Source of the DNA: Asterochloris sp. CNOR1
Lineage: Eukaryota; Chlorophyta; Trebouxiophyceae; Trebouxiales; Trebouxiaceae
Assembly: GCA_963969365.1 (NCBI GenBank)
Contig: OZ017755.1
Coordinates: 992,001-1,056,000 of the forward strand
Length of the DNA: 64,000 bases
Direction: 5' to 3'
The notes below the pieces were generated by a model. The model was not told the DNA's origin. It ran no database searches and saw only the letters and a program-made list of their open reading frames with translations. The stretch's first letter is position 1. Each line of letters starts with the position of its first letter. A program made the translations under genes and the position numbers. Of this stretch, positions 1-64,000 are shown piece by piece.

Positions 1-110
1 GGGCTGGACATCCTGATGGTGCCTGCAGCTGGCTGGTGGGTGCCAGCAGCAGCAGGTGATGGCGCTGATTGGGCAACTGAGTACAATTGCAGGCTGCCAT
101 TGGGCCTCAC

Positions 111-181
111 CTGCTGCTGCTGCTGCTGCTGGGGCTTCTGGTGAGCCTCCCTGAGCTTCTGATGCTGCTGCTGCTGCTGTC
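111..181. repeat. CTG/CAG trinucleotide repeat, two blocks
   Basis: There is an interrupted run of CTG units at 111-133 and a second at 161-179 on the plus strand. On the minus strand they read as CAG and encode polyglutamine in the frame used for the Q-rich exon. The locus is a likely length-variable microsatellite. Confidence 0.85.
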
Positions 182-295
182 TGGCTTTGTGCTGCTGCCA
201 GAGGGCAGCAACATGTGAGGCAGATGGCGGTGGCGCCTGTCGCGGGGACTGCACAGCCTCGGCAGCTGGCCGTGCTGCTGATGTAGTCTGGGAGC
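111..295 (-). CDS. Gln-rich exon, probably a downstream exon of the large low-complexity gene
   Basis: One open minus-strand frame runs from a CTCAG acceptor (exon start about 295) to a CAG|GTGAGG donor at 111/110. It encodes Ala/Pro/Ser sequence followed by two polyglutamine tracts separated by a charged KLREAHQK segment. The sequence between about 760 and 300 also has long open minus-strand frames of low complexity, but I could not fix their phase. Assignment to the gene upstream on this strand rests on composition and position only. Confidence 0.35.
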
Positions 296-991
296 CTGAG
301 GATATGAACAGTTTGCTACCTCAGCAGATCGTTGTGGAGCGGGTGCATCCCGTTTCTTGCCCAGCTGCTCTGGCTGCTGGCTCCTGCCACAATGCACTGT
401 GGCAGCCTGGCTGCTGTCCGTAGCAGCGGGGGCGGCCTGAGAGGGCGCGCTCGCATGGTCGTCAACAAAGGCAGTGCGGGCTGCCCGGGCAGCAGCACCA
501 GCATGGGTTGCAGCCATAGCCACTTGCCCCCCTGAGCTCGACATCAAGAGATTGTGCACGCCTGTGAGCGCTCCCAGGGCTGCAGATGCCTCCGTGGGAG
601 TCTGCAGCGAGGTGTCTACTGCACTCACTGGCGCCGGCTGCATTGGCATGGACCTCTTGGCTTCCGCAGGGGTCAAGGCAGTACTGGCCAGCAGATCTGC
701 TGAGCTGCTGTACGAGTCTGGCGCCTGCAGCAGAATCTGGACAGTGGGTGTCAACTTGCAGCTGTTGAAAACATGCTGTCGCCCATGATATGGGCTGCTG
801 CCTGCCCTTCAGTGCTGCCAGGGGTTTGACATGGTGCAGGACAGGTTGCTGCCTGCCTTTGTGCCCTTGCAGACAACAGCGGCACTGATAGGTGGGTAGA
901 GAAGCAGGGCCAGCACAGCGTGGCCAGCAGGGCAGATGCATGTCTGAGACAGCAAACACAACCTCGACGGAAGGCATCGCATGCTGCTCAC

Positions 992-3900
992 CAGGGTGTG
1001 GTCCCTGGCTGGCCAGCCTGCAGCTATGCCCTGAGGCTCCTGAGGTGGCCACAAGCTGAATGATATTTCAGGGCTCAGAGTCAGACCAAATGGCGATGCC
1101 TGCAGCAAGAGGGCCATGCAGTCACACATTGCTGAGCCTGGAGGGACTGAATGCATGCGGGATCCCGATTACATCATCTGTAACAAGTGCACCTGTAACA
1201 TGTGCACCTGTACTGCTGAAACAGTGCAGACTTGATCGTCCATGCCACTGCTGGTCAGACAACCAACGAGCCGTGCATCACTGCAGGGAGGCTGTGCGAT
1301 TTGCTTCTACATTTGCGTTGCTGACACCGCTAAGCTTAAGTATGTGGTGATGCCCCAGATCAAGCCCTCATAACACCCTCAAGTCAAGGGACTATGCAGG
1401 AAGAAGCCTGTCAGTTGTAGAGCTTTGCTAATCACTGCTTCAGTGCTCTTGCTGACTGCCATGAGCCCAAGGAAGCTTGCCATCCGGTGCATCATGGCAT
1501 GGACAATGTCTGCTGACACAGGTTGACCTCACCCCGCCTGCATCCCCCAGAGACTCCACTGGCCAGTCCTCAGAGGCACAGCCTGCCTCCTGATCCATGG
1601 TCCCCTGCTGCGCCCAATGCAGCTGCAGCATGAACACTGCCAGGATCAGAGGAGCGCCAGGGCTGCTCTCATGCGAGACATCCAAGCAGCTGCAGTTTTC
1701 AGCCCAACTAGGGTCAGCACTTGAGTCATTGAGCTGTGCCGAGTGCACTTGCAGCACCATTGCATGCAGTGTCAGATAGAGCAAGGTCAACAGGCAAAGT
1801 AGGTCAGCAACCAGGACAGAAACTAGTACAGCTCAACGAGCCGTTGCCCAACTCAGCTAGGGTCCGATGGACCCACCATCTCGCGGCTCAAGCTGAGATT
1901 TTGCATCTGCGCCTGCTGGCGCTCCCACTTACGCTGTGGCTGCATCTCCACATGCCAATGCCACGGCTGATGTGCTGCACCAGCCTGCACCCAAGAGCAA
2001 ACACAGTACTGCAGCAATCCTGCATGAGGCATGCAGACCTGATGGTTCTGAGTATGGGCAGAGGAGGCTTGTTTGCCCTGCTCATGACCACTTAGCTATA
2101 TGCATGCGGCTGGCTGGTTGTCAAGAAGACTGTGCATCCAGGTCCTCATATTGCCACTTACTGCTGCATACTGGTGACAAGCAGAGAGCCCTTACTGTGG
2201 TTGCAGCCTGGTCTGCACGATACTGCGATCAGACAGCACTCACTGAGTCTGGCGTGGTGCCCTGCCGAGTCTGCATGGTCCTCCGCATCACACTCTCGAG
2301 CGCCTGAGCAATCCGCTGTGGCTCTGGCTCCATGCTATCGCGGCCAGCCTTGACGCTGGCCCTGCACCCACGCAACAATCACAACCATGAGCAGACCAGC
2401 TGGGACTGTGGTCAGTCCCATCATCAGCGCACAATGTAGCAAATGGGAACCCCAGTTTCTGCTCAGGCCAGGGCATCCCAGTCAGTTCCCACAAAGGGGG
2501 CCAGCCCCAAAGCCACCTGCAGGCATTCAAACAAAGAGAGTCGGCAGGAAGCGTCATGCATCTCCCCTCAAAGCCTGGGGGGCGCAGCGACGCAGTGACA
2601 CGGCTGTGTTCACAGGCCAGACTGGGTCTCACCCTCCTGACTTGCGGATGCTCAGTGCCACCTCCTCCTGCACCCCTGCCTGCACCTGAGGACTGAACAG
2701 TGCCAGCAGGTCTCCCAGTGGCGCTGGCGTGGTAGGCCCAACAGCAGCAGATGGGAGCCCCATCTTACTCCTGTCTGCAGCCACGTGATATATAATTTAT
2801 TACTGTGTGCAGGGCCACAATCTGGCAGAAGTGAGACTTTGCACGCTGCAGCAGACAGCCAAGCTGCTGATGTGGCACAGATAAGGTGCCTGAATTGGCC
2901 AGTGACACGTCCACAGACAACATGGAGAGATGCTGCAACTTCTCAGAATTCCCAGAGTGCAAACTCCCTGATGCCCTGTGTACAGGCTTGCTTAAAGCCT
3001 TGCTGTACTTCATGACAGCAGCCTGCTATGCTGCTCATCCAGCTAAATCCATGCTGGTTTCAATAAGGTAGGCAGGAGGATGACTGAGCTGTGTGCATCA
3101 GGCAAAGTTGGCTCTCACCTGAAGTTCGCCTGCTTCTGACGGACTGTCTGCGCTGGTGACTTGAGGTGTGCCTGCTTGCCTCAAAGGCCCCTGCAGCAGG
3201 CGCAGCTGAGCCGGGCCACCTTTTGGTTTGGAGGACCGAGTGGGTAAGCAGCCTGTCATGACCATGGCTGCATGCACCAGATGGACCCCACAGCAGGCCC
3301 CAGAACGGCAGACATGTGGACAGCCCGCATGGAAACTCCACCCTCTGCAGGCTGCCACCACAAGGCTCCACATCAAGCACCCATGTAGCAGCAGGTCAAG
3401 CCTGAGCATTAGACATATGCTTTCATGAACCATGTAGCCCACCTGAAGATCTGCTTTGCTGCAGGCTGCCATCTGCAGGCTTCATGTAGGGCAGCCTGCA
3501 GGCTGTGACATCTGTGTTCAACTGGCGCAGCTGTTTGGGTAGCGACTCCCCCTCATCCTGGCCGTCGGGCATGACTGTGTTGTCCCTGAGCAGGCTGGGC
3601 GACCAGGCACGTGCTGACCGCTGCACAGGCGATTGCCCCCGGCTGCTGTCTCGCCGCTTGTGCTTGCCATCGTTGCCAGCAGCTGCAACTAAGCCGTCCC
3701 TGACTGGGCATGGCGACCAGGCGCGTGCTGGCAACAGCCCGCATTGCCCCCGCCGCAGCTGTCGGCCGTCAGCAGCAGCCTCTGCAGGCGCCTGCTGGCA
3801 GCCCCCTGCCCACTGCTGCCTGCTGTCAGCAGCAAGGGATGCTGGGGCAGCACCCGGCCGTGGCCTGGATGGGGCTCTGACCCTTGCAGACCTGCTGCCG

Positions 3901-6900
3901 CCATCTCCGCTTGCGATTGCAGCCAGAGCTGCTTGCTCCGCCGCCCCTCCACGCCCGCTGGCAGTGGCAGCCAGAGCAGCTTGCTCTGCTGCCAAGCCAT
4001 GCCCATTTGCAAATGCAGCCAGAGCTGCCTGCTCGGCAGCTGCGGACTTCAGGCTGCCAGGCAGCTTCTGACTGTCCAGCACCCTTTCGCGCAGGTCCAG
4101 GGAGAAGAACGATGAGTCATCAGAGTCCAGGGGGCAGCCTGCCCACTCTGGCCTGGCCTCCGCTGTAGACCCATCTGAGGAGTCATGCTGCCTGTCAGGG
4201 CTGGCTGCAGCAGCGCTGTCCTGCTGCGGCTGTTCAGGCGCCGGCATCTGGCGGGCTAGCCGTGCTGCCTGCCAGGCCTCTGCAGACACGACAGAAACCG
4301 TGACAGTGGGCCAAGCCTCTGGTGTGTTGTGCCCTGTCCAGCAGCAGCAGCAGCCAGCCCCTTGGACAAGTGAGGCAGCTGGTCAGGGTGCAGGCCCAGC
4401 CGCATGGGGGACTGCCTGCCTGCCTGCAGAAACAGCAGAGCAGCAGGAGCGAGGAGGGCGCAGCATTCACCTGCACCTGCGAAGTGCCCTGGCCTTCCAT
4501 CCGCAATGAAAGCCCTCAGTGCCTGGTTGCGTCCCAGATTTGAGGCCTCCTGCAGAGACACCCTCTGGCTGTGGCCGTGACCAGCTGCCTGCTCCAGCAC
4601 AGCAGAGCTGTGCCATCCTGCATGCCGGTGACCTGGGGGCTGGCCGCGCACAGCAGTGCTGGGCTCTGGCCGCGCCTCGGTGCTGCGCACAATAGTGCCA
4701 GCAGAGCTGGGAGGACCCTTGCTGGGGCTGGCAGTGCCTAGTGATCCCGAGTGCTGCCGGGCATGAGCGTGTGAGGCTAGCAGCTCAGCAGCAGGGTCCG
4801 CGCCGCGCCCCAGGGAGCCACTGTGGTGAGCCACCTCCTCCGCAGCCGCCGCCATGGCAGTGCTGCTTCCCTTCTCCGGCAGCCCGTCCAGGAGAGCGCC
4901 TATGTCGTCCAGGGTGGGCAGCTGCAGGGATGGCCGCCTCTGGGCAGCCTGCTGCTGAGGGAGCTGGCTGCCGCGCCTCTGCATGTTGTACAGCTCCAAG
5001 AATCCCTGCAGCAGCCATGATCACACCTGGGGTAGAAGAGGGGGGGGGCGGCATGGGGTGCTGCTTCTAGGCGGCCCATGTGCAGCCAACTTGTTAACGC
5101 TCCTCAGCAAGTCGAGTGTCAAGCATCCCTGCGCCAGGCAGGACCAGAGTGACACCAGCGGTTGACATGTGCAAGTCCACCACCACATCCCACATATGGC
5201 CGACATCTGTGCATTTGCGTTGAGGATCAGTCAGCAATGGCAGTAGACATGTCATGCGATGATCTCTGCTGATCCAGCCTCAGATCTGAAATTTTGCATC
5301 CCTGCAACTTTCATGTCTGCATCAGTCATGCGTAACTTGCATACTACAGCGGGGTGCCACGCGTCATGAGGATGCCAATCAAGCTGTCAGCACACCAGGG
5401 CCAAGGCTCCCCGCACCTCAACAGGCACATTGGTGAGAACAGGGCAGGGGCCCCCAGTGTGGTGCCGTGAGGTGGCGGTCAGCGTTCGAAGTGGGGACCC
5501 TGCCCGCAGGAATGGCCCATCTGCCGCTGGAGCACTCGCAGGCTGCCCCAGGGGCTCGGTGCTGCTCTGGTCACCAGCAGAGGCCTGGCTGCTCTGCGGA
5601 GCAGCTGGCCCGCTGCTGGCGCTGCTGGTGCCTGTGTACAGGCCCGCCCCCACCTCCTTCACTGAAGGAGTGTCCGGCTGCAGGGCAGCGCTCAGGGCGG
5701 CGGCAGGCACCGGGCTGGCCCCGCTGTGCTCAGCGACAGCAGCACCTCCTGCCAGCAGCTGCAGCGACGTGGAGCCATCAGCAGGGGACTCTGGTGCCGA
5801 GGATCTCAGGCTGCCAGCCCTGCTTGCAGCAGCTGCCCCAGGCTGGCTCATGCTCCGGCTGTGGGGCCTGTGCCCAGCCACAGCAGCAGCCCGCCCATGG
5901 TGCTGCTGCCGCATGTGCAGCAGGGTGAGGTTGGCAGCACAGACGTCGTGAGTGCCCAGCTGCGGGGGAGCCCTTGGCTCATGCCCTGCTGGGCTGCCTG
6001 CCGGAGCAGCCTCAGACCTGTGCTTCTGCAGCTGCTTGAGGTGCTGCTGAGTCAGGTGGAGGTCGTCCCAGGCTGAAACACCCTGTGGGGCAGGAGACGT
6101 TTCAAGCTGAAGCATGGACGCCTGGCCTGCCTGCCCAGCAAGGCTGCTGTGGCTGCGCTGTAGGGCTCCTCCATGCAACCCGGCACCCTGCACTTGTGTG
6201 GGGCCGTTGACATTGATGCGCAGGCCCTGCATGCGGTGCCCAGCAGCTCTGTGCAGGGCCTCCTGCCCAGCCAGCACTGCGCTGAGAGCCTCGCTGCGCA
6301 GGGTCTCTGCAGCATTGCTCCAGGCAGCAGCCGCCTGCTGCGCAGAGTATGCCTGCTCGGCTGAGTCTGCCTGCTCTGCCTGGGACAGGCCAGAGCTGCG
6401 CAACCCCACGCCTGGGGGGGCCTCCCGGCTGCATGTAGGCATGCTGTGCGAACGCGCTATCTGCAGGGCGCAGCCCAGAATTCTCAGGGCCTCCCAGGCA
6501 GCAGCGTGTGTGGCTGGCAGAGAGCTGACCTGGGTTCTGAGAGGGCCGGGACATGGGAGGCTGCCCGGGAAGCAAACTGAGTGGTTTGCTGCACCTCACA
6601 AAAGATCATGGCAGCATGCTTGCCCTCATGCAGAGATTGCCTGACATGAAGCAGAGATCACGCTGAATCATGAGCTGACTTGAGATCTGAAACCCTGCAA
6701 GGCTGTACGCACAGCACACAGCATCTGCAGCCGGCAAGCCCACCAGGCAGCTCACCTGAGACTTGGCTCCTCTTGCTGCTGTGTGCTGCAGGCGCAGCAT
6801 CTGCAGCTGGCGAACCTGCTGCTGGGCAGGCAGGTCGCTGCCATAGCTGGGCAGTGGCCTGACTGCCCTGCCACCCTTCTGTGCAGATCGGCCCCTGGAC

Positions 6901-7019
6901 GGTGCCTGCGTCTGGGGGTCAGGATGACGTGAGGATGATGCTGCCTCTGTGGATGCCAGCAGCTGAGGAGCAGCCACCTGGATGGAGCTGCCTTCCCGCT
7001 CCTGCACTCTGGCTGCAGC
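992..7019 (-). CDS. Large Gln/Ser/Ala-rich low-complexity protein, unrecognised, multi-exon, partial
   Basis: I do not recognise this gene. Ten phase-compatible minus-strand exons chain together: 7019-6756, 6460-5417, 5005-4471 (or -4477), 4279-3443, 3190-3119, 2774-2633, 2361-2244, 1984-1877, 1622-1533 and 1055-992. They are joined by TGCAG-type acceptors and GT donors and encode about 1,090 aa with no start or stop codon found. The protein is mostly disordered, rich in Gln, Ser, Ala, Gly and His, with Arg-Ser patches. A triple Ala/Glu module and a duplicated RAWSP motif lie in the 4279-3443 exon. The 2774-2361 exons are more ordered: one carries a stretch beginning LGDLLALF, the next a helix rich in Arg and Glu. 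A downstream Q-rich exon (295-111) may belong to the same gene. Reading through the 3443 donor gives a stop at 3423, so a shorter isoform is possible. The last two exons (1622-1533, 1055-992) are the least certain. Function unknown. Confidence 0.55.
3898..4047 (-). repeat. Three tandem Ala/Glu-rich protein modules
   Basis: Within the 4279-3443 exon a module of about 16-17 codons occurs three times in tandem. Each copy contains AAEQAALAA followed by a short variable Gly-rich linker. The copies are diverged at the DNA level but clearly homologous. A second duplication in the same exon, at about 3585-3745, repeats an ARAWSP core followed by an LRD or VRD motif. Confidence 0.8.
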
Positions 7020-8846
7020 CTGCAGGCAGCTCTGGCCCCTCTCTGCATGTGGCATGGGCCTGCCCGAACCCAGTCTAGACAGCCACCATGCACACGCAAT
7101 ACGTGATTGTCAGTTGATTGTTGACAAAGGTCCACTGCATGATTCATGGAGTCCACTCTGACAGTGGGCGTCTGCTGCAGGGATGCTGATGCCTGCTGTG
7201 CATGACTGCCACCACCTCTGCCAGGAATGCCTCCTGGTGCTGCAACTTGCCTGAGGTGGGGCAGGCCCCTGATGCTGCAGGTGCCCCCTGCTGGGTGCAG
7301 TGGCAGATGCCACTGCTCTGCAAACTGGCCAGGGCCAGTCCGCAGCCATGTCTCGCCTGCCTGGCATCAGGGGCAGATGATGAGGGATGTGCCAGGATGC
7401 AAACTTAATGGTCTGCTGCCCAGGATCTTGCTGCCCACTCTGAAGGCCTGCCTCCCTGTTCATCCTCTGTGCGGATCAGGGCTAGACAGCTATCAGGGTC
7501 GCCTCAGAAGGTCGCGAGCGGCACACAAGATTCTCGTGGGTACTGCGCTGGCCCTGATGGCTCCAGGACTCGGCCTACTTTGCGTACAGGTCTGGTGAGC
7601 ACTGCAGGCCTCTGCCCGCGAAAAAGCCTCTCACCCCCCTGGATCATGGTCTCTCTCTACTCCAATGATCTGCAATGCCTGCGCTCTGCGGGTTGCAGGC
7701 CCAAACCAAATGGGCTGAAACCCAAATCAACCCATGTTGACTCATGCCAACGGCAAGCCTCAATCTCGAAATCGGCACCAGAAGGCAAGATCAACACATC
7801 AGCTCGCTTCTTAGGACTACCTGCTTCTATCTGAGGATGGTCTGCGTTTCCCTCCAATCTGCCGTGCACCCAGACATCGCTGCTGCCAGCCAGGTTTGCA
7901 TGTCTGACAGCTTGAGGGGGCTCAGCAGTGACACAGTGCAGCCAGTTTTCGGTAGACCAGGACTCAGGGACGACGAGATGGACCTAAGTGCGTGCCCTCA
8001 GCCTTCACAGATCTGCTGGGCTCATCAAGCTGTCAAGGCGGTGCTGTGTGGTGCAGGATACATTGCGCCTCCCAGGGGGCCTAGGTCTCCCTACAAAGCT
8101 GCCATGAGGCCCTGACATAGGCACCAGCCTGCACAGCACTGGTACCTTCCAAAATGCAGTGACCATGCTATGCGTCTTGCTGACCATGTGACTTGGAGGC
8201 CATGGTGCAGTCTCCTGGCCACGTTGCAGCCTCTTTCTTTGTTGCAAGCCTGGCATGCTGCCAGGTCAGCCTCCGAAACTTGGGAGACACATTGCCATGT
8301 ATGTTGGCTCTAGCACCAGCTGCCAATGATTCAATGCCCTCTGTCAGGAGCCCCATGCAAAGTGCACCTTTGTGCTCGCATGCTGCAGCTCGCAGCCTGG
8401 CTCCATGGCTTCTTTATTAGTCAGGCATATGTGGTGCGCACTACTGCAGAGCCATTGGTACCGCACTGATCTGCTGCCCTCATCCAGTGTGCTGCGCTGC
8501 CCAGTGCTGGCGTAACCCTGTGGGGAGTTTCGCAGCAGTGCTGTGTCTTGCCAACAGTTGGTGCTGTGTCTTGCCAAATGCAGAAGCTGTGTGACCTGCC
8601 ATGCAAGTAACAGTCCATCTTGTACATAGAAGCGGGCAAGAGAGGAGCAAGCAAACGCGTCCACATTGGAAATAGGAGGGGCAGTTTATGTGGCGGCCTG
8701 GCAACATCAGGCAGGCTGAAGCAGAGGCCTGCGGCTGAGGCGGTCTGAGCTTCAGACCTGCTGCACTGCGCTTTCAAATCATCGGAGCCAGCAGCCTGCA
8801 GATCTACTTGATGGCAGAAGGGGGCTGACAGTGTTTGTCAACATGG
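7020..8846. other. No gene supported
   Basis: This stretch lies between the first modelled exon of the large low-complexity gene and the CYP97B stop codon. I see only short open frames without family resemblance. Upstream minus-strand exons of the low-complexity gene may lie here, for example near 7250-7310 with a possible GCAAGT donor. The CYP97B 3' untranslated region should occupy the right end. Confidence 0.5.
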
Positions 8847-11800
8847 CTATGCAACAGCAACTGGCTGCCTGTCGCCCATCTGCCGAGTTTTGGGCAGCTG
8901 CCTTCCCCGCGGCTTCACGTTCATATAGAGACCGTTGGTGGTGTGGATGGTGGCACCTGTTGTCATTTGAATGTCTTGTCCGGGCGTCAGGCGGAATTCA
9001 AATCTTTTGAGGGCCACTGCCATGGCAATGATGGCCTCCATCATGGCAAACTGGTCGCCCACACACTTGCGCGGACCCCCACTGAAGGGAATGTACCTGC
9101 GAGCAGCAGTGAGCATATGTTTGCTGCAGTTGATGGCCCTGAAGTGCCCTCTGATGGTCTCATGCTGAGTAAACAAGAAAGTGAACACATAATTTTTCCA
9201 CTGTGTTCAGCCCATGGTGCACCTCTGTGCTGAGCAGAATCTCTCATGCAGAGAGTGTCCATGCAGCAGTGGGTTATGTCAGGCTGGGGCGCTGATGTAG
9301 AGTGCTGGGCAGGTCTATACATGATCTGACCCACCCACCCCCTCTCGTGTAGGCTGCCTCAACAAGGAGCTCATGACCACAACCCGCCTTCCAAACCCAG
9401 CGCTGTTGCATACCTGTAGTCAGTATTCTGCTCTGTGGGTGGAGGGGCGTCCAGGTCAAAGCGCTCTGGCTTGAAGGACTCAGGGTCATCCCATACTGCG
9501 GGGCTGTGGTGGATGTTGTACACTGAAATCATCACGTCCTGACCCTTGGGCACGCTATAGCCGCCTGCAAGGTGGGCAGGGGGCATTTTGAGACTCCAGC
9601 CACTGGATGGGGCATGACAGCCGCGCTAATGTGTATGTTATGCACTCACCCCATCAAGTCCTCGAGCTGAGGCACACTGTGGCCGCCTGCAGCACACCCA
9701 TCCAGGAACACTGTGGGAGAAGCTTGACTCAGGCCACAGGCAGCACGCTTCTGCCGTCGTGTGCAGAAGCAGCTTGTGCTGAGCTGAGCTTGGTGCAGAA
9801 GCAGCTTCGGCTGTGCTGAGCTTGGTGCAGAAGCTGCTTAGGCTGTGCTGAGGACGTCTCCAGTGGGCCGGCCAGCAGATGGAGAAAATGCAGGGGCTGT
9901 GCTGCTGACAGGCTGCCCACATACGAATTTGAAGCTACCATGAGGACACTGCTGGAAGCAGGTGCAGATGGCAGTACTGTTGACACCACCTGACTGCTGC
10001 CAGTCAGCCCAGTACAGGCAGCGATGGCAGCTGCGCACCCCAGTCAGCTGCACTGCAAGCCCTCAAGCAGTCTGTCTGCCATGGTCCAAGTCCCCCTGCT
10101 CCTCTCCATTGCATGGGCGCCTAGTCATTTTCACGTGGCGGGCAGCAGGGCCCACCTGGCAGCTCATCTGCGATCATGGCCCTCCGCAGGAGGACAGGTG
10201 GGTGAGGGTACAGCCTCATGCTCTCATTCACACAGCGCATCACGTACTTCAGCTGGCCATAGTCTGCCACTGTGGGCTGATCCCTGTTGCCCAGCACGCG
10301 ATCCACCTCCTCTTGGGCCTGCACAGCAAGACACATCGCCATCATCGCAGTGCAGTCCTCTTAATCTGTGTAGGCCCATGGGCCTGCAGCTGACTGAAGC
10401 ATTGCTCTCTTCATCAGTCTGCAACCACCCCGCAGCATGCACAGCAGGCATATGGACGCCCACATCAGACATGAGGCTCTGCCTGATGGCCACTGAGCAT
10501 GGTATAAGCATCAGTAGATGAGGTGACCCCCTGCAGAGAGCCTGAGAGGAGGCACAGGGGCCCAGGACGCAAGCAAGGGTGGATTGGGGGCTCCCACACA
10601 CAGAGCCTGAGAGGCCACCCACCAAACGCCGCTGACGCACCTCGGCGTTCCTGGCAGTGCAGTGCAGTCAGGGCGGAGCGACTGTGCACCGCACCATGCG
10701 CACCTGCTCTGGAAGCTTTGCAAGCACCAACAACTTCCCCGACAACCCCTGACACTCACTAAACATATCGCCTTTGGATGCTGTACGAGCCCAAGTGCTG
10801 AGGCAGGCCTTGACACTGCATGGCATGTGCAGGGGATGCCACACAAGCACGGTGCGCCTCACGGCGCTCATGCGCGCAGGCAGCTCAATGGTGGGGACAA
10901 GCCTGCTTGCTGAAAGCACCACTTGAGCCCTCAGGGGGGAGTGCAATGAGCCAGCTCCAGTGCAGACTCACCTTGCGCATTTGCTTGGGGCTCATTGTGA
11001 GCACAACTGCTGGCACGGGGTCCTTGAAACAGATGCAGGGAGTGACTGCAGCAGCCCACTCCAGTTCAGTCTCATCATGCGCATCTCCCTCGGGTTGACA
11101 TTGTCGCCATTGGTATAGAGCCCATTGTCTCATGCCTTGCCACCAGCATCGTCAGCTGCGCAGCCTTACCTTGCACAATCGCTTTTATCTCTGAGCATCT
11201 CAAGCACCACAAATCTCCAGTCAACTGTAAGGGATCTGCTGCAGCAACGCAATCTAGTACAGCCTCACCTTGTGCATCTGCTCAGGGTTCTGCGTAAGCA
11301 GGTACATAGTCCAGGTCAGCACGGAGCCTGTGGTCTCATGCCCTGCCACCAGCATGGACAGCAAGTCATCCCGCAGCTGCGTTGAGGAGGCCTCCTCGCG
11401 AGCGGCTATGAGGAACCTCAGCACGCTGGGGTCTGAGTCATTTATATAGCCCTCTTCAAAGCTTTCCTGCACAGCAGCAGGCACAGCGTGAAGTTGTCAG
11501 CAGTATTTGCCATGCAAGTGTGCTGGATAGACCATGCTCCCCTGACCAAAGCCCTCCTGCATACTGGGCGTCTGGACTCCCTCGTCAAGCATGTCGTGCA
11601 CAGCAGTGGCCATTGGGGGTCCTGCAGCAGAGTGCTCAACAGGATGACGTCCCTGCATACGTCAGCATGAGGAGGGAGCTCGGGCCACCCCTTTTCATAA
11701 CAGTGGTGCACGATAGCAGGCACACAGATCTACTCCGCATGCATCGTCAGCTGAAGCTCACCATGGGGAGCTGCTGTCAGCACGTACCAGCCCGCTTTGA

Positions 11801-14800
11801 AGCCGCCCCTCTTGATTTCAGCTCACCTGTTTGGCGCTACAGCCCATGCAGTTCACTCAGCAGCTGATGAGTGCTGTCTAGTGCATCACAGCAGGCAAGA
11901 ACCACCACAGCCGCTGCACGCCAGCTCCAGACATGGCACTTTGGCTGAGCTAGCTGCCCTGAGCTGCCACATAGCAACAGGCGCTTGTCAATTCTGTGGC
12001 GTGCAGTCTCCATGCAGGCCAGCAGAGACCGCTTGTGGCTTCAGCTGGCTTGCTCTTGCCACCCACAACCTCCCTTGCGCAACGTCTTATGAGGACTGCA
12101 ACTGCATGCCAGGTCAAACATTACTGCAGGCAGGCTTCACAGCAGCCTGCAGCTGACTGGCTCCTCAATGTCCACAATCCACTTGGACCTGGCAATCAGC
12201 TGGCATGGCCAATGCTGGGAATGAGGAAGATATACCCGCCACCAAAGCTGACTGACCTGCTCCTCAGCGTCGACCATTTCCTTACACTTGGCAATCAGCT
12301 CCTCCGTGGTGCGCCTGATCAGGGCGACTGCATCCAGTGCCTTGCGCTGCCGAGGCAGGAACTGGGCCAGGGCAGGCACCCGCCACAGGGGCAACACATC
12401 TGTTGCCCGCTGCTCCGTCTCTTTGAGGGCTGTGTATACTGCCTGCAGTGTAACAGGAGCTGTTGCACTGGCAGCATCTGTGACATGTGTGCTGAGCACC
12501 CTGCCTGCAGGCAGGGTCCTTGGCAATGCCTGCCACAGGGACATTTGTGCCATCACCTGCCACAGGGCCTGCACGTCAGCTGCGCACTGCATCTGTGGCC
12601 TCTGGGGCTGTACACACTGCATGAAGACCAGACAAGGTACGAAATGTCAAGTGAGGCCCCTCGCCAGCTGCTTTGTCTCCTTCAGGGCTGTGTGCACTGC
12701 CTGCAGTAAGGCGGTGCAGCGTTGCAGGCACTTGCCACAGGGGGCAGCACATCTGTGGGGCGCAGCGCTGTCCTGCAGCGCTGCATACGTTGCCTGCAGG
12801 CAGCCACGGCAGGGACACTGGCAAAGACAAAATACTGGTCACGCCACCTGTCAAATGGGCAGCCTACACTGTCTGTTCCTGTGATGTGTCAGCATTGCGC
12901 ACTGCCTGCAGGGCAGATCTTAAGTAGCTGTGGCAGGAGGTGTGTCAACTGCGAAGGGCCTGCCAGATGGCCGCCATCCGTTGCAAGCTGTTCAGTCTCC
13001 GTCAGGGTCATGTGTATTGACTTCAGGCAAGCCAGGGTCATAAGTTTGGTCAAAGGGTTGTTGCATGTGCAGACATTCATCTCTGAGCTCGGAGGGGCAC
13101 CAGTGTCAAGGGGAAGCATACGGGTCATGGCAAGAGAAAACATGACAGCCAGCTTGCACCCAGACTCCCTGACAACATGTGGAGCTCTCACAGGAGAATG
13201 TTCCAGACGGGAGCCAGTGTGGGAGCCAGTCTGGGAGCCAGCTGGCAGTGCAGCTTCTCGTGAATCCCCTCAAAATCCTAGGTAACCAACCCATGCCGTC
13301 CAGGGTCAGCTGGCTCAAGCAGGCCTAGGCCCTCAACTCCCTTCTTGGCTCCAATTGGGGCCTGTTCCAGGTGCTGCCACCCAGGCCAACCCTGGGTCGC
13401 CATGAGATTACTGCAGGATAATTACTGCAGCAACCCCAGTCACCCTGAGCCCTTGCACCTGGATGAGCGGACTGTCAGTGTTGAGGGCGTTGAACTCATA
13501 GTTGAACACCGCCTTGCCAATCACATCCAGGGTGAGCTGGCTGAAACAGGCCTCCATGTCGATGCTCTCCCCCGAGTGCCCGGCCCCCTCCAGCTTGCTG
13601 CACAGATGCTGGGCTGAGGGCCCAAACACTCTGTCAATCATGGTGTTGAGGTAGGCCCTGTGCAGGGACGGGCCCACCGCCTTTCGGCGCACCCGCCAGT
13701 GGTCCCCACTGGCCACTGCGAAGCCATCGCCGAAAAGGAACTGGGAGACCTGCAGGGGCAGCAGCAGGCGTGAGCCTTCAGCCCCGGAACACCCAGGCTG
13801 AGCAGGCCTCAAATCACGATAAAAACTGCTTTCCTATAAGCCAGTTAGCAGTACGCGCACAGAGGGTCGTGCAGGCCCAAACTGCGATGGCAAATGTGCT
13901 GGTGATATACTGCACGACCTGATGGGCAGTGTCTGCAGCTAGCAGCCACTGTTCGGGCTGAAAGACATGCAGGCAGTGCTCGGCCGCTGCAGCCTCCCTG
14001 CACCTTGCCCAGAGGAGTGACTGTTGCATGCCTGACCTCTGCCACCAGCCCCTTGTCGTACAGGGGCCTGCTGGGGTTGTCACTGGACCGCAGAACATGC
14101 TTGGCAGCTGCTGGGTCGCTGACCACAAGGAAGCTGGTTACAGGGCCTGTACACAGACAGGAACAAGGGCATCAGCCGCTGAAGGTTGCCAGTCTGCCCG
14201 TGATGGGAGGCCCGCAGCTCTGCTCGGCCTTGCCACCCTTCACACAGAGATACAAGCCCAGACAGAAGAGCTTGCCAAGGGTTGCAGACATAGGTGCAAG
14301 ATCCAGGTCGGGCATGCTACTGGTTTTCAGGTAGAGGTGCAGGGCGCCAGCCCATGAATGAGTGCTGCTCCGTCCAGCAAGGCCAGGTTCATGTGCATAG
14401 AGGACCTGGAAACAATGTAAAGGCACAGGGTGTCATGCAGTGACTGTCACCGGTCCGGCCCTCAAACAGCTGATGCACACAGAGGCAGGATCGCCGCCCT
14501 GCGCCATCCCCACACATGACAGCCAGTTGGGGCTGCATGGTCTGCATGACTGGGCATCACGACACAGGGTGCCAGCCTGACACAAGTGCTGCTCTGCCCA
14601 GCACAAAGAAAAGAGCAGCCAGGCAGGGCTGCTATATCATGCTGCTCAGCATGGACATGGGGCTTCAGACTGCTGTCATCTGACCTGGTGGCTCCTGCTG
14701 GTCAGGGGACAGGCTGACCCTGCAGTCGGGCTGCAGCCTCAGCACCCAGAGCAGCTGAGCTGTATGCAGCAGGGTTGCAGCCAAAAGCGTGCACCTGTTG

Positions 14801-15552
14801 GCAGGAGGTAGACAGGCCCGGTCTCCTCCATCCACTTGTACAGTGCCCTGAACAGGGCTCCGCCCAGCAAGTCCTGAATGTCCTCCGGCTTGGCATCTGC
14901 CACAGGCACATCCTGCACAGGAAACATGCAACCCAAACTACAGTGTGCTCCAGCTGAGCACTTGGGAGGGCTTGGCATCTGCCACAGGCATGAGGTGTCC
15001 AAACAGTGTGACAAAGAGGTTGCATTGTGCTTTGCAGGATGTGGCTGGCCGGATTCGGTTTGGTCCTCACAATCCTAGGCGACTGGCGAAAAACCACAAG
15101 CCAACAACTGGCCCCTCTCAGGCTGCAGGCTGCAGACAATGCTTGCCTGTCCTGTCATGGCAGCACCAACACAGCACGTCTCACCGATCTGCCTCCCCAC
15201 AGCCTGCCCAGCTGCGTGAGCCAGCCAGGACTTGTGAAAGACTTTCCAGCCCCTGCTGCATCAATGAGCTTTTGTCTGACACTGTCCACAGATTCATTCA
15301 AATCATAGGCCTCCTGCAGAGAGAGCGACTTCGGAGATACATGCCACCTGCTGAGGCACCACAGCAAATGGCCAAGCAGCAGCTTGCCTCATCTTGCTGA
15401 GCTGCTGCCAGCACCTGGCGCTGGGACCTCGTGAGTCTTGCACGCCGGTGCGCAGGCTGCGAGCTTGGTAGCTTCTGTACACGACTGGATCCGCTAGTGC
15501 TAGGGATGCTGGTGACCAAGGTGCCCTGTCTGAAGTAGCCCTGATGAGCCAT
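8847..15552 (-). CDS. CYP97B: Cytochrome P450 CYP97B (carotenoid hydroxylase family), plastid
   Basis: The product is a CYP97B-type P450, a family tied to ring hydroxylation of carotenes in plastids. Exons, in transcript order: 15552-15388, 15313-15185, 14912-14795, 14146-14037, 13749-13459, 12442-12257, 11466-11269, 10318-10156, 9564-9414 and 9096-8847. They sum to 1,761 nt (586 aa) with every junction in phase. Visible motifs are the CYP97B-like DLLGGALF segment near the N-terminus, the I-helix AGHETT, the K-helix ESMR (ExxR), the PERF motif, and the heme loop [10 protein letters not shown] with its Cys ligand. The C-terminal [15 protein letters not shown] is typical of CYP97B. The first exon is rich in Ser, Arg and Gln, like a plastid transit peptide. 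Its junction to exon 2 uses an inferred GC donor at 15387 and is the least certain. Several introns hold decayed copies of neighbouring exon edges. Confidence 0.95.
10966..11200. repeat. Decayed copies of the CYP97B I-helix exon 3' edge inside the next intron
   Basis: The true exon end and donor lie at 11263-11355 in plus-strand view. A diverged copy at about 11071-11150 keeps the GCGCATCTCC core and a segment matching the exon around TCTCATGCC and TGCCACCAGCAT. A shorter copy starts at about 10966 with ACTCACCTTGCGCAT, so it retains a donor-like site, and a fragment lies near 11169. None continues the protein frame. Confidence 0.75.
12594..13030. repeat. Tandem decayed copies of a CYP97B exon 5' edge and acceptor
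   Basis: The intron upstream of exon 12442-12257 contains several diverged copies of that exon's first bases plus its TGCAG acceptor. In plus-strand view the real edge is about 12400-12448. Copies are visible at about 12594-12624, 12660-12710, 12880-12912 and 12980-13026, with a weaker one near 12780. The copy at 12660-12710 is the clearest, sharing the block CAGGGCTGTGTGCACTGCCT with two substitutions. Confidence 0.75.
14965..15003. repeat. Copy of a CYP97B exon 5' region within its upstream intron
   Basis: The segment GGCTTGGCATCTGCCACAGG at 14888-14907 lies in the exon near its acceptor. It recurs exactly at about 14969-14988 in the intron just upstream, after which the two copies diverge. 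This is a recent duplication of the exon edge. Confidence 0.8.
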
Positions 15553-16410
15553 GTTGGCCCTGTGATCACCTATCTAACCTAGTCTGCTTTCAACAGGCTG
15601 GTGTCAGCCTGTAACACTTGTTTGGCATCTTGGCTTGCTCATATACTGCTTATGGCAGGTATGCGTATGCACTCATCTGAGGACCTGCTGCTTCATACCA
15701 AATTTGACCCCGCTGTGTTCAAACAGCACCTACAGTACCACAAAGCAGGAGAACTTGATTTTGCAGGCCAAGGAGACTACATGCATTTTCTCAGGGGCAC
15801 CCTGGGTGACTCTCAGAGGGCGCCCAACAGTGCCGTGCTTGCAGAGTTTAAGTGCCTGCCACTGGCTGTGCATTTGGCAGCCATGGAAGCCAGATCCTAG
15901 GCAAGAGCAGCGAGCTTGTCTGACTGCAGGCCCGTAAGGTGGCCGACAGCGTGCCGCAGGTGCTTTGATATCCCTCTGGCATGTTTGCAACCGCAATGGC
16001 AAATATAAAGGCCAAGGCACAGCAATTGTGGGGGTGACTGCCTGCAGGAGCTGCCCTACAAAATGCTGATGCTTGCTGAGTACTGCTGGGACTTCAGCTC
16101 TCCAGCTTGCAGCCTTGGTCCCTCTTGCAGAGCTGGCAGGCTGTGCTGAGACAGTGTGAGCATGACTAGTTGGCAGAGTTCCCAGTTGGACATCAGGACA
16201 GATGCCCAGCGCCGCCATGAGTGATGTTCACAGCAGATGGTCCAAGCCCTACATGGCCTGCAGCGCCCTGCTGCGGGGCAGAGAATGGCGATGCACACCT
16301 GCTGCATTGAAGAACGATCATCTGTGTGCTGGCACCATGATCCTACAACAAAAATCTCTGATTTTATGGAAATTTATAGCTCATCCAGAAAAAGCCACAA
16401 GCCCTCAGAG
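15553..16410. promoter_or_regulatory. Divergent intergenic region between CYP97B and the MYB gene
   Basis: About 0.86 kb separates the CYP97B start (minus) from the MYB start (plus), so both promoters must lie here. I see no recognisable core elements that I would defend. In-frame ATGs at 16366 and possibly further upstream mean the MYB start could lie further left. Confidence 0.4.
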
Positions 16411-19400
16411 ATGGATACGCTGGAGGACGCACACGCCTCGGAGCCACCTGCTCAGCAGGTTCCCAAGGATCAGACAGCCGGCGAAGACACGACTACCCGC
16501 AAAAGAGGTGGGTGTGCCTTGCAGCGGCCCCTGAGCGGCCCCCCAGGAGTCCATGCGTGCCCGGGGTCCATCATTGGCCATAAAGGACACATCATTGCCC
16601 TTGCACTTTTGTGATGATGCGCACTTGCAAGCAGGGCAGGGGTCAGCAAGTCTGGGGAGCCCTACAGGTGGCATTCTGGCTCAGCCCCTGGCTTGTGGAT
16701 TTCGTTGAGCCGCTGCCAGCCATATCCTGAGCCCGATGAGTCAGGGAACTGCATCACAGGGCGATAAGGCTCAGCAGGGACCTTTTTGCATGGCCGGGGG
16801 TCGTGAGACCAGCAGCATCTGCTGAATTGAGTGCAGAAGGGCTGCAATGAAGCGTTGCCGCCTCTTGAAAGTGCTCGAGGCTGCATAGTTTGCAGAGGCA
16901 CCTGAAGATCACGAAATTTGATGCAAAGCACTGAGAGCGTGTGTCAGCAGGGCTGCAGGCTGGCGGCAAGGGGTACACATCACACCGGGGTTGCTGGCGC
17001 GAGCCAGGGAGGGCGCACAGTCGCATGCTCACTGCGCATTCACCAATGTGGCCCTGGCCATGAGCTCATGGCTCGGCCAATGTGTAAAAGCTCATCTTGG
17101 CCAGAGTTCGCAAGTCCACAGTGTTTGCCCTTCTGTGCAGGTGTGGCCTGGACCCCAGCAGAACACAAGCTCTTCCTGCTTGGCCTTCAGAAGTTGGGCA
17201 AGGTGAGACTGCTGCCCTACCACACAATCACAGCGTGCAGCTAGGTAGCTCAGACAGATAAGCTGTGTGGTGTTCTGGCTTTCCTTTGAAGCACCTGCAG
17301 TCCAGCTGATGGAATCGTTACTTGGGCCGCCTTGTAGGACGAGACCTATGCTGGTGGTCCCCAGGTGGCATCACAGGCTGGGCCACAGACAAACAGCAGA
17401 GCAGCACCTGCAGCTGCCAACAGCTGGTCAAAGGCGCTGCTGGCAAATGCATCTCCACACACAATACTTCAGATCATGTCTGCCTCGGCAGCCGGGCTGT
17501 CTCAACTAGTGTCATTGGGTCCTCGCAGCTGTGCCCCACATGCCGCAGGGCAGTGCAGAGGTTGCTCACAGCAGCTGCCAGCAGGCAGCTTGTCTTGAAG
17601 CAACACCATGACATGAGCCGTCATATGCTGCAGGGCGATTGGAGGGGCATCTCGCGGCATTATGTGACGACGCGCACCCCCACACAGGTGGCCAGCCACG
17701 CCCAGAAGCACTACATGCGCCAGAGCAATGTGCAGAAGCGCAAGCGGCGCAGCTCCCTGTTTGACATGGTGCCAGATGATGACGAGGTCAGTTTGTAGAT
17801 GTATATGTTCATGTGTGGCCAGGTCGGCTTGCACCTGCTGGTGTCTTTGTCTGGCCCCTAAATGCGTTGGTGTTTGACTGTGTACCTGCTGGCAGCAGCT
17901 GTGGTTTCTGCTTTGCTGGGCACTTCTCATGTGCCTGCTGGTAGAGAGAACGCTCCTCAGCATACCTGTAAGTGTGGCGAGCTTAGATCTCATATTGCGC
18001 CCCTGCTGGTGAACCTGGCCTTATATGCCTGGGACTGCAAGCCCGCCCTGTGCAAATCACAAAAAGCTGTCTCGGCTTCCCCTGGCAGCAGCGGCAGCAG
18101 CCGGCTGCCTGAACAAAAATGTCTCCCGTGGTCAGCAAGCGTGCACTGTACCTGTCTGATGCAGGGCCTGGAGCAGACCACCAGCACTCAGCATGGTCCT
18201 GCAGCCACCAGCCAGAACGATGCAGGAGCCACCTCTCAGCAGGCAGGCTTCTCAGGGGGCCAGCAGAGAAGCCGCCGCGGCGCAGGGGGGCTGCCCCCCA
18301 TGTTCCCCGTGCACCAGCAGCAGCAGCAGCAGCTGCTGCAGGCAGCCATGCTGAGCCCCTTTCTGGCGAACTCTGCCGCAGCAGGTAAGAGACTTCGTTT
18401 GGGGCTGAGGGGGGCTCACCCCTACCAGGTGCAGCCTGTCACATGTCCAAGCAGGTGCTCCCATTTATCACAGCAACTGGTCTGTGGCAGTGTGCTCTGA
18501 CCTGCAGCAGGTCCTGGGCGTGTGGCTCTCCCCTGCCACTCAGGCAGCCCCAGCATGCCGGCGCGGCGCGTGTGAGTGAATTGTCTGCCAACATGCTCAT
18601 TGTTCTCCATGCAGGCAACCCCAACATGCTGTTGGCCTATCTCATGGCCGCTGGCAACCCCGCCATGGACCCCGGGCTCATGCATGCGCTCCTGTTCCAG
18701 TCCGCAGCCGCACAGGCCGCGCAGCAGGTGCAGTCTCAGACTTCGGGAGCACATGGCCAGGCACCCGACCAGGGCCTCCTGCAGCTGCAGCAGCTGGGGA
18801 TGCTGGGGGCAGGCATGGGTGGGGCCATGGGTGGAGGCTTTACAGGGCTGCATCACCTGGCGGTGAGTTTTCAGCCCAGCCTAGCATGGGTGAATATGTG
18901 TTTCACTGGGGGCCAGGGGCGTAGCATGCAGTCATCTAGCATCAATGCATCTGCACAGTCCATCGTCATCTTTGGTTGTTGTGAGAGGGAAGACAAGCTT
19001 CGGCATGCTGGACAATGCCATGGCAGGAGGCTGCAGCTGCTTGAGCTGCAAGGGCAAAGGTACCCAAATTCATCTCCACAAGCTCTGAACTCGTGGCATA
19101 GCCGTGGGCCTGCTGTCTAGCTCACTTGGGACTGGGCCATCATGCATTCACTGCTCATTTCGTTATATAGGCTGCCGCTGCTGCCATATTGCATTTGCTT
19201 GCTGGGTGAGAGGACGTACTTGGACTGTGCTGCTGCTCACTACAGGCTCTCTCTGGGCTGGGCCAGCCCACCAACCCTGCTGCCTCAGCTGCGGCTGCCG
19301 CTGCCCTGCTGGCCCAGCAGCAGCAGCAGCAGCGTGCGGCAGCAGCAGCAGCAGCCATGATGTCTCAGGATGCTGCCCGGCGCGATGCTGCCACAGCATA

Positions 19401-21422
19401 CAGCCTGGCACAGGCAGCTGCCTACCATGCGGGGGCAGGGCTGCCAATGTCATACCATGCGTTGGCAGCTGCAGCAGCGTCTTCACGGGCAACTGCAGTA
19501 GGGACATCACAGAGCTCAGAGGTGCCGCTCGCACCTCAGTCAGGTGGGTCTTCAAGACTCTCTCCCAGCCGGGCTCTGCCCAGGCTGACCTGCCGATCTG
19601 CCACTGCGGCATTGCTGTACAGAAAGCATGCTGCCAGTATTGCTGGGCCTTCACTCGCTTGCTACCCAGTAGAGACGTGCCATAGCCTTGCCTGATTCTG
19701 CTATAATGTCTTGCCGCGCATACAGAGCACTCACAGTCTGTCTGCGAAGGGTGCACACCTGTACCTGCCACCCCTCTGGGAGTGCTTGCCTCATATGGGG
19801 ACCTGCGCCTGCAGAGGAGGGCGAGGAGGGCACAGGCAGCGATGCTGCTCCCAGCCTGCCACCAGTGGGTGCCCAAGCTGGTGCCCAGGCCCAGGCAGCG
19901 CGGTCAGTCTCAGGTGGGCTGCCTGCTGCCAACCCCCAACCTGCCATGTATGCCCGTCACATCTCCTGCACAATTTGGCAGCGCGCCCTGCATAGCCAGG
20001 CACGATGCACAATGCTGGTGGCACCCTTGCACTAAGTCAAACACCCGTGGCTCAAATAAGGGTTGTGCTCTGCCTGCAGGTTCTGGCGAATCCCCTGCAT
20101 CAGAGGGACCCCTGCCCGGGAGCGCCTGGCGCACCTGGCATGACAATGTCAATTGCGAGACAGTTGCTGTCAGATCATCTGGCACCCCACAGGTGCAGGC
20201 TGGCATGCTTGGTGGCACAGCATCCCCCAGTGCCCTGCTGGCTGTGGCTCAGACCGCCCAGCAGCAGGAGGACAGCGCTGAGGATGGCAGCAAGGGAGAC
20301 AGGCTGCCAGGGGCGGCAGGGGATGCTGAGACTGGGACTGTGGACAGTCGGGCGGCTGTGCGGACGGCTGGAGGTGGTCAGAGGCTGGAGCACACCCAGC
20401 ATGGCGCTGAGGTGAGAGCTCACCAGGCCACCTTGATCTGTGCTGAGCGGCTGGAGGGTGGCTCGTTGGCTGCTGTGATTCCCGCTGAGCTGCTGTTCTC
20501 GCAAGAGGCAGCGAGAACTGCATATCCACCTGAAGCACATTGCTGGTTGCATGATGCACCGTGGATGATGCTGAAGCTGTTGGGCGCTCAGGCACTGGCT
20601 ATGTTGGGCTCAGCACTTCCCACTTGGAGCCCGCTGGTCTCTTGTGCAGGTCATCCCTCGCCAGGAGGCAGCAGGACCCAAGCCTGGAGGCAGTGCTGAT
20701 GACGCAGCACATGTCTGTCAAGAGCCCTCAGTGCAGCCTGTGGGTACAGACCAGTTTGCTGCCGCCAGCTTTGCCAACGGCAAGCTGGTCCGGCCCACAG
20801 CCACGTGGGCACACGGGTCAGAGGCGCTCCTGCCAGGCCTCACCAGCAGCAGTAACTGGAGTGACAGCACCAAGGGGACCAACGGCAGCATGGGCCACCA
20901 TGGCAGCATGGGAGGCTCGCCTGGAGGGCGAGGCACGGTGCTGTCTGGCGTACACCTGGGCAGCGTGAGTGGCCATCTTGAGGATGCAGGTGAGCTTAGG
21001 GCTTGGCCTCGTGGCTGCCTGGGCTAATGCTTCTGAAGGGCTGCTCAAGTGAAGGGCTGCTCAAGGCTGATGGCTGCCTGAAGCTGCTGACTGCAAATGG
21101 GTTTGAATGGCCTCACGAGCTTGGCTGAGTGTGGTGTGTCTAACTGAGATGGTGGACTCCTGCCTGCAGTGCGCAGCATGCAGCACTGCATCATGCATAT
21201 TACACTGTGACGCCTGTTTGACTGTCTGCACATGAGCTTGGCAGCTGTGCTGATGTTGTGACACCTGCTGTCAGTTAGCCTGGCAGCTTTGCTAAGGTGT
21301 AAGTTCCCTCTGCTGCAGATGCCCCCACGTTCAAGAACTCCCGCCTGACAGACCGTGTTGATGCATTGTCTGGCTGGCACTCATCAGGCATCTCGTGCCA
21401 GCCAACATTGGCCGGCAGCTGA
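16411..21422 (+). CDS. One-repeat MYB transcription factor with SHAQK motif
   Basis: This is a MYB-related DNA-binding protein of the SHAQKYF class (plant CCA1-like / I-box relatives), expected in the nucleus. Exons: 16411-16507, 17141-17202, 17634-17786, 18165-18384, 18615-18862, 19246-19543, 19815-19913, 20080-20411, 20650-20989 and 21319-21422. They total 1,953 nt (650 aa), all in phase. The single MYB repeat spans exons 1-3: RGVAWTPAEHKLFL, then GDWRGISRHYV, then TPTQVASHAQKHYMRQ. The signature is therefore SHAQKHY, not SHAQKYF. It is followed by a basic KRKRR stretch and LFDMV. The remaining 500 residues are low-complexity Gln, Ala, Gly and Ser with polyglutamine and polyalanine runs, typical of an activation region. 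In-frame ATGs upstream (16366) make the exact start uncertain. Targets cannot be told from sequence. Confidence 0.88.
18316..18335 (+). repeat. CAG repeat encoding polyglutamine in the MYB factor
   Basis: There are six CAG units with a flanking CAC codon in exon 18165-18384, encoding a short polyglutamine run. Confidence 0.8.
19313..19357 (+). repeat. CAG/GCA repeat encoding polyglutamine then polyalanine in the MYB factor
   Basis: In exon 19246-19543 the CAG units read first as Gln and then, after CGTGCG, as GCA (Ala). This gives a QQQQQQ-R-AAAAAAA stretch that is likely to vary in length. Confidence 0.8.
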
Positions 21423-21904
21423 TCAGCAGACCATCCAAATCATGCACAGAAGACAACCAGGAGTGCTGAGACACTTATGTGAAAACACCAAGAGGTCCAT
21501 CAGCAAGCACAACTCATCGCTGACTTGTACAGATGTTGCTCTGCTGGCCCTCTGCAAAGCTCAGCCCGCTGCTGGGAGCACTTGAAGCCATGTCGCTGCG
21601 CGCCGGAAGGCCAACTGGCTGCAATACACTGCACTTTCCCTCATTGTGGTGCTCGTTCCCTTTGCCAAATCCCCTGGCGGTTTATGAGTTTGTTGTTTGC
21701 TGTGGTGGCTTATCGTGAATTCCGTGAGTTCTGTTACACAGTACCTAGCAAATATGCACAACCAGATGACAGATGTTGTAGTTGTGCAAGAGCATTCGCT
21801 GGTTCCATGACTCCTGCATAATACTCAGCAATACACGTTTGCACACCATACTAAGGTTGATGTTGTTGTGAGTGACTGCCAAGAAGATAAGCTGAACCAT
21901 AGGC

Positions 21905-24418
21905 ATGCAGCGCTTGGCGCAATTCATGCATGTTGTAAAGCTGTCCATGGACCTTCCTTTAGGCAGATGTGCATGCACCGCCAGGTCATCCGGCCAAGTG
22001 CTTGGTGGCCTCAAAAGCAGGCACTTTGCTGGACTGACCACAGTAGCTCAAAGACTTCATCTCAAAAGGTAAGCTTGTCTCAAAGAGTGGACTGAAGGCG
22101 GAAGCTTGTCAGTTTGCAGCGAGCAATCATGCATTTGTTGCAGGAAGGCAGACGCAGCATGGGCCTGCTGCAGCACAAGGACAGCCGCACAGCCTGCTGC
22201 AGCAAAGACGCTGCTGCCTGAGCAAGGCGAGGCTGCTGGTACGAGCAGCTGCATGTCTACAAGGATTGGCTGGAAGGGCAGCCGCCACATATCATCTTGT
22301 GCAGCACAGTTGCTGCCTGAACAGCACAGGAGTCCAAGGGGATAAGGCTCGCTGCTGCGCAAGAGGGATTTCAGACCGCTGCCACAAGTGCCACCGATTG
22401 GCAGCAATGGCATCCAGCCTGAGCCAGCACACAGGATGCAGCACCTGCACCAACATGATAGGGCGGACTGGTGCAAAGACAGGGATGAGCGCCGTGCTGT
22501 CACTGTGCTGCAGATGCTGCATCAGAGAATCCCGAGCTGGATGATGCCGGTGCTTTTGACACCCAGGAACTGCTGGATGAGGCTGAGGCAGACATGAACC
22601 CAGAGCTTGACACGTCTGGCACTGACTGGTAACACCAAAGGTGGCCCCAGAGCGACCATGTATGTCTGCATGTCTGGGACCTGTCCATTGCTGGGACGAG
22701 CCTGCCTGCACGTTGAGGCCTAGCTAGTGTGGTACCCAGGGCCAGATGGGTTTGCAGCTGACCAGTGGTGCCCCTACAGTGACATGGTTCAAGCTGGCTG
22801 GGGCAGGCCAACATCTGGGCTGCCGTGCCTGTGCCTGCTGATGCTAGGTAGCTGCAAGCCTCTGGCTTCTGCCTCCAGCATGGTGATGTTGCCTCAGCGA
22901 CCACCACTGGCACTGCAGGGGCACACAAGGGCTGCAAGCAGCACAGATGCTGCTGCAGCAACCTCAGTTCGAGCAGCTGGACCTGTTCTCGTTCAAAGCA
23001 ATCCAGAGGAACAAGCGCCTGGACATCCGCCTAGATAAGGTACATAAGGCTGGGCACGTAACTGCCTGTCGTCAGAGATGATGTCAGAAGGATCACAGTC
23101 TTGCCTGCTTGATCGTGACACAGCCTGCATGATGGCGCAGTCTGCTGCAAAGGGCACAGACGCTGGACAGGGTGGTGTCGGCTCTGGCGGCCAGTGGCTG
23201 GAGCGTGGTCTGGGTCTGCAGCTGGCTTCAGTTTCAGGCATGCTGACATGTCCCCGCACAAGCAAGCCAGCTTGATGCAGCTGCCTTTGAGGCAGCTGCG
23301 TTGTTGCAGCCATGTCTTCCTGCATGGGCAGCCCAGGCTGACGTGGCTGACTCGTTCTGCGAGGGTATCAGGTCACCACAGCAGGCTCTCCTGCAGTCCT
23401 GCAGCAGCCTGCAGGCACAGTGGACATAGCTGTATGCCAATTTGTGCTGCAGCTAGATGACCAGTATGGGTCACCCTCCTTGGACGATGTGATCGACTTC
23501 ACACGAGCCCTGGATGCAGAGCTGGAACGCATTTTGGGACCTGACCTGGGTGGCATGGAGCTTGAGGTCTCTTCTGCGGCAAGTTTTGGATCGACATCCT
23601 CTGCCTCTCTGTGGTGATGAGTAACGTTTTTGCAATCTGCTGTTTAGCAGGCTTGCGGAGCATGTGCACTTGAACCCTGATCTGGGCGCTTGTCTGTCAA
23701 CAACAGCAGCAATAGCAAGCATGGGTGCAAGATGCTTCTTCTGTCTTGGGATGCACTGACAGCACTTCCCATTGCGCGCTCCCATGCGGGCATGGGTTGT
23801 CTGATGGACAGTTCATCAAGAAAATGCCCCAATGTGGTGCTCGATCCTGCAGCAGGCTGCGTCACGTTTGGGGCTGAGTGGTCTGCATGCGAATCTACTC
23901 TGTACACATGCTGGTCAACCTGCCAGGTTCTGTGAGTATTGTACAGGCTTCTGAGCCACACAATGCCTGCAGGGGGCTGAGCGCATTGTAAGGCTACCAG
24001 GCGACCTCAAGCGGTTTGCAGAACTCCCCATGCGTGTCTCATTCGTCGATGCCAATGGCAGGCAAGACATTGTATGGCATTAGCAAGAGTTAGGACGGCA
24101 AAAGCCTGCTGCTGTGCTGTTATCCTTTTTCGAGTTGCTAAATGTTGCCTGCAGGACAGACCACAAGATCCTAAAGCTTGTCAGCCTCAGTGAGGACCTT
24201 TCTAGCACTGAATGGCAGCTGGCTGATGTGCGTGCAAACAGAGGTGGGCCTCCCATATTCGACCCTCAAATAATTTTGATTTGCATACAGAAATATGCGA
24301 ATCTTTTCGATATCTTGCAGGGAAGGGCAAAGCCAAGCTGTCCAAGACACAGTTATCAAACAGGTTCAGCTTTGCAACAGCAGCACTGAAGAAAGTCAAC
24401 CTCTATATTGAAGCTTGA
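21905..24418 (+). CDS. RimP-like ribosome maturation factor, plastid
   Basis: The product is a RimP (DUF150) protein. In bacteria RimP helps mature the 30S subunit, and this copy should act in the plastid. Exons: 21905-22068, 22144-22238, 22514-22628, 22919-23039, 23453-23578, 23973-24061, 24155-24243 and 24321-24418. They total 897 nt (298 aa) and close exactly. Residues 1 to about 85 look like a transit peptide (Ser, Thr, Arg, Ala; few acids). An acidic linker follows (DEAEADMNPELD). The RimP core then shows RNKRLDIRLDKL, DDQYGSPSLDDV, ELEVSSAGAER (bacterial VSSPG-like motif with Pro to Ala) and ADVRANRGKGK. Two introns use GC donors: GCG|GCAAGT at 23579 and CAG|GCAAGA at 24062. Both are required to keep frame and family sequence. 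The MYB gene ends 482 bp upstream on the same strand. Confidence 0.88.
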
Positions 24419-25987
24419 AGCAATTGAAGTCTGGTAACAGTCACATCAGCAGGGGCCATTCAGTCACAGTGCTCAGTACAGAAGGGGGGCGCCGCGCCTC
24501 AGGAATCAGGAGATTGAACTTGTGAGACAGGCAGAGCAACACCATGATTACACAGACGGCATCTGGCTGGTGCCCAGTTCCAGGTGCCGAGCATCTGCAT
24601 CATTCACGAGGTGCTGCATGCTGGCTATGCCCACAGCACTGAGGCAGTGCCAAGTTGCATGCACCAAAGGCACCTGAAAGCGGGTGAAAGAAGCTTGAAG
24701 CATGGAGTAGTGGCCAGTGGAGTCTCAAGCAATGTCATGGTCTACCTTAGGGATCATGTCCTCAATTGCAAAACACACTGCGCCAAGCCCAGCTGCTGTC
24801 ACGTGAACTTTATGCGCATGTTTCAAGGCCAAGGGCCTGCTTGCGTCTCGAGCACACCGCAGAAACTCAGCCTGCAGGCAACATGAGCTGTGCTAGCTGC
24901 TCTTGCATCAAATGGACAGACGCAAAGGATTCCTTTAGATCAAAATTCTCTCAGGACACATCAGAATATAACAGTTGTATGCACTAAGTGCACTTTGCAC
25001 CTCTGCTGCAGCTGAGTTGCTACTCGAGACTAGGAAAGGCTGCACAGGTAGGACAACCGCTGAAGCTGCACTGAAGCCAACATGTGTCCCGGGCATCAAT
25101 GCCCGCACAAGAGCAGTGGTGCTGAGCGCTATACCTGCAGCAATTGGACACATCGATGTCGCCTACACGAGAGTTGATGCATTGCGACTTGCACTGCTGG
25201 CAGCGATTTGGCAGTGCCACAGGCCCAGAAAGCCCGACGTCTGCCAACCATGTCGCTTCAGAGTCTTGCTTGGCAAGGCATGCTTTCTTGCAGGCCAACA
25301 TGCTGCCAGCAGGCTTGTGAGGTTCAGAAGCTGACAAACCTCTGCAGAGTCGTAAAGCAGCATCTGCACTGCGACAGCACTACAAGAGCAAAAGTACTGC
25401 TCAGGCTGGTCAGCTGACCCCAGTAGTCGAGCTTTCTGCAGAGCGGCCGCCATCTGGCATTAGCGCCGTGGAAAGCACAAGAGCCAGCAGCGACACCAAC
25501 AATGCTGGCACCATACAGCCTGCTCTCAAAGGTGCGTGCCTGTCTGCAAGCAAGAGGAGCAGGGAAGCTGTGCAGGGGCCCTGTGCAGGCTTAGCACTGA
25601 AAACATGTGTGATCATCTACCGCAGCGCTTGCAAACCAAGCGCCAGAAAAGGAATGCTTGTTATGAGGTTGGCTGTCTGCTCCAACTTATTGTGATCACA
25701 CCGCCCAGGGCCCTGCATGCAGCCTTTGCGTCAGCAGGGGTCATGTGTAGCAGCTTTTATGAAGAACCATGCAGCATGATCACCCTTGGTCTGCACAAGC
25801 TTGGAATGGAGCACCCAGCCAGCCAGTAAGGGCAGCTCTTAGCCGCTTGGCGCCAAGGCCCATGCTTCTCGGCCCTGAGCTCCTCTAATTGGAGCCTCTG
25901 AGCAGGGGTGTTGCTGTGTCGAGGGCCGTGGCCGTGCTCCGCACCCATCTTCTGCAACACTTTGACCTTTGACCGCATGGCAGCATT

Positions 25988-26060
25988 GAGCAGCCATAGA
26001 TCAGTGGTAAAGCACCAGACTGCAAATCTGGGGACCCAGGTTCGATTCCCTGGTTGCTCC
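25988..26060 (+). tRNA. tRNA-Cys(GCA)-like gene, possibly degenerate
   Basis: The anticodon arm is perfect: stem CCAGA/TCTGG closing the loop CTGCAAA, giving anticodon GCA (Cys). The 73-nt span is closed by a seven-pair acceptor GAGCAGC with GTTGCTC, including one G-T wobble. The B box GGTTCGATTCC is exact and an A-box-like TAGATCAGTGG is present. Against a sound tRNA: the D stem (GATC with AAGC) pairs at only two of four positions, and the T arm needs an eight-base loop or has two mismatches. It may be a tRNA pseudogene, an organelle-derived copy, or the head of a tRNA-derived SINE. Confidence 0.5.
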
Positions 26061-26470
26061 ACCCCCACCCAGGGTATACATTGGGAAGCAGGAGGAGATG
26101 GCATGCCAAATGCGGACATGTGCTCAAGAAGACCGCTAGTACCCTCAGATGAATTTCTTCTGACTAGACTTGACTCAGACTTCAACCAGACACCTAAGGA
26201 CTTGCTCACATGAGCCAACACTTATCAGGACCGAACTGACTGCAAGAATCTGATGCTCAAACTGATCTGAAGCTGACTAACGATGTGCTGGAGGCCAGGC
26301 ACACTGATATGATGCAAAGCCTAGTCATAGTCCTAAGCCCGTTCACCAAGGCTACGGACTCTAAATGTAATCATCATCATTGAGCAGGCAGTCAGCTGCG
26401 TGCCTTTTAAAGGCTGGCAGCTTCAGTTGAGAGCATTTGTTGGCCAAAATAAGTAGCACTTGGGTGCAAC

Positions 26471-26475
26471 TTACA
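26471..26475 (-). terminator. Candidate TGTAA polyadenylation signal for the phosphatase gene
   Basis: TGTAA on the minus strand lies about 180 bp past the phosphatase stop. TGTAA is the usual polyadenylation signal in chlorophyte algae. A five-base motif is weak evidence alone. Confidence 0.3.
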
Positions 26476-26656
26476 ATGCAGAGGCACCTGTTCAACAGTG
26501 GCCCAAGATGGGCATCAGGGTCAAAAGTATACAGCCTGAGGGAGGTCGTCAGTGTGGTTCTGCATCCCTGGGAAGTGGTAGCCAAATGGGCCCCACAGGG
26601 CCTGCAAGGAGGGGTTGGGCATGTGGATGGCCCATGAGCAGGGGCCAGGCATGAGC

Positions 26657-28299
26657 CTATGCTACACATTGCTGGTCCTGTGGGGCTGGTGTGGCATCCA
26701 GCTGCTGTGCAGAATGGTCAGTCTGCGCTGTGCAGGCATACTCTCGGAGCTGCTGCATGAACCCAGAGTTGGGCTGAGCCACAGGACGCGCCCTTCTCAC
26801 TGTTGCGAGAGCATCTGGCAGCTTCATTTGGTGGCCTGGAGTGAAAATGGCGATCGGTCAATCATGCTGTGGAGGAGCATTGGTCAGCAAAGCACCAACC
26901 ACCAATGATTTGCCTGAACTCGTCATGGCAATGAGACTGATGCAGGAGCTGTCAGACCAGGGAACAAGCCATGAGGTGCAGCCTGGCCCCTGGCAGAGCT
27001 GCCAGGATGACACATGTGTCATGGCAGCTCACATGCTAGTAGGTACGCAATGACAAGCGTGGTGGACCGAGATTGCCCAGCATAGCAATGGACCAGCACG
27101 CCACCCTTCCTCCTGCCCTGCAGAAGGCAAACATATTTGTCAGCAAGATGGATCTCATGACAAGAGGTTGACAATATGCCATTCAGGCCGCCTCCTGAGT
27201 GCATGCCGCCACCAAAAGAGACTGCAGGTTCACTCCCTGGGGATGGCTAACCATGCAAGATGGGCTGTCTTATGCAGGCGCCGCTGCCTCATGCAGGTGG
27301 CAGGGGAGACTGCTGATGATAGACACTGCACTGCTAGAAGGAAGCACTCCGCAGGACAAGCTGCGATCAGGGGCACTTCCGCACAAGCACATAGCTTCCA
27401 CACATGTCGCTGAGAAGAGCTTTCTGCAGTACTAAGAGGCCTGTGTGTATGGCGCCTGAGACAATGACAAGTTGCTCATCTTGCAGCTCATCAATCTCTA
27501 TCTACACCTTGGCTATTGTCAGTGCAGCCCACACTGCATATGAGCTGCTCACCTTGTGGATAAATTTGTTGCAACTCTGAAAATTCTTGTGAATCTGGGC
27601 CTCTGGGTCGTCCAGGATTTGCACAACATGATAATGCAGGTGCTTCTTGTGGAAACAGGGGACCACAGGGGATGCATTCAGCACGTGTGTTACCCCACGC
27701 TCACGGAGACCCTCAAGGTCACGGGCTGCGCTGATGGCACCTGTGCAGAAGCAGGGGTTCTGCATTATGAGTTGCAAGCCATAGAGGGGCACGGGCTGCC
27801 TCATCAGCTACCCCTCAACCACTTACGCCATCGTGACGCAAGCACAGCATGCAGCAAGCTGCTGTCCTGCAGGAGCAGACTCAGGGCATAGACAGTTGCC
27901 ACCTGGCAGGAGCAGACTGTGATTCACAATTTGAGCTGACTGATCTGCTGTCAAGATGGACAGGCATGCTGCCCAGTCATGGGACCTACAGGCGGTCTCT
28001 TTGCACAGCCGCCCCAGGTGAAGGGTGCTGCACACTGCCTCACCTATGAAGAGGCCAGGAAGGACCTCGCAGATATCAGCGTCTCGGAAGGCATGCTGCC
28101 GCAGGGCCGCAATCTTTTGTATCGCAGCTGCCCGAGGGTCGGGCTGCTCCTACAGGCATGAGCAGGGTGTTTGGCCTGCTGATGGCTGCTGCTGCCTTAG
28201 GGGGTCCTTTGCTGGTACTGTTGTCCACAAAACTAACAAGCAGTGAGCATGCGATTTGACCGACGTGGCCAAATCAAGCACCTGGGCAGGGCCGCTCAT
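26657..28299 (-). CDS. Small dual-specificity protein phosphatase
   Basis: The product is an atypical dual-specificity (Tyr and Ser/Thr) phosphatase. Exons, in transcript order: 28299-28282, 28149-28044, 27740-27553, 27117-27033 and 26835-26657. They total 576 nt (191 aa) and close in phase. The fold starts with EVLPGLFIG, then AISAARDLEGL and GVTHVLNAS. The general-acid Asp lies in ILDDPEAQI. The catalytic loop is HCYAGQSRST (HCxxGxxRS), so the nucleophile Cys and the phosphate-binding Arg are both present. The C-terminal helix has RRARPVAQPNSGFM, standard for the family. There is no extra domain, and 191 aa is close to small plant DSPs. The short first exon (six codons, MSGPAQ) is chosen because it gives an ATG in phase. 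Substrate unknown. Confidence 0.88.
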
Positions 28300-28650
28300 G
28301 GAACTGAAGGCTGCCAGTCCCATGCAGTGCTGCATCAGGGACCCCAGTCACTGATTGTCACCAGGCTACGGCAAGCTGCAGCGCAGCTCACAGAAGCTCG
28401 CTGTGTCATGCTTGAGACATGTGCTCGGCTGAAGGCAGACCCTGAGGCCAGGTACACCAAGCAGAGTGCAGGCTTCCAGATGCTGCCCTTGAGCTTGTCT
28501 TTACGTTGATGCTCCCAGACAATGGTGAGGCTGTGGGAACCAGGTCACCTCATCCTGTTGTGACTCTAGCCGTGGGGGGGGGTGCCTTCTCACCCCAGGC
28601 AACAGCCATGTCTCTTGATTAGCACCCTCGGCAGAGGCCAGCTGCCAGCC

Positions 28651-29439
28651 TCAGGCGGCGGAGTCCTGCAAGGTCAGGCTGGCGCCGGCAGGTGCTTACC
28701 TCAGCCTGCTCTGGCTCCAGTGGGGCAGCAGCCTTCTGGCGCCAGGCCGCGTCAACAAACCTCTCTCCTGTCAGCGTGCTGACCCGTGTGTCCACTGTCC
28801 TCAGCTGCTGCCTGGCTGAGAAGGCCCGCACCTCTGCCAGTAGCAGGGCCTGCAGATGGGTCCACCCCCGGGCTGGGGGAGGACTCATCTGCACAGGGGC
28901 AACTGTGGGCTCTCACTGTGCCGCAAATGCAATGCAGCGTCAGCTCCTGTCGCAACAGCGCAGTGGGCTCCCTGCAGGCACCAGTCTCTCGTTGAATTCC
29001 CCATACAGCTCAGCCACTGGGCTGCCCCAGTCTGTGTCGGGGTGGAACCGTGGTGACTTGGTGGTGGGCTGCCTGCAGCTACATGTGAGCTTGACCTGAG
29101 CTGGTCAGATCTCTCCTGCTGCAGCAAGAGGCGGGCTGCTGCCAGCACTGCTGCCTGCAGGCGAGCTTCCCAGGGCGTCTGCACAGAAACAAGAAACGGC
29201 AGCTTCATGTGCTGCTGACGGCAACGCACTTAGTCAGCTTCACTTCTCGCTCAGGCTTGGGCTGTCTTTGCCAGACCTGCATGGCCAGAGGTTCAAGCAA
29301 GATGAGGCTGAGGAGTAGGCACCAGGAGGCAGCGAGAGCAGACTGCAAACAGCAAATCAGCAAGCCTGCCCTGCCTGCCTTGTGGCGCCACCTCTGAAGC
29401 AGCGGCAAGCTTGTCATGCATGCAGCCCATTCTGAGGAT
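28651..29439 (-). CDS. C-terminal exons of an unrecognised protein
   Basis: I do not recognise this gene. Five minus-strand exons join in phase: 29439-29392, 29178-29096, 29072-28982, 28888-28700 and 28665-28651 (stop TGA). They give at least 141 aa. The sequence is Ala, Leu and Arg rich and probably helical. It contains CMHDKLAAASE, then LQAAVLAAARLLLQQ, then RFHPDTDWGSPVAELYGEF, and a final helical exon with LLLAEVRAFSARQQL. The HPDTDWGSP segment is the most distinctive. Upstream exons should lie between 29440 and 29830 (an exon-like segment ends at a GTAAGA donor near 29666), but I could not match their phase. The ZW10 gene starts about 600 bp to the right in the opposite direction. Confidence 0.5.
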
Positions 29440-30039
29440 CTGCAGAGCACAGAATGACCTGCATTTGCCCACAATCTTCATGTGCCACTTGGATCTGGGC
29501 AGGGGGCCTCCTGCTGCTGTTGCTGAGTCTCAGAGTGCACACAAACAGATTGGTCATGTGGAGCTGCTCACATGCGCAGCTTCGTGGTCTTGAGAGCCTC
29601 TACCGGCAGGAGCCAGGCAACTGCAGAAGGTTCGCAGCTCCCTTAATGCAGCAGAGAGTATCTTACCTTGTCTTGCAATGTTGTGCGCAGCGAAGCTTGA
29701 GATGCCTTTGTTTTCGGAAGCACTCCCGAACGTCAAACTGTGCAGAGCCAGAGCTCTCCAGGGCTACAGCTCTCCAGGCAGCTGCTGACAGAGCTGTGCT
29801 CCAGCACAACTAATTCAACTCTTACTCTGTCTTCTTGGAGACAATTTGCAGTCGATCGGGTTCCAGGGCAGAGGCAGTAAACCCAGCTGGGCAGCCGGCA
29901 TGGATAGCATCAATCATCAGCTGATGCCCCAGGAGGTATTGCATGAGGTGCGCCGATGCCTGATGCTGTTCGGCTGCAGGGGGCTTGTCAATGCTTAACA
30001 TGTACCAGTTCAGTACTGCAGGGCTGGAGCCTTGGCAAT

Positions 30040-33000
30040 ATGCAGATGTTTCTGGACAAGCTGCAGTGGCGTCAATCTGAGGTGGGCCGCTGGGTTGGGG
30101 CTTGCTCCACCTCAGCCAAGCTGGCTCGCACAGATATGGCTCCTCTGGATGGGAGGAATGCAGATCGACAGCTGCAGCCAGCCTGCAGGTCATCAAAGCG
30201 GTTTATGTCCAGGCGTCGCATGCTTTTGGAGGCGCAGGGACATCCGGCCTGGATGAAGAAGGTGAGCTGCCTCACCCCTAACGCCCATGCGCCACGCATG
30301 TTATAAGCTGGGGACTGTGCTGCATGCACAAGCAACAAAACCAGACGCCGTGGCAACTTGCTGCTTGGCCTCCCTGGCAGACTTCCTGTGCCCAAGCTTG
30401 CAGCCTCGAAGCACTGTCACCCAGATCAACAGGCCATACCAGTCACGGCCGCCAATGCTGCAGGCAAGGCACTGTTGGCGACCACACTGCAAACGATGGC
30501 GGGATCGGCCGCTGCTGAGGGTGTCGTGCAGGCCCAAACCATTGCAAACTTGGCCGCACAGCATGTTCAGCTCCAGCAGCAGCTGGCTGAGGTGCAGCAG
30601 ACCACGGCAGTGCTGAAGGTGGCTGCACAGCTGGAGCAGCGCCTGGCAGACTTTGATGCCTACATGGCAGCAGGCATGTTGCATTCTAGAAACGTCTGTA
30701 TGGCAGCAATGCGCTTGCTGGTGGCACCCCCTGGGTACTGCAAGCAGCAGTCAAGTGTCTTGGCTGGCAGAGGTGAAGGCTCATGTGGCATGAGGCTGAC
30801 TTGTTACAAGCGGCTGCACAGTCAGCCTGGAGAACTCAGAGATGGCTTGCACAAGCTGGCAATCGTGAGGCAACCGTGGTGCAACTCCATGTCTTGCTAG
30901 CCAGTTCTCACCAGAGCCTGCCAAACACATGCATCTGACCCATGGCTCCTGTCATGTCTGTGGACTTTAGGCTGTGGGCTGCTCAGGTTGGTCCAACCAG
31001 GTCGCTAAGCTTCTCCTGAAGCAGCACGCAGCATGTGTTGCCTCAAGGCAACTACCGGGCGAGCTGCAGCAACATCTAACCCCGCCTGCAGGCAGCTTCC
31101 TCAAGGCGGCTGAGTGTGCAGCTGAGCTGCAGCAGGCAGCCCAGGCTGATGAGTGGGGCCAGACAGGCGCAGTGCAGCAGGCGCAGGCAGAGCGGAGTCA
31201 GGCACTGCACCAGGCAAGCCCGTGATGTTGCGGCTGCCATGCACACCTCCTTGGCTGGCTTAGCAAGGCACTCCCCTGGGTACAGGGACTAGACCCACGC
31301 TGTTGCCTGCTGAGAACAGTGCAGGCCAACGCAGCTATGGGGTCGCCCTGTTGCCGATCAGTTCCAGCATCTAGTTGTCACTACAACCAGTCTGTGTCAC
31401 AAATAGCTTTGCCATGTTTGCTACTTGTGCTAAAGGCCACTCCCAGTTGCTTTTAGGTCTTGCGCCAGCGGGTTGACTCGGCAGTGGCAGTCAACCCCCA
31501 GCAGCTTCAGGTCTTCCCCAGCAGTCTGGGCGGAACAAGCAATGTGGTCTGGAAGGCCCTTGAAGTGAGTGGTGAGTCCACGGACTGGCCGGGTGCACAG
31601 CTGCAGTAGTCCCCTCACCGTCTCTGCACACCGCATGGTGCAAAGGCCATGCGCAGAGCAATGTGGCCATGCATGTCCCCTGTGGGCTGCAGATTGTTAT
31701 CACTGAGAAGGCTGTGTATCATTAGGGTCTGCTGCCTAACTGGTCTGGTGCTTGCCCAGTCCAGGGGTCATTGCAGGGCAAGTTACCCTTGTCCACCCCG
31801 CTGCTGCACATGGGCTGCAGGCAGCCTCTCAGGCAAGCTGCGCAGAGGTGCCGTGTGTGAAGGGTTTCAATGGGAGCCGCCCCGAAACTTCTGCTGCCTA
31901 GCTCCTGCAGGCAGTCTGCGGGGCAAGTTGCAACGCTTGTCTGTCCTGCTTTTGACCCAGTTCCGGGAGCCCCTGATGTGCATGCCATGTGTGCAGTTCT
32001 GCCGTAGGCAGCCTGCAGGGCAACTGCAGCGCTTTTTCAGAATAGCCAGGCACAAGATGAGATAGGGCTGATCTCCACGCATGCTGCATGGCCTCTGCAG
32101 GCATTCTCCTGTGCAAGATGACATGCTTTCACCGCCCTGCTTGCGGCGCTGTCCCCAAAACCCCTTGATAAGCATCTCACACAGCTACTGGTGTGCTGCC
32201 TGCAGTTTGGCGGGCAAGCTGCAGCACCTTATCACCCTGCTTCTGGCCCAACTCCTGGAGCGCCTGCTCAGCTTGCTACACACTTGACTAATGTGCTGCA
32301 GGTAGGCTGCTGGATGAGCTGCAGCGCTTGGCCGACCTGCTGCTGGTCCAGTTCCTGGAGCCTCTGCTGAACATGGGTCTGGCGTCGGTGGGCTGCAGCG
32401 CTGGCGAGCTGCAAGGGGCACTGGGCACTGGAATTGCGCTGCAGTGGTGGCAGGCAGGGGCGCATCAGGATGATGCCAGCTCAGTGGCTGAAATTGTGGC
32501 TGTCTTCCTGGGCATTGTGGCAGGTGAGGGTGGCCAGCCTCCCAGATTGGTTGGGCATGCTTCTGCACTACTGTGGAGCTGGGAAGCATGTAGTGTGCCT
32601 TTTTTGCTGGGTTCCGCATGGAGGGTCCTCACGTCTTGTTGTTGAAGCCCCACTTCTGCCAAAGCATGTTGCCTCCTGTGCAGAGCATGTGTTCAGCAGC
32701 GATAGGCGGCTGATCGGCCAGCTGGGATCCCAGCTGTGGCCACAGCTGGCCACCCAGTACACACAGCACTGCCTCCTTCCCATGCAGCCGGGGGTTGACC
32801 ACAGCCCAGGCAGCAAGGCACAGTTCCAGCAGGCTGCTGCAGCGTCCCTGGCTCTTGAAGGAGAAGCAGCCCGCCTCGGGTAAGATGCAGCCTCAATGCT
32901 GCAGAACTTTTCTGCTTGGAGGAGCAGTCTGTGCTTGTACAGGCTGGCCCCTGTTGTAATGCTCACATAGGCAAATGTGAAATTGGAGCTGGAGTCGTGG

Positions 33001-36000
33001 AGCATGCTCTCAGCAGCATGTCTGGCCAGCCTGGCCTAGCTGCCTCCCCAAGCATGATTTGTTCTCATCAGCTGCTTGGCCGCCTGCAGGTTCTTGGTGC
33101 AAGCAGACAAGGAGGCAGGTGACTTGGGGAGGCGCATCTCAGAGTACATTGACCACCAGAACAACAGGATCCTGATAGCTCAGCGCCTGCAGGCAAGCCT
33201 GGACCGCCTGCTGTGGCTGCCATGTTGCTGAGATAGCAGGCTGGTTCACGCACACCTGCGTGATGTTTACGCACAGGGGTTGGATTCGCCCAGTCATGCT
33301 CACAGCTGCAATGGAGACCACATGTAATGCTGGCAGATCATCTGCACGCCCAGAGGACTGCAGCTGCACTTGCCACACAGTGACGCGCACACCGTGTCAA
33401 GCTGCCATTTGCAGGTGGTGGCAGAGGCGCGCAGCATAATTGAGAGGGATACCTGGGACACAGTGGTGCAGGGGTTGCCTGTTGAGGGACAGCCCCTGGG
33501 GACAGAGCAGGCGCCTGTGGCAGCCACTGGTGGGTCGCTGCACAGAAGACAATGTGACGGAGAGCTGTTGGAGAGACACCAGTTGCATGCTGGCGCTGCT
33601 CTCCTCCCTGCTAAGCGCATGCGCCACAAGACATGCCTCTGCAGCTCCTCCAGTGCCCACAGGTCCACACATGCAGCCCATCATAACATCACAAGCTGTC
33701 TACTCATCCTTCCGGCTTGTCCTGCACATGAGTCTGACAACTGAGCGTGACCTCCTGTAGCGCAGGACGCTACAAGGTCACCAAAGCTGCCCTAGCGCTG
33801 GTGGGCCTGATCCGCAGCAGCCTGCAGGAGGCCTGTGAGGCGGGCACCCCTGCAGCGGTGCAGTCTGGGTGCAACGCCGTGCTGGACATGGCTTCCCTGC
33901 TGATTGCCGTGCCCCAGGGCGTGCACGGGGAGCAGCTGCAGGTCAGCACGCATGAGCAGAGCATGGTTGGCGCAATGCAGGCTGATGTGCAGCAGCAGCG
34001 AGCAGAGGGGCAGTCACAAAGGCCCTTGTGTGTGGCAGGTGCCCTGCCCCACTCAGTCAAGAGCAGCTGCAGGTCACCACCTGTTGTGACAGCAGTGATC
34101 TCTCAACGAGGGGCAGCTGCAGGTCAGCAGCGCTGTTTGCAAAGACCTGTGTCCTTGATTATCATGCACAGAGGGGACATGGTAGTTGTCATGCCCTGAG
34201 GGGTTGCACAGGGAGCAGTTCCATGTGAGCCACATTTTCCCAGGACCGCAGCACTACCTTACCATTGCCTGCTTCAGGAGGGTTCCAGCTGCTGAGCATC
34301 GACTCACTGCAACACTGAGACGGTCCTCAGTATCTGCACTTGCTGCATCCATCCGCACCCTGCGATACTCGCTGGCTGTGTCAGTGCCCAATTGCCAGCT
34401 GCCCGGCACAGCTGTAGAGCTCAACCTGCAGGAAATCCCTTCTGTAGATTCCCAGCTGAGTCTGCTCCCTTTAAGCAACTGCGAGCACATGCCACAGGGT
34501 CCACAGCACTGCTGCCAACCCTGCAGCTGGCATCACGCACAAGATCGCCCCAATGGATGCCGCAATGCATCTCATTGTGCAGCCATTCACGTGTGCATTA
34601 TGTCTACAGATTCCGCAGCTGGCTCTGCTCTACCACAACAACTGCCAGCATGTGGCCCACGAGGTGCTGCTGCTGCCCTATGCCTTCTCTCCCCACCTAG
34701 ACAATGTTGGAGGGCACCCAGTAGATTTTCTGGATGCTGCGCGACGCCTGCGGCAGGCGGGGAGGGAAAGCTTGGATGCGCAGGTGGGCATGAATGTTGA
34801 GCCATGCATGTGCAGTGGTGGAGAGATCAAGGCAGCGGCAGCTGGGCCCCATTGAGCCCTGTGGGCAAAAGGCAATGTGAGGTGACAGGATGGCAGGCTG
34901 AGGCTAGAGGCTTGCAGTGGGCAGTTTGGATGTAGTGCAGCACCTTAGCAGCTGGACAGGAGAGCATGGATGTTCAGGTGGACAGAGCACAATGAGGGTT
35001 AAGGGGATCCTGCTGGCATGCGGGCTCACTGCAGAGGCATCCTGCACAGCACAGTGTAGCAGATCTTGGGACGCTGAATTGTGCAGGACCTTACAAGTTC
35101 GAGAGTTGCCAATGAAGCAGCAAACAGTTTTGGCCTCGGTCATGCAGCAGCGGCCTCTCGATATTGGCAGATGCAGAAGCCTGCTGGTGCTGGTGCAGGC
35201 GTCTTGCCACAAGCCTGCACAGCCGTGCCTACACGCACTTTGGACGCAGACATGACGCTTCGGCTACCGCACCAACAGCCTGCTGCCCACTGCAGGTGCC
35301 CCGCCAGCTGCAAGAGGTATCCCAGCTGCTGGCCTCCGCCCAGGGCTTCCGCAATGTGGCAGGGGATGCAGAAGCTGCTGCCGCCGGCAGGGCCTTAGAC
35401 CGTGCTCTGCACACCATACGCCGATGCGGGGCGCTGCTGCGCAGCACGTTGCCCGTGCAGGAGCAGGCCAGGCTGGCAGCAGACCTGCTGCAGGGCGTCA
35501 GCCAGGAGCTGCTAGGTCAGCTCGCCTGCCGCTGCCTGTGCGCAGGTGTTGTTGATTGATGCTTGCAACAACACCAGCCCCTCCGGTCTATGGCAAGAGG
35601 CAGGCATTGCAGCAACTTTCGCCTGTGTTTTCGTGGCACCTGAAGCTCACTTTCACAGAAGCGCACCTGAAGACTATGTGGCCTCACCCCGTGGCGCTGC
35701 CTGCAGGCCAGCTCATGGCTGCATGACACACCTCAGCAGGTGGCCAGCGCCCAACTGAGCATGCCCTCTGTGCTGCGTCTGATGACGATGGGGGCCGCAG
35801 CGCAGCCTTTCACACATCTCTGCACAACTGATCCTCTGTGTGGCTGCCTACAGACCCCGCAACTTTGGGACACAGGTCAGCGATGACCAGTTTGGTGCCT
35901 CTGCCTCAGTCACCCACCCTCTGTGCCGTTGCCTTCAGACCAGCTCATGTCTCTGAGAGACATTTCCGCCGTGGCCAGCGAGCAGCTCCCTGTCATCTTT

Positions 36001-36632
36001 GGCCCCTTCCTGGAGCAGGCTCCAGATGCCGTGTCAGGCAGACGGGCGCAGTCGCGGCCAGGCAGTGCCAGCACCCTGACCTCCCAGAGCAGCGAGCAGT
36101 TGTCTGAGCTCGGGCAGATGGTTCTGGAGCATGTGCGCGCCCAGGCGACTGCCTTCCACAAGCTGCAGGTGCGCGGTCCAGTTGGGGAAGGAATTTGTGA
36201 GCTGTCCGAGCATTGACAGACGGATTTGAGCCACGCACAAGCCCAGCCCAGGCAAATGTCCTCTCCCATCTCCTTGTGGGGGACTGACATCCCTGCCAGC
36301 CTGTGGCGCAAGGTCGGGCCAGCAGGCTTGCGCTGCTGCGGGCGTCTGAACAGGCCATGAAGCCTGAGCTGTCCTTGCCCAGGCAACCGCCTTCCGAGTG
36401 CTGAAGGCAGATGCAGGCATTAATGCGGACTCTGACTTCTCTTCACATATGTGTGCAGGAGGTGGTTGAAATCATGAATCTTCGGCTCCTGGCCATCAAG
36501 GAGAAGTGGCAGAGTGGCCGCTTGGGCCAGCTAGGCTTGACAGCAACTGAGGTCAAAGGCCTGGTGTATGCCCTGTTTGAGAGGTCCAGCACGCGGGACG
36601 AGCTGGTGGCATTGCTGAACCAGGGGAACTGA
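30040..36632 (+). CDS. ZW10: ZW10 / MIP1, kinetochore and ER-Golgi tethering protein
   Basis: This is the ZW10 homologue (plant MIP1), a subunit of the Dsl1/NRZ tether for Golgi-to-ER vesicles and, in animals, of the kinetochore RZZ complex. Exons: 30040-30081, 30189-30261, 30404-30673, 31092-31213, 31457-31571, 32302-32523, 32684-32879, 33090-33192, 33415-33529, 33766-33941, 34610-34783, 35296-35515, 35939-36168 and 36459-36632. They total 2,232 nt (743 aa; Arabidopsis about 742, human 779) and close in phase. The helical N-terminal half is followed by ZW10 landmarks: LGSQLWPQLA, LLYHNNCQHVAHEV, RRLRQAGRESLDAQ and a C-terminus around TATEVKGLVYALF. Three introns use GC donors (30674, 31214, 33193). 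Introns at 31572, 33942, 35516 and 36169 contain decayed copies of adjacent exon edges. The first two short exons are the least certain part. Confidence 0.92.
31815..32285 (+). repeat. Four decayed copies of a ZW10 exon start in the preceding intron
   Basis: The real exon start is the TGCAG acceptor and following bases at 32296-32380. Diverged copies, each starting with TGCAG and carrying GGGCAAGTTGCA or GGCAAGCTGCA-type cores, lie at about 31906-31985, 32012-32045 and 32203-32285. A shorter one lies near 31815-31850. The copy at 32203 matches through CTGCTTCTGGCCCAACTCCT against the exon's CTGCTGCTGGTCCAGTTCCT. Confidence 0.8.
34039..34240 (+). repeat. Decayed copies of a ZW10 exon end and donor in the following intron
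   Basis: The real exon end GGGGAGCAGCTGCAG|GTCAGC lies at about 33927-33947. Diverged repeats follow in the intron at 34039-34081 (AGAGCAGCTGCAGGTCACC), 34096-34135 (GGGGCAGCTGCAGGTCAGC) and 34190-34240. Two of them preserve a donor-like CAG|GTCA. Confidence 0.8.
35701..35905 (+). repeat. Two decayed copies of a ZW10 exon start in the preceding intron
   Basis: The exon starting at 35939 begins ACCAGCTCATGTCTCTGAG and later GTGGCCAGCG. A copy at 35701-35755 reads CAGGCCAGCTCATGGCTGCA and later GTGGCCAGCGCCC. A second, more diverged copy begins near 35848. Both include an acceptor-like AG. Confidence 0.7.
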
Positions 36633-36768
36633 AGCCATGCCAGCTCTGGCTTCTTTTGGGTGGGTAAGCTCTGCCCCAGCCAGTGAAGTTGACAAGACAT
36701 GCAAAGTGAGCAATATGCTTGCGGCTGATCACAATGTCACAAGGGTGTCAGACAGGCATGCAGGTTCG

Positions 36769-36773
36769 TGTAA
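36769..36773 (+). terminator. Candidate TGTAA polyadenylation signal for ZW10
   Basis: TGTAA occurs 137 bp after the ZW10 stop, a usual distance for the chlorophyte polyadenylation signal. Motif evidence only. Confidence 0.35.
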
Positions 36774-36892
36774 ACATTTCAAGGTTGAAAGTGCTTCATT
36801 CACGTAGTGATGTCCACAAATGCTGTAAGGCGGCAGATGTCTAGAGGGCTCCTATCCACAGCAAGCGTCACAGCAAGCTGTCACATATGAAG

Positions 36893-37500
36893 TTAGGAGG
36901 CTGTCTTGCCGGCGGGATAGCCCATCGCCACCTGCTGCTGTGGAGCATTGTAGCTGTTGGGGTGGCCCTGCGGCAGGGCAGCTCCACTCTCTGGGTAGGC
37001 CTGAGGCCGCTGTGAGGTCACTTGATGCGTGGAGTCCTGTGCCTGGTAGGCTGCCATGTCCGGGCTGCCGACGCCGCATCCCACGCAACAGAACCTGCAT
37101 TTCAATTTAATCCTGGAGCAATGGGCTCCTCACAGAACAAGTGCAACACGCCCGTCTGACAAGAGCATCACTGGTCCCATGCCAACAGCGCAATGAAGAG
37201 AATGCACAACATCCAAGCGAGGATGTACACCTAAAGCAGAGCCCCTCAGTGGAGCAAGCAAGGTGGTACTCACTGGAAACCACAACCGTTGGGGGCTTGG
37301 TGCATGTGGAGGCAGCAGAAGTCCAGGGAGCATGCCTGACTGGCCGTCTGGCAGTGCAGGCAGCAGATGTGGAGGTTGCACACCTGCATCAATGAGCACC
37401 AGAATTTGATGGCAGCAAGATTGTGCAAGATGACTGATCCATCATTGGCAGGAAAGCAGCGACAACACACAGGCATCACCCCGTAACAGACTGCTTGCAC
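36893..37500 (-). CDS. Small Cys-rich protein with Gln/Gly/Pro tail
   Basis: I do not recognise a named family. Two minus-strand exons join in phase: 37500-37274 (or starting at 37383 after an upstream exon not found) and 37094-36893, stop TAA. The N-terminal part is strikingly Cys-rich, with ICCLHCQTASQAC, DFCCLHMH and FCCVGCGVG. The last 50 residues are polar, with Gln, Pro and Tyr, and end GYPAGKTAS. The layout (Cys clusters, then a GYP-containing tail ending in GKT) matches the neighbouring gene at 39429-40033, so the two may be paralogues. The Cys clusters could be palmitoylated or bind metal. If the ATG at 37500 is the start, the protein is 142 aa. Confidence 0.55.
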
Positions 37501-38282
37501 TGGCTTGTCTCAGCATGTTCCTTTCTGCCCAGTCAGGTTCAAGCAGCTAGCAACCCTGCGCGTGCATTGGAGTAGGAATGGTTCTGTTGGAAGCATGGCA
37601 TTTAGGCAGGCTTCATGCAGGGCCAACATGGAGACGCAAGGGCTGCTGAGATTCGATGCTTCTGCCAAGACCTTTGACAAATTGACTGGTCTCTCACCAT
37701 GCTGCCACCGTCAGCTCTTGGGGGCCTCTCACCCTAACAGAACAGGAGGTGCCAACTAGGATGCTATGTGGGCAGCTGTTGGTTTTAGATTTCCTCTGGA
37801 CTGAACTTTGAATTGACTTGGCCCACGACACCCTACAGCCATGCAGTCCCTGCACTGCCCTCCTGCTGGGCTTTTGCATGGTCAGCGCCACAGCAAGCCA
37901 CTCCGGCTCGCTGTTTTGCCAAGGCGTTCGTCAGGAAGGAGCAGAACAGCACCTTTCATCAGTGCAGCGGTGTCCACAACAGATACTCAGATGGGTCCCA
38001 TGCTGGAGGGCTCCCTCACAAATAAAAACTGGTGCAGATGGGGCAATACTATTCAGCAGGGTGCCGTCCCCACCTTCTGCTTGCGCAGCTTGCTCGTGCA
38101 CCTTGCTTGCGAAACTCAAGTGTACTTGACTCTCCTTGCGCAGCCCTCACTGCGTTAGTGCGTATGCAGGTTCAGGATTGTCGCAGGAAGCGCAGCAGGT
38201 TGGCCATTGCCCTGTGAAGTTTTCTCAGCACTATGTTCAACATGTCGTAGACACTCTTTGAGCGTCCATTTTGTGCGTGCAG

Positions 38283-39307
38283 TCTTGGCAGTCGCCCGCT
38301 CCAGCTCAGCCTGGAGCTCACAGCTGATCAGTTTTGTACACATCTTAGCGTTTGGCACCTTTGTGGGCACCAATGTGTACACAACCTTCATTGCTGGCTT
38401 CACCATGTTCAAGTGAGAGCACTGCACACAGCTTGTGCATGCTTCACAATGCTATGTTGGCCACCATCCTTTAAGTCACTCTGTTGGCTGCACCTCATGG
38501 TTGTTGACATTTAGCTGTTATTTTGGAGCCATGCTGCAAACGCCCGCATCACCCCATTGCAGCAACTCCAGTGCTAATTTTCCGGAGCCCTGCCCTCCCT
38601 GCAGGAACCTTTCACGGCAAACCTTTGGCAAGCTGCAGGCCAAGCTTTTTCCACAGTATTTCGCGCTGCTGTCTGGTTCAGCCACCCTTGCGCTGGGCAC
38701 AGCAGCCTTTGGCAGCCATGGTACTGTCACCACCAGGTAGCTCCATCTTCTGAGATTCTGTACATGTGTCAAGTCCGTTTTCCCCGTCCCCCCCCTCATT
38801 CCTATCCAAATGACAGCTGCAACAGTGCTTACGCTGTCTGACATACACCTCACATCACCTGCATCAGGGCCCATACAGCCTGCATGTGTGCAGCCCAGGA
38901 TGTGTCGACACCTTGCTGCTTGCAGACAGCTGATACCTCTCCTCCTGGCGCTCCTCACAAGCGTGGTAAATTGGGTGTGGGTAGAGCCAGTCAACACCCG
39001 GCTCATGTTTAGGTGCGCAGTGCAGCCGTCAGTATGATGGGTCCCAGGCCTCAAAGTGGTGTCAATGCGAGGCAGTGATGGCACCTGCTGTCATTTGCAT
39101 GTCACCAAGGACTGCTACCCCTCCTGCAGGCGCTATGACTTAGAAAACTCAGATACGCACAAGGATAAGGACGCCATTGACAAACTGAGGAAGAAGTTTG
39201 GCGCCTGGCACGGCCTGTCCAGCATGTTAAACCTGGGCGCACTATGCGCAGCCCTGGCGCATGCTTGGTGGCTGGCAGGACGGACTGGGCTTGCAGCAGC
39301 AATCTAA
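38283..39307 (+). CDS. TMEM205-like (DUF4149) membrane protein, 5' end unresolved
   Basis: This is a four-helix membrane protein of the TMEM205/DUF4149 family. Exons: 38283-38412, 38605-38736, 38926-39012 and 39130-39307, all in phase to a TAA stop. Family features are HILAFGTFVGTNVYTTFI followed by FKNLSRQTFGKLQAKLFP, then a hydrophobic LLLALLTSVVNWVW segment. The last exon holds a charged loop ending FGAWHGLSSMLNL, typical of the family, before a final helix. The first exon is not secure. A small ATG exon at 37841-37880 ends at a GTCAGC donor and fits the phase, but has no other support. The role of the family is poorly known; human TMEM205 is linked to platinum-drug resistance. Confidence 0.82.
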
Positions 39308-39428
39308 TTGCAGCTTGTTCCACAACTTACGACATGGACTTATTTTGAATTGTATTCAGCGGCGTCATGTTCAAACATATCTATGATGAAATGTGTATAA
39401 GCACAACCTGATAAGCAGCTTGGAAGTA

Positions 39429-40033
39429 TCACACCGTCTTGCCAGGAGGAAGCTGGCCCACCGTCTGTTGCTGCTGCTGCACAGGGTAGCCTTGTACTGG
39501 CTGCCCTTGAGCGGGTGCCTGCTGGTAGGCACCATTATTGTCATGCTTGACAGCAGACTGGCCGCCACAGCAGCCTTGCTTGGCAGGCTTGTGATGTGGC
39601 CCTGCGCCAGTGTTCCTGCAGCAGGGATATCAATGTAGATGGCCAAGAGATTGCACATTGTAGCTCTTCAGGAACTGTGTCATGCTTGGCATGGACCAAA
39701 GCACACCGTTGCTGGCAAGGGGACTCCAGCAGGTGCAGAGGACCAGCCAGGCAGACTGCAACCTGGTGTAAAGCCAGCGGTCTGAGCACTCACGTGGTGT
39801 ATTCTTCCTCAGGTCCAGCATGACCAGCAGTGCAGCCACAGCAGCCGCCTGCAAGAGGCACAGTTCTACAATGAGCTGGCTTAACTACTCCTCAAGCAGG
39901 CTCACAATCTGGTTGCAGTCAGAATATCGGCCCACAGGCCCACTAAGGACTTACAGACTTTGCACTCCGAGCCTCCCGTGTCCGAGAAGCAGGACCAACA
40001 GCAGCAATTGCACCTCCCAATGGAGTTTCCCAT
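39429..40033 (-). CDS. Small Cys-rich protein with N-myristoylation-type start (MGN)
   Basis: I do not recognise the family. Exons, in transcript order: 40033-39955, 39848-39794 and 39615-39429. They total 321 nt (106 aa), all in phase. The start MGNSIGRCNCCCWSCF has Gly2 and Ser/Ile at the positions favoured for N-myristoylation, followed at once by Cys that could be palmitoylated. More Cys clusters follow (CKVCGCCGC and QGCCGG). The C-terminal half is polar and disordered, with repeated Gln and Pro, GYP and a GKTV end. The product is probably tethered to the cytosolic face of a membrane. It resembles the gene at 36893-37500 in layout. The TMEM205-like gene ends only 121 bp away on the other strand. 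Confidence 0.75.
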
Positions 40034-40350
40034 TGCTGCTGAGCCTGCAGGCAAAGTCAGTGAGGCTCAGATGAGGCTGCATAGCTGTCCACTAGCTGTT
40101 GTGAAGCTGTGTTGAGGTCTGCCCTGATGTTGGCTGCTTCGCAATTGGGAGCAAGCAGAAGGCTCAGCAATACCGTCGATGCACACCAATTAAAGAGCGG
40201 TGTTGACTTCAGCAGGCAGCAACGGCAAACACACCCTGTCCTGGCTCTCACCTGTCGGAGAAGCTGTGTACGAAGTGTGGTGTCTCTACGGGCAGTCAGT
40301 CTGAAGTCAAGGGGTGCTAAAAGGTGCTTTAGATTCCACTCGAAGTGTCA

Positions 40351-43300
40351 TCAGAGTCTTGAGTCCGCCAGCTTCTCCAGGATCTTCAAAGTGAGATTCC
40401 AGAAAGGCTCCACAGTGGTGACATCTACCTGCAGTCAGGCTTCGGTGTGAGCAACGGGCTCCCTCCTTGTTCCAGCATGAGGCACAACCCGATCACAGGT
40501 ACCATCCAAAGTGAGACGAAGTCAGAAGCGACTCCTCACCCGCTCATCAGGGCTGTGAGCTCCGCGAATTGTGGGACCATAGCTGACTGCATCCATGCCC
40601 TTGACACGCTCGCCAATAATGCCGCACTCCAGGCCGGCATGGATGGCTGCAGATCAACAGAACAGTGCGAAGGCCAGGCGCCAGGTGTCCTGCTGCACTA
40701 CCAGCAAGAAAAGCAAACAAGCTGCTCAGAAGACCATGCAGACCACAGGACCAGCATGAATGGCTGCAACATGCGCAAATGATAGGGTCTGGACATTGTG
40801 TTACAGAGGGGCCAAACAGTTGCTCATACGCTCACCGGCAACCTTAGGCTCCTTCCCCAGCACCTGTTGGTACACATCTTTAGCGACCTACAGGCCACAA
40901 CAAAGTGCACTGTCAGCTAATTGCACTACGCAGCAAAACCTCAAGCATCACAGCACTCTGTTTGCAAAGACAGCGCTACCGTGCACCTGATCTAGTGGGG
41001 CAGTTAGCACAGCAGCATACTTGTGGGATCTGCCTGGCAACCGGGTGCAGGCTGCTCATCTGTAGCACAAAGCATGGACTGTCTTGGGTCTCCCCCTGCT
41101 CCATTGGTGACAGCACTTGCTGCACCCCCCTGTGCACAGCATGCTGTAGTATAGGTTGCCAGGCATGACCATCAGCGCAGCGGGCTTCTCGAGGCGCCTG
41201 CTTGGCAGCAACAAGCGGCTGGGCTGCTGGGCCTGCCCAGCGCTGCTCTTGAGCAGACTCAGCGGGCAACATGCACGACACATCAGCCCACATCAGCAGC
41301 AGCAGATGCCTCTGGGTGGGGTGCTCAGCAAAGAGCAAGGTTAGGGACAGTGACAAATTGCAGGCTGCCCACCTGAAGCACTGGCGACTGGGGATTGGGG
41401 GCCCATCCAGGGTAGGCATCGGTCTGCTCTGCAGTGCCCCCACAAAGCCGTGCAATGGCAGCGATTCGAGCCCTCTGGGAATCCATTGCGCTGCCCAAGC
41501 TGCACGCAGCCAACCAGGCTGTGATCAGTGTGCTGGATGGTGGCCGTCACGCTCGCAGCTTGAGGGCCATCACGCTCAAAAGCTGCAGTCACAGATTCAG
41601 CCAGGCAGGAGCATTATGTAAACTAAGGGGCCACATTACCATGAAGTGGGTCAAGATGCAACAAGCATCACAAAGGAGATACTGTTGCAGCTGGCTCATG
41701 CAGGATGCTCTCCGATGTCTGAGTGGCTTCAACTTATATGCAGTGTGCCACCCAGCAGCCAAGCACATCTGCTCTCAGGAGCATCTGTAGGCAGACCATT
41801 CACATCACGTCCGTGGCTGCCAACTGCAGGATGCTCTCTTGGCAGCCAGGCACATCTGTGGCCGTCAAGCTGCAGAGCCAAGCTCTGAAACACATCTGCA
41901 GCTGGCCACGGCTCACCTACTGCGTGTGGAGCAGGTAATGGTGTAGCTGGTGGAGGGCTGAGCAGAGTCGTCTGGCGCCACAGCTGCCACATTGTTGGAG
42001 GTCTCTACCAAGCCTGCAGGAGCACGCTGACCTGTTCCATGCTGCTGGCTCCATTGCATTACATGGAAGCCTGCAGACCTGATGCAAGAACTGCAAGGGT
42101 GCCATTCATGGAAGCATCACCATAAAGCACGGATCATGTGGTGACTGCAGGAGTCAGCCCACCCAATGTCAAGCATGAGTGGCATGCCGTGGCGTCTAGC
42201 TGGAACCCTTGCAGGCATTGGATTGTCACCCATTCGCTCCCAGCACGGCATGTTTGTGCGCATGCAGAGTCAGGAGACACTCACACCCTTGCACAGGCAC
42301 ACAGGGCTGCCACTGCACCAGATGCAGTGTGGGAAACTACAACATGTCCCAGCCCAGCCATCACGTACCAACATACTTTGCATTGCAGGGGCACCGTCCA
42401 CACGCTTGTGGCAAGCAAGAGCATGCCGGCTCACAAGCCGTCTGCCCTCCTGGCAGTGTTTCATCCCCTCAAATCATTTGGCCATCATGCAGGCCTGTGG
42501 AAGCCTGCCAAAGCCCCATCACTCACCAGGTACTGCGTGCGAGTACTTGACAACGCCGTGGGGCAGCACGCGCAGGCACGTGAGCAGGCGGGCCAGGCTG
42601 CCGGGCGTCAGCACCTGCCCAGGGCGTCGGTCTGGGGCAGGGGCCATGGTGACAGACATGTCCTTCTCGAGGTCACCATACTCGGCTTTCAGGGCACGAG
42701 CCTGCTGGGCCAGCAGCTGCCTCGCGTGCTCCAGCAGTGGGGCTGTGGGGACCTGCAGCAGCCACACATGAGACCCTTGGCTTGTATTGGGCGCTGCGCT
42801 GCGTGGCCACCAGCCGCAGAGACCGATCTAGCATGGGCGCCACAGGGACCTGCAGCAGCAAGGCTAATCAGGTCTGGCAGGCACCTGCCAGACTGCCCGC
42901 TGTCACGCATGCTGCAGCAGGGGGCCAGCGAGAACCTGCAGCACACGAGGCTGTCATCAATTTCACAGGCCACCTTTCGGTGGGTCTGTCATAACAAGAT
43001 ATCAGCTGGAGGCTCCTGCAGGGATGGTGTGGGCACTTGCATTGCACACCAGGTCTGCCAAGCATCTGGAAGCCGCCGTAGGGCCCGGCGCCCATGTTGG
43101 AAAGCTGCAGCGCACGTAGATGATCTGTCTAGAGCAGACAAGCCTGCTGGGCTACTGTCTGCCATGTGTGATACAACAAGGAGGCCAAAGAGACCTGCAA
43201 TACAAAACCTGGCCACTGTCACATGCACAATGCTGACCGATTGATTGATCTGGACAAGTGATGATAGTCTGCAGCAGCACCATGCACTTGTTGGACCTTC

Positions 43301-46019
43301 AGGGCATAGAATATGCTGGACGGCCTCTACAAGCTGTCACACATGCTGCACAGATGGCTGTGGGCACCTGCATGGCAGCACAGAAGCCACAAGGTGGCAG
43401 CAGTATTAGTCATATTCTGTCCAGGGCTTCAGGGCGCTGGCCTGTCAGGGTCGTCGGCTGCCAGGCATGCCCCTGCCACTGGCGTCATGAGGACCAGCAG
43501 CAGCAGTCTGCACATGTGCGGGGTCGTGCACGTGCAGGCTGCCACCAGTACCTGTCCAGTCTGTGCTAGTCCTCCTGCCAGCTAAAGCGGTAGGCCTCAC
43601 AGCTGCATTAAGGAACAAGTGCCACGCCAGTGTTGCGAGAACAGCAGCACTTGCCAAGCTGGGCTGCATGTCCTTCTGAAGCAGCGCACCAGCACAGTTG
43701 CCTGCGCCTCCCTTGCAATGGCATTGCGCTTGTCGCCTCCACGAAGGTCAGCAGCTCTGATCTCAGGGTGCTTGGACAGCAGCGCCTCCAGCAGCTGAGC
43801 CAGCAGAGCCACAGCGTTGCCCCTGTCCTCATTGATGTTCAGGCCTGTAAGACACCTCAGCCATGTCAGTGTCCAAGGGTTTGATGGTCAGATGGCATTG
43901 GCAGTGTCGTGAGGAGCAGCCTCAGCAGTCCTGACAGACATTAGAGCAGGCCAGGGGCACAGGCAGCCAGGCTGGACCTGGTCCTTCATGACATGAATCT
44001 CAGGTGTGTACAGCAAGCTGCACGTGTGCAGCTCACCTTTGAGGCTGCATGCAAGGCAGATGTGCAGGAATAGCTGCAGGTCGCTGGAGCGTCCCCTGGC
44101 CAGTTGCCTGCAGCCTGCAAGTGCAGCCAGATATGCTCCATCCTCTTATAAGTCCGCCATCACCTGAGTGGCCGCCCATGAGGCCTGAGATCCTGACCAG
44201 CTGAGGCTCGTAGTGGTCATTTGGAGCTAGCTCGTGCTCCACTGGTATGTGCAGCAGGGAGTCGCCCCCTCCTGCACACCCTATGAAGATCTCTCCCCAG
44301 TCCTGGATGCAAAGAGCTGGACTGTGTTGGGGCGTTGCCAGGTGGTAAGGCTTTTGGGCTTGGTGTCTGACATCGAAGCTTTGGGCCCCACCTCTGTGTC
44401 CAAGTTCAGCAATGTCCGCCCTGAGAGCATGCTGCCATCCAGGCCAAAAGCCCCTGCACAGCACAACAACAAGATTGCTTGATGGCATTTGAGACCACCG
44501 CCCTGTCAGCATGCTGCCATCCAGGCCAAACGCAGGATGGCGGGGCCTGTCAGCATGCTGCCATCCAGGCTAAACGCAGGATGGCAGGGCCACTTGGGAG
44601 GCAGACTAAAAAGGGGTCAGCTGTGTGAGGCTGGGGGCAGCACGAGGGTCTGCCTTGCAGTCAGCACAGTGTCCAGCAGGCGAGAGATATGCAGCTGCAT
44701 CCCTGTCAGTTTGAGGATCTTGGGTCTCTCACGCAGATGCCCCTCCATTCTCCCCTACACAGCAAGAAAGATGTAGCTACCCATGTGCCTCACTGTACCC
44801 AGCACCTAGACGTCATCTGGGCAGCAGCCTAGATGAATGCAGGGTCAGAGTTGTGGTGCACCTGTGAGCCCTGTCTCCTCGTCTGTTGTGAACAAACACT
44901 CCAGTGGCGGAAGCTTGGCTGTCTCTGGCAGGTCCAGCAACGCCAGGGCTGTGGCCACCCCCAGGCCATTGTCTGCCCCTAAGGTGGTGCCTTGTGCCTA
45001 CAGCAGGCACAGCAATTGTCAGTCCTGTAGTGTTGTGCCTGCTGTGTGCAGCAAGATGCGGGCATGTCTTGGCAGACACTTCTCTTATATTCTGGACGCT
45101 GCTTCGAGGATGGCTGACACCAGTGAAGCCAAAACTTGGCCAGGCAACCTTAGAGTGGACAGCCAGAGAAGAATGGGACCGCATCAGGCGTGCTGCACCA
45201 CACCTTGAGCCAGTCCCCGTTCCTCTGTAGCTTGAGTGGGTCCTTGAAAAAGTCATGCTGCACATCTGCATTCTTCTCCGTCACCATGTCAACATGCCCC
45301 TGCACGCAAGACAGCAAAGTGGTCCGTTGTGCAGGAAGCTTGGCTGCATCGCGTCTTATCTTTTACTAGTCAGCAGCCTTTGCATGCCTTATGCTTTGCA
45401 GGCGTCGCAGCACAGATGAGACCGCATCTAGCTTGCCTGAATGACCACAGGAGGTGCCTGCTCGCCACCACCTGAACCCGGCCGGTAGATGACCAGATTG
45501 CCTGTGGCATCCTGTTGGTACTTCAGGCCCCGCTTGTCTGCCAAGTCCCTGAGATGCTGCAGGATCCTGCATGGTGCAGGGAGTCAGGTACAAGCAAACA
45601 GGGCCAGCAGCGTGAACACAGCATCCAATACCAGATGCAGGGGTTGCTGACCTCCCCTCATGCTTTGATGGCCGTGGGATCTGAGTGATGTGATAGAAAT
45701 GCTGCCACACTGCACGCAGCACACAGTCTCACACTGTTGCTGGGCGACAGCATAGCAGCAGGCCTTACACGCTATCACTGATGCAGGACTAACCACTTGC
45801 TGGGTGCAAGCCTTCAATGGCACTGACAGTCATGCTGTACGGCTTTTCAGCCACAGCAGCAGCTGAGGCCACAAAACGAGATGTGTACGAAGTCTGCAAC
45901 CTGTGTTTCTGGCCGTAGCAAAGTCTTGTGCAACCAAATGGCAATAATGTTCTATGTATGGATGCCAAGTTGGCGCGCATAAGCGACTGCTGGTTATTGT
46001 TTTGGACAGGAAATTCCAT
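40351..46019 (-). CDS. PepD-type aminoacyl-histidine dipeptidase (peptidase M20), organelle-targeted
   Basis: The product is an Xaa-His dipeptidase of the bacterial PepD type, a two-zinc M20 peptidase. Exons, in transcript order: 46019-45797, 45709-45652, 45566-45437, 45299-45204, 44997-44862, 44453-44392, 44302-44164, 43844-43690, 42752-42527, 42013-41917, 41499-41373, 40887-40836, 40646-40540 and 40428-40351. They total 1,686 nt (561 aa) and close in phase. PepD landmarks are [22 protein letters not shown] (metal His and Asp), [20 protein letters not shown] (catalytic Glu pair), [50 protein letters not shown] and RGAHSPDE. About 70 residues precede the catalytic domain and look like a transit peptide. 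One intron has a GC donor (45436). Confidence 0.92.
42790..42960 (-). repeat. Decayed copies of a PepD exon start in the preceding intron
   Basis: The exon beginning at 42752 and its acceptor read, in plus-strand view, GGGGCTGTGGGGACCTGCAG at 42738-42757. Similar blocks recur to the right in the intron: at about 42820-42857 (GGCGCCACAGGGACCTGCAG), at 42912-42945 (GGGGCCAGCGAGAACCTGCA), and more weakly beyond 43000. Confidence 0.7.
44500..44590 (-). repeat. Two near-identical tandem copies of a PepD exon start
   Basis: The plus-strand block AGCATGCTGCCATCCAGGCC at 44427-44446 belongs to the exon that starts at 44453. It recurs at about 44508 and 44552 in the intron just upstream, each time followed by AAACGCAGGATGGC. 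The two intron copies are nearly identical to each other, so at least one duplication is recent. Confidence 0.9.
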
Positions 46020-46458
46020 TTATCTGGGGTTCATTCGACACAAGAGGGAATTTCATGAAAGCTTCATCAGCGATTGTGTTCACAGGTGATCAAATCCAGT
46101 GGCTACTGCTATACTGGCAAGGTGGTCCAGAGCAATGGGCCAGATGATGAAGATATGTTGATAAATGGTTCAAAGCTCCGCCTTAGATGGGGTGGCTGCA
46201 GGCAGCAACCAGCACTGGCTCAGCATTGGCATATGTTGTTTGGCACAGTTTGTTTGGTAAACCCCAGGCCATGGATTGGCACAGCAGCGCAGCATGCTAA
46301 ATGTTGAGACCAGCCAAGAGCCATGTTAATGCCCACAACACGTGAGCCAGCAGTGGATGTGTAAAGGTGGCCAAATTGGCGATCTGAGCAATGACACTGC
46401 AGAGTTTGGCATGCCTTGCTGCATCAATGGACCCACATTGATGCAGCCAAGCATGTAG
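46020..46458. other. Intergenic, no gene supported
   Basis: This 0.44 kb lies between the start of the PepD-type gene and the stop of the desiccation-related gene, both on the minus strand. It should hold the PepD promoter and the 3' end of the neighbour. A plus-strand open frame at 46074-46307 has no family resemblance. Confidence 0.5.
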
Positions 46459-49400
46459 TCAGTTGCATACCTGCCTGGAGCAAGGTGATTGTGTAATGTG
46501 CATATCCCCACCTGAGCGGCCGCTAAGAGCCACGTCCACACCCACATCATCGTTGTCATTTGCAATTCCAGGGGGCCCGTTCTCATAGCCACGTGTCTCC
46601 TTGACCTGCTGGTCCTTGGGGCCGTTAAGCGCCTGAATCAGGTTCCACTCGCCTGACACGTTCTGGGGACCCTTGGGGGTGATGGGAGGGGGCACTTCAC
46701 CAGCCTCTTTGGCAGCACCCTGCACAGTGGCAGCAACATGAGCAAGACAGCACAAGCAAGCAAAAGCAGCATTGTGATGCGAGTCCAGGGAAGAAGCTGC
46801 AGCTCCTGTAGAGACAGGTTCCACAATGCCTACTGAAGAAATGCTGAGGAGTCCAGCAGCCCAGCAAGATCAGCATATGCTTGCTGGGGTGATGAGTATG
46901 ACGATGTCTCAAGCAGCAACCTGCAGCAGCAGAGCCTGTGACTACAAGACTGCTGCATCTCACCTGGTAGGTCAGCTTGGCCTTCTTGGGGTAATCTGCA
47001 GCGCCGTTGCCCATGACATCATAGCCCTTGCTGCTGACGATCTTGCCACCCAGCCCTGCAACAACAATGGGGTTTGCGCTGGTCATGAGATGATCTGCAT
47101 GGTGTGTCACCAAGCGCTTTGTGAGAGGCTTGAATGCTCTTACACAGCCTTGAACAGACAATGCCAGGCGCCAGGCTGGGAGGCAGCAAGCTCAGGGGGC
47201 TGCCGTACCTTCAGGGAAGAAGCCGCCCACTGTCTTGCCACCCTTGGTGGAGCCTCCCACAGTCGCCATGTTGATCAGCATCTGAGGGGTGCGGCAGAAG
47301 GTCAGGCCACGGATCTGCAGCACGACCAGGATGGCGTTGTCAGCAGGGATCCAGGCACGTGCGCAACAGGCGCTTGGACAACATGATGGTGGTGACATAA
47401 ATAGCCGCCCGGTGAACTCCACACGGCCTGCTTCAGAGCTGCTCTTGCAGTGCGGATTCTGGTGGCAACTCCTACGAAATTACAGACATGCACGGCAAGC
47501 AGACAGTCTGCGAGGCTCACATCTGTGGGGATGGCGTTGATGTACTGGTCTGCGACAGCAATGTTTCGGGAGTCTGTCTGGGTCAGACCCTGGTCGTCAA
47601 CCTGGGGGCCGTCCAGCTCATCACGGGCAACAGAGACACGAGAGAAGACCTGCTGCACGGTCTCGCCTGCAGGGGAGGTGGTGCACTTGTCAGGAGCAGC
47701 CAGACAGGAGGGAGAGCTGCTGCTCCACAATCCTGCCAAAACATGAAAACGTGGGTAGGTTGGCAGGCAGGGCAGCGTGGTTGCTGCTGAGAGCAGCTGT
47801 GCTACCGCCCTGAGCAGCACAGGCACAGAGGTCCACCAAAGACACAAGCAGTGTGGCAGCAGTGTTGGGCCGCACAAGCCAGCTATCAGCCTTCGAAAGC
47901 CCAACATGCTTCACAAGAATATGACTCCACTCACCAAATGGCTCCACAGTGGCATTGCGCATTCTCCACAGCAGTGAGCGCTGCAGCACAGGTCGTGAAG
48001 TTCAACCATTGAGGCTCACGCATAGCAACACATAAAGAGACAGATCTGCTGGAGCAGCACACACAGCAGCCTGGCCCTGCGACATCAAGACAGGACAACA
48101 AAGTCGTGAGCTCACCTCGATGGCTGCCTGGGCAGTTGCGGAAGTGGCCAGGCCAGCCACGCCGTTAGCCAGGACAGGGTTGCTGAGCAGGGCAATCAGG
48201 CCCTTGTTTCCAGTAGCACCAAACTCCTGTGGGACAGCTCATGGTAAGCACGGCTCCTCTTTGACAAGTGCAGCACACAGGCTAATGTGTTGCCATAGCA
48301 AAGTGCCCCACGCAGCATGAGAAGCAGCAGCACCATGCACACAAGTGGCTCTTGTGAATGAGGCAGGCAGCATGCATGAGACAGGCTGCTAAGTGCAATG
48401 CACGTGGTGCAGCATGTGCTTTCAGGAGCGCATACAAGGCAAACAGGGGAGAGCAGGCTGACCTCGAGGGTGGTCACTGCCAGTGTGAAGGTGGCATCAT
48501 TCAGCATGGGGTCAAAGGGGGCTCCGAACTTGGCCTTGATTGCGTCCACAGCGGTCTGGCCCCAGCCGATCCTGACGCCATAGGCATAGGCGAAGAACTT
48601 GTTGAAACCTGCAGGGCGGCAGCAAGGTTTGGTGGTGCTTGTTTACCAGTGCTGGCTGGCTGCAGCCAGCACCATAGGGCGGCAGCAGGAGGTGACGAGT
48701 GCCTCTTTTGGCAGAGCTGTGAAGACAAGCAAGCATAGACAGATGCGCAGCTGCGCCTCACAACTCCACAGCATGCATTCAAGTCAAGGGCAGGGCAGGC
48801 TGGCACACCGTCCAGCCTGCTGGGAGAAAAAGAGCACCGCAAGCTGGCTGACTGTCATGAAAGGCAAACCTGCTGCCAGCACAACAGACAGCTCATCTGC
48901 TGGGGAGCAGCCTGGCTCACCCTCATCGAAATCAATGGCAGGGCAGGGCAGGCTGCTGCCAGCGTGACGAGTGAAAAGAGCATGGCCCTGCTCATTCAGG
49001 GCAACCTCCTCAAGCCAGGGCAGGACATCATCTGACAGGGGAGCCTGCAAAGTCAGAACAGGGTGGCTCATGATGAGGAAGTTAAGACAGCCAAACTGTC
49101 ATGGCCATGGCCAGCTGCATGTATGATACGGCTTCACACCTAACATGTCCAGCCTAGACCCCTTTCTTCAGGTACTGGTAGAAGGCAGAGCTGGCAGTTG
49201 ATGTGGCAGCATAGTGACCAGATGTCTGCAGGAGGAGCACTGTGTGCTCCAACTGGGGCCACACACAAATGATGCCTAAGTCACACGCACCTTCCTACAG
49301 CCCACTGGCTTGGGGCCCCCCAGCTCAAGGTCTCCCAGGAAACCGCGACCTTGTGTGCCACCTGACAAGGGAACAGCAAAGTCAGCTCACGCTCACAGCT

Positions 49401-50121
49401 GCTGTAAAGCCTTCTCCAGCCGCAAATTGCGCAATGAGTAGACATGCTGCAGGACTTCAGCCTTTGAACAGTCAGCACACATTGGCAATGTTCTCAAGAC
49501 AGGGCTGCTCAATTCTCTTAGACATCTCCTGGATGGGAGACAACAGGGCTGTTCAAGCACTGCTCACATGTGTCAAAGAGACCCTCCAGGCACTCCACAT
49601 TCACCTGCAACGAGCAGCAGCTGATTCAGCGATACCACAGCTCACGATGACAGGCATTTCCAGGAGAGACCCTCACCAGGAAGTCGATAATGTCAGCGTC
49701 TGTATAGTCCTGCTTAGCCGCAATGCCAGCTGCAGAGCACAAAGAGCATGGCTGAGGTGATGCTGTCAGCCACACAGGCTGCTGTGCTTGGTGTCAAGCG
49801 TGTGATGTGCCACATCGTGGGTCAGTAAGCGTGATTAATTGCGCACGCCACGCCTGTGCTGTATAGGGAACTGATTTGACAGGGCTGCAGCCATGGTAGT
49901 TGCGAGCCACTCCACGTTGGAGAGGCAAACACACCTTCGATCTCACGAGCCTGCACTGGCATCAGTGTCAGGTTGTATGGCCCATCACGATCGCTGGTGC
50001 GCCAGTTGCCCAGAGGCAGCACGCCTTGGCCTGGCTGGAAGGGTTGGGCCAGGCAGCCCGCCAGGCAGGCAATTGCCACACATAGTGCTGCTGAGCTCTG
50101 CAGCAGGAGCAAAAGGGACAT
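46459..50121 (-). CDS. Secreted desiccation-related protein, PCC13-62 / ferritin-like family
   Basis: This is a member of the PCC13-62 desiccation-related family, which carries a ferritin-like (Ferritin_2) domain. Exons, in transcript order: 50121-49935, 49729-49677, 49604-49568, 49361-49291, 49044-48921, 48608-48463, 48226-48116, 47980-47935, 47732-47521, 47314-47209, 47055-46964 and 46719-46459. They total 1,446 nt (481 aa) and close in phase. Residues 1-25 are a classic signal peptide (poly-Leu core, cleavage near CLA). The ferritin-like helices follow: YTDADIIDFLVNVECLEGLF, ELGGPKPVGCRKAPLS and LNEQGHALFTRHAG. These carry the Glu and His residues of the fold. Later features are GFFPEG and a polar C-terminal tail of about 85 residues ending in Cys-containing sequence. 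The tail could instead splice on at a GTGGGG donor. A cell-wall or extracellular stress role is inferred from the family. Confidence 0.88.
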
Positions 50122-50359
50122 CAGCCCTCTGGTATGCCTGTGCTTTTACAAAGCAGTCTGCTACTGCGGAAGATCTGCCTCCTAATGACGGTAGCATACA
50201 CTGCAGCACCAGGGCCTGTACAGCAGTGATTCATCACCTGCATACTGACTACGTCTGGGAAGTTTTGAGATCTTTGCCGGGACGGCTTATCCACAACTCT
50301 GCGTGATCGGTGCCAGACTTGTCGTGGCACACAATGGGAGGTTCTGCCTAATCACAGGT

Positions 50360-50364
50360 TTACA
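50360..50364 (-). terminator. Candidate TGTAA polyadenylation signal for NAT10
   Basis: TGTAA on the minus strand lies about 100 bp past the NAT10 stop. Motif evidence only. Confidence 0.35.
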
Positions 50365-50464
50365 CTCATGAGTCAACATTTTGGACACTGCATTGTGAAG
50401 TAGTTATGCATGCACTATTGCAGCCAGATCAGTGGCCTGGTCCCATTCACAACTTGAAAGGACT

Positions 50465-53400
50465 TCAAGCTTTGTGTTTCTGTTTCTTGCTGCTTTGGTG
50501 GCCGTCTGCTCTGACATCACGCCCATGCTTCTTTCGCTGTCGCTGATACATCTTTTGCACCTTCTTGGGCGCTGCAGCCTCAGGGCAATCGGCAGCAGAG
50601 CTCTTCAGCGACACCACGCCGCTGGCCGGCAATGCCTGCTCCCCCACAGCCTCTTGAAAATCTTCTAGCTGCCTACGAACAGCAAACTCCTCCAGCTCCT
50701 CGGGCTTGAGAGCCTCCCGCATGCTGGCCGTCACCGTCTGCATACCAGGGGTGAGTGCATGTCAGATGCAGAAGCCTTTGGCCATGAGGTTTTGCAGCCA
50801 GCAGACTTTAAACCTCATGGCAGGCACAGGCTAAAGTCAGCAGCCAGGGCAACAGCTTGCCCAAAATGGCTGGTGCTCAAACCACCTGCCAAGGCAGCTC
50901 CGATGCACAGAATGGTGCCGGCTGGCTCTGGACGCAGCCAGCTGCACATTCAAGCCCATGGCAGAGCTCATCAAGTGACAAAATGCAGCACTGCCCCCAG
51001 GCTCTGGGTACAGACATCCAGAGGCACAAGCCTTGGACAAAAAGATCATGCAGGCCAAGGAAAGGGCTCAGGTCTCAAGAAATAATGCAGCACCTTGGCT
51101 GCCTCCTCCAGCTCTTCGTCCAGACCCTGCTCATGGGGAGCAAGCTCCACAGGCTTGACCTGGGGCAACGTGCGCTCCACAGCAGCCTGCTTAGCCGCTT
51201 TCAGGTGCCCATGCAGCTTGCGCACTGCCTGCAGACAAGGCACCATTAATCTTGACGATGAATGCAGCATACATCAGCCTGCCAGCTGCTGCTAGGGAGG
51301 TTCTGGGTTGCATGCAAACAGCAGACCTGCAACAATTGGCTTGGCAGTTCGACGTCGGGACCTACATGCTCCTGCCTTTATGACACTAGTACTCTGAAGA
51401 TTGATGTGGACCTGACTGAGCTTGAGCAAAGCTGGCTTGTGCTATGCAAACAACTGGGAACAGTTGAGAGTGGCCATTATGCAGCCGCAAATCAACTTCT
51501 CGGCTTGCATCCTTGCTTCAGTGGCAAGCCTCTGCCTCTGCAGGCGCAGACCCACCTTATTGAACAGCGCCAGGACCTGGTTGGCAGGCAGCTGCAGTTC
51601 CTGTTCTGCACCTGACACCTCCTTCATTTGTAGGCCTAGGCTGAGCAGGATGGCAGCCTGCGCATGGGACAAGGATGCCGGCAACTTCCGGGAGAAGAAA
51701 GCCCGAGCCAGCGGGGGTAGCAGATCCAGAATCAGATGGTGGTCCACCAGGTTGTTGGCATATGCCTGCAGCAACAGTGCTCAGTGCTGTCGGGCTGAAC
51801 CGCAGCCACAGCGGCATGGTAGCTGGATGGCAATAAAGGGCCATTATGCACACGAGAGCTTGGCTTGGCAGATGTGACCTCATTGTTTGGGTGGGGCCTC
51901 AGTCAGCACCCTACACCTCTCACTGGTGGCTTTGACTGTGTAAGGCCATGTGTTGGCAGCCTCTGTGCATACAGCTCCAGCATCATGCAGCAAATCAACC
52001 CTACCTGCAGGCGCTTCAGGTCATATGCCGAGAAGGGCTCCCCATCGGCCTTGGCCACCGGCAAGCCCTCCTTGATGCTGCTCTGCGTCTCAGCCTCGCT
52101 GAACGTCAGCTGGGGGCTCAGAATGGATAGCGCCAGCGCAGGCTTGAACATCCGGAATGTCCCCGTGAGCAGCGCAATGAAGCGCGCCCGAAAGTCTGCT
52201 ACAAATGGCTGCAGCATGAAGGGGCCAGCAGTCAGCTGTGGCAGTTGAATGGTGAAACATCCTGCAAGCACCGCCGAGCAGCACAAACCACTGTGCTGAT
52301 AATCACACAGTCTTCAGCAGGCAGGGGCCTGTAGCCAGCTGCAGCAATGGAGAGGTGCCCCATACATGGCCACACATAGCTGCAGCAGTGCAAATTCCAG
52401 GTGGGTAGCTGATTCAAAGTGGGACTACACATGCTGTGGCACTCGCCAAGACCATGGCTGGATGCCCCAACCGCATCTGCAGCCTGTGCACCAGCAGCAC
52501 CATAACACCCCTGGAAAGCCATGGCTGCATGTTCCCTTTGCAGCGCATGCGCAAGCCCCATTGTACATCAATGCAGCATGTGCAGGCACTTAAGCTGCTG
52601 TCATGTTGACCTTGGTGTGTGCCAAAGCAAAGCTGCACTGTGGTCAGCAAAAAGCTTTAGAGCAGTCTGCAGGCATGCAATCGCACCTGAAGCCACTCCA
52701 CTCCATGCACCTCTGCTGACTTGAGGGCAGACAACATGACCACTGTATTCTCTCCTGCAGCAGGCAGCACTCAGCACCAACCTCATAAGTATTGGCACGC
52801 CACCCCAGCCCTCCCCCATATGTCAGCTGAGCCATGGACATGCAATAAACGCAGCAGGCGACACAGGTGCAGGCAGCCCAGCACCTGTCATGCACTTCTC
52901 ACACTGCTAGCAGCCAGGCCCAAGCCTGCACAGTAGAATGCGGCACTGAGCTACTGACCGGTCTGTCGCCACATGCCATGCACCAATCCTAACCCTGGCA
53001 GGTGGATCCACAACATACCCAGGAATGCACAGCAGACACCACCCTTGTTCTTAAGGCAGCCCAGCTGCCATGCACCTTGCTTGGCAAGTCCAGCTCTCCC
53101 CTACGATGCAAGCAGCAGACGGCAGCTTGAGGTGCAGCCGGACTCAACGCCATCTGCCACACATTGTCTCTTCGCTGGAGGCTGCCCGCAGGTTGACTCA
53201 GGATGCGCACGGCACACAGCGGCGCAAAGGTGCAGACAGTTCTGGCCAGAGCCACCTGCCACGCACCTGTCACATCGCTGGCGGTCTGCCTCAGGTACAG
53301 AGGCTCAAACCCACTCCTGTGCCAGAAATTGTACAGCTCCTGAGTGAGGCCAAAGGAGGTTCCAATCCACTGCAGGGCCTCAGGTGGGCGCTCCCCCATC

Positions 53401-56400
53401 GTCAGCAGCAGGGGTGGCACGTCGCTCCTGCAGGGCCAACGGCAGCAGTGTCAACCACCCCGCAAGACAGCAGCAGCGGTGGCGCCCTTCGTGAACATGC
53501 CACCAGCCCGTATAAGGGGATGGCATGTGGCCTGATCTGCCTGCCTGTGAACATCCTCTTACCGAGCGGCTCCCTCCCCGCTGACAGGCCTGCTGATGTG
53601 GCACTGCTTGGGGGCCTTGCCAATGCTGCCATGCCAACCCACCCCTACAGGACTGCAAGAGGTCCAGCTGTGCAAGCAGCATGAAAGGATAGGGCGTCCT
53701 GCAACGCAGAGACAGCACTCACAGGGCCCTCTGCATTGCATCACACTACATTGCAGCATGCACATGCAATCCAGCCCACCTAGGCTGCAGCCGCTCTCTC
53801 TGCAGCCTCTGCCCTGTCCCCGCTGCAGTGCCGTTGGCTTCTGGGTGGTCCCTGCTGTCTGTGCCTGCCCCTGGCTGCTGCCATGTCTCAGCGCTGGGGC
53901 CTGCAGCGTCAGGCAGCTCCTCATCATCCCCCGCATCTGCCAGCTCCCCCTGGTAGTACCGCCGCAGCAGCTCCACGGTACGAGTGCCATACCTGAGGGC
54001 AGGCAGCAACACAGTGTGAGTAGTCAGGCAACAGATCCACAGTCTGGAGGCATATTCCTCCGCGCCGCAGCAGCTCCACAGCCCATGTGACAATGGCAGG
54101 GACATAAGGTTAGCGAACACACAGCAAAGGACACATGCTAGGTCAGTTTGGTGACCGCGTCTCCCTGATAGCACACCGCAGCAGCTCCACTGTCCAGGTA
54201 CACATATGATGGCTGGCAGGGACACAGACTGGACTAGAGCACAGAATGGCAATCATGTTGGCCTCCAGTCTGGGGCTCTATCTGATGATACGCTGCAGCA
54301 CCTCCACAATGCAGGGGCAGGCTGGGACACAGCAGCCGCAGGGCAAGGCACGGAGGCAGCAGTAATCCCTACAGTCTGGACGTGCATCCGCTCCACAGTG
54401 TGGGTGCCCTACCTGAGAGTGGCTGTCCAGTAGGGTCCTGCCAGCAAAGCGCATGCAAAGGCTGAAGCAGCTCTGAGTCATGACTGGGTGCAACCAGGCC
54501 ATAGGCAAGCAGCTGTACAGCCTGCAGGCGCTACCCTGGGGAGATGTGTCACAGGAGGGTCCAGTCCATGCTGTTATTGGATGTGAAGCAGCCGAGCACG
54601 ATGTGCGCACCCTGCCCGTGATAGCTCTGGGTGCACAGCAATGCGCACAATGCGGGCTCCTGACAGTGATGGGAAGTCAGGATCCTGGTACTGCTGCCCA
54701 ACAGTCCAGGGGATGAGGTCGCCCTGCAGCAGGCGACACCGGTCTCAGGGAATGGGCATGCACCGCGTGCCGGCATCAGATGTGCAATGTGTTCATGGAG
54801 CAGCTGTCAAATTGGGCCACGATGAACAGCATGCATGGTTTGCAAGGCTGCAAGCTCGCCAGAATGCCCACGGCAAGCCTCAGGTAGCTGCTCCCTTTGG
54901 TGCACCTGGGGGAGCTGGCCCTGAGCCAGATTGTTCAGGGCAGCCTTTTTGGAGATTGCTCCCTCCAAGGCCACCTGAGCCACGCAGAGGATGTCTGGCA
55001 GTGCATTCTGCAGCAGACATCAGCACTGCCTTCAGATGTGACAACTTGGCAGCTGTCTGGCACCGTCAAACAGGGGTGTCTGGCCTGGCTGTTGCAGCAG
55101 GCAGCAGCGCTGTTGCTAGCAGGGCTGACATTATCTCCTATGCAGGTCACAGGCCTGGTGTGCTGCAGGTGGCACTGACCACAGAATCAGTTGCACAATT
55201 GTTGATGAAGACAAGACATACAGCTGCCGCATGCCACTGCAAAGGCTTGGCCACCAGGGACAGCATGTGATGCTAGTGCAAACATCACCTGCCCCTCCTC
55301 CACAGGGCCCAGCAGTGCAAACAGGTGGTGGGCTGGGGCATCACTCATCAGAATCAGATCATTCGGGGTGTTCCTGTAGTGACTGGCCACATACAGCGAC
55401 ATCATGCGCTGCAGAAATGCCTCTGAGGCCTGCACGCAGCAGATGGTGACTTGTCTGCGTCAATTTGTGCTGGCTATATGCAAGTGGCCGCGTGCTGCAG
55501 AAACGCCTCTGAGGTCTGTGCCATGCCTCGTACTACCACCCTGGATGCTTGCTATTGTAGTGCAGGATAGGAAGAGCTCCCCGGGGGTCATTTTGTTGTA
55601 GATGATCATGGTGTCTGTGTTGCATGACAGTGATGTGCACAGGCCCAGCTGTGATACAAGACCAGACTGCCCATGTGGGCATGCCAGCAGCTGGCTTGCC
55701 TAGTGCATTGATCATGCTGTTGTTTGCTGCATACCTGCTGTGTACAGAGGTTGGGGAGGGCGGCTTGCACCATGCAGTTTGAGGCGTGCATTTACAGCTG
55801 GCACACACCTTGTGATATGAGAAAAGGGTGTCTCTGTTGATGTAATACAGATCGCACTCGCTGGGATGGGGCAGCCTGGCAGGCAGTTTGGGGATGTGCT
55901 CTGCAGCATCCAGGCACAGCAGCTCGTGCAGCCAGGACTCCACTTTGTCACCCGCAGCATACCTGCAGCAGCAGGCGCCGACTGTCAGCTGCCCTGCAGA
56001 ACCCGTTTGCAGGAGTCAGGGCCATGCATCTCAAAGCCTGCAGTGATTGTGCAGCAGCAAGCAGTGACGATCAACTGCCTGCAGAAGATACCTGCAGCGG
56101 CTAGAGGCTTGGGGCTGAGCTGGTTGCAGAGCTGAGCTGACTACATATGCCAAGTGCATCATTGAAGGTTCATGCAAGGTGTTTACATTGTAGAGAGAAT
56201 ACTGTGAGCTGTAGAGGGGCTAAATGCTGACAATAAGGATGAAGGGGCAAGTGCTAACAGTACAGAGGACAACCCTGCAGAGCACAGCAGGCTGCCACCT
56301 GCTCAGCAGAGGAAAGCAATGAACACAGTGAGTTGCCAAGAAGGTCTCAAAGGTCTACATCTCAAATCGCCCATAGCTGCAGCAATACATGAGCAGCAAT

Positions 56401-59400
56401 ACTCACATGCACATACTGCAGGCCAGACTTCTCGGTATGATACCTCAGGCATGTGCATCACTGAAAGTGCGTTCGTTCCTCTACTGTGGCTCCCCACGGT
56501 ATAGCTCCAGGCACAGGGGACTTACCGGATGGGCTCCTGAAGCTGCACCTCCCTGAAAGTGCGGTTGCCAGCAGTCAAGGATGTCTCTTTCCCCTGTCCT
56601 GATGACAGCTTTGCACCCTGCAGCACCATGACTCTCCAACTTTGTGCTGGAGATGCCCCTATCCGCCAGGTGGCGCGGCAGCCAAAGCCCGGTACACACC
56701 ACAGCATCAAGCCCCTTGATGCTTGCCATCCACTCAGAATGCATCACATGTGACCTCTAGCATGGCAGGCGCAACTCACTGAACAGCAGCTGGGGTCCTC
56801 AGGCATGGTGCAGCCTGACATCTCTGGCAGCAATCCTGCACAAGGCCTAAGCAAAACAAAGGGAGGTGACTGCTTGTTGACAACCTTGGCTGGCACTAAC
56901 AATGCAGAGACCATGTAAGTGCTTCTCCATGTGAGCAGCGCTTCCAGGTCCTGAGTGTAAGCTGCTGGCACACAGCAGGGATCCCCAGCATGTCCCTTAC
57001 TGCTCAAGTGTGCCACACTCACCTCTGCCCGTAGCTGCTGCAGCAGCTTCAGGGAGAGGCTCCTGCCAGTGCCCTCGTAGCCGTTTACTGTGGAGCACAG
57101 GAAGACGAGGTAGGGACCCAGCATGGACTTGACCAGAGGCAGCGGGATGGCTGCAGCCTCGTCAATCACCAGCAGCTCTGCCTGGCCCAGCTGCGCGTGG
57201 TGCTGGGGCTGGATGTACTGCACAGTCTGCAGGCAGGCAAGCACTTCCCTGAAATACACGGACACTGACAGAGGGGTGTCCAGGCTGCTGTAACCCAAGT
57301 CATTCAGAACACTCTACCACGCACAGGCTGCCCCAGCAGCAACAGATGCTGTTACGGCTATGCTGGGTCTGCATGAGCTACTATGTTGCTCACCTGCTAG
57401 CGGGACAGGGTGACGCAGACACCCAGACCAGCAAGAGAAGGCAGGCTGCCTCATCAACAACACTGAATGCTTCCTATTGCTCCTTTGGACGGCTGCCCGC
57501 CAGCCCCGGACTTCATAGACGCAGCCCACCGCTGAATGCCTTGCACAGTGCCAGTGGCTGCTGCACGTCAATCATGACAACCCAGGTTAGGTGTGGATGC
57601 TAACCACGTGCCACCCTGTTTTGCTTGGCAACAGCGATTGGCCGCTTGAATGGTGCCTACCTGCCGGTGGCTGCGGAACACATTGACGCGGACGATGGCC
57701 TTCTGGAAGGCTGGATTGGTGCTCTCTACCAGGTCATAGTCTATGTGTTCCTTGTAGTCCAGGCTGTCGAGCCCCTTGAACACGAACTCAAACAGGGTGC
57801 GCAGATTCTCTGGGGATGGTGCCGTCACAAAGATGTTGCTATAGCCCAGCGCGAGAGCCCCAGCAATAGCCAGGCCCAGGGCCGCAGACTGCAGCAGCAC
57901 CACAGCACATACAGATCGACAGCTGCCTGCTCCAAACGCAAGGCAAAACAGTGCTGCAGCCCAGCGCAAGGGCCCCAGGGGCTCAGGTCAGGACAGAGGA
58001 GATGGTGAGGCAAAGCAGTGCTGCAGCCCAGCATGAGGGTCTCAGGCAGGGCCTCAGGCAGAAGGCGCAGGGCTGCCAAATGCAGCTTGTGCCCAGCAGC
58101 CACAGGTCAGGATTGAGGTCACGTCTGGGGCTACAACTGGTACCAAAGTCCAGTGCAGGGACCTTGGCAATGCACAGCAGGCATGGGTCAGACAGGTGCT
58201 GCAGTGTTTCAGAGACAGATCAGCAGCATTTGTGAGACTGCTGACCGCCACCTGCAACCCCGTGCGGTGGGCAGACTGTGTGTGTGGCACAGGCTGGCAG
58301 CCTGCTGCAGGTAGGCTCTCTCCCAGCCAGATGTAGAGCAGACATGCATGGGCAACTACCCAAAGTGTCACCAGCAAAGGAGCCATTCACCAGCCTCACC
58401 TTGCCACGGCCTCTGGCGGCTGTCAGGGCCACTGTGCTGCGCAGCGTTTTCTCTGAGGCTGCATCCAGGAAGGTCACCACTGCCCTGGCCTGATCCAGGG
58501 TTTTGCATTTGGCCACTAGGGAACCAGCTGGCTGCAGGCAACAACAATACAAGCTGAGAGATGCCACTTGGCCACGCTGTGTGGTTTTTAAGCAGAAAGC
58601 ATGTCTGGGCTGCAGATGCACAGGGAGCATGCTGGGCTAAGGCGCATAGGACGCTGCAGTTCAGCAGGCATCTTGTCTGGTGATGATGACGAAGTAGTGA
58701 GCCGGGCTGCTGCAGCTTGGCATGATTGTCCACAGCCTAAGGAGTGGGCTCTGTTGAGCCAGTCCACTGCACTGTGAGAAGTCGCCATTGGTGCTGAGCA
58801 AGCCCGCCCCCCCTTCCCCCCAACAAACTCATCTCGCACAGCACTGCAACAACCCTGAGCCATTCGTGCATGGCCGCCCAGCAACGCAGTGAGCTCCTTC
58901 ACTCCAGCAGTACGAGCAGGCCCCACACCTTGAACATCACTGATGCAAGTCCTTTCCTGCCCAGTGGCCCTTCAACTTGGTCTCCTCAGCAAGGCAGTCA
59001 GCTCAGCAGCGGCCTGGGCGCCGAAGTGAGAGACCCACAACTGAAACATGTCTGTGTTAGTGATGATTGTACCTCATGCGGGTATCCTCCAGAACGGCAG
59101 CCAAGCTCTTCAGCTCAGCAGCAGTTCAGGACTTCATGCTAAGCACAGCCCTTTAGATGCCTTGCATGCTGAATGGCAGCTCACCTGAGTGTCCTCCAGC
59201 GATGAAGCCAAATCTTTCAGCTCAGCAGCAGACTGGGCCTCAGAGTTGGGCACTGCAGGTGTGCCATCTGGATGTAGCTGGATGGGCTCGATGTGCTTGA
59301 CATGGGAGGATGTGGGAAGGATGTTGAGCTCGTCATCCATCAGCAGGCAGGCTGTGTTGCTGGCAAGGGAAAGAACCAGCCGCTCATTGAAGCGCCCTGC

Positions 59401-61965
59401 AGGGGTTGGGCCAGCAATCACCATGTAGGACGTGTTGCTGACCAAAGCAGCACCAGCTGCTTGATCGCGTCCTGAAGAGGCAATGCAGCCTCTGCTGAGC
59501 GTGACGCTGACGTCGTGCTGGCTGCATTGCTGGCCAAGGACCCCGCAGCCCTTCATATGAACCGCCCTAGCGGGGCATGTGTGTCCCTCAAAGAAGTCAC
59601 TGACATCACTCAAGACATGTACTGCAATGCAGGTGCACCTGAGTGGCAGCAGGTGATATGATCTGCAGCGCCTGGCTGGTTGCACTCCTCCAAACAAAGA
59701 CGACACAGCGCTGCTGGGCAGATGCCAGACCAGACAGCTGATCCACTGCATGCCCATGCAAGATGCACCTGGCAGGTTTTCGTGACTCTCAACGGAAGCA
59801 TGTTGCACCTGACAGGCAGTGTCATGTCATCATATACTGTGCCATTTGGGAGCACCCCACACGTGTGCACGGCTCTCCCTCAATGGCCAGCTGCTCTCAG
59901 ACACCACCCCACCCACCCCTCTGCCGGCAATCCAGGCAGAGGCCATGCAGCCTACATGTCTATGTGACCTCACGGTTTGAGGCCAGCTAAACCCGAGCTC
60001 CACCACAGCCAACCCTCTGTTCACACACTTCATGCACAGGCCTCGCACCTCGCACGTCCTTGTGGCTCTCTGTTCGCAGCCTGCTGTGCACGTCCATGGT
60101 CAGGTCGTACAGCTGGGTCAGGCTGTCCAGAGTGCTCAACAGCATGACTACAATGCCACCCCCCTCAACTGTCTCCATGGTGCGGGCCAGCAGGTTGGGC
60201 GTCAGGGCCTCAAAATCCTGCAGTGCAGCGGGGCAAGGATCCAACAATTGATGATGCCTGCTCACACATTGCTAGGGAGTTGCTGCCCATGATGCCAGCC
60301 AGCAGCTGGGCGTCAAGGCCCTAGGTTCCTGCTGAGCAGCACACTTGCTCATGAGAAGGGGTGCTGCCGGTTGCTGGTGCCCTCCAGGTACATCTCTGGC
60401 AAATGCTGGCTGCGATTTGGGCCAGCAGATCAGGCTTTGGGGCCTGAAACCCTGCAGTGGCGCAGGCATCCTGTCCAGGTAGACTCAAAGGTGTGTTCTG
60501 GGGCAGCAGATGACTTTGGGCGCTGTGGGTGTGCAACATGACGTTCGCATGCCCGGCCTCTGCTTGTGCTGTCGTCAAGTATGGTTCAGCTTCAGTAGGG
60601 TCGCTGACATGGACCTCAAGGTCTTCCCAGGAGAGAGCTGCAGGCAGCAAGGATATGCTGGGGTAGTAGCGATAGTCTACTCTTGGGACGTGGGGCCATA
60701 CTTCCTTGGGCTTTTGAATGCCTTGCATCACTTGCATCGCCCACACCTGGAGAACGCACCTGCTGAAGGTGTTGCCCTTGTTGGCACAACGCTGCGCAGT
60801 GTGCTCCTGTGCTGTCTCGCTGCATCTTTTTCCAGCAACACAACATCAAAGCATCTGAGCGCCTCACCTGGAGGACACACATGCCGAAGGTGTTGCCCAG
60901 CACCTTGTGGGTGTCGTGGTAGTAGCAGTAGCGGATGTTGGTGGAGGCGACAAACAGCGAGAAGGGGTCCTCCTGTTCAGGGTCCAACAGGCCACGCTGC
61001 ATCATTTTTTTGATCTGGCGCATGCGCTTCTTGCGGTGGCTGCAGGCAACATGCAAGTCGTGAATAGCTGCGGGCAGCACCAAAGCCTGGGGTTGCTGGT
61101 GCAGCAGGCGATGGCTGCAGGCAATGTTGGCGCATGCATTTGCCATGGCCGCAGGCAGCGATGCGTGGTGGGCGGCTGCTGGCAGCAGTAGAGACTAAGG
61201 TTGCTGTCCGCAGGCACCGGCAAGCGACAGGCTGGGCCACAACGATTTGACAGCACCAGGCACTGCATGCTGATCTGAATTACATGCTTCTTGCAGTGGC
61301 CTCAGCCAAAGACTGAGTCAGTCACAGAGGCCAGCTGGAGCAAGCGAGCTCTGCTGGCCGGCTGGATCCCCGTGCAGGTACCCTGCAACTGCCCAGGGAA
61401 GAGGGAGTTGCATGCAGGATGTGACTTGCAGGTTTGAGCTGCTGCCTGCTGGTGTGGTGCCGCTGCCTGGAGTGTTGAGACACACCAATGTATCCCACCT
61501 GCTGAAGTGCAGGTCCTTCTTGTAGCACCACAGTACAGATGGCCTGGCCTTCACAACCGTCTTGGACAGCATGTAATGAAGGTTGACAACCTACATAACT
61601 GAGCAGGAATATCAGGTTGCCAGACACTTCATCTGTGCATCAGGCCAGCACACACATTGGCGCAAGAGGCATGCTGCACCCAGGAATTGCCTTCTGGGCC
61701 TGCCATGAGCAGATAGCAGCAAAAGCTTCCCGGCCACTGTTGCAAATTATCAGGGCAGTGGCCCAGCACTTCTGAGGGCACACCATTGGCAATAAGAGGT
61801 CAGGACAGCGCCTGCCCCAGTCAGAATGCAAGCCAAGGCCTGCAGTGCTGGACCAGTCACCTGGTCCCGCCCCTTGTCGCCAACAATGACAAACAGCGAC
61901 CGCTGGCGCAGCTTTACGCAATTCTCCACCAGGGTCCTGATGCGGTTGTCCACCTTTTTCCTCAT
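50465..61965 (-). CDS. NAT10: RNA cytidine acetyltransferase NAT10 / Kre33
   Basis: This nucleolar enzyme makes N4-acetylcytidine in 18S rRNA and tRNA, using acetyl-CoA and ATP. Exons, in transcript order: 61965-61861, 61590-61499, 61039-60868, 60217-60049, 59396-59185, 58531-58400, 57888-57661, 57226-57023, 56617-56526, 55962-55809, 55429-55289, 55007-54906, 54723-54611, 53992-53780, 53427-53267, 52261-52005, 51765-51556, 51228-51094 and 50737-50465. They total 3,165 nt (1054 aa; human 1025), all in phase. Order of domains: N-terminal MRKKVDNRIRTLVEN and KARPSVLWCYKK; helicase with Walker A ARGRGKSAALGLA (split by an intron after Lys) and DEAAAIPLP; GNAT fold RIVRIAVHPELSRAGYGTRTVELL; C-terminal FGLTQELYNFWHRSGF and AYDLKRLQ. 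The protein ends in a Lys-rich tail typical of nucleolar proteins. Several introns contain exon-edge copies. Confidence 0.96.
54030..54420 (-). repeat. Four decayed copies of a NAT10 exon start in its upstream intron
   Basis: The real edge at 53958-54000 reads, on the plus strand, TACCGCCGCAGCAGCTCCAC followed by GGTACGAGTGCCATACCTGA. Related blocks occur at about 54059-54090 (CCGCGCCGCAGCAGCTCCAC), 54172-54200 (CACCGCAGCAGCTCCACTGT), 54285-54315 (ATACGCTGCAGCACCTCCAC) and 54385-54420 (CCGCTCCACAGTGTGGGTGC, then CTACCTGAGAG). Each preserves part of the acceptor side. Confidence 0.85.
57950..58110 (-). repeat. Decayed copies of the NAT10 helicase exon start
   Basis: The exon starting at 57888 reads TAGCCCAGCGCGAGAGCCCC on the plus strand at 57842-57861. 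Copies follow upstream in the intron at about 57956-57990 (GCAGCCCAGCGCAAGGGCCC) and 58023-58060 (GCAGCCCAGCATGAGGGTCT). Both are preceded by a shared GCAAA(A/G)CAGTGCT block. Confidence 0.75.
58869..59140 (-). repeat. Decayed copies of a NAT10 exon end and donor in the following intron
   Basis: The exon ending at 59185 shows on the plus strand TCCTCCAGCGATGAAGCC and then CTTTCAGCTCAGCAGCAG. Copies occur at about 59085-59130 (TCCTCCAGAACGGCAGCC then TTCAGCTCAGCAGCAG), near 58965-59015, and near 58869-58917. Confidence 0.75.
60285..60465 (-). repeat. Decayed copies of a NAT10 exon start in the upstream intron
   Basis: The exon starting at 60217 reads GCCAGCAGGTTGGGCGTCAG on the plus strand at 60186-60205. 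Copies lie at about 60296-60330 (GCCAGCAGCTGGGCGTCAAG) and at 60415-60465 (TTGGGCCAGCAGATCAGGCT, then CCTGCAGTG). Confidence 0.75.
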
Positions 61966-62690
61966 GTTGGTACTGAGGCTTCTTCTGGCTGGGCTATTCC
62001 AGGGGGGGTGCTTGGCAGAACCGTATCTAACCTGGAAGGGAGAGAGGCTCCAGGTGAAATGGCTGTGTCCTGCTGGTGATGCACCAGTCTGGCGGCTATG
62101 CTGATGTACCCAGCTGGGCACGTGATGGTGGTGCAAAGGACGACAGCAACAACAGCTGACTTCAAAGCAGACTGCTTGCCTGTCTGCTTGCTTGGGCACC
62201 CCAAGCCTCCCTTTTTGAGAGCAGGTGCAGATGCTCACAGAACTGGCTGACGGCTCAAGTCTATTTGTGCTGAGCCTGCAGGTGTCAGCTGCTTCGGGTG
62301 TCTGGTTTTGCAGGCTTGCCAATTCAATGTCTTCCTCAGCACACTGGGATCTCCCACGCCACTGCTGCATTGGCTGAAGACCAAATAGACTTCCACACAC
62401 AGGCTGGTTTCGGATTGAGAAATGCCCACATGGTGCCCAGATCGCTGCAAGGAGCCCAGATGGCCTTGCTTGTGGACTTTGACCTGAGCAAGAAGCAGAA
62501 GAAGAAGAAGGTCAAGCTCGCACTGCGATAGTGCTCGAGCTGATCCCGTAGCAGCTTTTCTCAGCACCCTGTTACCACGGTGGGCTTGGCCGGAACCTTT
62601 CTTGACATGGGCCCATGCGGGGTCACAGCTGGGCCCTGAAAGCCCTGCAGACACTCGCCTGCCGGGCCAGCAATAGGCTACTAGCCTGAC
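61966..62690. promoter_or_regulatory. Divergent intergenic region between NAT10 and ADNT1
   Basis: About 0.73 kb separates the NAT10 start (minus) from the carrier start (plus), so both promoters should lie here. I see no core element I can defend. A plus-strand open frame at 62298-62531 ends in a Lys-rich stretch but has no supporting homology. Confidence 0.4.
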
Positions 62691-64000
62691 ATGAGTCAGC
62701 AGGCTCCAGATAACAAAGATAGTGCAAATCAGCTCCCCTCAACAAGTGCACCCAGTGGTTCTAAGAGCCTGTCATGGTCCAGCATCGGCAAATCCCTTGT
62801 AGCAGGCGGCTTCGCTGGAGGCCTGTGAGTCCCTTTCTGCCCACTTGCTGACCTGCATGGCCCAGTGTTGCATGGGGTTTCTGCTGCGGCAAGGGCCTGA
62901 ACCTGTGCTGCATTGCTTGAGCCACCACAGAAGACTATGCTGGTGCCTCACAGCTGGCTTCCAGGTCACTTACTCTGCCCTGCAGCCCGTGTCAGCAGCA
63001 CTTCACTGATCGTGTTCTCGTGTGCAGATCGCGGACAGCTGTGGCCCCTCTGGAGCGTCTGAAGATCCTGATGCAGGTCCAGGGAAATGCCAAGGTCTAC
63101 ACTGGCGTCTGGCAGGTGCGCGCTGTGCTGAAGGCAGGGCTGCCATTCTGCTTATGGCATCCCATCGTGCTTCATGTCACTCCCTGGCCTCCTAGGGCTT
63201 GGCGCATGGCTGCAAGGACGCTGTTATGTACATTGGCAGCAGGAACAGCTGCAGGCGCCTCTGACACACACTGCATGAATGCTGTCAAACCCTCAGCGCT
63301 AGCCCTGAGGTCCTTCCAGAGGGGCACTGAGGCATTGCAGCAGCTGCTTGTGCAAGAGTTGCTGGTCAGGTGTGCTTGCTGACCACACTCAAGCTCTAGT
63401 CTGAGTGTCTTGTGCCACACATCCCTGCTCAGTGCATGGCTCTGGGACTGGGTGTCCTGTGCAATGCCGCGGTGCCTTCACGCCTGAATTTGGCGGCTGG
63501 GCAGGCCAGCACTGCTTGCATCCACCTGCTGCGGCCAGCCAAGCTGTCAGCCACACGTCTCCCTGCTGCCTGCAGGGACTTGTCATCATGGGGAAGCGGG
63601 ATGGCCTGCGGGGCATGTTCAAAGGCAACGGCACCAACTGCGTGCGCATCATACCCAACTCAGCAGTGAAGTTCATGACCTACGAGCAGCTCAGCAGGTA
63701 GGGTCTGCAGTGCACATCTGCAAACAAGCGCTTCAATGCCTGTTTCCACTGCACTCAGCAGTTGACATTGTGACCCACGGCCCAGCTCAGCAGGAGCTCG
63801 GATGGAGTGATGTGGCTGCATTGGCATGCGGTTGGACTCAGCAACAACCTGCGCACTGCCCAGAAGACGTGCATGGCAGCGCACCACCCGGTGGCTTCCT
63901 CTCAGGCGTCACAGAGTCTGTAGAGACTACAATTGCACCAGCAGCTTGGCAGTTGCACAGCAGTGGTTGTCCAGGAGGTCTGGGCAGCATCTCATGCTCT
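62691..64000 (+). CDS. ADNT1: Mitochondrial adenine nucleotide carrier, ADNT1-like, 3' truncated by window end
   Basis: This mitochondrial carrier (SLC25 family) most resembles plant ADNT1, which exchanges ATP with AMP across the inner membrane. Three exons are visible: 62691-62824, 63028-63115 and 63576-63697, in phase, covering about 114 residues. A polar N-terminal lead of about 33 residues precedes SLVAGGFAGGLSRTAVAPLERLKILMQVQ. That stretch contains the first PxExxK carrier signature. The third exon has GLRGMFKGNGTNCVRIIPNSAVKFMTYEQLS, a close match to the plant carrier consensus for the loop and second helix. Repeats two and three lie past 64000. CoA or phosphoadenosine carriers are close relatives, so the substrate is inferred. 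Confidence 0.85.

Follow-up and report, generated by a model that had tools for sequence, protein, structure and literature searches.

Introns of the green alga Asterochloris sp. CNOR1 carry diverged direct copies of the edges of their own flanking exons, many of them crossing the splice junction, and these exon echoes are a real feature that extends beyond the stretch in which they were first noticed. We think it likely that they stem from short head-to-tail duplications that arise roughly regardless of gene structure and are then sorted by selection and decay. The window, by which we mean the whole 64-kb stretch analyzed at the outset (C10:992001-1056000, OZ017755.1), belongs to a genome of 56.4 Mb in 21 contigs. 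Our main dataset was 264 kb of one contig, made up of the window and the next 200 kb, and 40 kb of contig C3 served as a second dataset. As no annotation was at hand, we built a small gene finder, a hidden Markov model trained on these 264 kb, and all gene models are therefore ab initio and made without RNA. The gene finder converged on 33 genes and 472 introns with sharp splice sites and a strong consensus (donor CAG|GTGAG, acceptor CTGCAG|G), the two sites having CAGG in common. Fourteen false exons called from echoes (echo exons) were taken out by rule, leaving 491 exons and 458 introns; the rule overlooked at least one, at 10471-10530 in the CYP97 gene.

The identity of the four genes named in the earlier note was checked by homology. 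The P450 gene, earlier labelled CYP97B, has the structures of CYP97C1 and CYP97A3 as its best matches, the NAT10 gene matches human NAT10, and the PepD gene matches Xaa-His dipeptidases. The ZW10 gene matches the Pfam domains ZW10_C and ZW10_C2, which do not reach its first echo array. Residues that the gene finder drew from echoes are missing in the CYP97 and NAT10 homologues. Between NAT10 and PepD, a predicted gene at 46512-50097 carries a Pfam Ferritin_2 domain; the gene finder fused it with both neighbours, and we assume it to be the Cys-rich gene of the earlier note.

To gauge how common echoes are, we took a probe of 70 nt of exon and 70 nt of intron at each junction, aligned it to the rest of its own intron and compared the score with 100 length-matched samples from introns of other genes. 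Introns of at least 150 bp were tested (n=347). All 100 nulls were beaten at 44/347 donors and 47/347 acceptors, against 3.4 expected on each side. Over the 33 predicted genes in the 264 kb, 69/347 introns had z>4 on either side. In 57 of these 69 introns, spread over 17 of the 33 genes, the copy takes in more than 4 nt of exon, and the other 12 have intron-only copies. With the uncorrected gene models, 51 donors and 50 acceptors out of 344 beat 60 nulls (5.6 expected), and on contig C3 (40 kb, echo exons kept) the counts were 12/56 donors and 7/56 acceptors (0.6 expected each). Donors and acceptors are affected equally, with 38 best alignments each. Out of these 76, 52 extend more than 4 nt past the junction in both directions and 61 hold more than 4 nt of exon; the other 15 are intron-only and so are not exon echoes. 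These results bear out the report of echoes in CYP97, ZW10, PepD and NAT10, of copies that overlap the exon boundary and the splice site, and of both donor-side and acceptor-side types. Introns with an exon-including copy number 2/8 of those tested in CYP97, 5/13 in ZW10, 6/19 in NAT10 (8/19 when intron-only copies are counted too) and 2/9 in PepD. Genes with compact introns were said to show little of this, and we found 1/6 introns in the DSP gene (z 4.1) and 1/9 in the Ferritin_2 gene (z 4.2). When the same probes were compared with introns of other genes in the 264 kb, scores stayed at background, as would not be expected of introners or a dispersed repeat family, and repeats at far offsets were near zero at the same score, which also argues against such a family. 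The echoes are local, as had been proposed.

The features concerned, all in the window, are given below, with offsets in bp.

12257..12442, minus strand: CYP97 true exon, echoed at its acceptor edge; this stretch is single in homologue 6l8h and double in the ab initio protein.
12443..13458, minus strand: CYP97 intron with five acceptor-side echoes at offsets 177, 258, 351, 401 and 578 (z 12.2), four of them aligned with the real site.
10319..11268, minus strand: CYP97 intron with donor-side echoes at offsets 193, 297 and 574, in 10531-11268 (z 11.0).
31833..32301, plus strand: ZW10 intron whose acceptor-side echoes reach as far as 391 bp from the acceptor that precedes exon 32302-32523 (z 12.8; predicted frame).
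33942..34609, plus strand: ZW10 intron with donor-side (133, 282, 587) and acceptor-side (162) echoes (junction test, spacing analysis).
35516..35938, plus strand: ZW10 intron with acceptor-side echoes at 85 and 231 (z 13.6).
42753..43689, minus strand: PepD intron with five acceptor-side echoes of the exon start at offsets 97, 183, 442, 613 and 741 (z 9.0), all five aligned.
44454..44861, minus strand: PepD intron holding 44-bp units that are copies of sequence in exon 44392-44453 (z 8.2); the best alignment is exon-only.
52755..53266, minus strand: NAT10 intron with donor-side echoes at 100, 281 and 368 (z 9.0).
53993..54610, minus strand: NAT10 intron with four acceptor-side echoes at 103, 214, 332 and 420 (z 14.0).
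58532..59184, minus strand: NAT10 intron with donor-side echoes (59066-59124 against 59173-59231; offset 214; z 5.5).
59397..60048, minus strand: NAT10 intron with donor-side (96, 281) and acceptor-side (170) echoes (junction test, spacing analysis).
60218..60867, minus strand: NAT10 intron with donor-side (121) and acceptor-side (111, 234) echoes; 14-residue insertion relative to human NAT10.
61040..61498, minus strand: NAT10 intron with acceptor-side echoes at 109 and 260 (z 10.8).

An example is the PepD array at 42753-43689, where the acceptor and exon start are present in five copies, four of which keep TGCAGGT and the fifth TGCTGGT. The PepD array could be aligned over 93 columns with a mean column identity of 65%, and the CYP97 array over 97 columns with 70%. 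The PepD copy at +97 corresponds to the ab initio exon 42811-42849, removed as an echo exon. Two ab initio 'exons' in CYP97 intron 10319..11268, at 10972-11022 and 10471-10530, have no counterpart in the homologue, and only the former was removed from the models. In NAT10, the ab initio exons 60609-60637 and 60747-60759 were rejected as spurious, given the 14-residue insertion relative to human NAT10.

Neighbouring copies lie mostly 75-170 bp apart (median 124 bp, 5th-95th percentile 76-262 bp, 118 spacings). Defining head to tail as an aligned length of at least 0.8 of the offset, we found this arrangement in 22/48 gapped pairs with an offset of 60-170 bp. The arrays had been described as holding two to five copies; arrays of four and five copies do exist, but at 52 of the 76 echo junctions a single copy could be detected. 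Minisatellites and short tandem duplications likewise have head-to-tail units and few copies. The echoes differ from minisatellites in being strongly diverged and in spanning exon edges. Tandem Repeats Finder reported 19 rows in the window and missed most of the named echo arrays.

Consistent with local duplication, a self-comparison of 66 chunks of 4 kb, with each chunk compared with ten other chunks as the null, revealed 96 local direct repeats scoring at least 22 against 7.8 expected, an excess of about twelvefold that is larger at higher scores. Ungapped direct-repeat offsets are most frequent at 75-105 bp and fall near background past about 600 bp. Offsets below about 95 bp seem to be undercounted by BLAST, and there the ungapped offset table replaces the BLAST figures. 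Both this table and the placement counts below omit low-complexity segments and three repeat-rich blocks (144100-144960, 148880-149400 and 140800-143800 in the joined 264-kb coordinates). An alternative count of 61 direct pairs was not used, being too low because the low-complexity filter discards stretches longer than about 140 nt. Inverted repeats were also above the null (50.5 against 7.2 in the 66 chunks). We rejected this excess as a signal of duplication, as 34 of the 35 inverted pairs kept are single hairpins; short palindromic hairpins are in excess in the window and the following 200 kb. The highest-scoring local duplication in the 264 kb is a direct repeat of about 400 bp, 92% identical, in predicted intergenic sequence of the 200-kb extension (L009:149-932). 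Also in the extension, L009:4890-5393 is a repeat-rich predicted coding stretch with copies 77-85% alike, which was omitted from the placement counts.

In the explanation that we favour, segments of typically about 75-170 bp would be duplicated head to tail at a high rate, roughly independently of gene structure, with replication slippage or end-joining as the candidate molecular step. Within an exon, nearly all survivors would be duplications that keep the frame, and within introns and between genes both copies would decay and soon become unrecognisable. Where a unit lies across a splice junction, splicing would keep to the site next to the exon body and leave the protein unchanged; the intron would gain one unit, with the discarded exon edge and splice site left inside it, and repeated events would build arrays of two to five copies. 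Such echoes would stay recognisable longest, since the real exon edge is held by selection and mainly one copy drifts. We infer that the inner sites are mostly unused and that the introns were formerly shorter.

The placement of the copies was examined with 70-nt probes in 125 introns of at least 300 bp. The 70 nt of the exon edge was echoed in 48/250 cases, compared with 2/164 for exon sequence 70-140 nt deep. Intron edges were echoed in 12/250 cases and intron interiors in 17/250 (p 0.44); as edges are not above interiors, this argues against junctions as the target. On contig C3, eight probe classes in a small sample gave 5/38 for exon edges, 0/19 for deep exon and 3/76 for intron probes. 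Pairs internal to exons numbered 10, against 13.8 expected by random placement, and all ten have offsets divisible by 3 (p 1.7e-5); putting the omitted repeat blocks back gives 16/17, and adding low-complexity sequence as well gives 37/39. Among junction-crossing and exon-intron pairs, 32/85 offsets are divisible by 3. The in-frame excess within exons indicates that selection shapes which duplications remain. One in-frame duplication of this kind is a 48-bp tandem repeat at 3900-4040 in predicted coding sequence (AAEQAALAA...). With the splice core set aside, alignments that cross a junction are identical at 1563/2114 exon positions and 709/1036 intron positions. Slower decay of the exon copy thus accounts for at least some of the prominence of exon edges. 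How far this goes was gauged by simulation. Overall, exon edges are echoed at 3.3 times the intron rate (95% CI 2.1-5.1). At a constant duplication rate, the simulated detectable life of exon-side echoes is 1.6-1.7 times longer, and with ages fitted to the scores the simulated detection ratio is about 10, an overestimate, since the fit assumes that each copy spans the whole probe and the fitted ages are thereby too high. The two simulated values bracket the observed 3.3.

We also considered whether a process tied to splicing or transcription preferentially duplicates junction DNA, which we regard as unlikely. Relative to random placement, junction-crossing pairs number 47 against 27.7 expected and exon-intron pairs 38 against 26.7, with 5 intergenic pairs against 19.6, a shortfall left unexplained by uniform duplication and equal decay. 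Together with an exon-edge rate whose interval lies above the constant-rate persistence prediction, these counts make a moderate preference for genes or junctions possible. Against targeting, intron edges are echoed no more often than interiors, in-frame duplications also survive within exons, and the equal numbers at donors and acceptors give no sign of polarity. Still a little less probable, in our judgement, is the fuller version in which introns grow mainly by junction-aimed duplication, for instance at places where DNA is made prone to breakage by nascent RNA or the spliceosome, and the inner acceptors form a standing reserve of alternative sites. Overall, the results can be accounted for without a junction-aimed process, though there may be a modest junction preference.

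The state of the copies bears on whether they serve as regulated alternative splice sites or alternative exons under selection. In the exon parts of echoes, 49/57 gaps are not multiples of 3 and so would break the frame. Stops are fewer than in permuted sequence (5 in 788 echo codons against 13.6, p 0.004) and synonymous changes more numerous (125 against 84.8), as selection on the copies would have it, but the synonymous excess and part of the stop shortage come from the exon copy's own evolution. Donor cores have decayed about as much as the sequence around them, with an identity of 161/234 (0.69) compared with 537/721 in exon and 416/620 in intron sequence, and GT or GC is kept in 16/26 donor copies. 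Acceptor cores are better kept, at 192/231 (0.83) compared with 811/1121 in exon (0.72) and 395/576 in intron sequence (0.69), and AG is present in 24/33 acceptor copies; the better conservation is due in part to the fixed parent site and to alignment anchoring. The scarcity of stops and the well-kept acceptor cores hint at past or present use of some copies. By weight matrix, 17/26 acceptor and 10/26 donor decoys score above the 10th percentile of predicted real sites. Judged from sequence, the copies appear mostly dead, with reservations, and some decoy sites are probably usable. Although 14 echo exons were taken as genuine by the ab initio gene finder, the residues inserted by echoes are absent from the CYP97 and NAT10 homologues, and we consider a regulated, selected role for the copies improbable.

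Still more improbable is the creation of new introns by tandem duplication of an AGGT exonic segment (the Rogers/Hellsten model). The CAGG common to the donor and acceptor consensus fits this model, but under it an intron's donor and acceptor junctions must be copies of one another. When the junctions were superposed, 0/387 introns reached 15 of 26 non-core matches (0.3 expected), in a test whose reach does not extend to very old gains, and mean matches in this register were 6.74 against 6.60 of 26. Chance similarity from composition, splice motifs in common or coding triplet runs can hardly be the explanation, for although some weak pairs involve CAG-rich coding sequence, the nulls were real introns carrying the same motifs, counts at far offsets are near zero at the same score, and the PepD and CYP97 arrays align over their 93 and 97 columns at the identities given above.

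Returning to short head-to-tail duplication sorted by selection and decay, a tandem duplication inside an intron necessarily makes the intron longer. Consistent with this, the share of introns with z>4 is 6/114 at 150-250 bp, 10/91 at 250-350 bp, 25/84 at 350-500 bp and 28/58 at 500 bp or more, with length-matched nulls; for exon-including copies the corresponding counts are 3/114, 7/91, 19/84 and 28/58. The median length of echo introns is 465 bp and that of the others 235 bp, and subtracting the farthest offset from echo introns leaves 234 bp. We rejected this match as proof of growth, since a random offset would halve the length too. The earlier note had proposed intron growth by duplication across splice junctions. 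This was supported in part. In its favour, the copies are local, direct, often head to tail, junction-crossing and commoner in longer introns; a special role of junctions was not supported, as intron edges are not echoed above interiors and duplications occur inside exons too.

Events of this kind are already known. In a potato RdRp gene, one tandem duplication across an intron-exon boundary made a new intron with a cryptic donor (PMC4974935). There too the unit crosses the boundary with the branch site, pyrimidine tract, 3' splice site and exon edge, and an exon segment became intron; the difference is that a single new intron arose there, whereas here echoes are frequent, existing introns seem to be lengthened and donors are involved as well. 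The direct, local, boundary-crossing copy that marks the potato case is found here, with 52/76 alignments crossing and 22/48 pairs head to tail. Intron gain by AGGT tandem duplication (Rogers 1989; Hellsten 2011, as cited in PMC4974935) is alike in that a tandem duplication alters exon-intron structure and leaves the protein unchanged, but the donor-acceptor homology that it requires is missing here. Mammalian pseudogenic exons, defined by a frameshift or stop, occur in 0.4-1.0% of genes, with 12-22% on the opposite strand (Morais and Harrison 2009, PMC2718932); in contrast, the echoes affect 17/33 predicted genes and are mostly partial exon edges in direct orientation, numbers that are not strictly comparable because the methods differ. 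Exonize, which applies translated searches to annotated genomes, recognizes degenerate exons and the match classes 'inter-boundary' and 'intronic' (PMC12343006), and classes that span exonic and intronic sequence resemble exon echoes. Among the matches listed, titles and abstract openings hold no description of abundant arrays of decayed exon edges that lengthen introns, and in the available text of an intron review (PMC3488318) we found nothing on exon echoes and no occurrence of the phrase 'intron growth'. The earlier remark that such arrays have no standard name holds only in part, as the ingredients are in print (PMC4974935, PMC2718932, PMC12343006). The abundance of the arrays looks unusual. 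What looks new is the density of echoes and their link to intron length in an alga.

In the Chlamydomonas group of algae, introns are long and lack the usual peak at 60-110 bp; such lengths have no known advantage, and their driver is likely ancient (PMC8226300). If short tandem duplication lengthens introns, exon echoes would be a readable record of that growth, because selection preserves the exon half of every duplication, and their number, spacing and divergence could yield the rate and history of intron growth. Echoes also provide a natural experiment on splice-site choice by the spliceosome where several similar sites compete. In practice, ab initio gene finders will call false exons from them, as happened 14 times here. 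A younger, shorter array, also in a CYP97 intron, lies at 9761-9856 and consists of three 32-bp tandem units, the second and third of which are 91% and 78% like the first.
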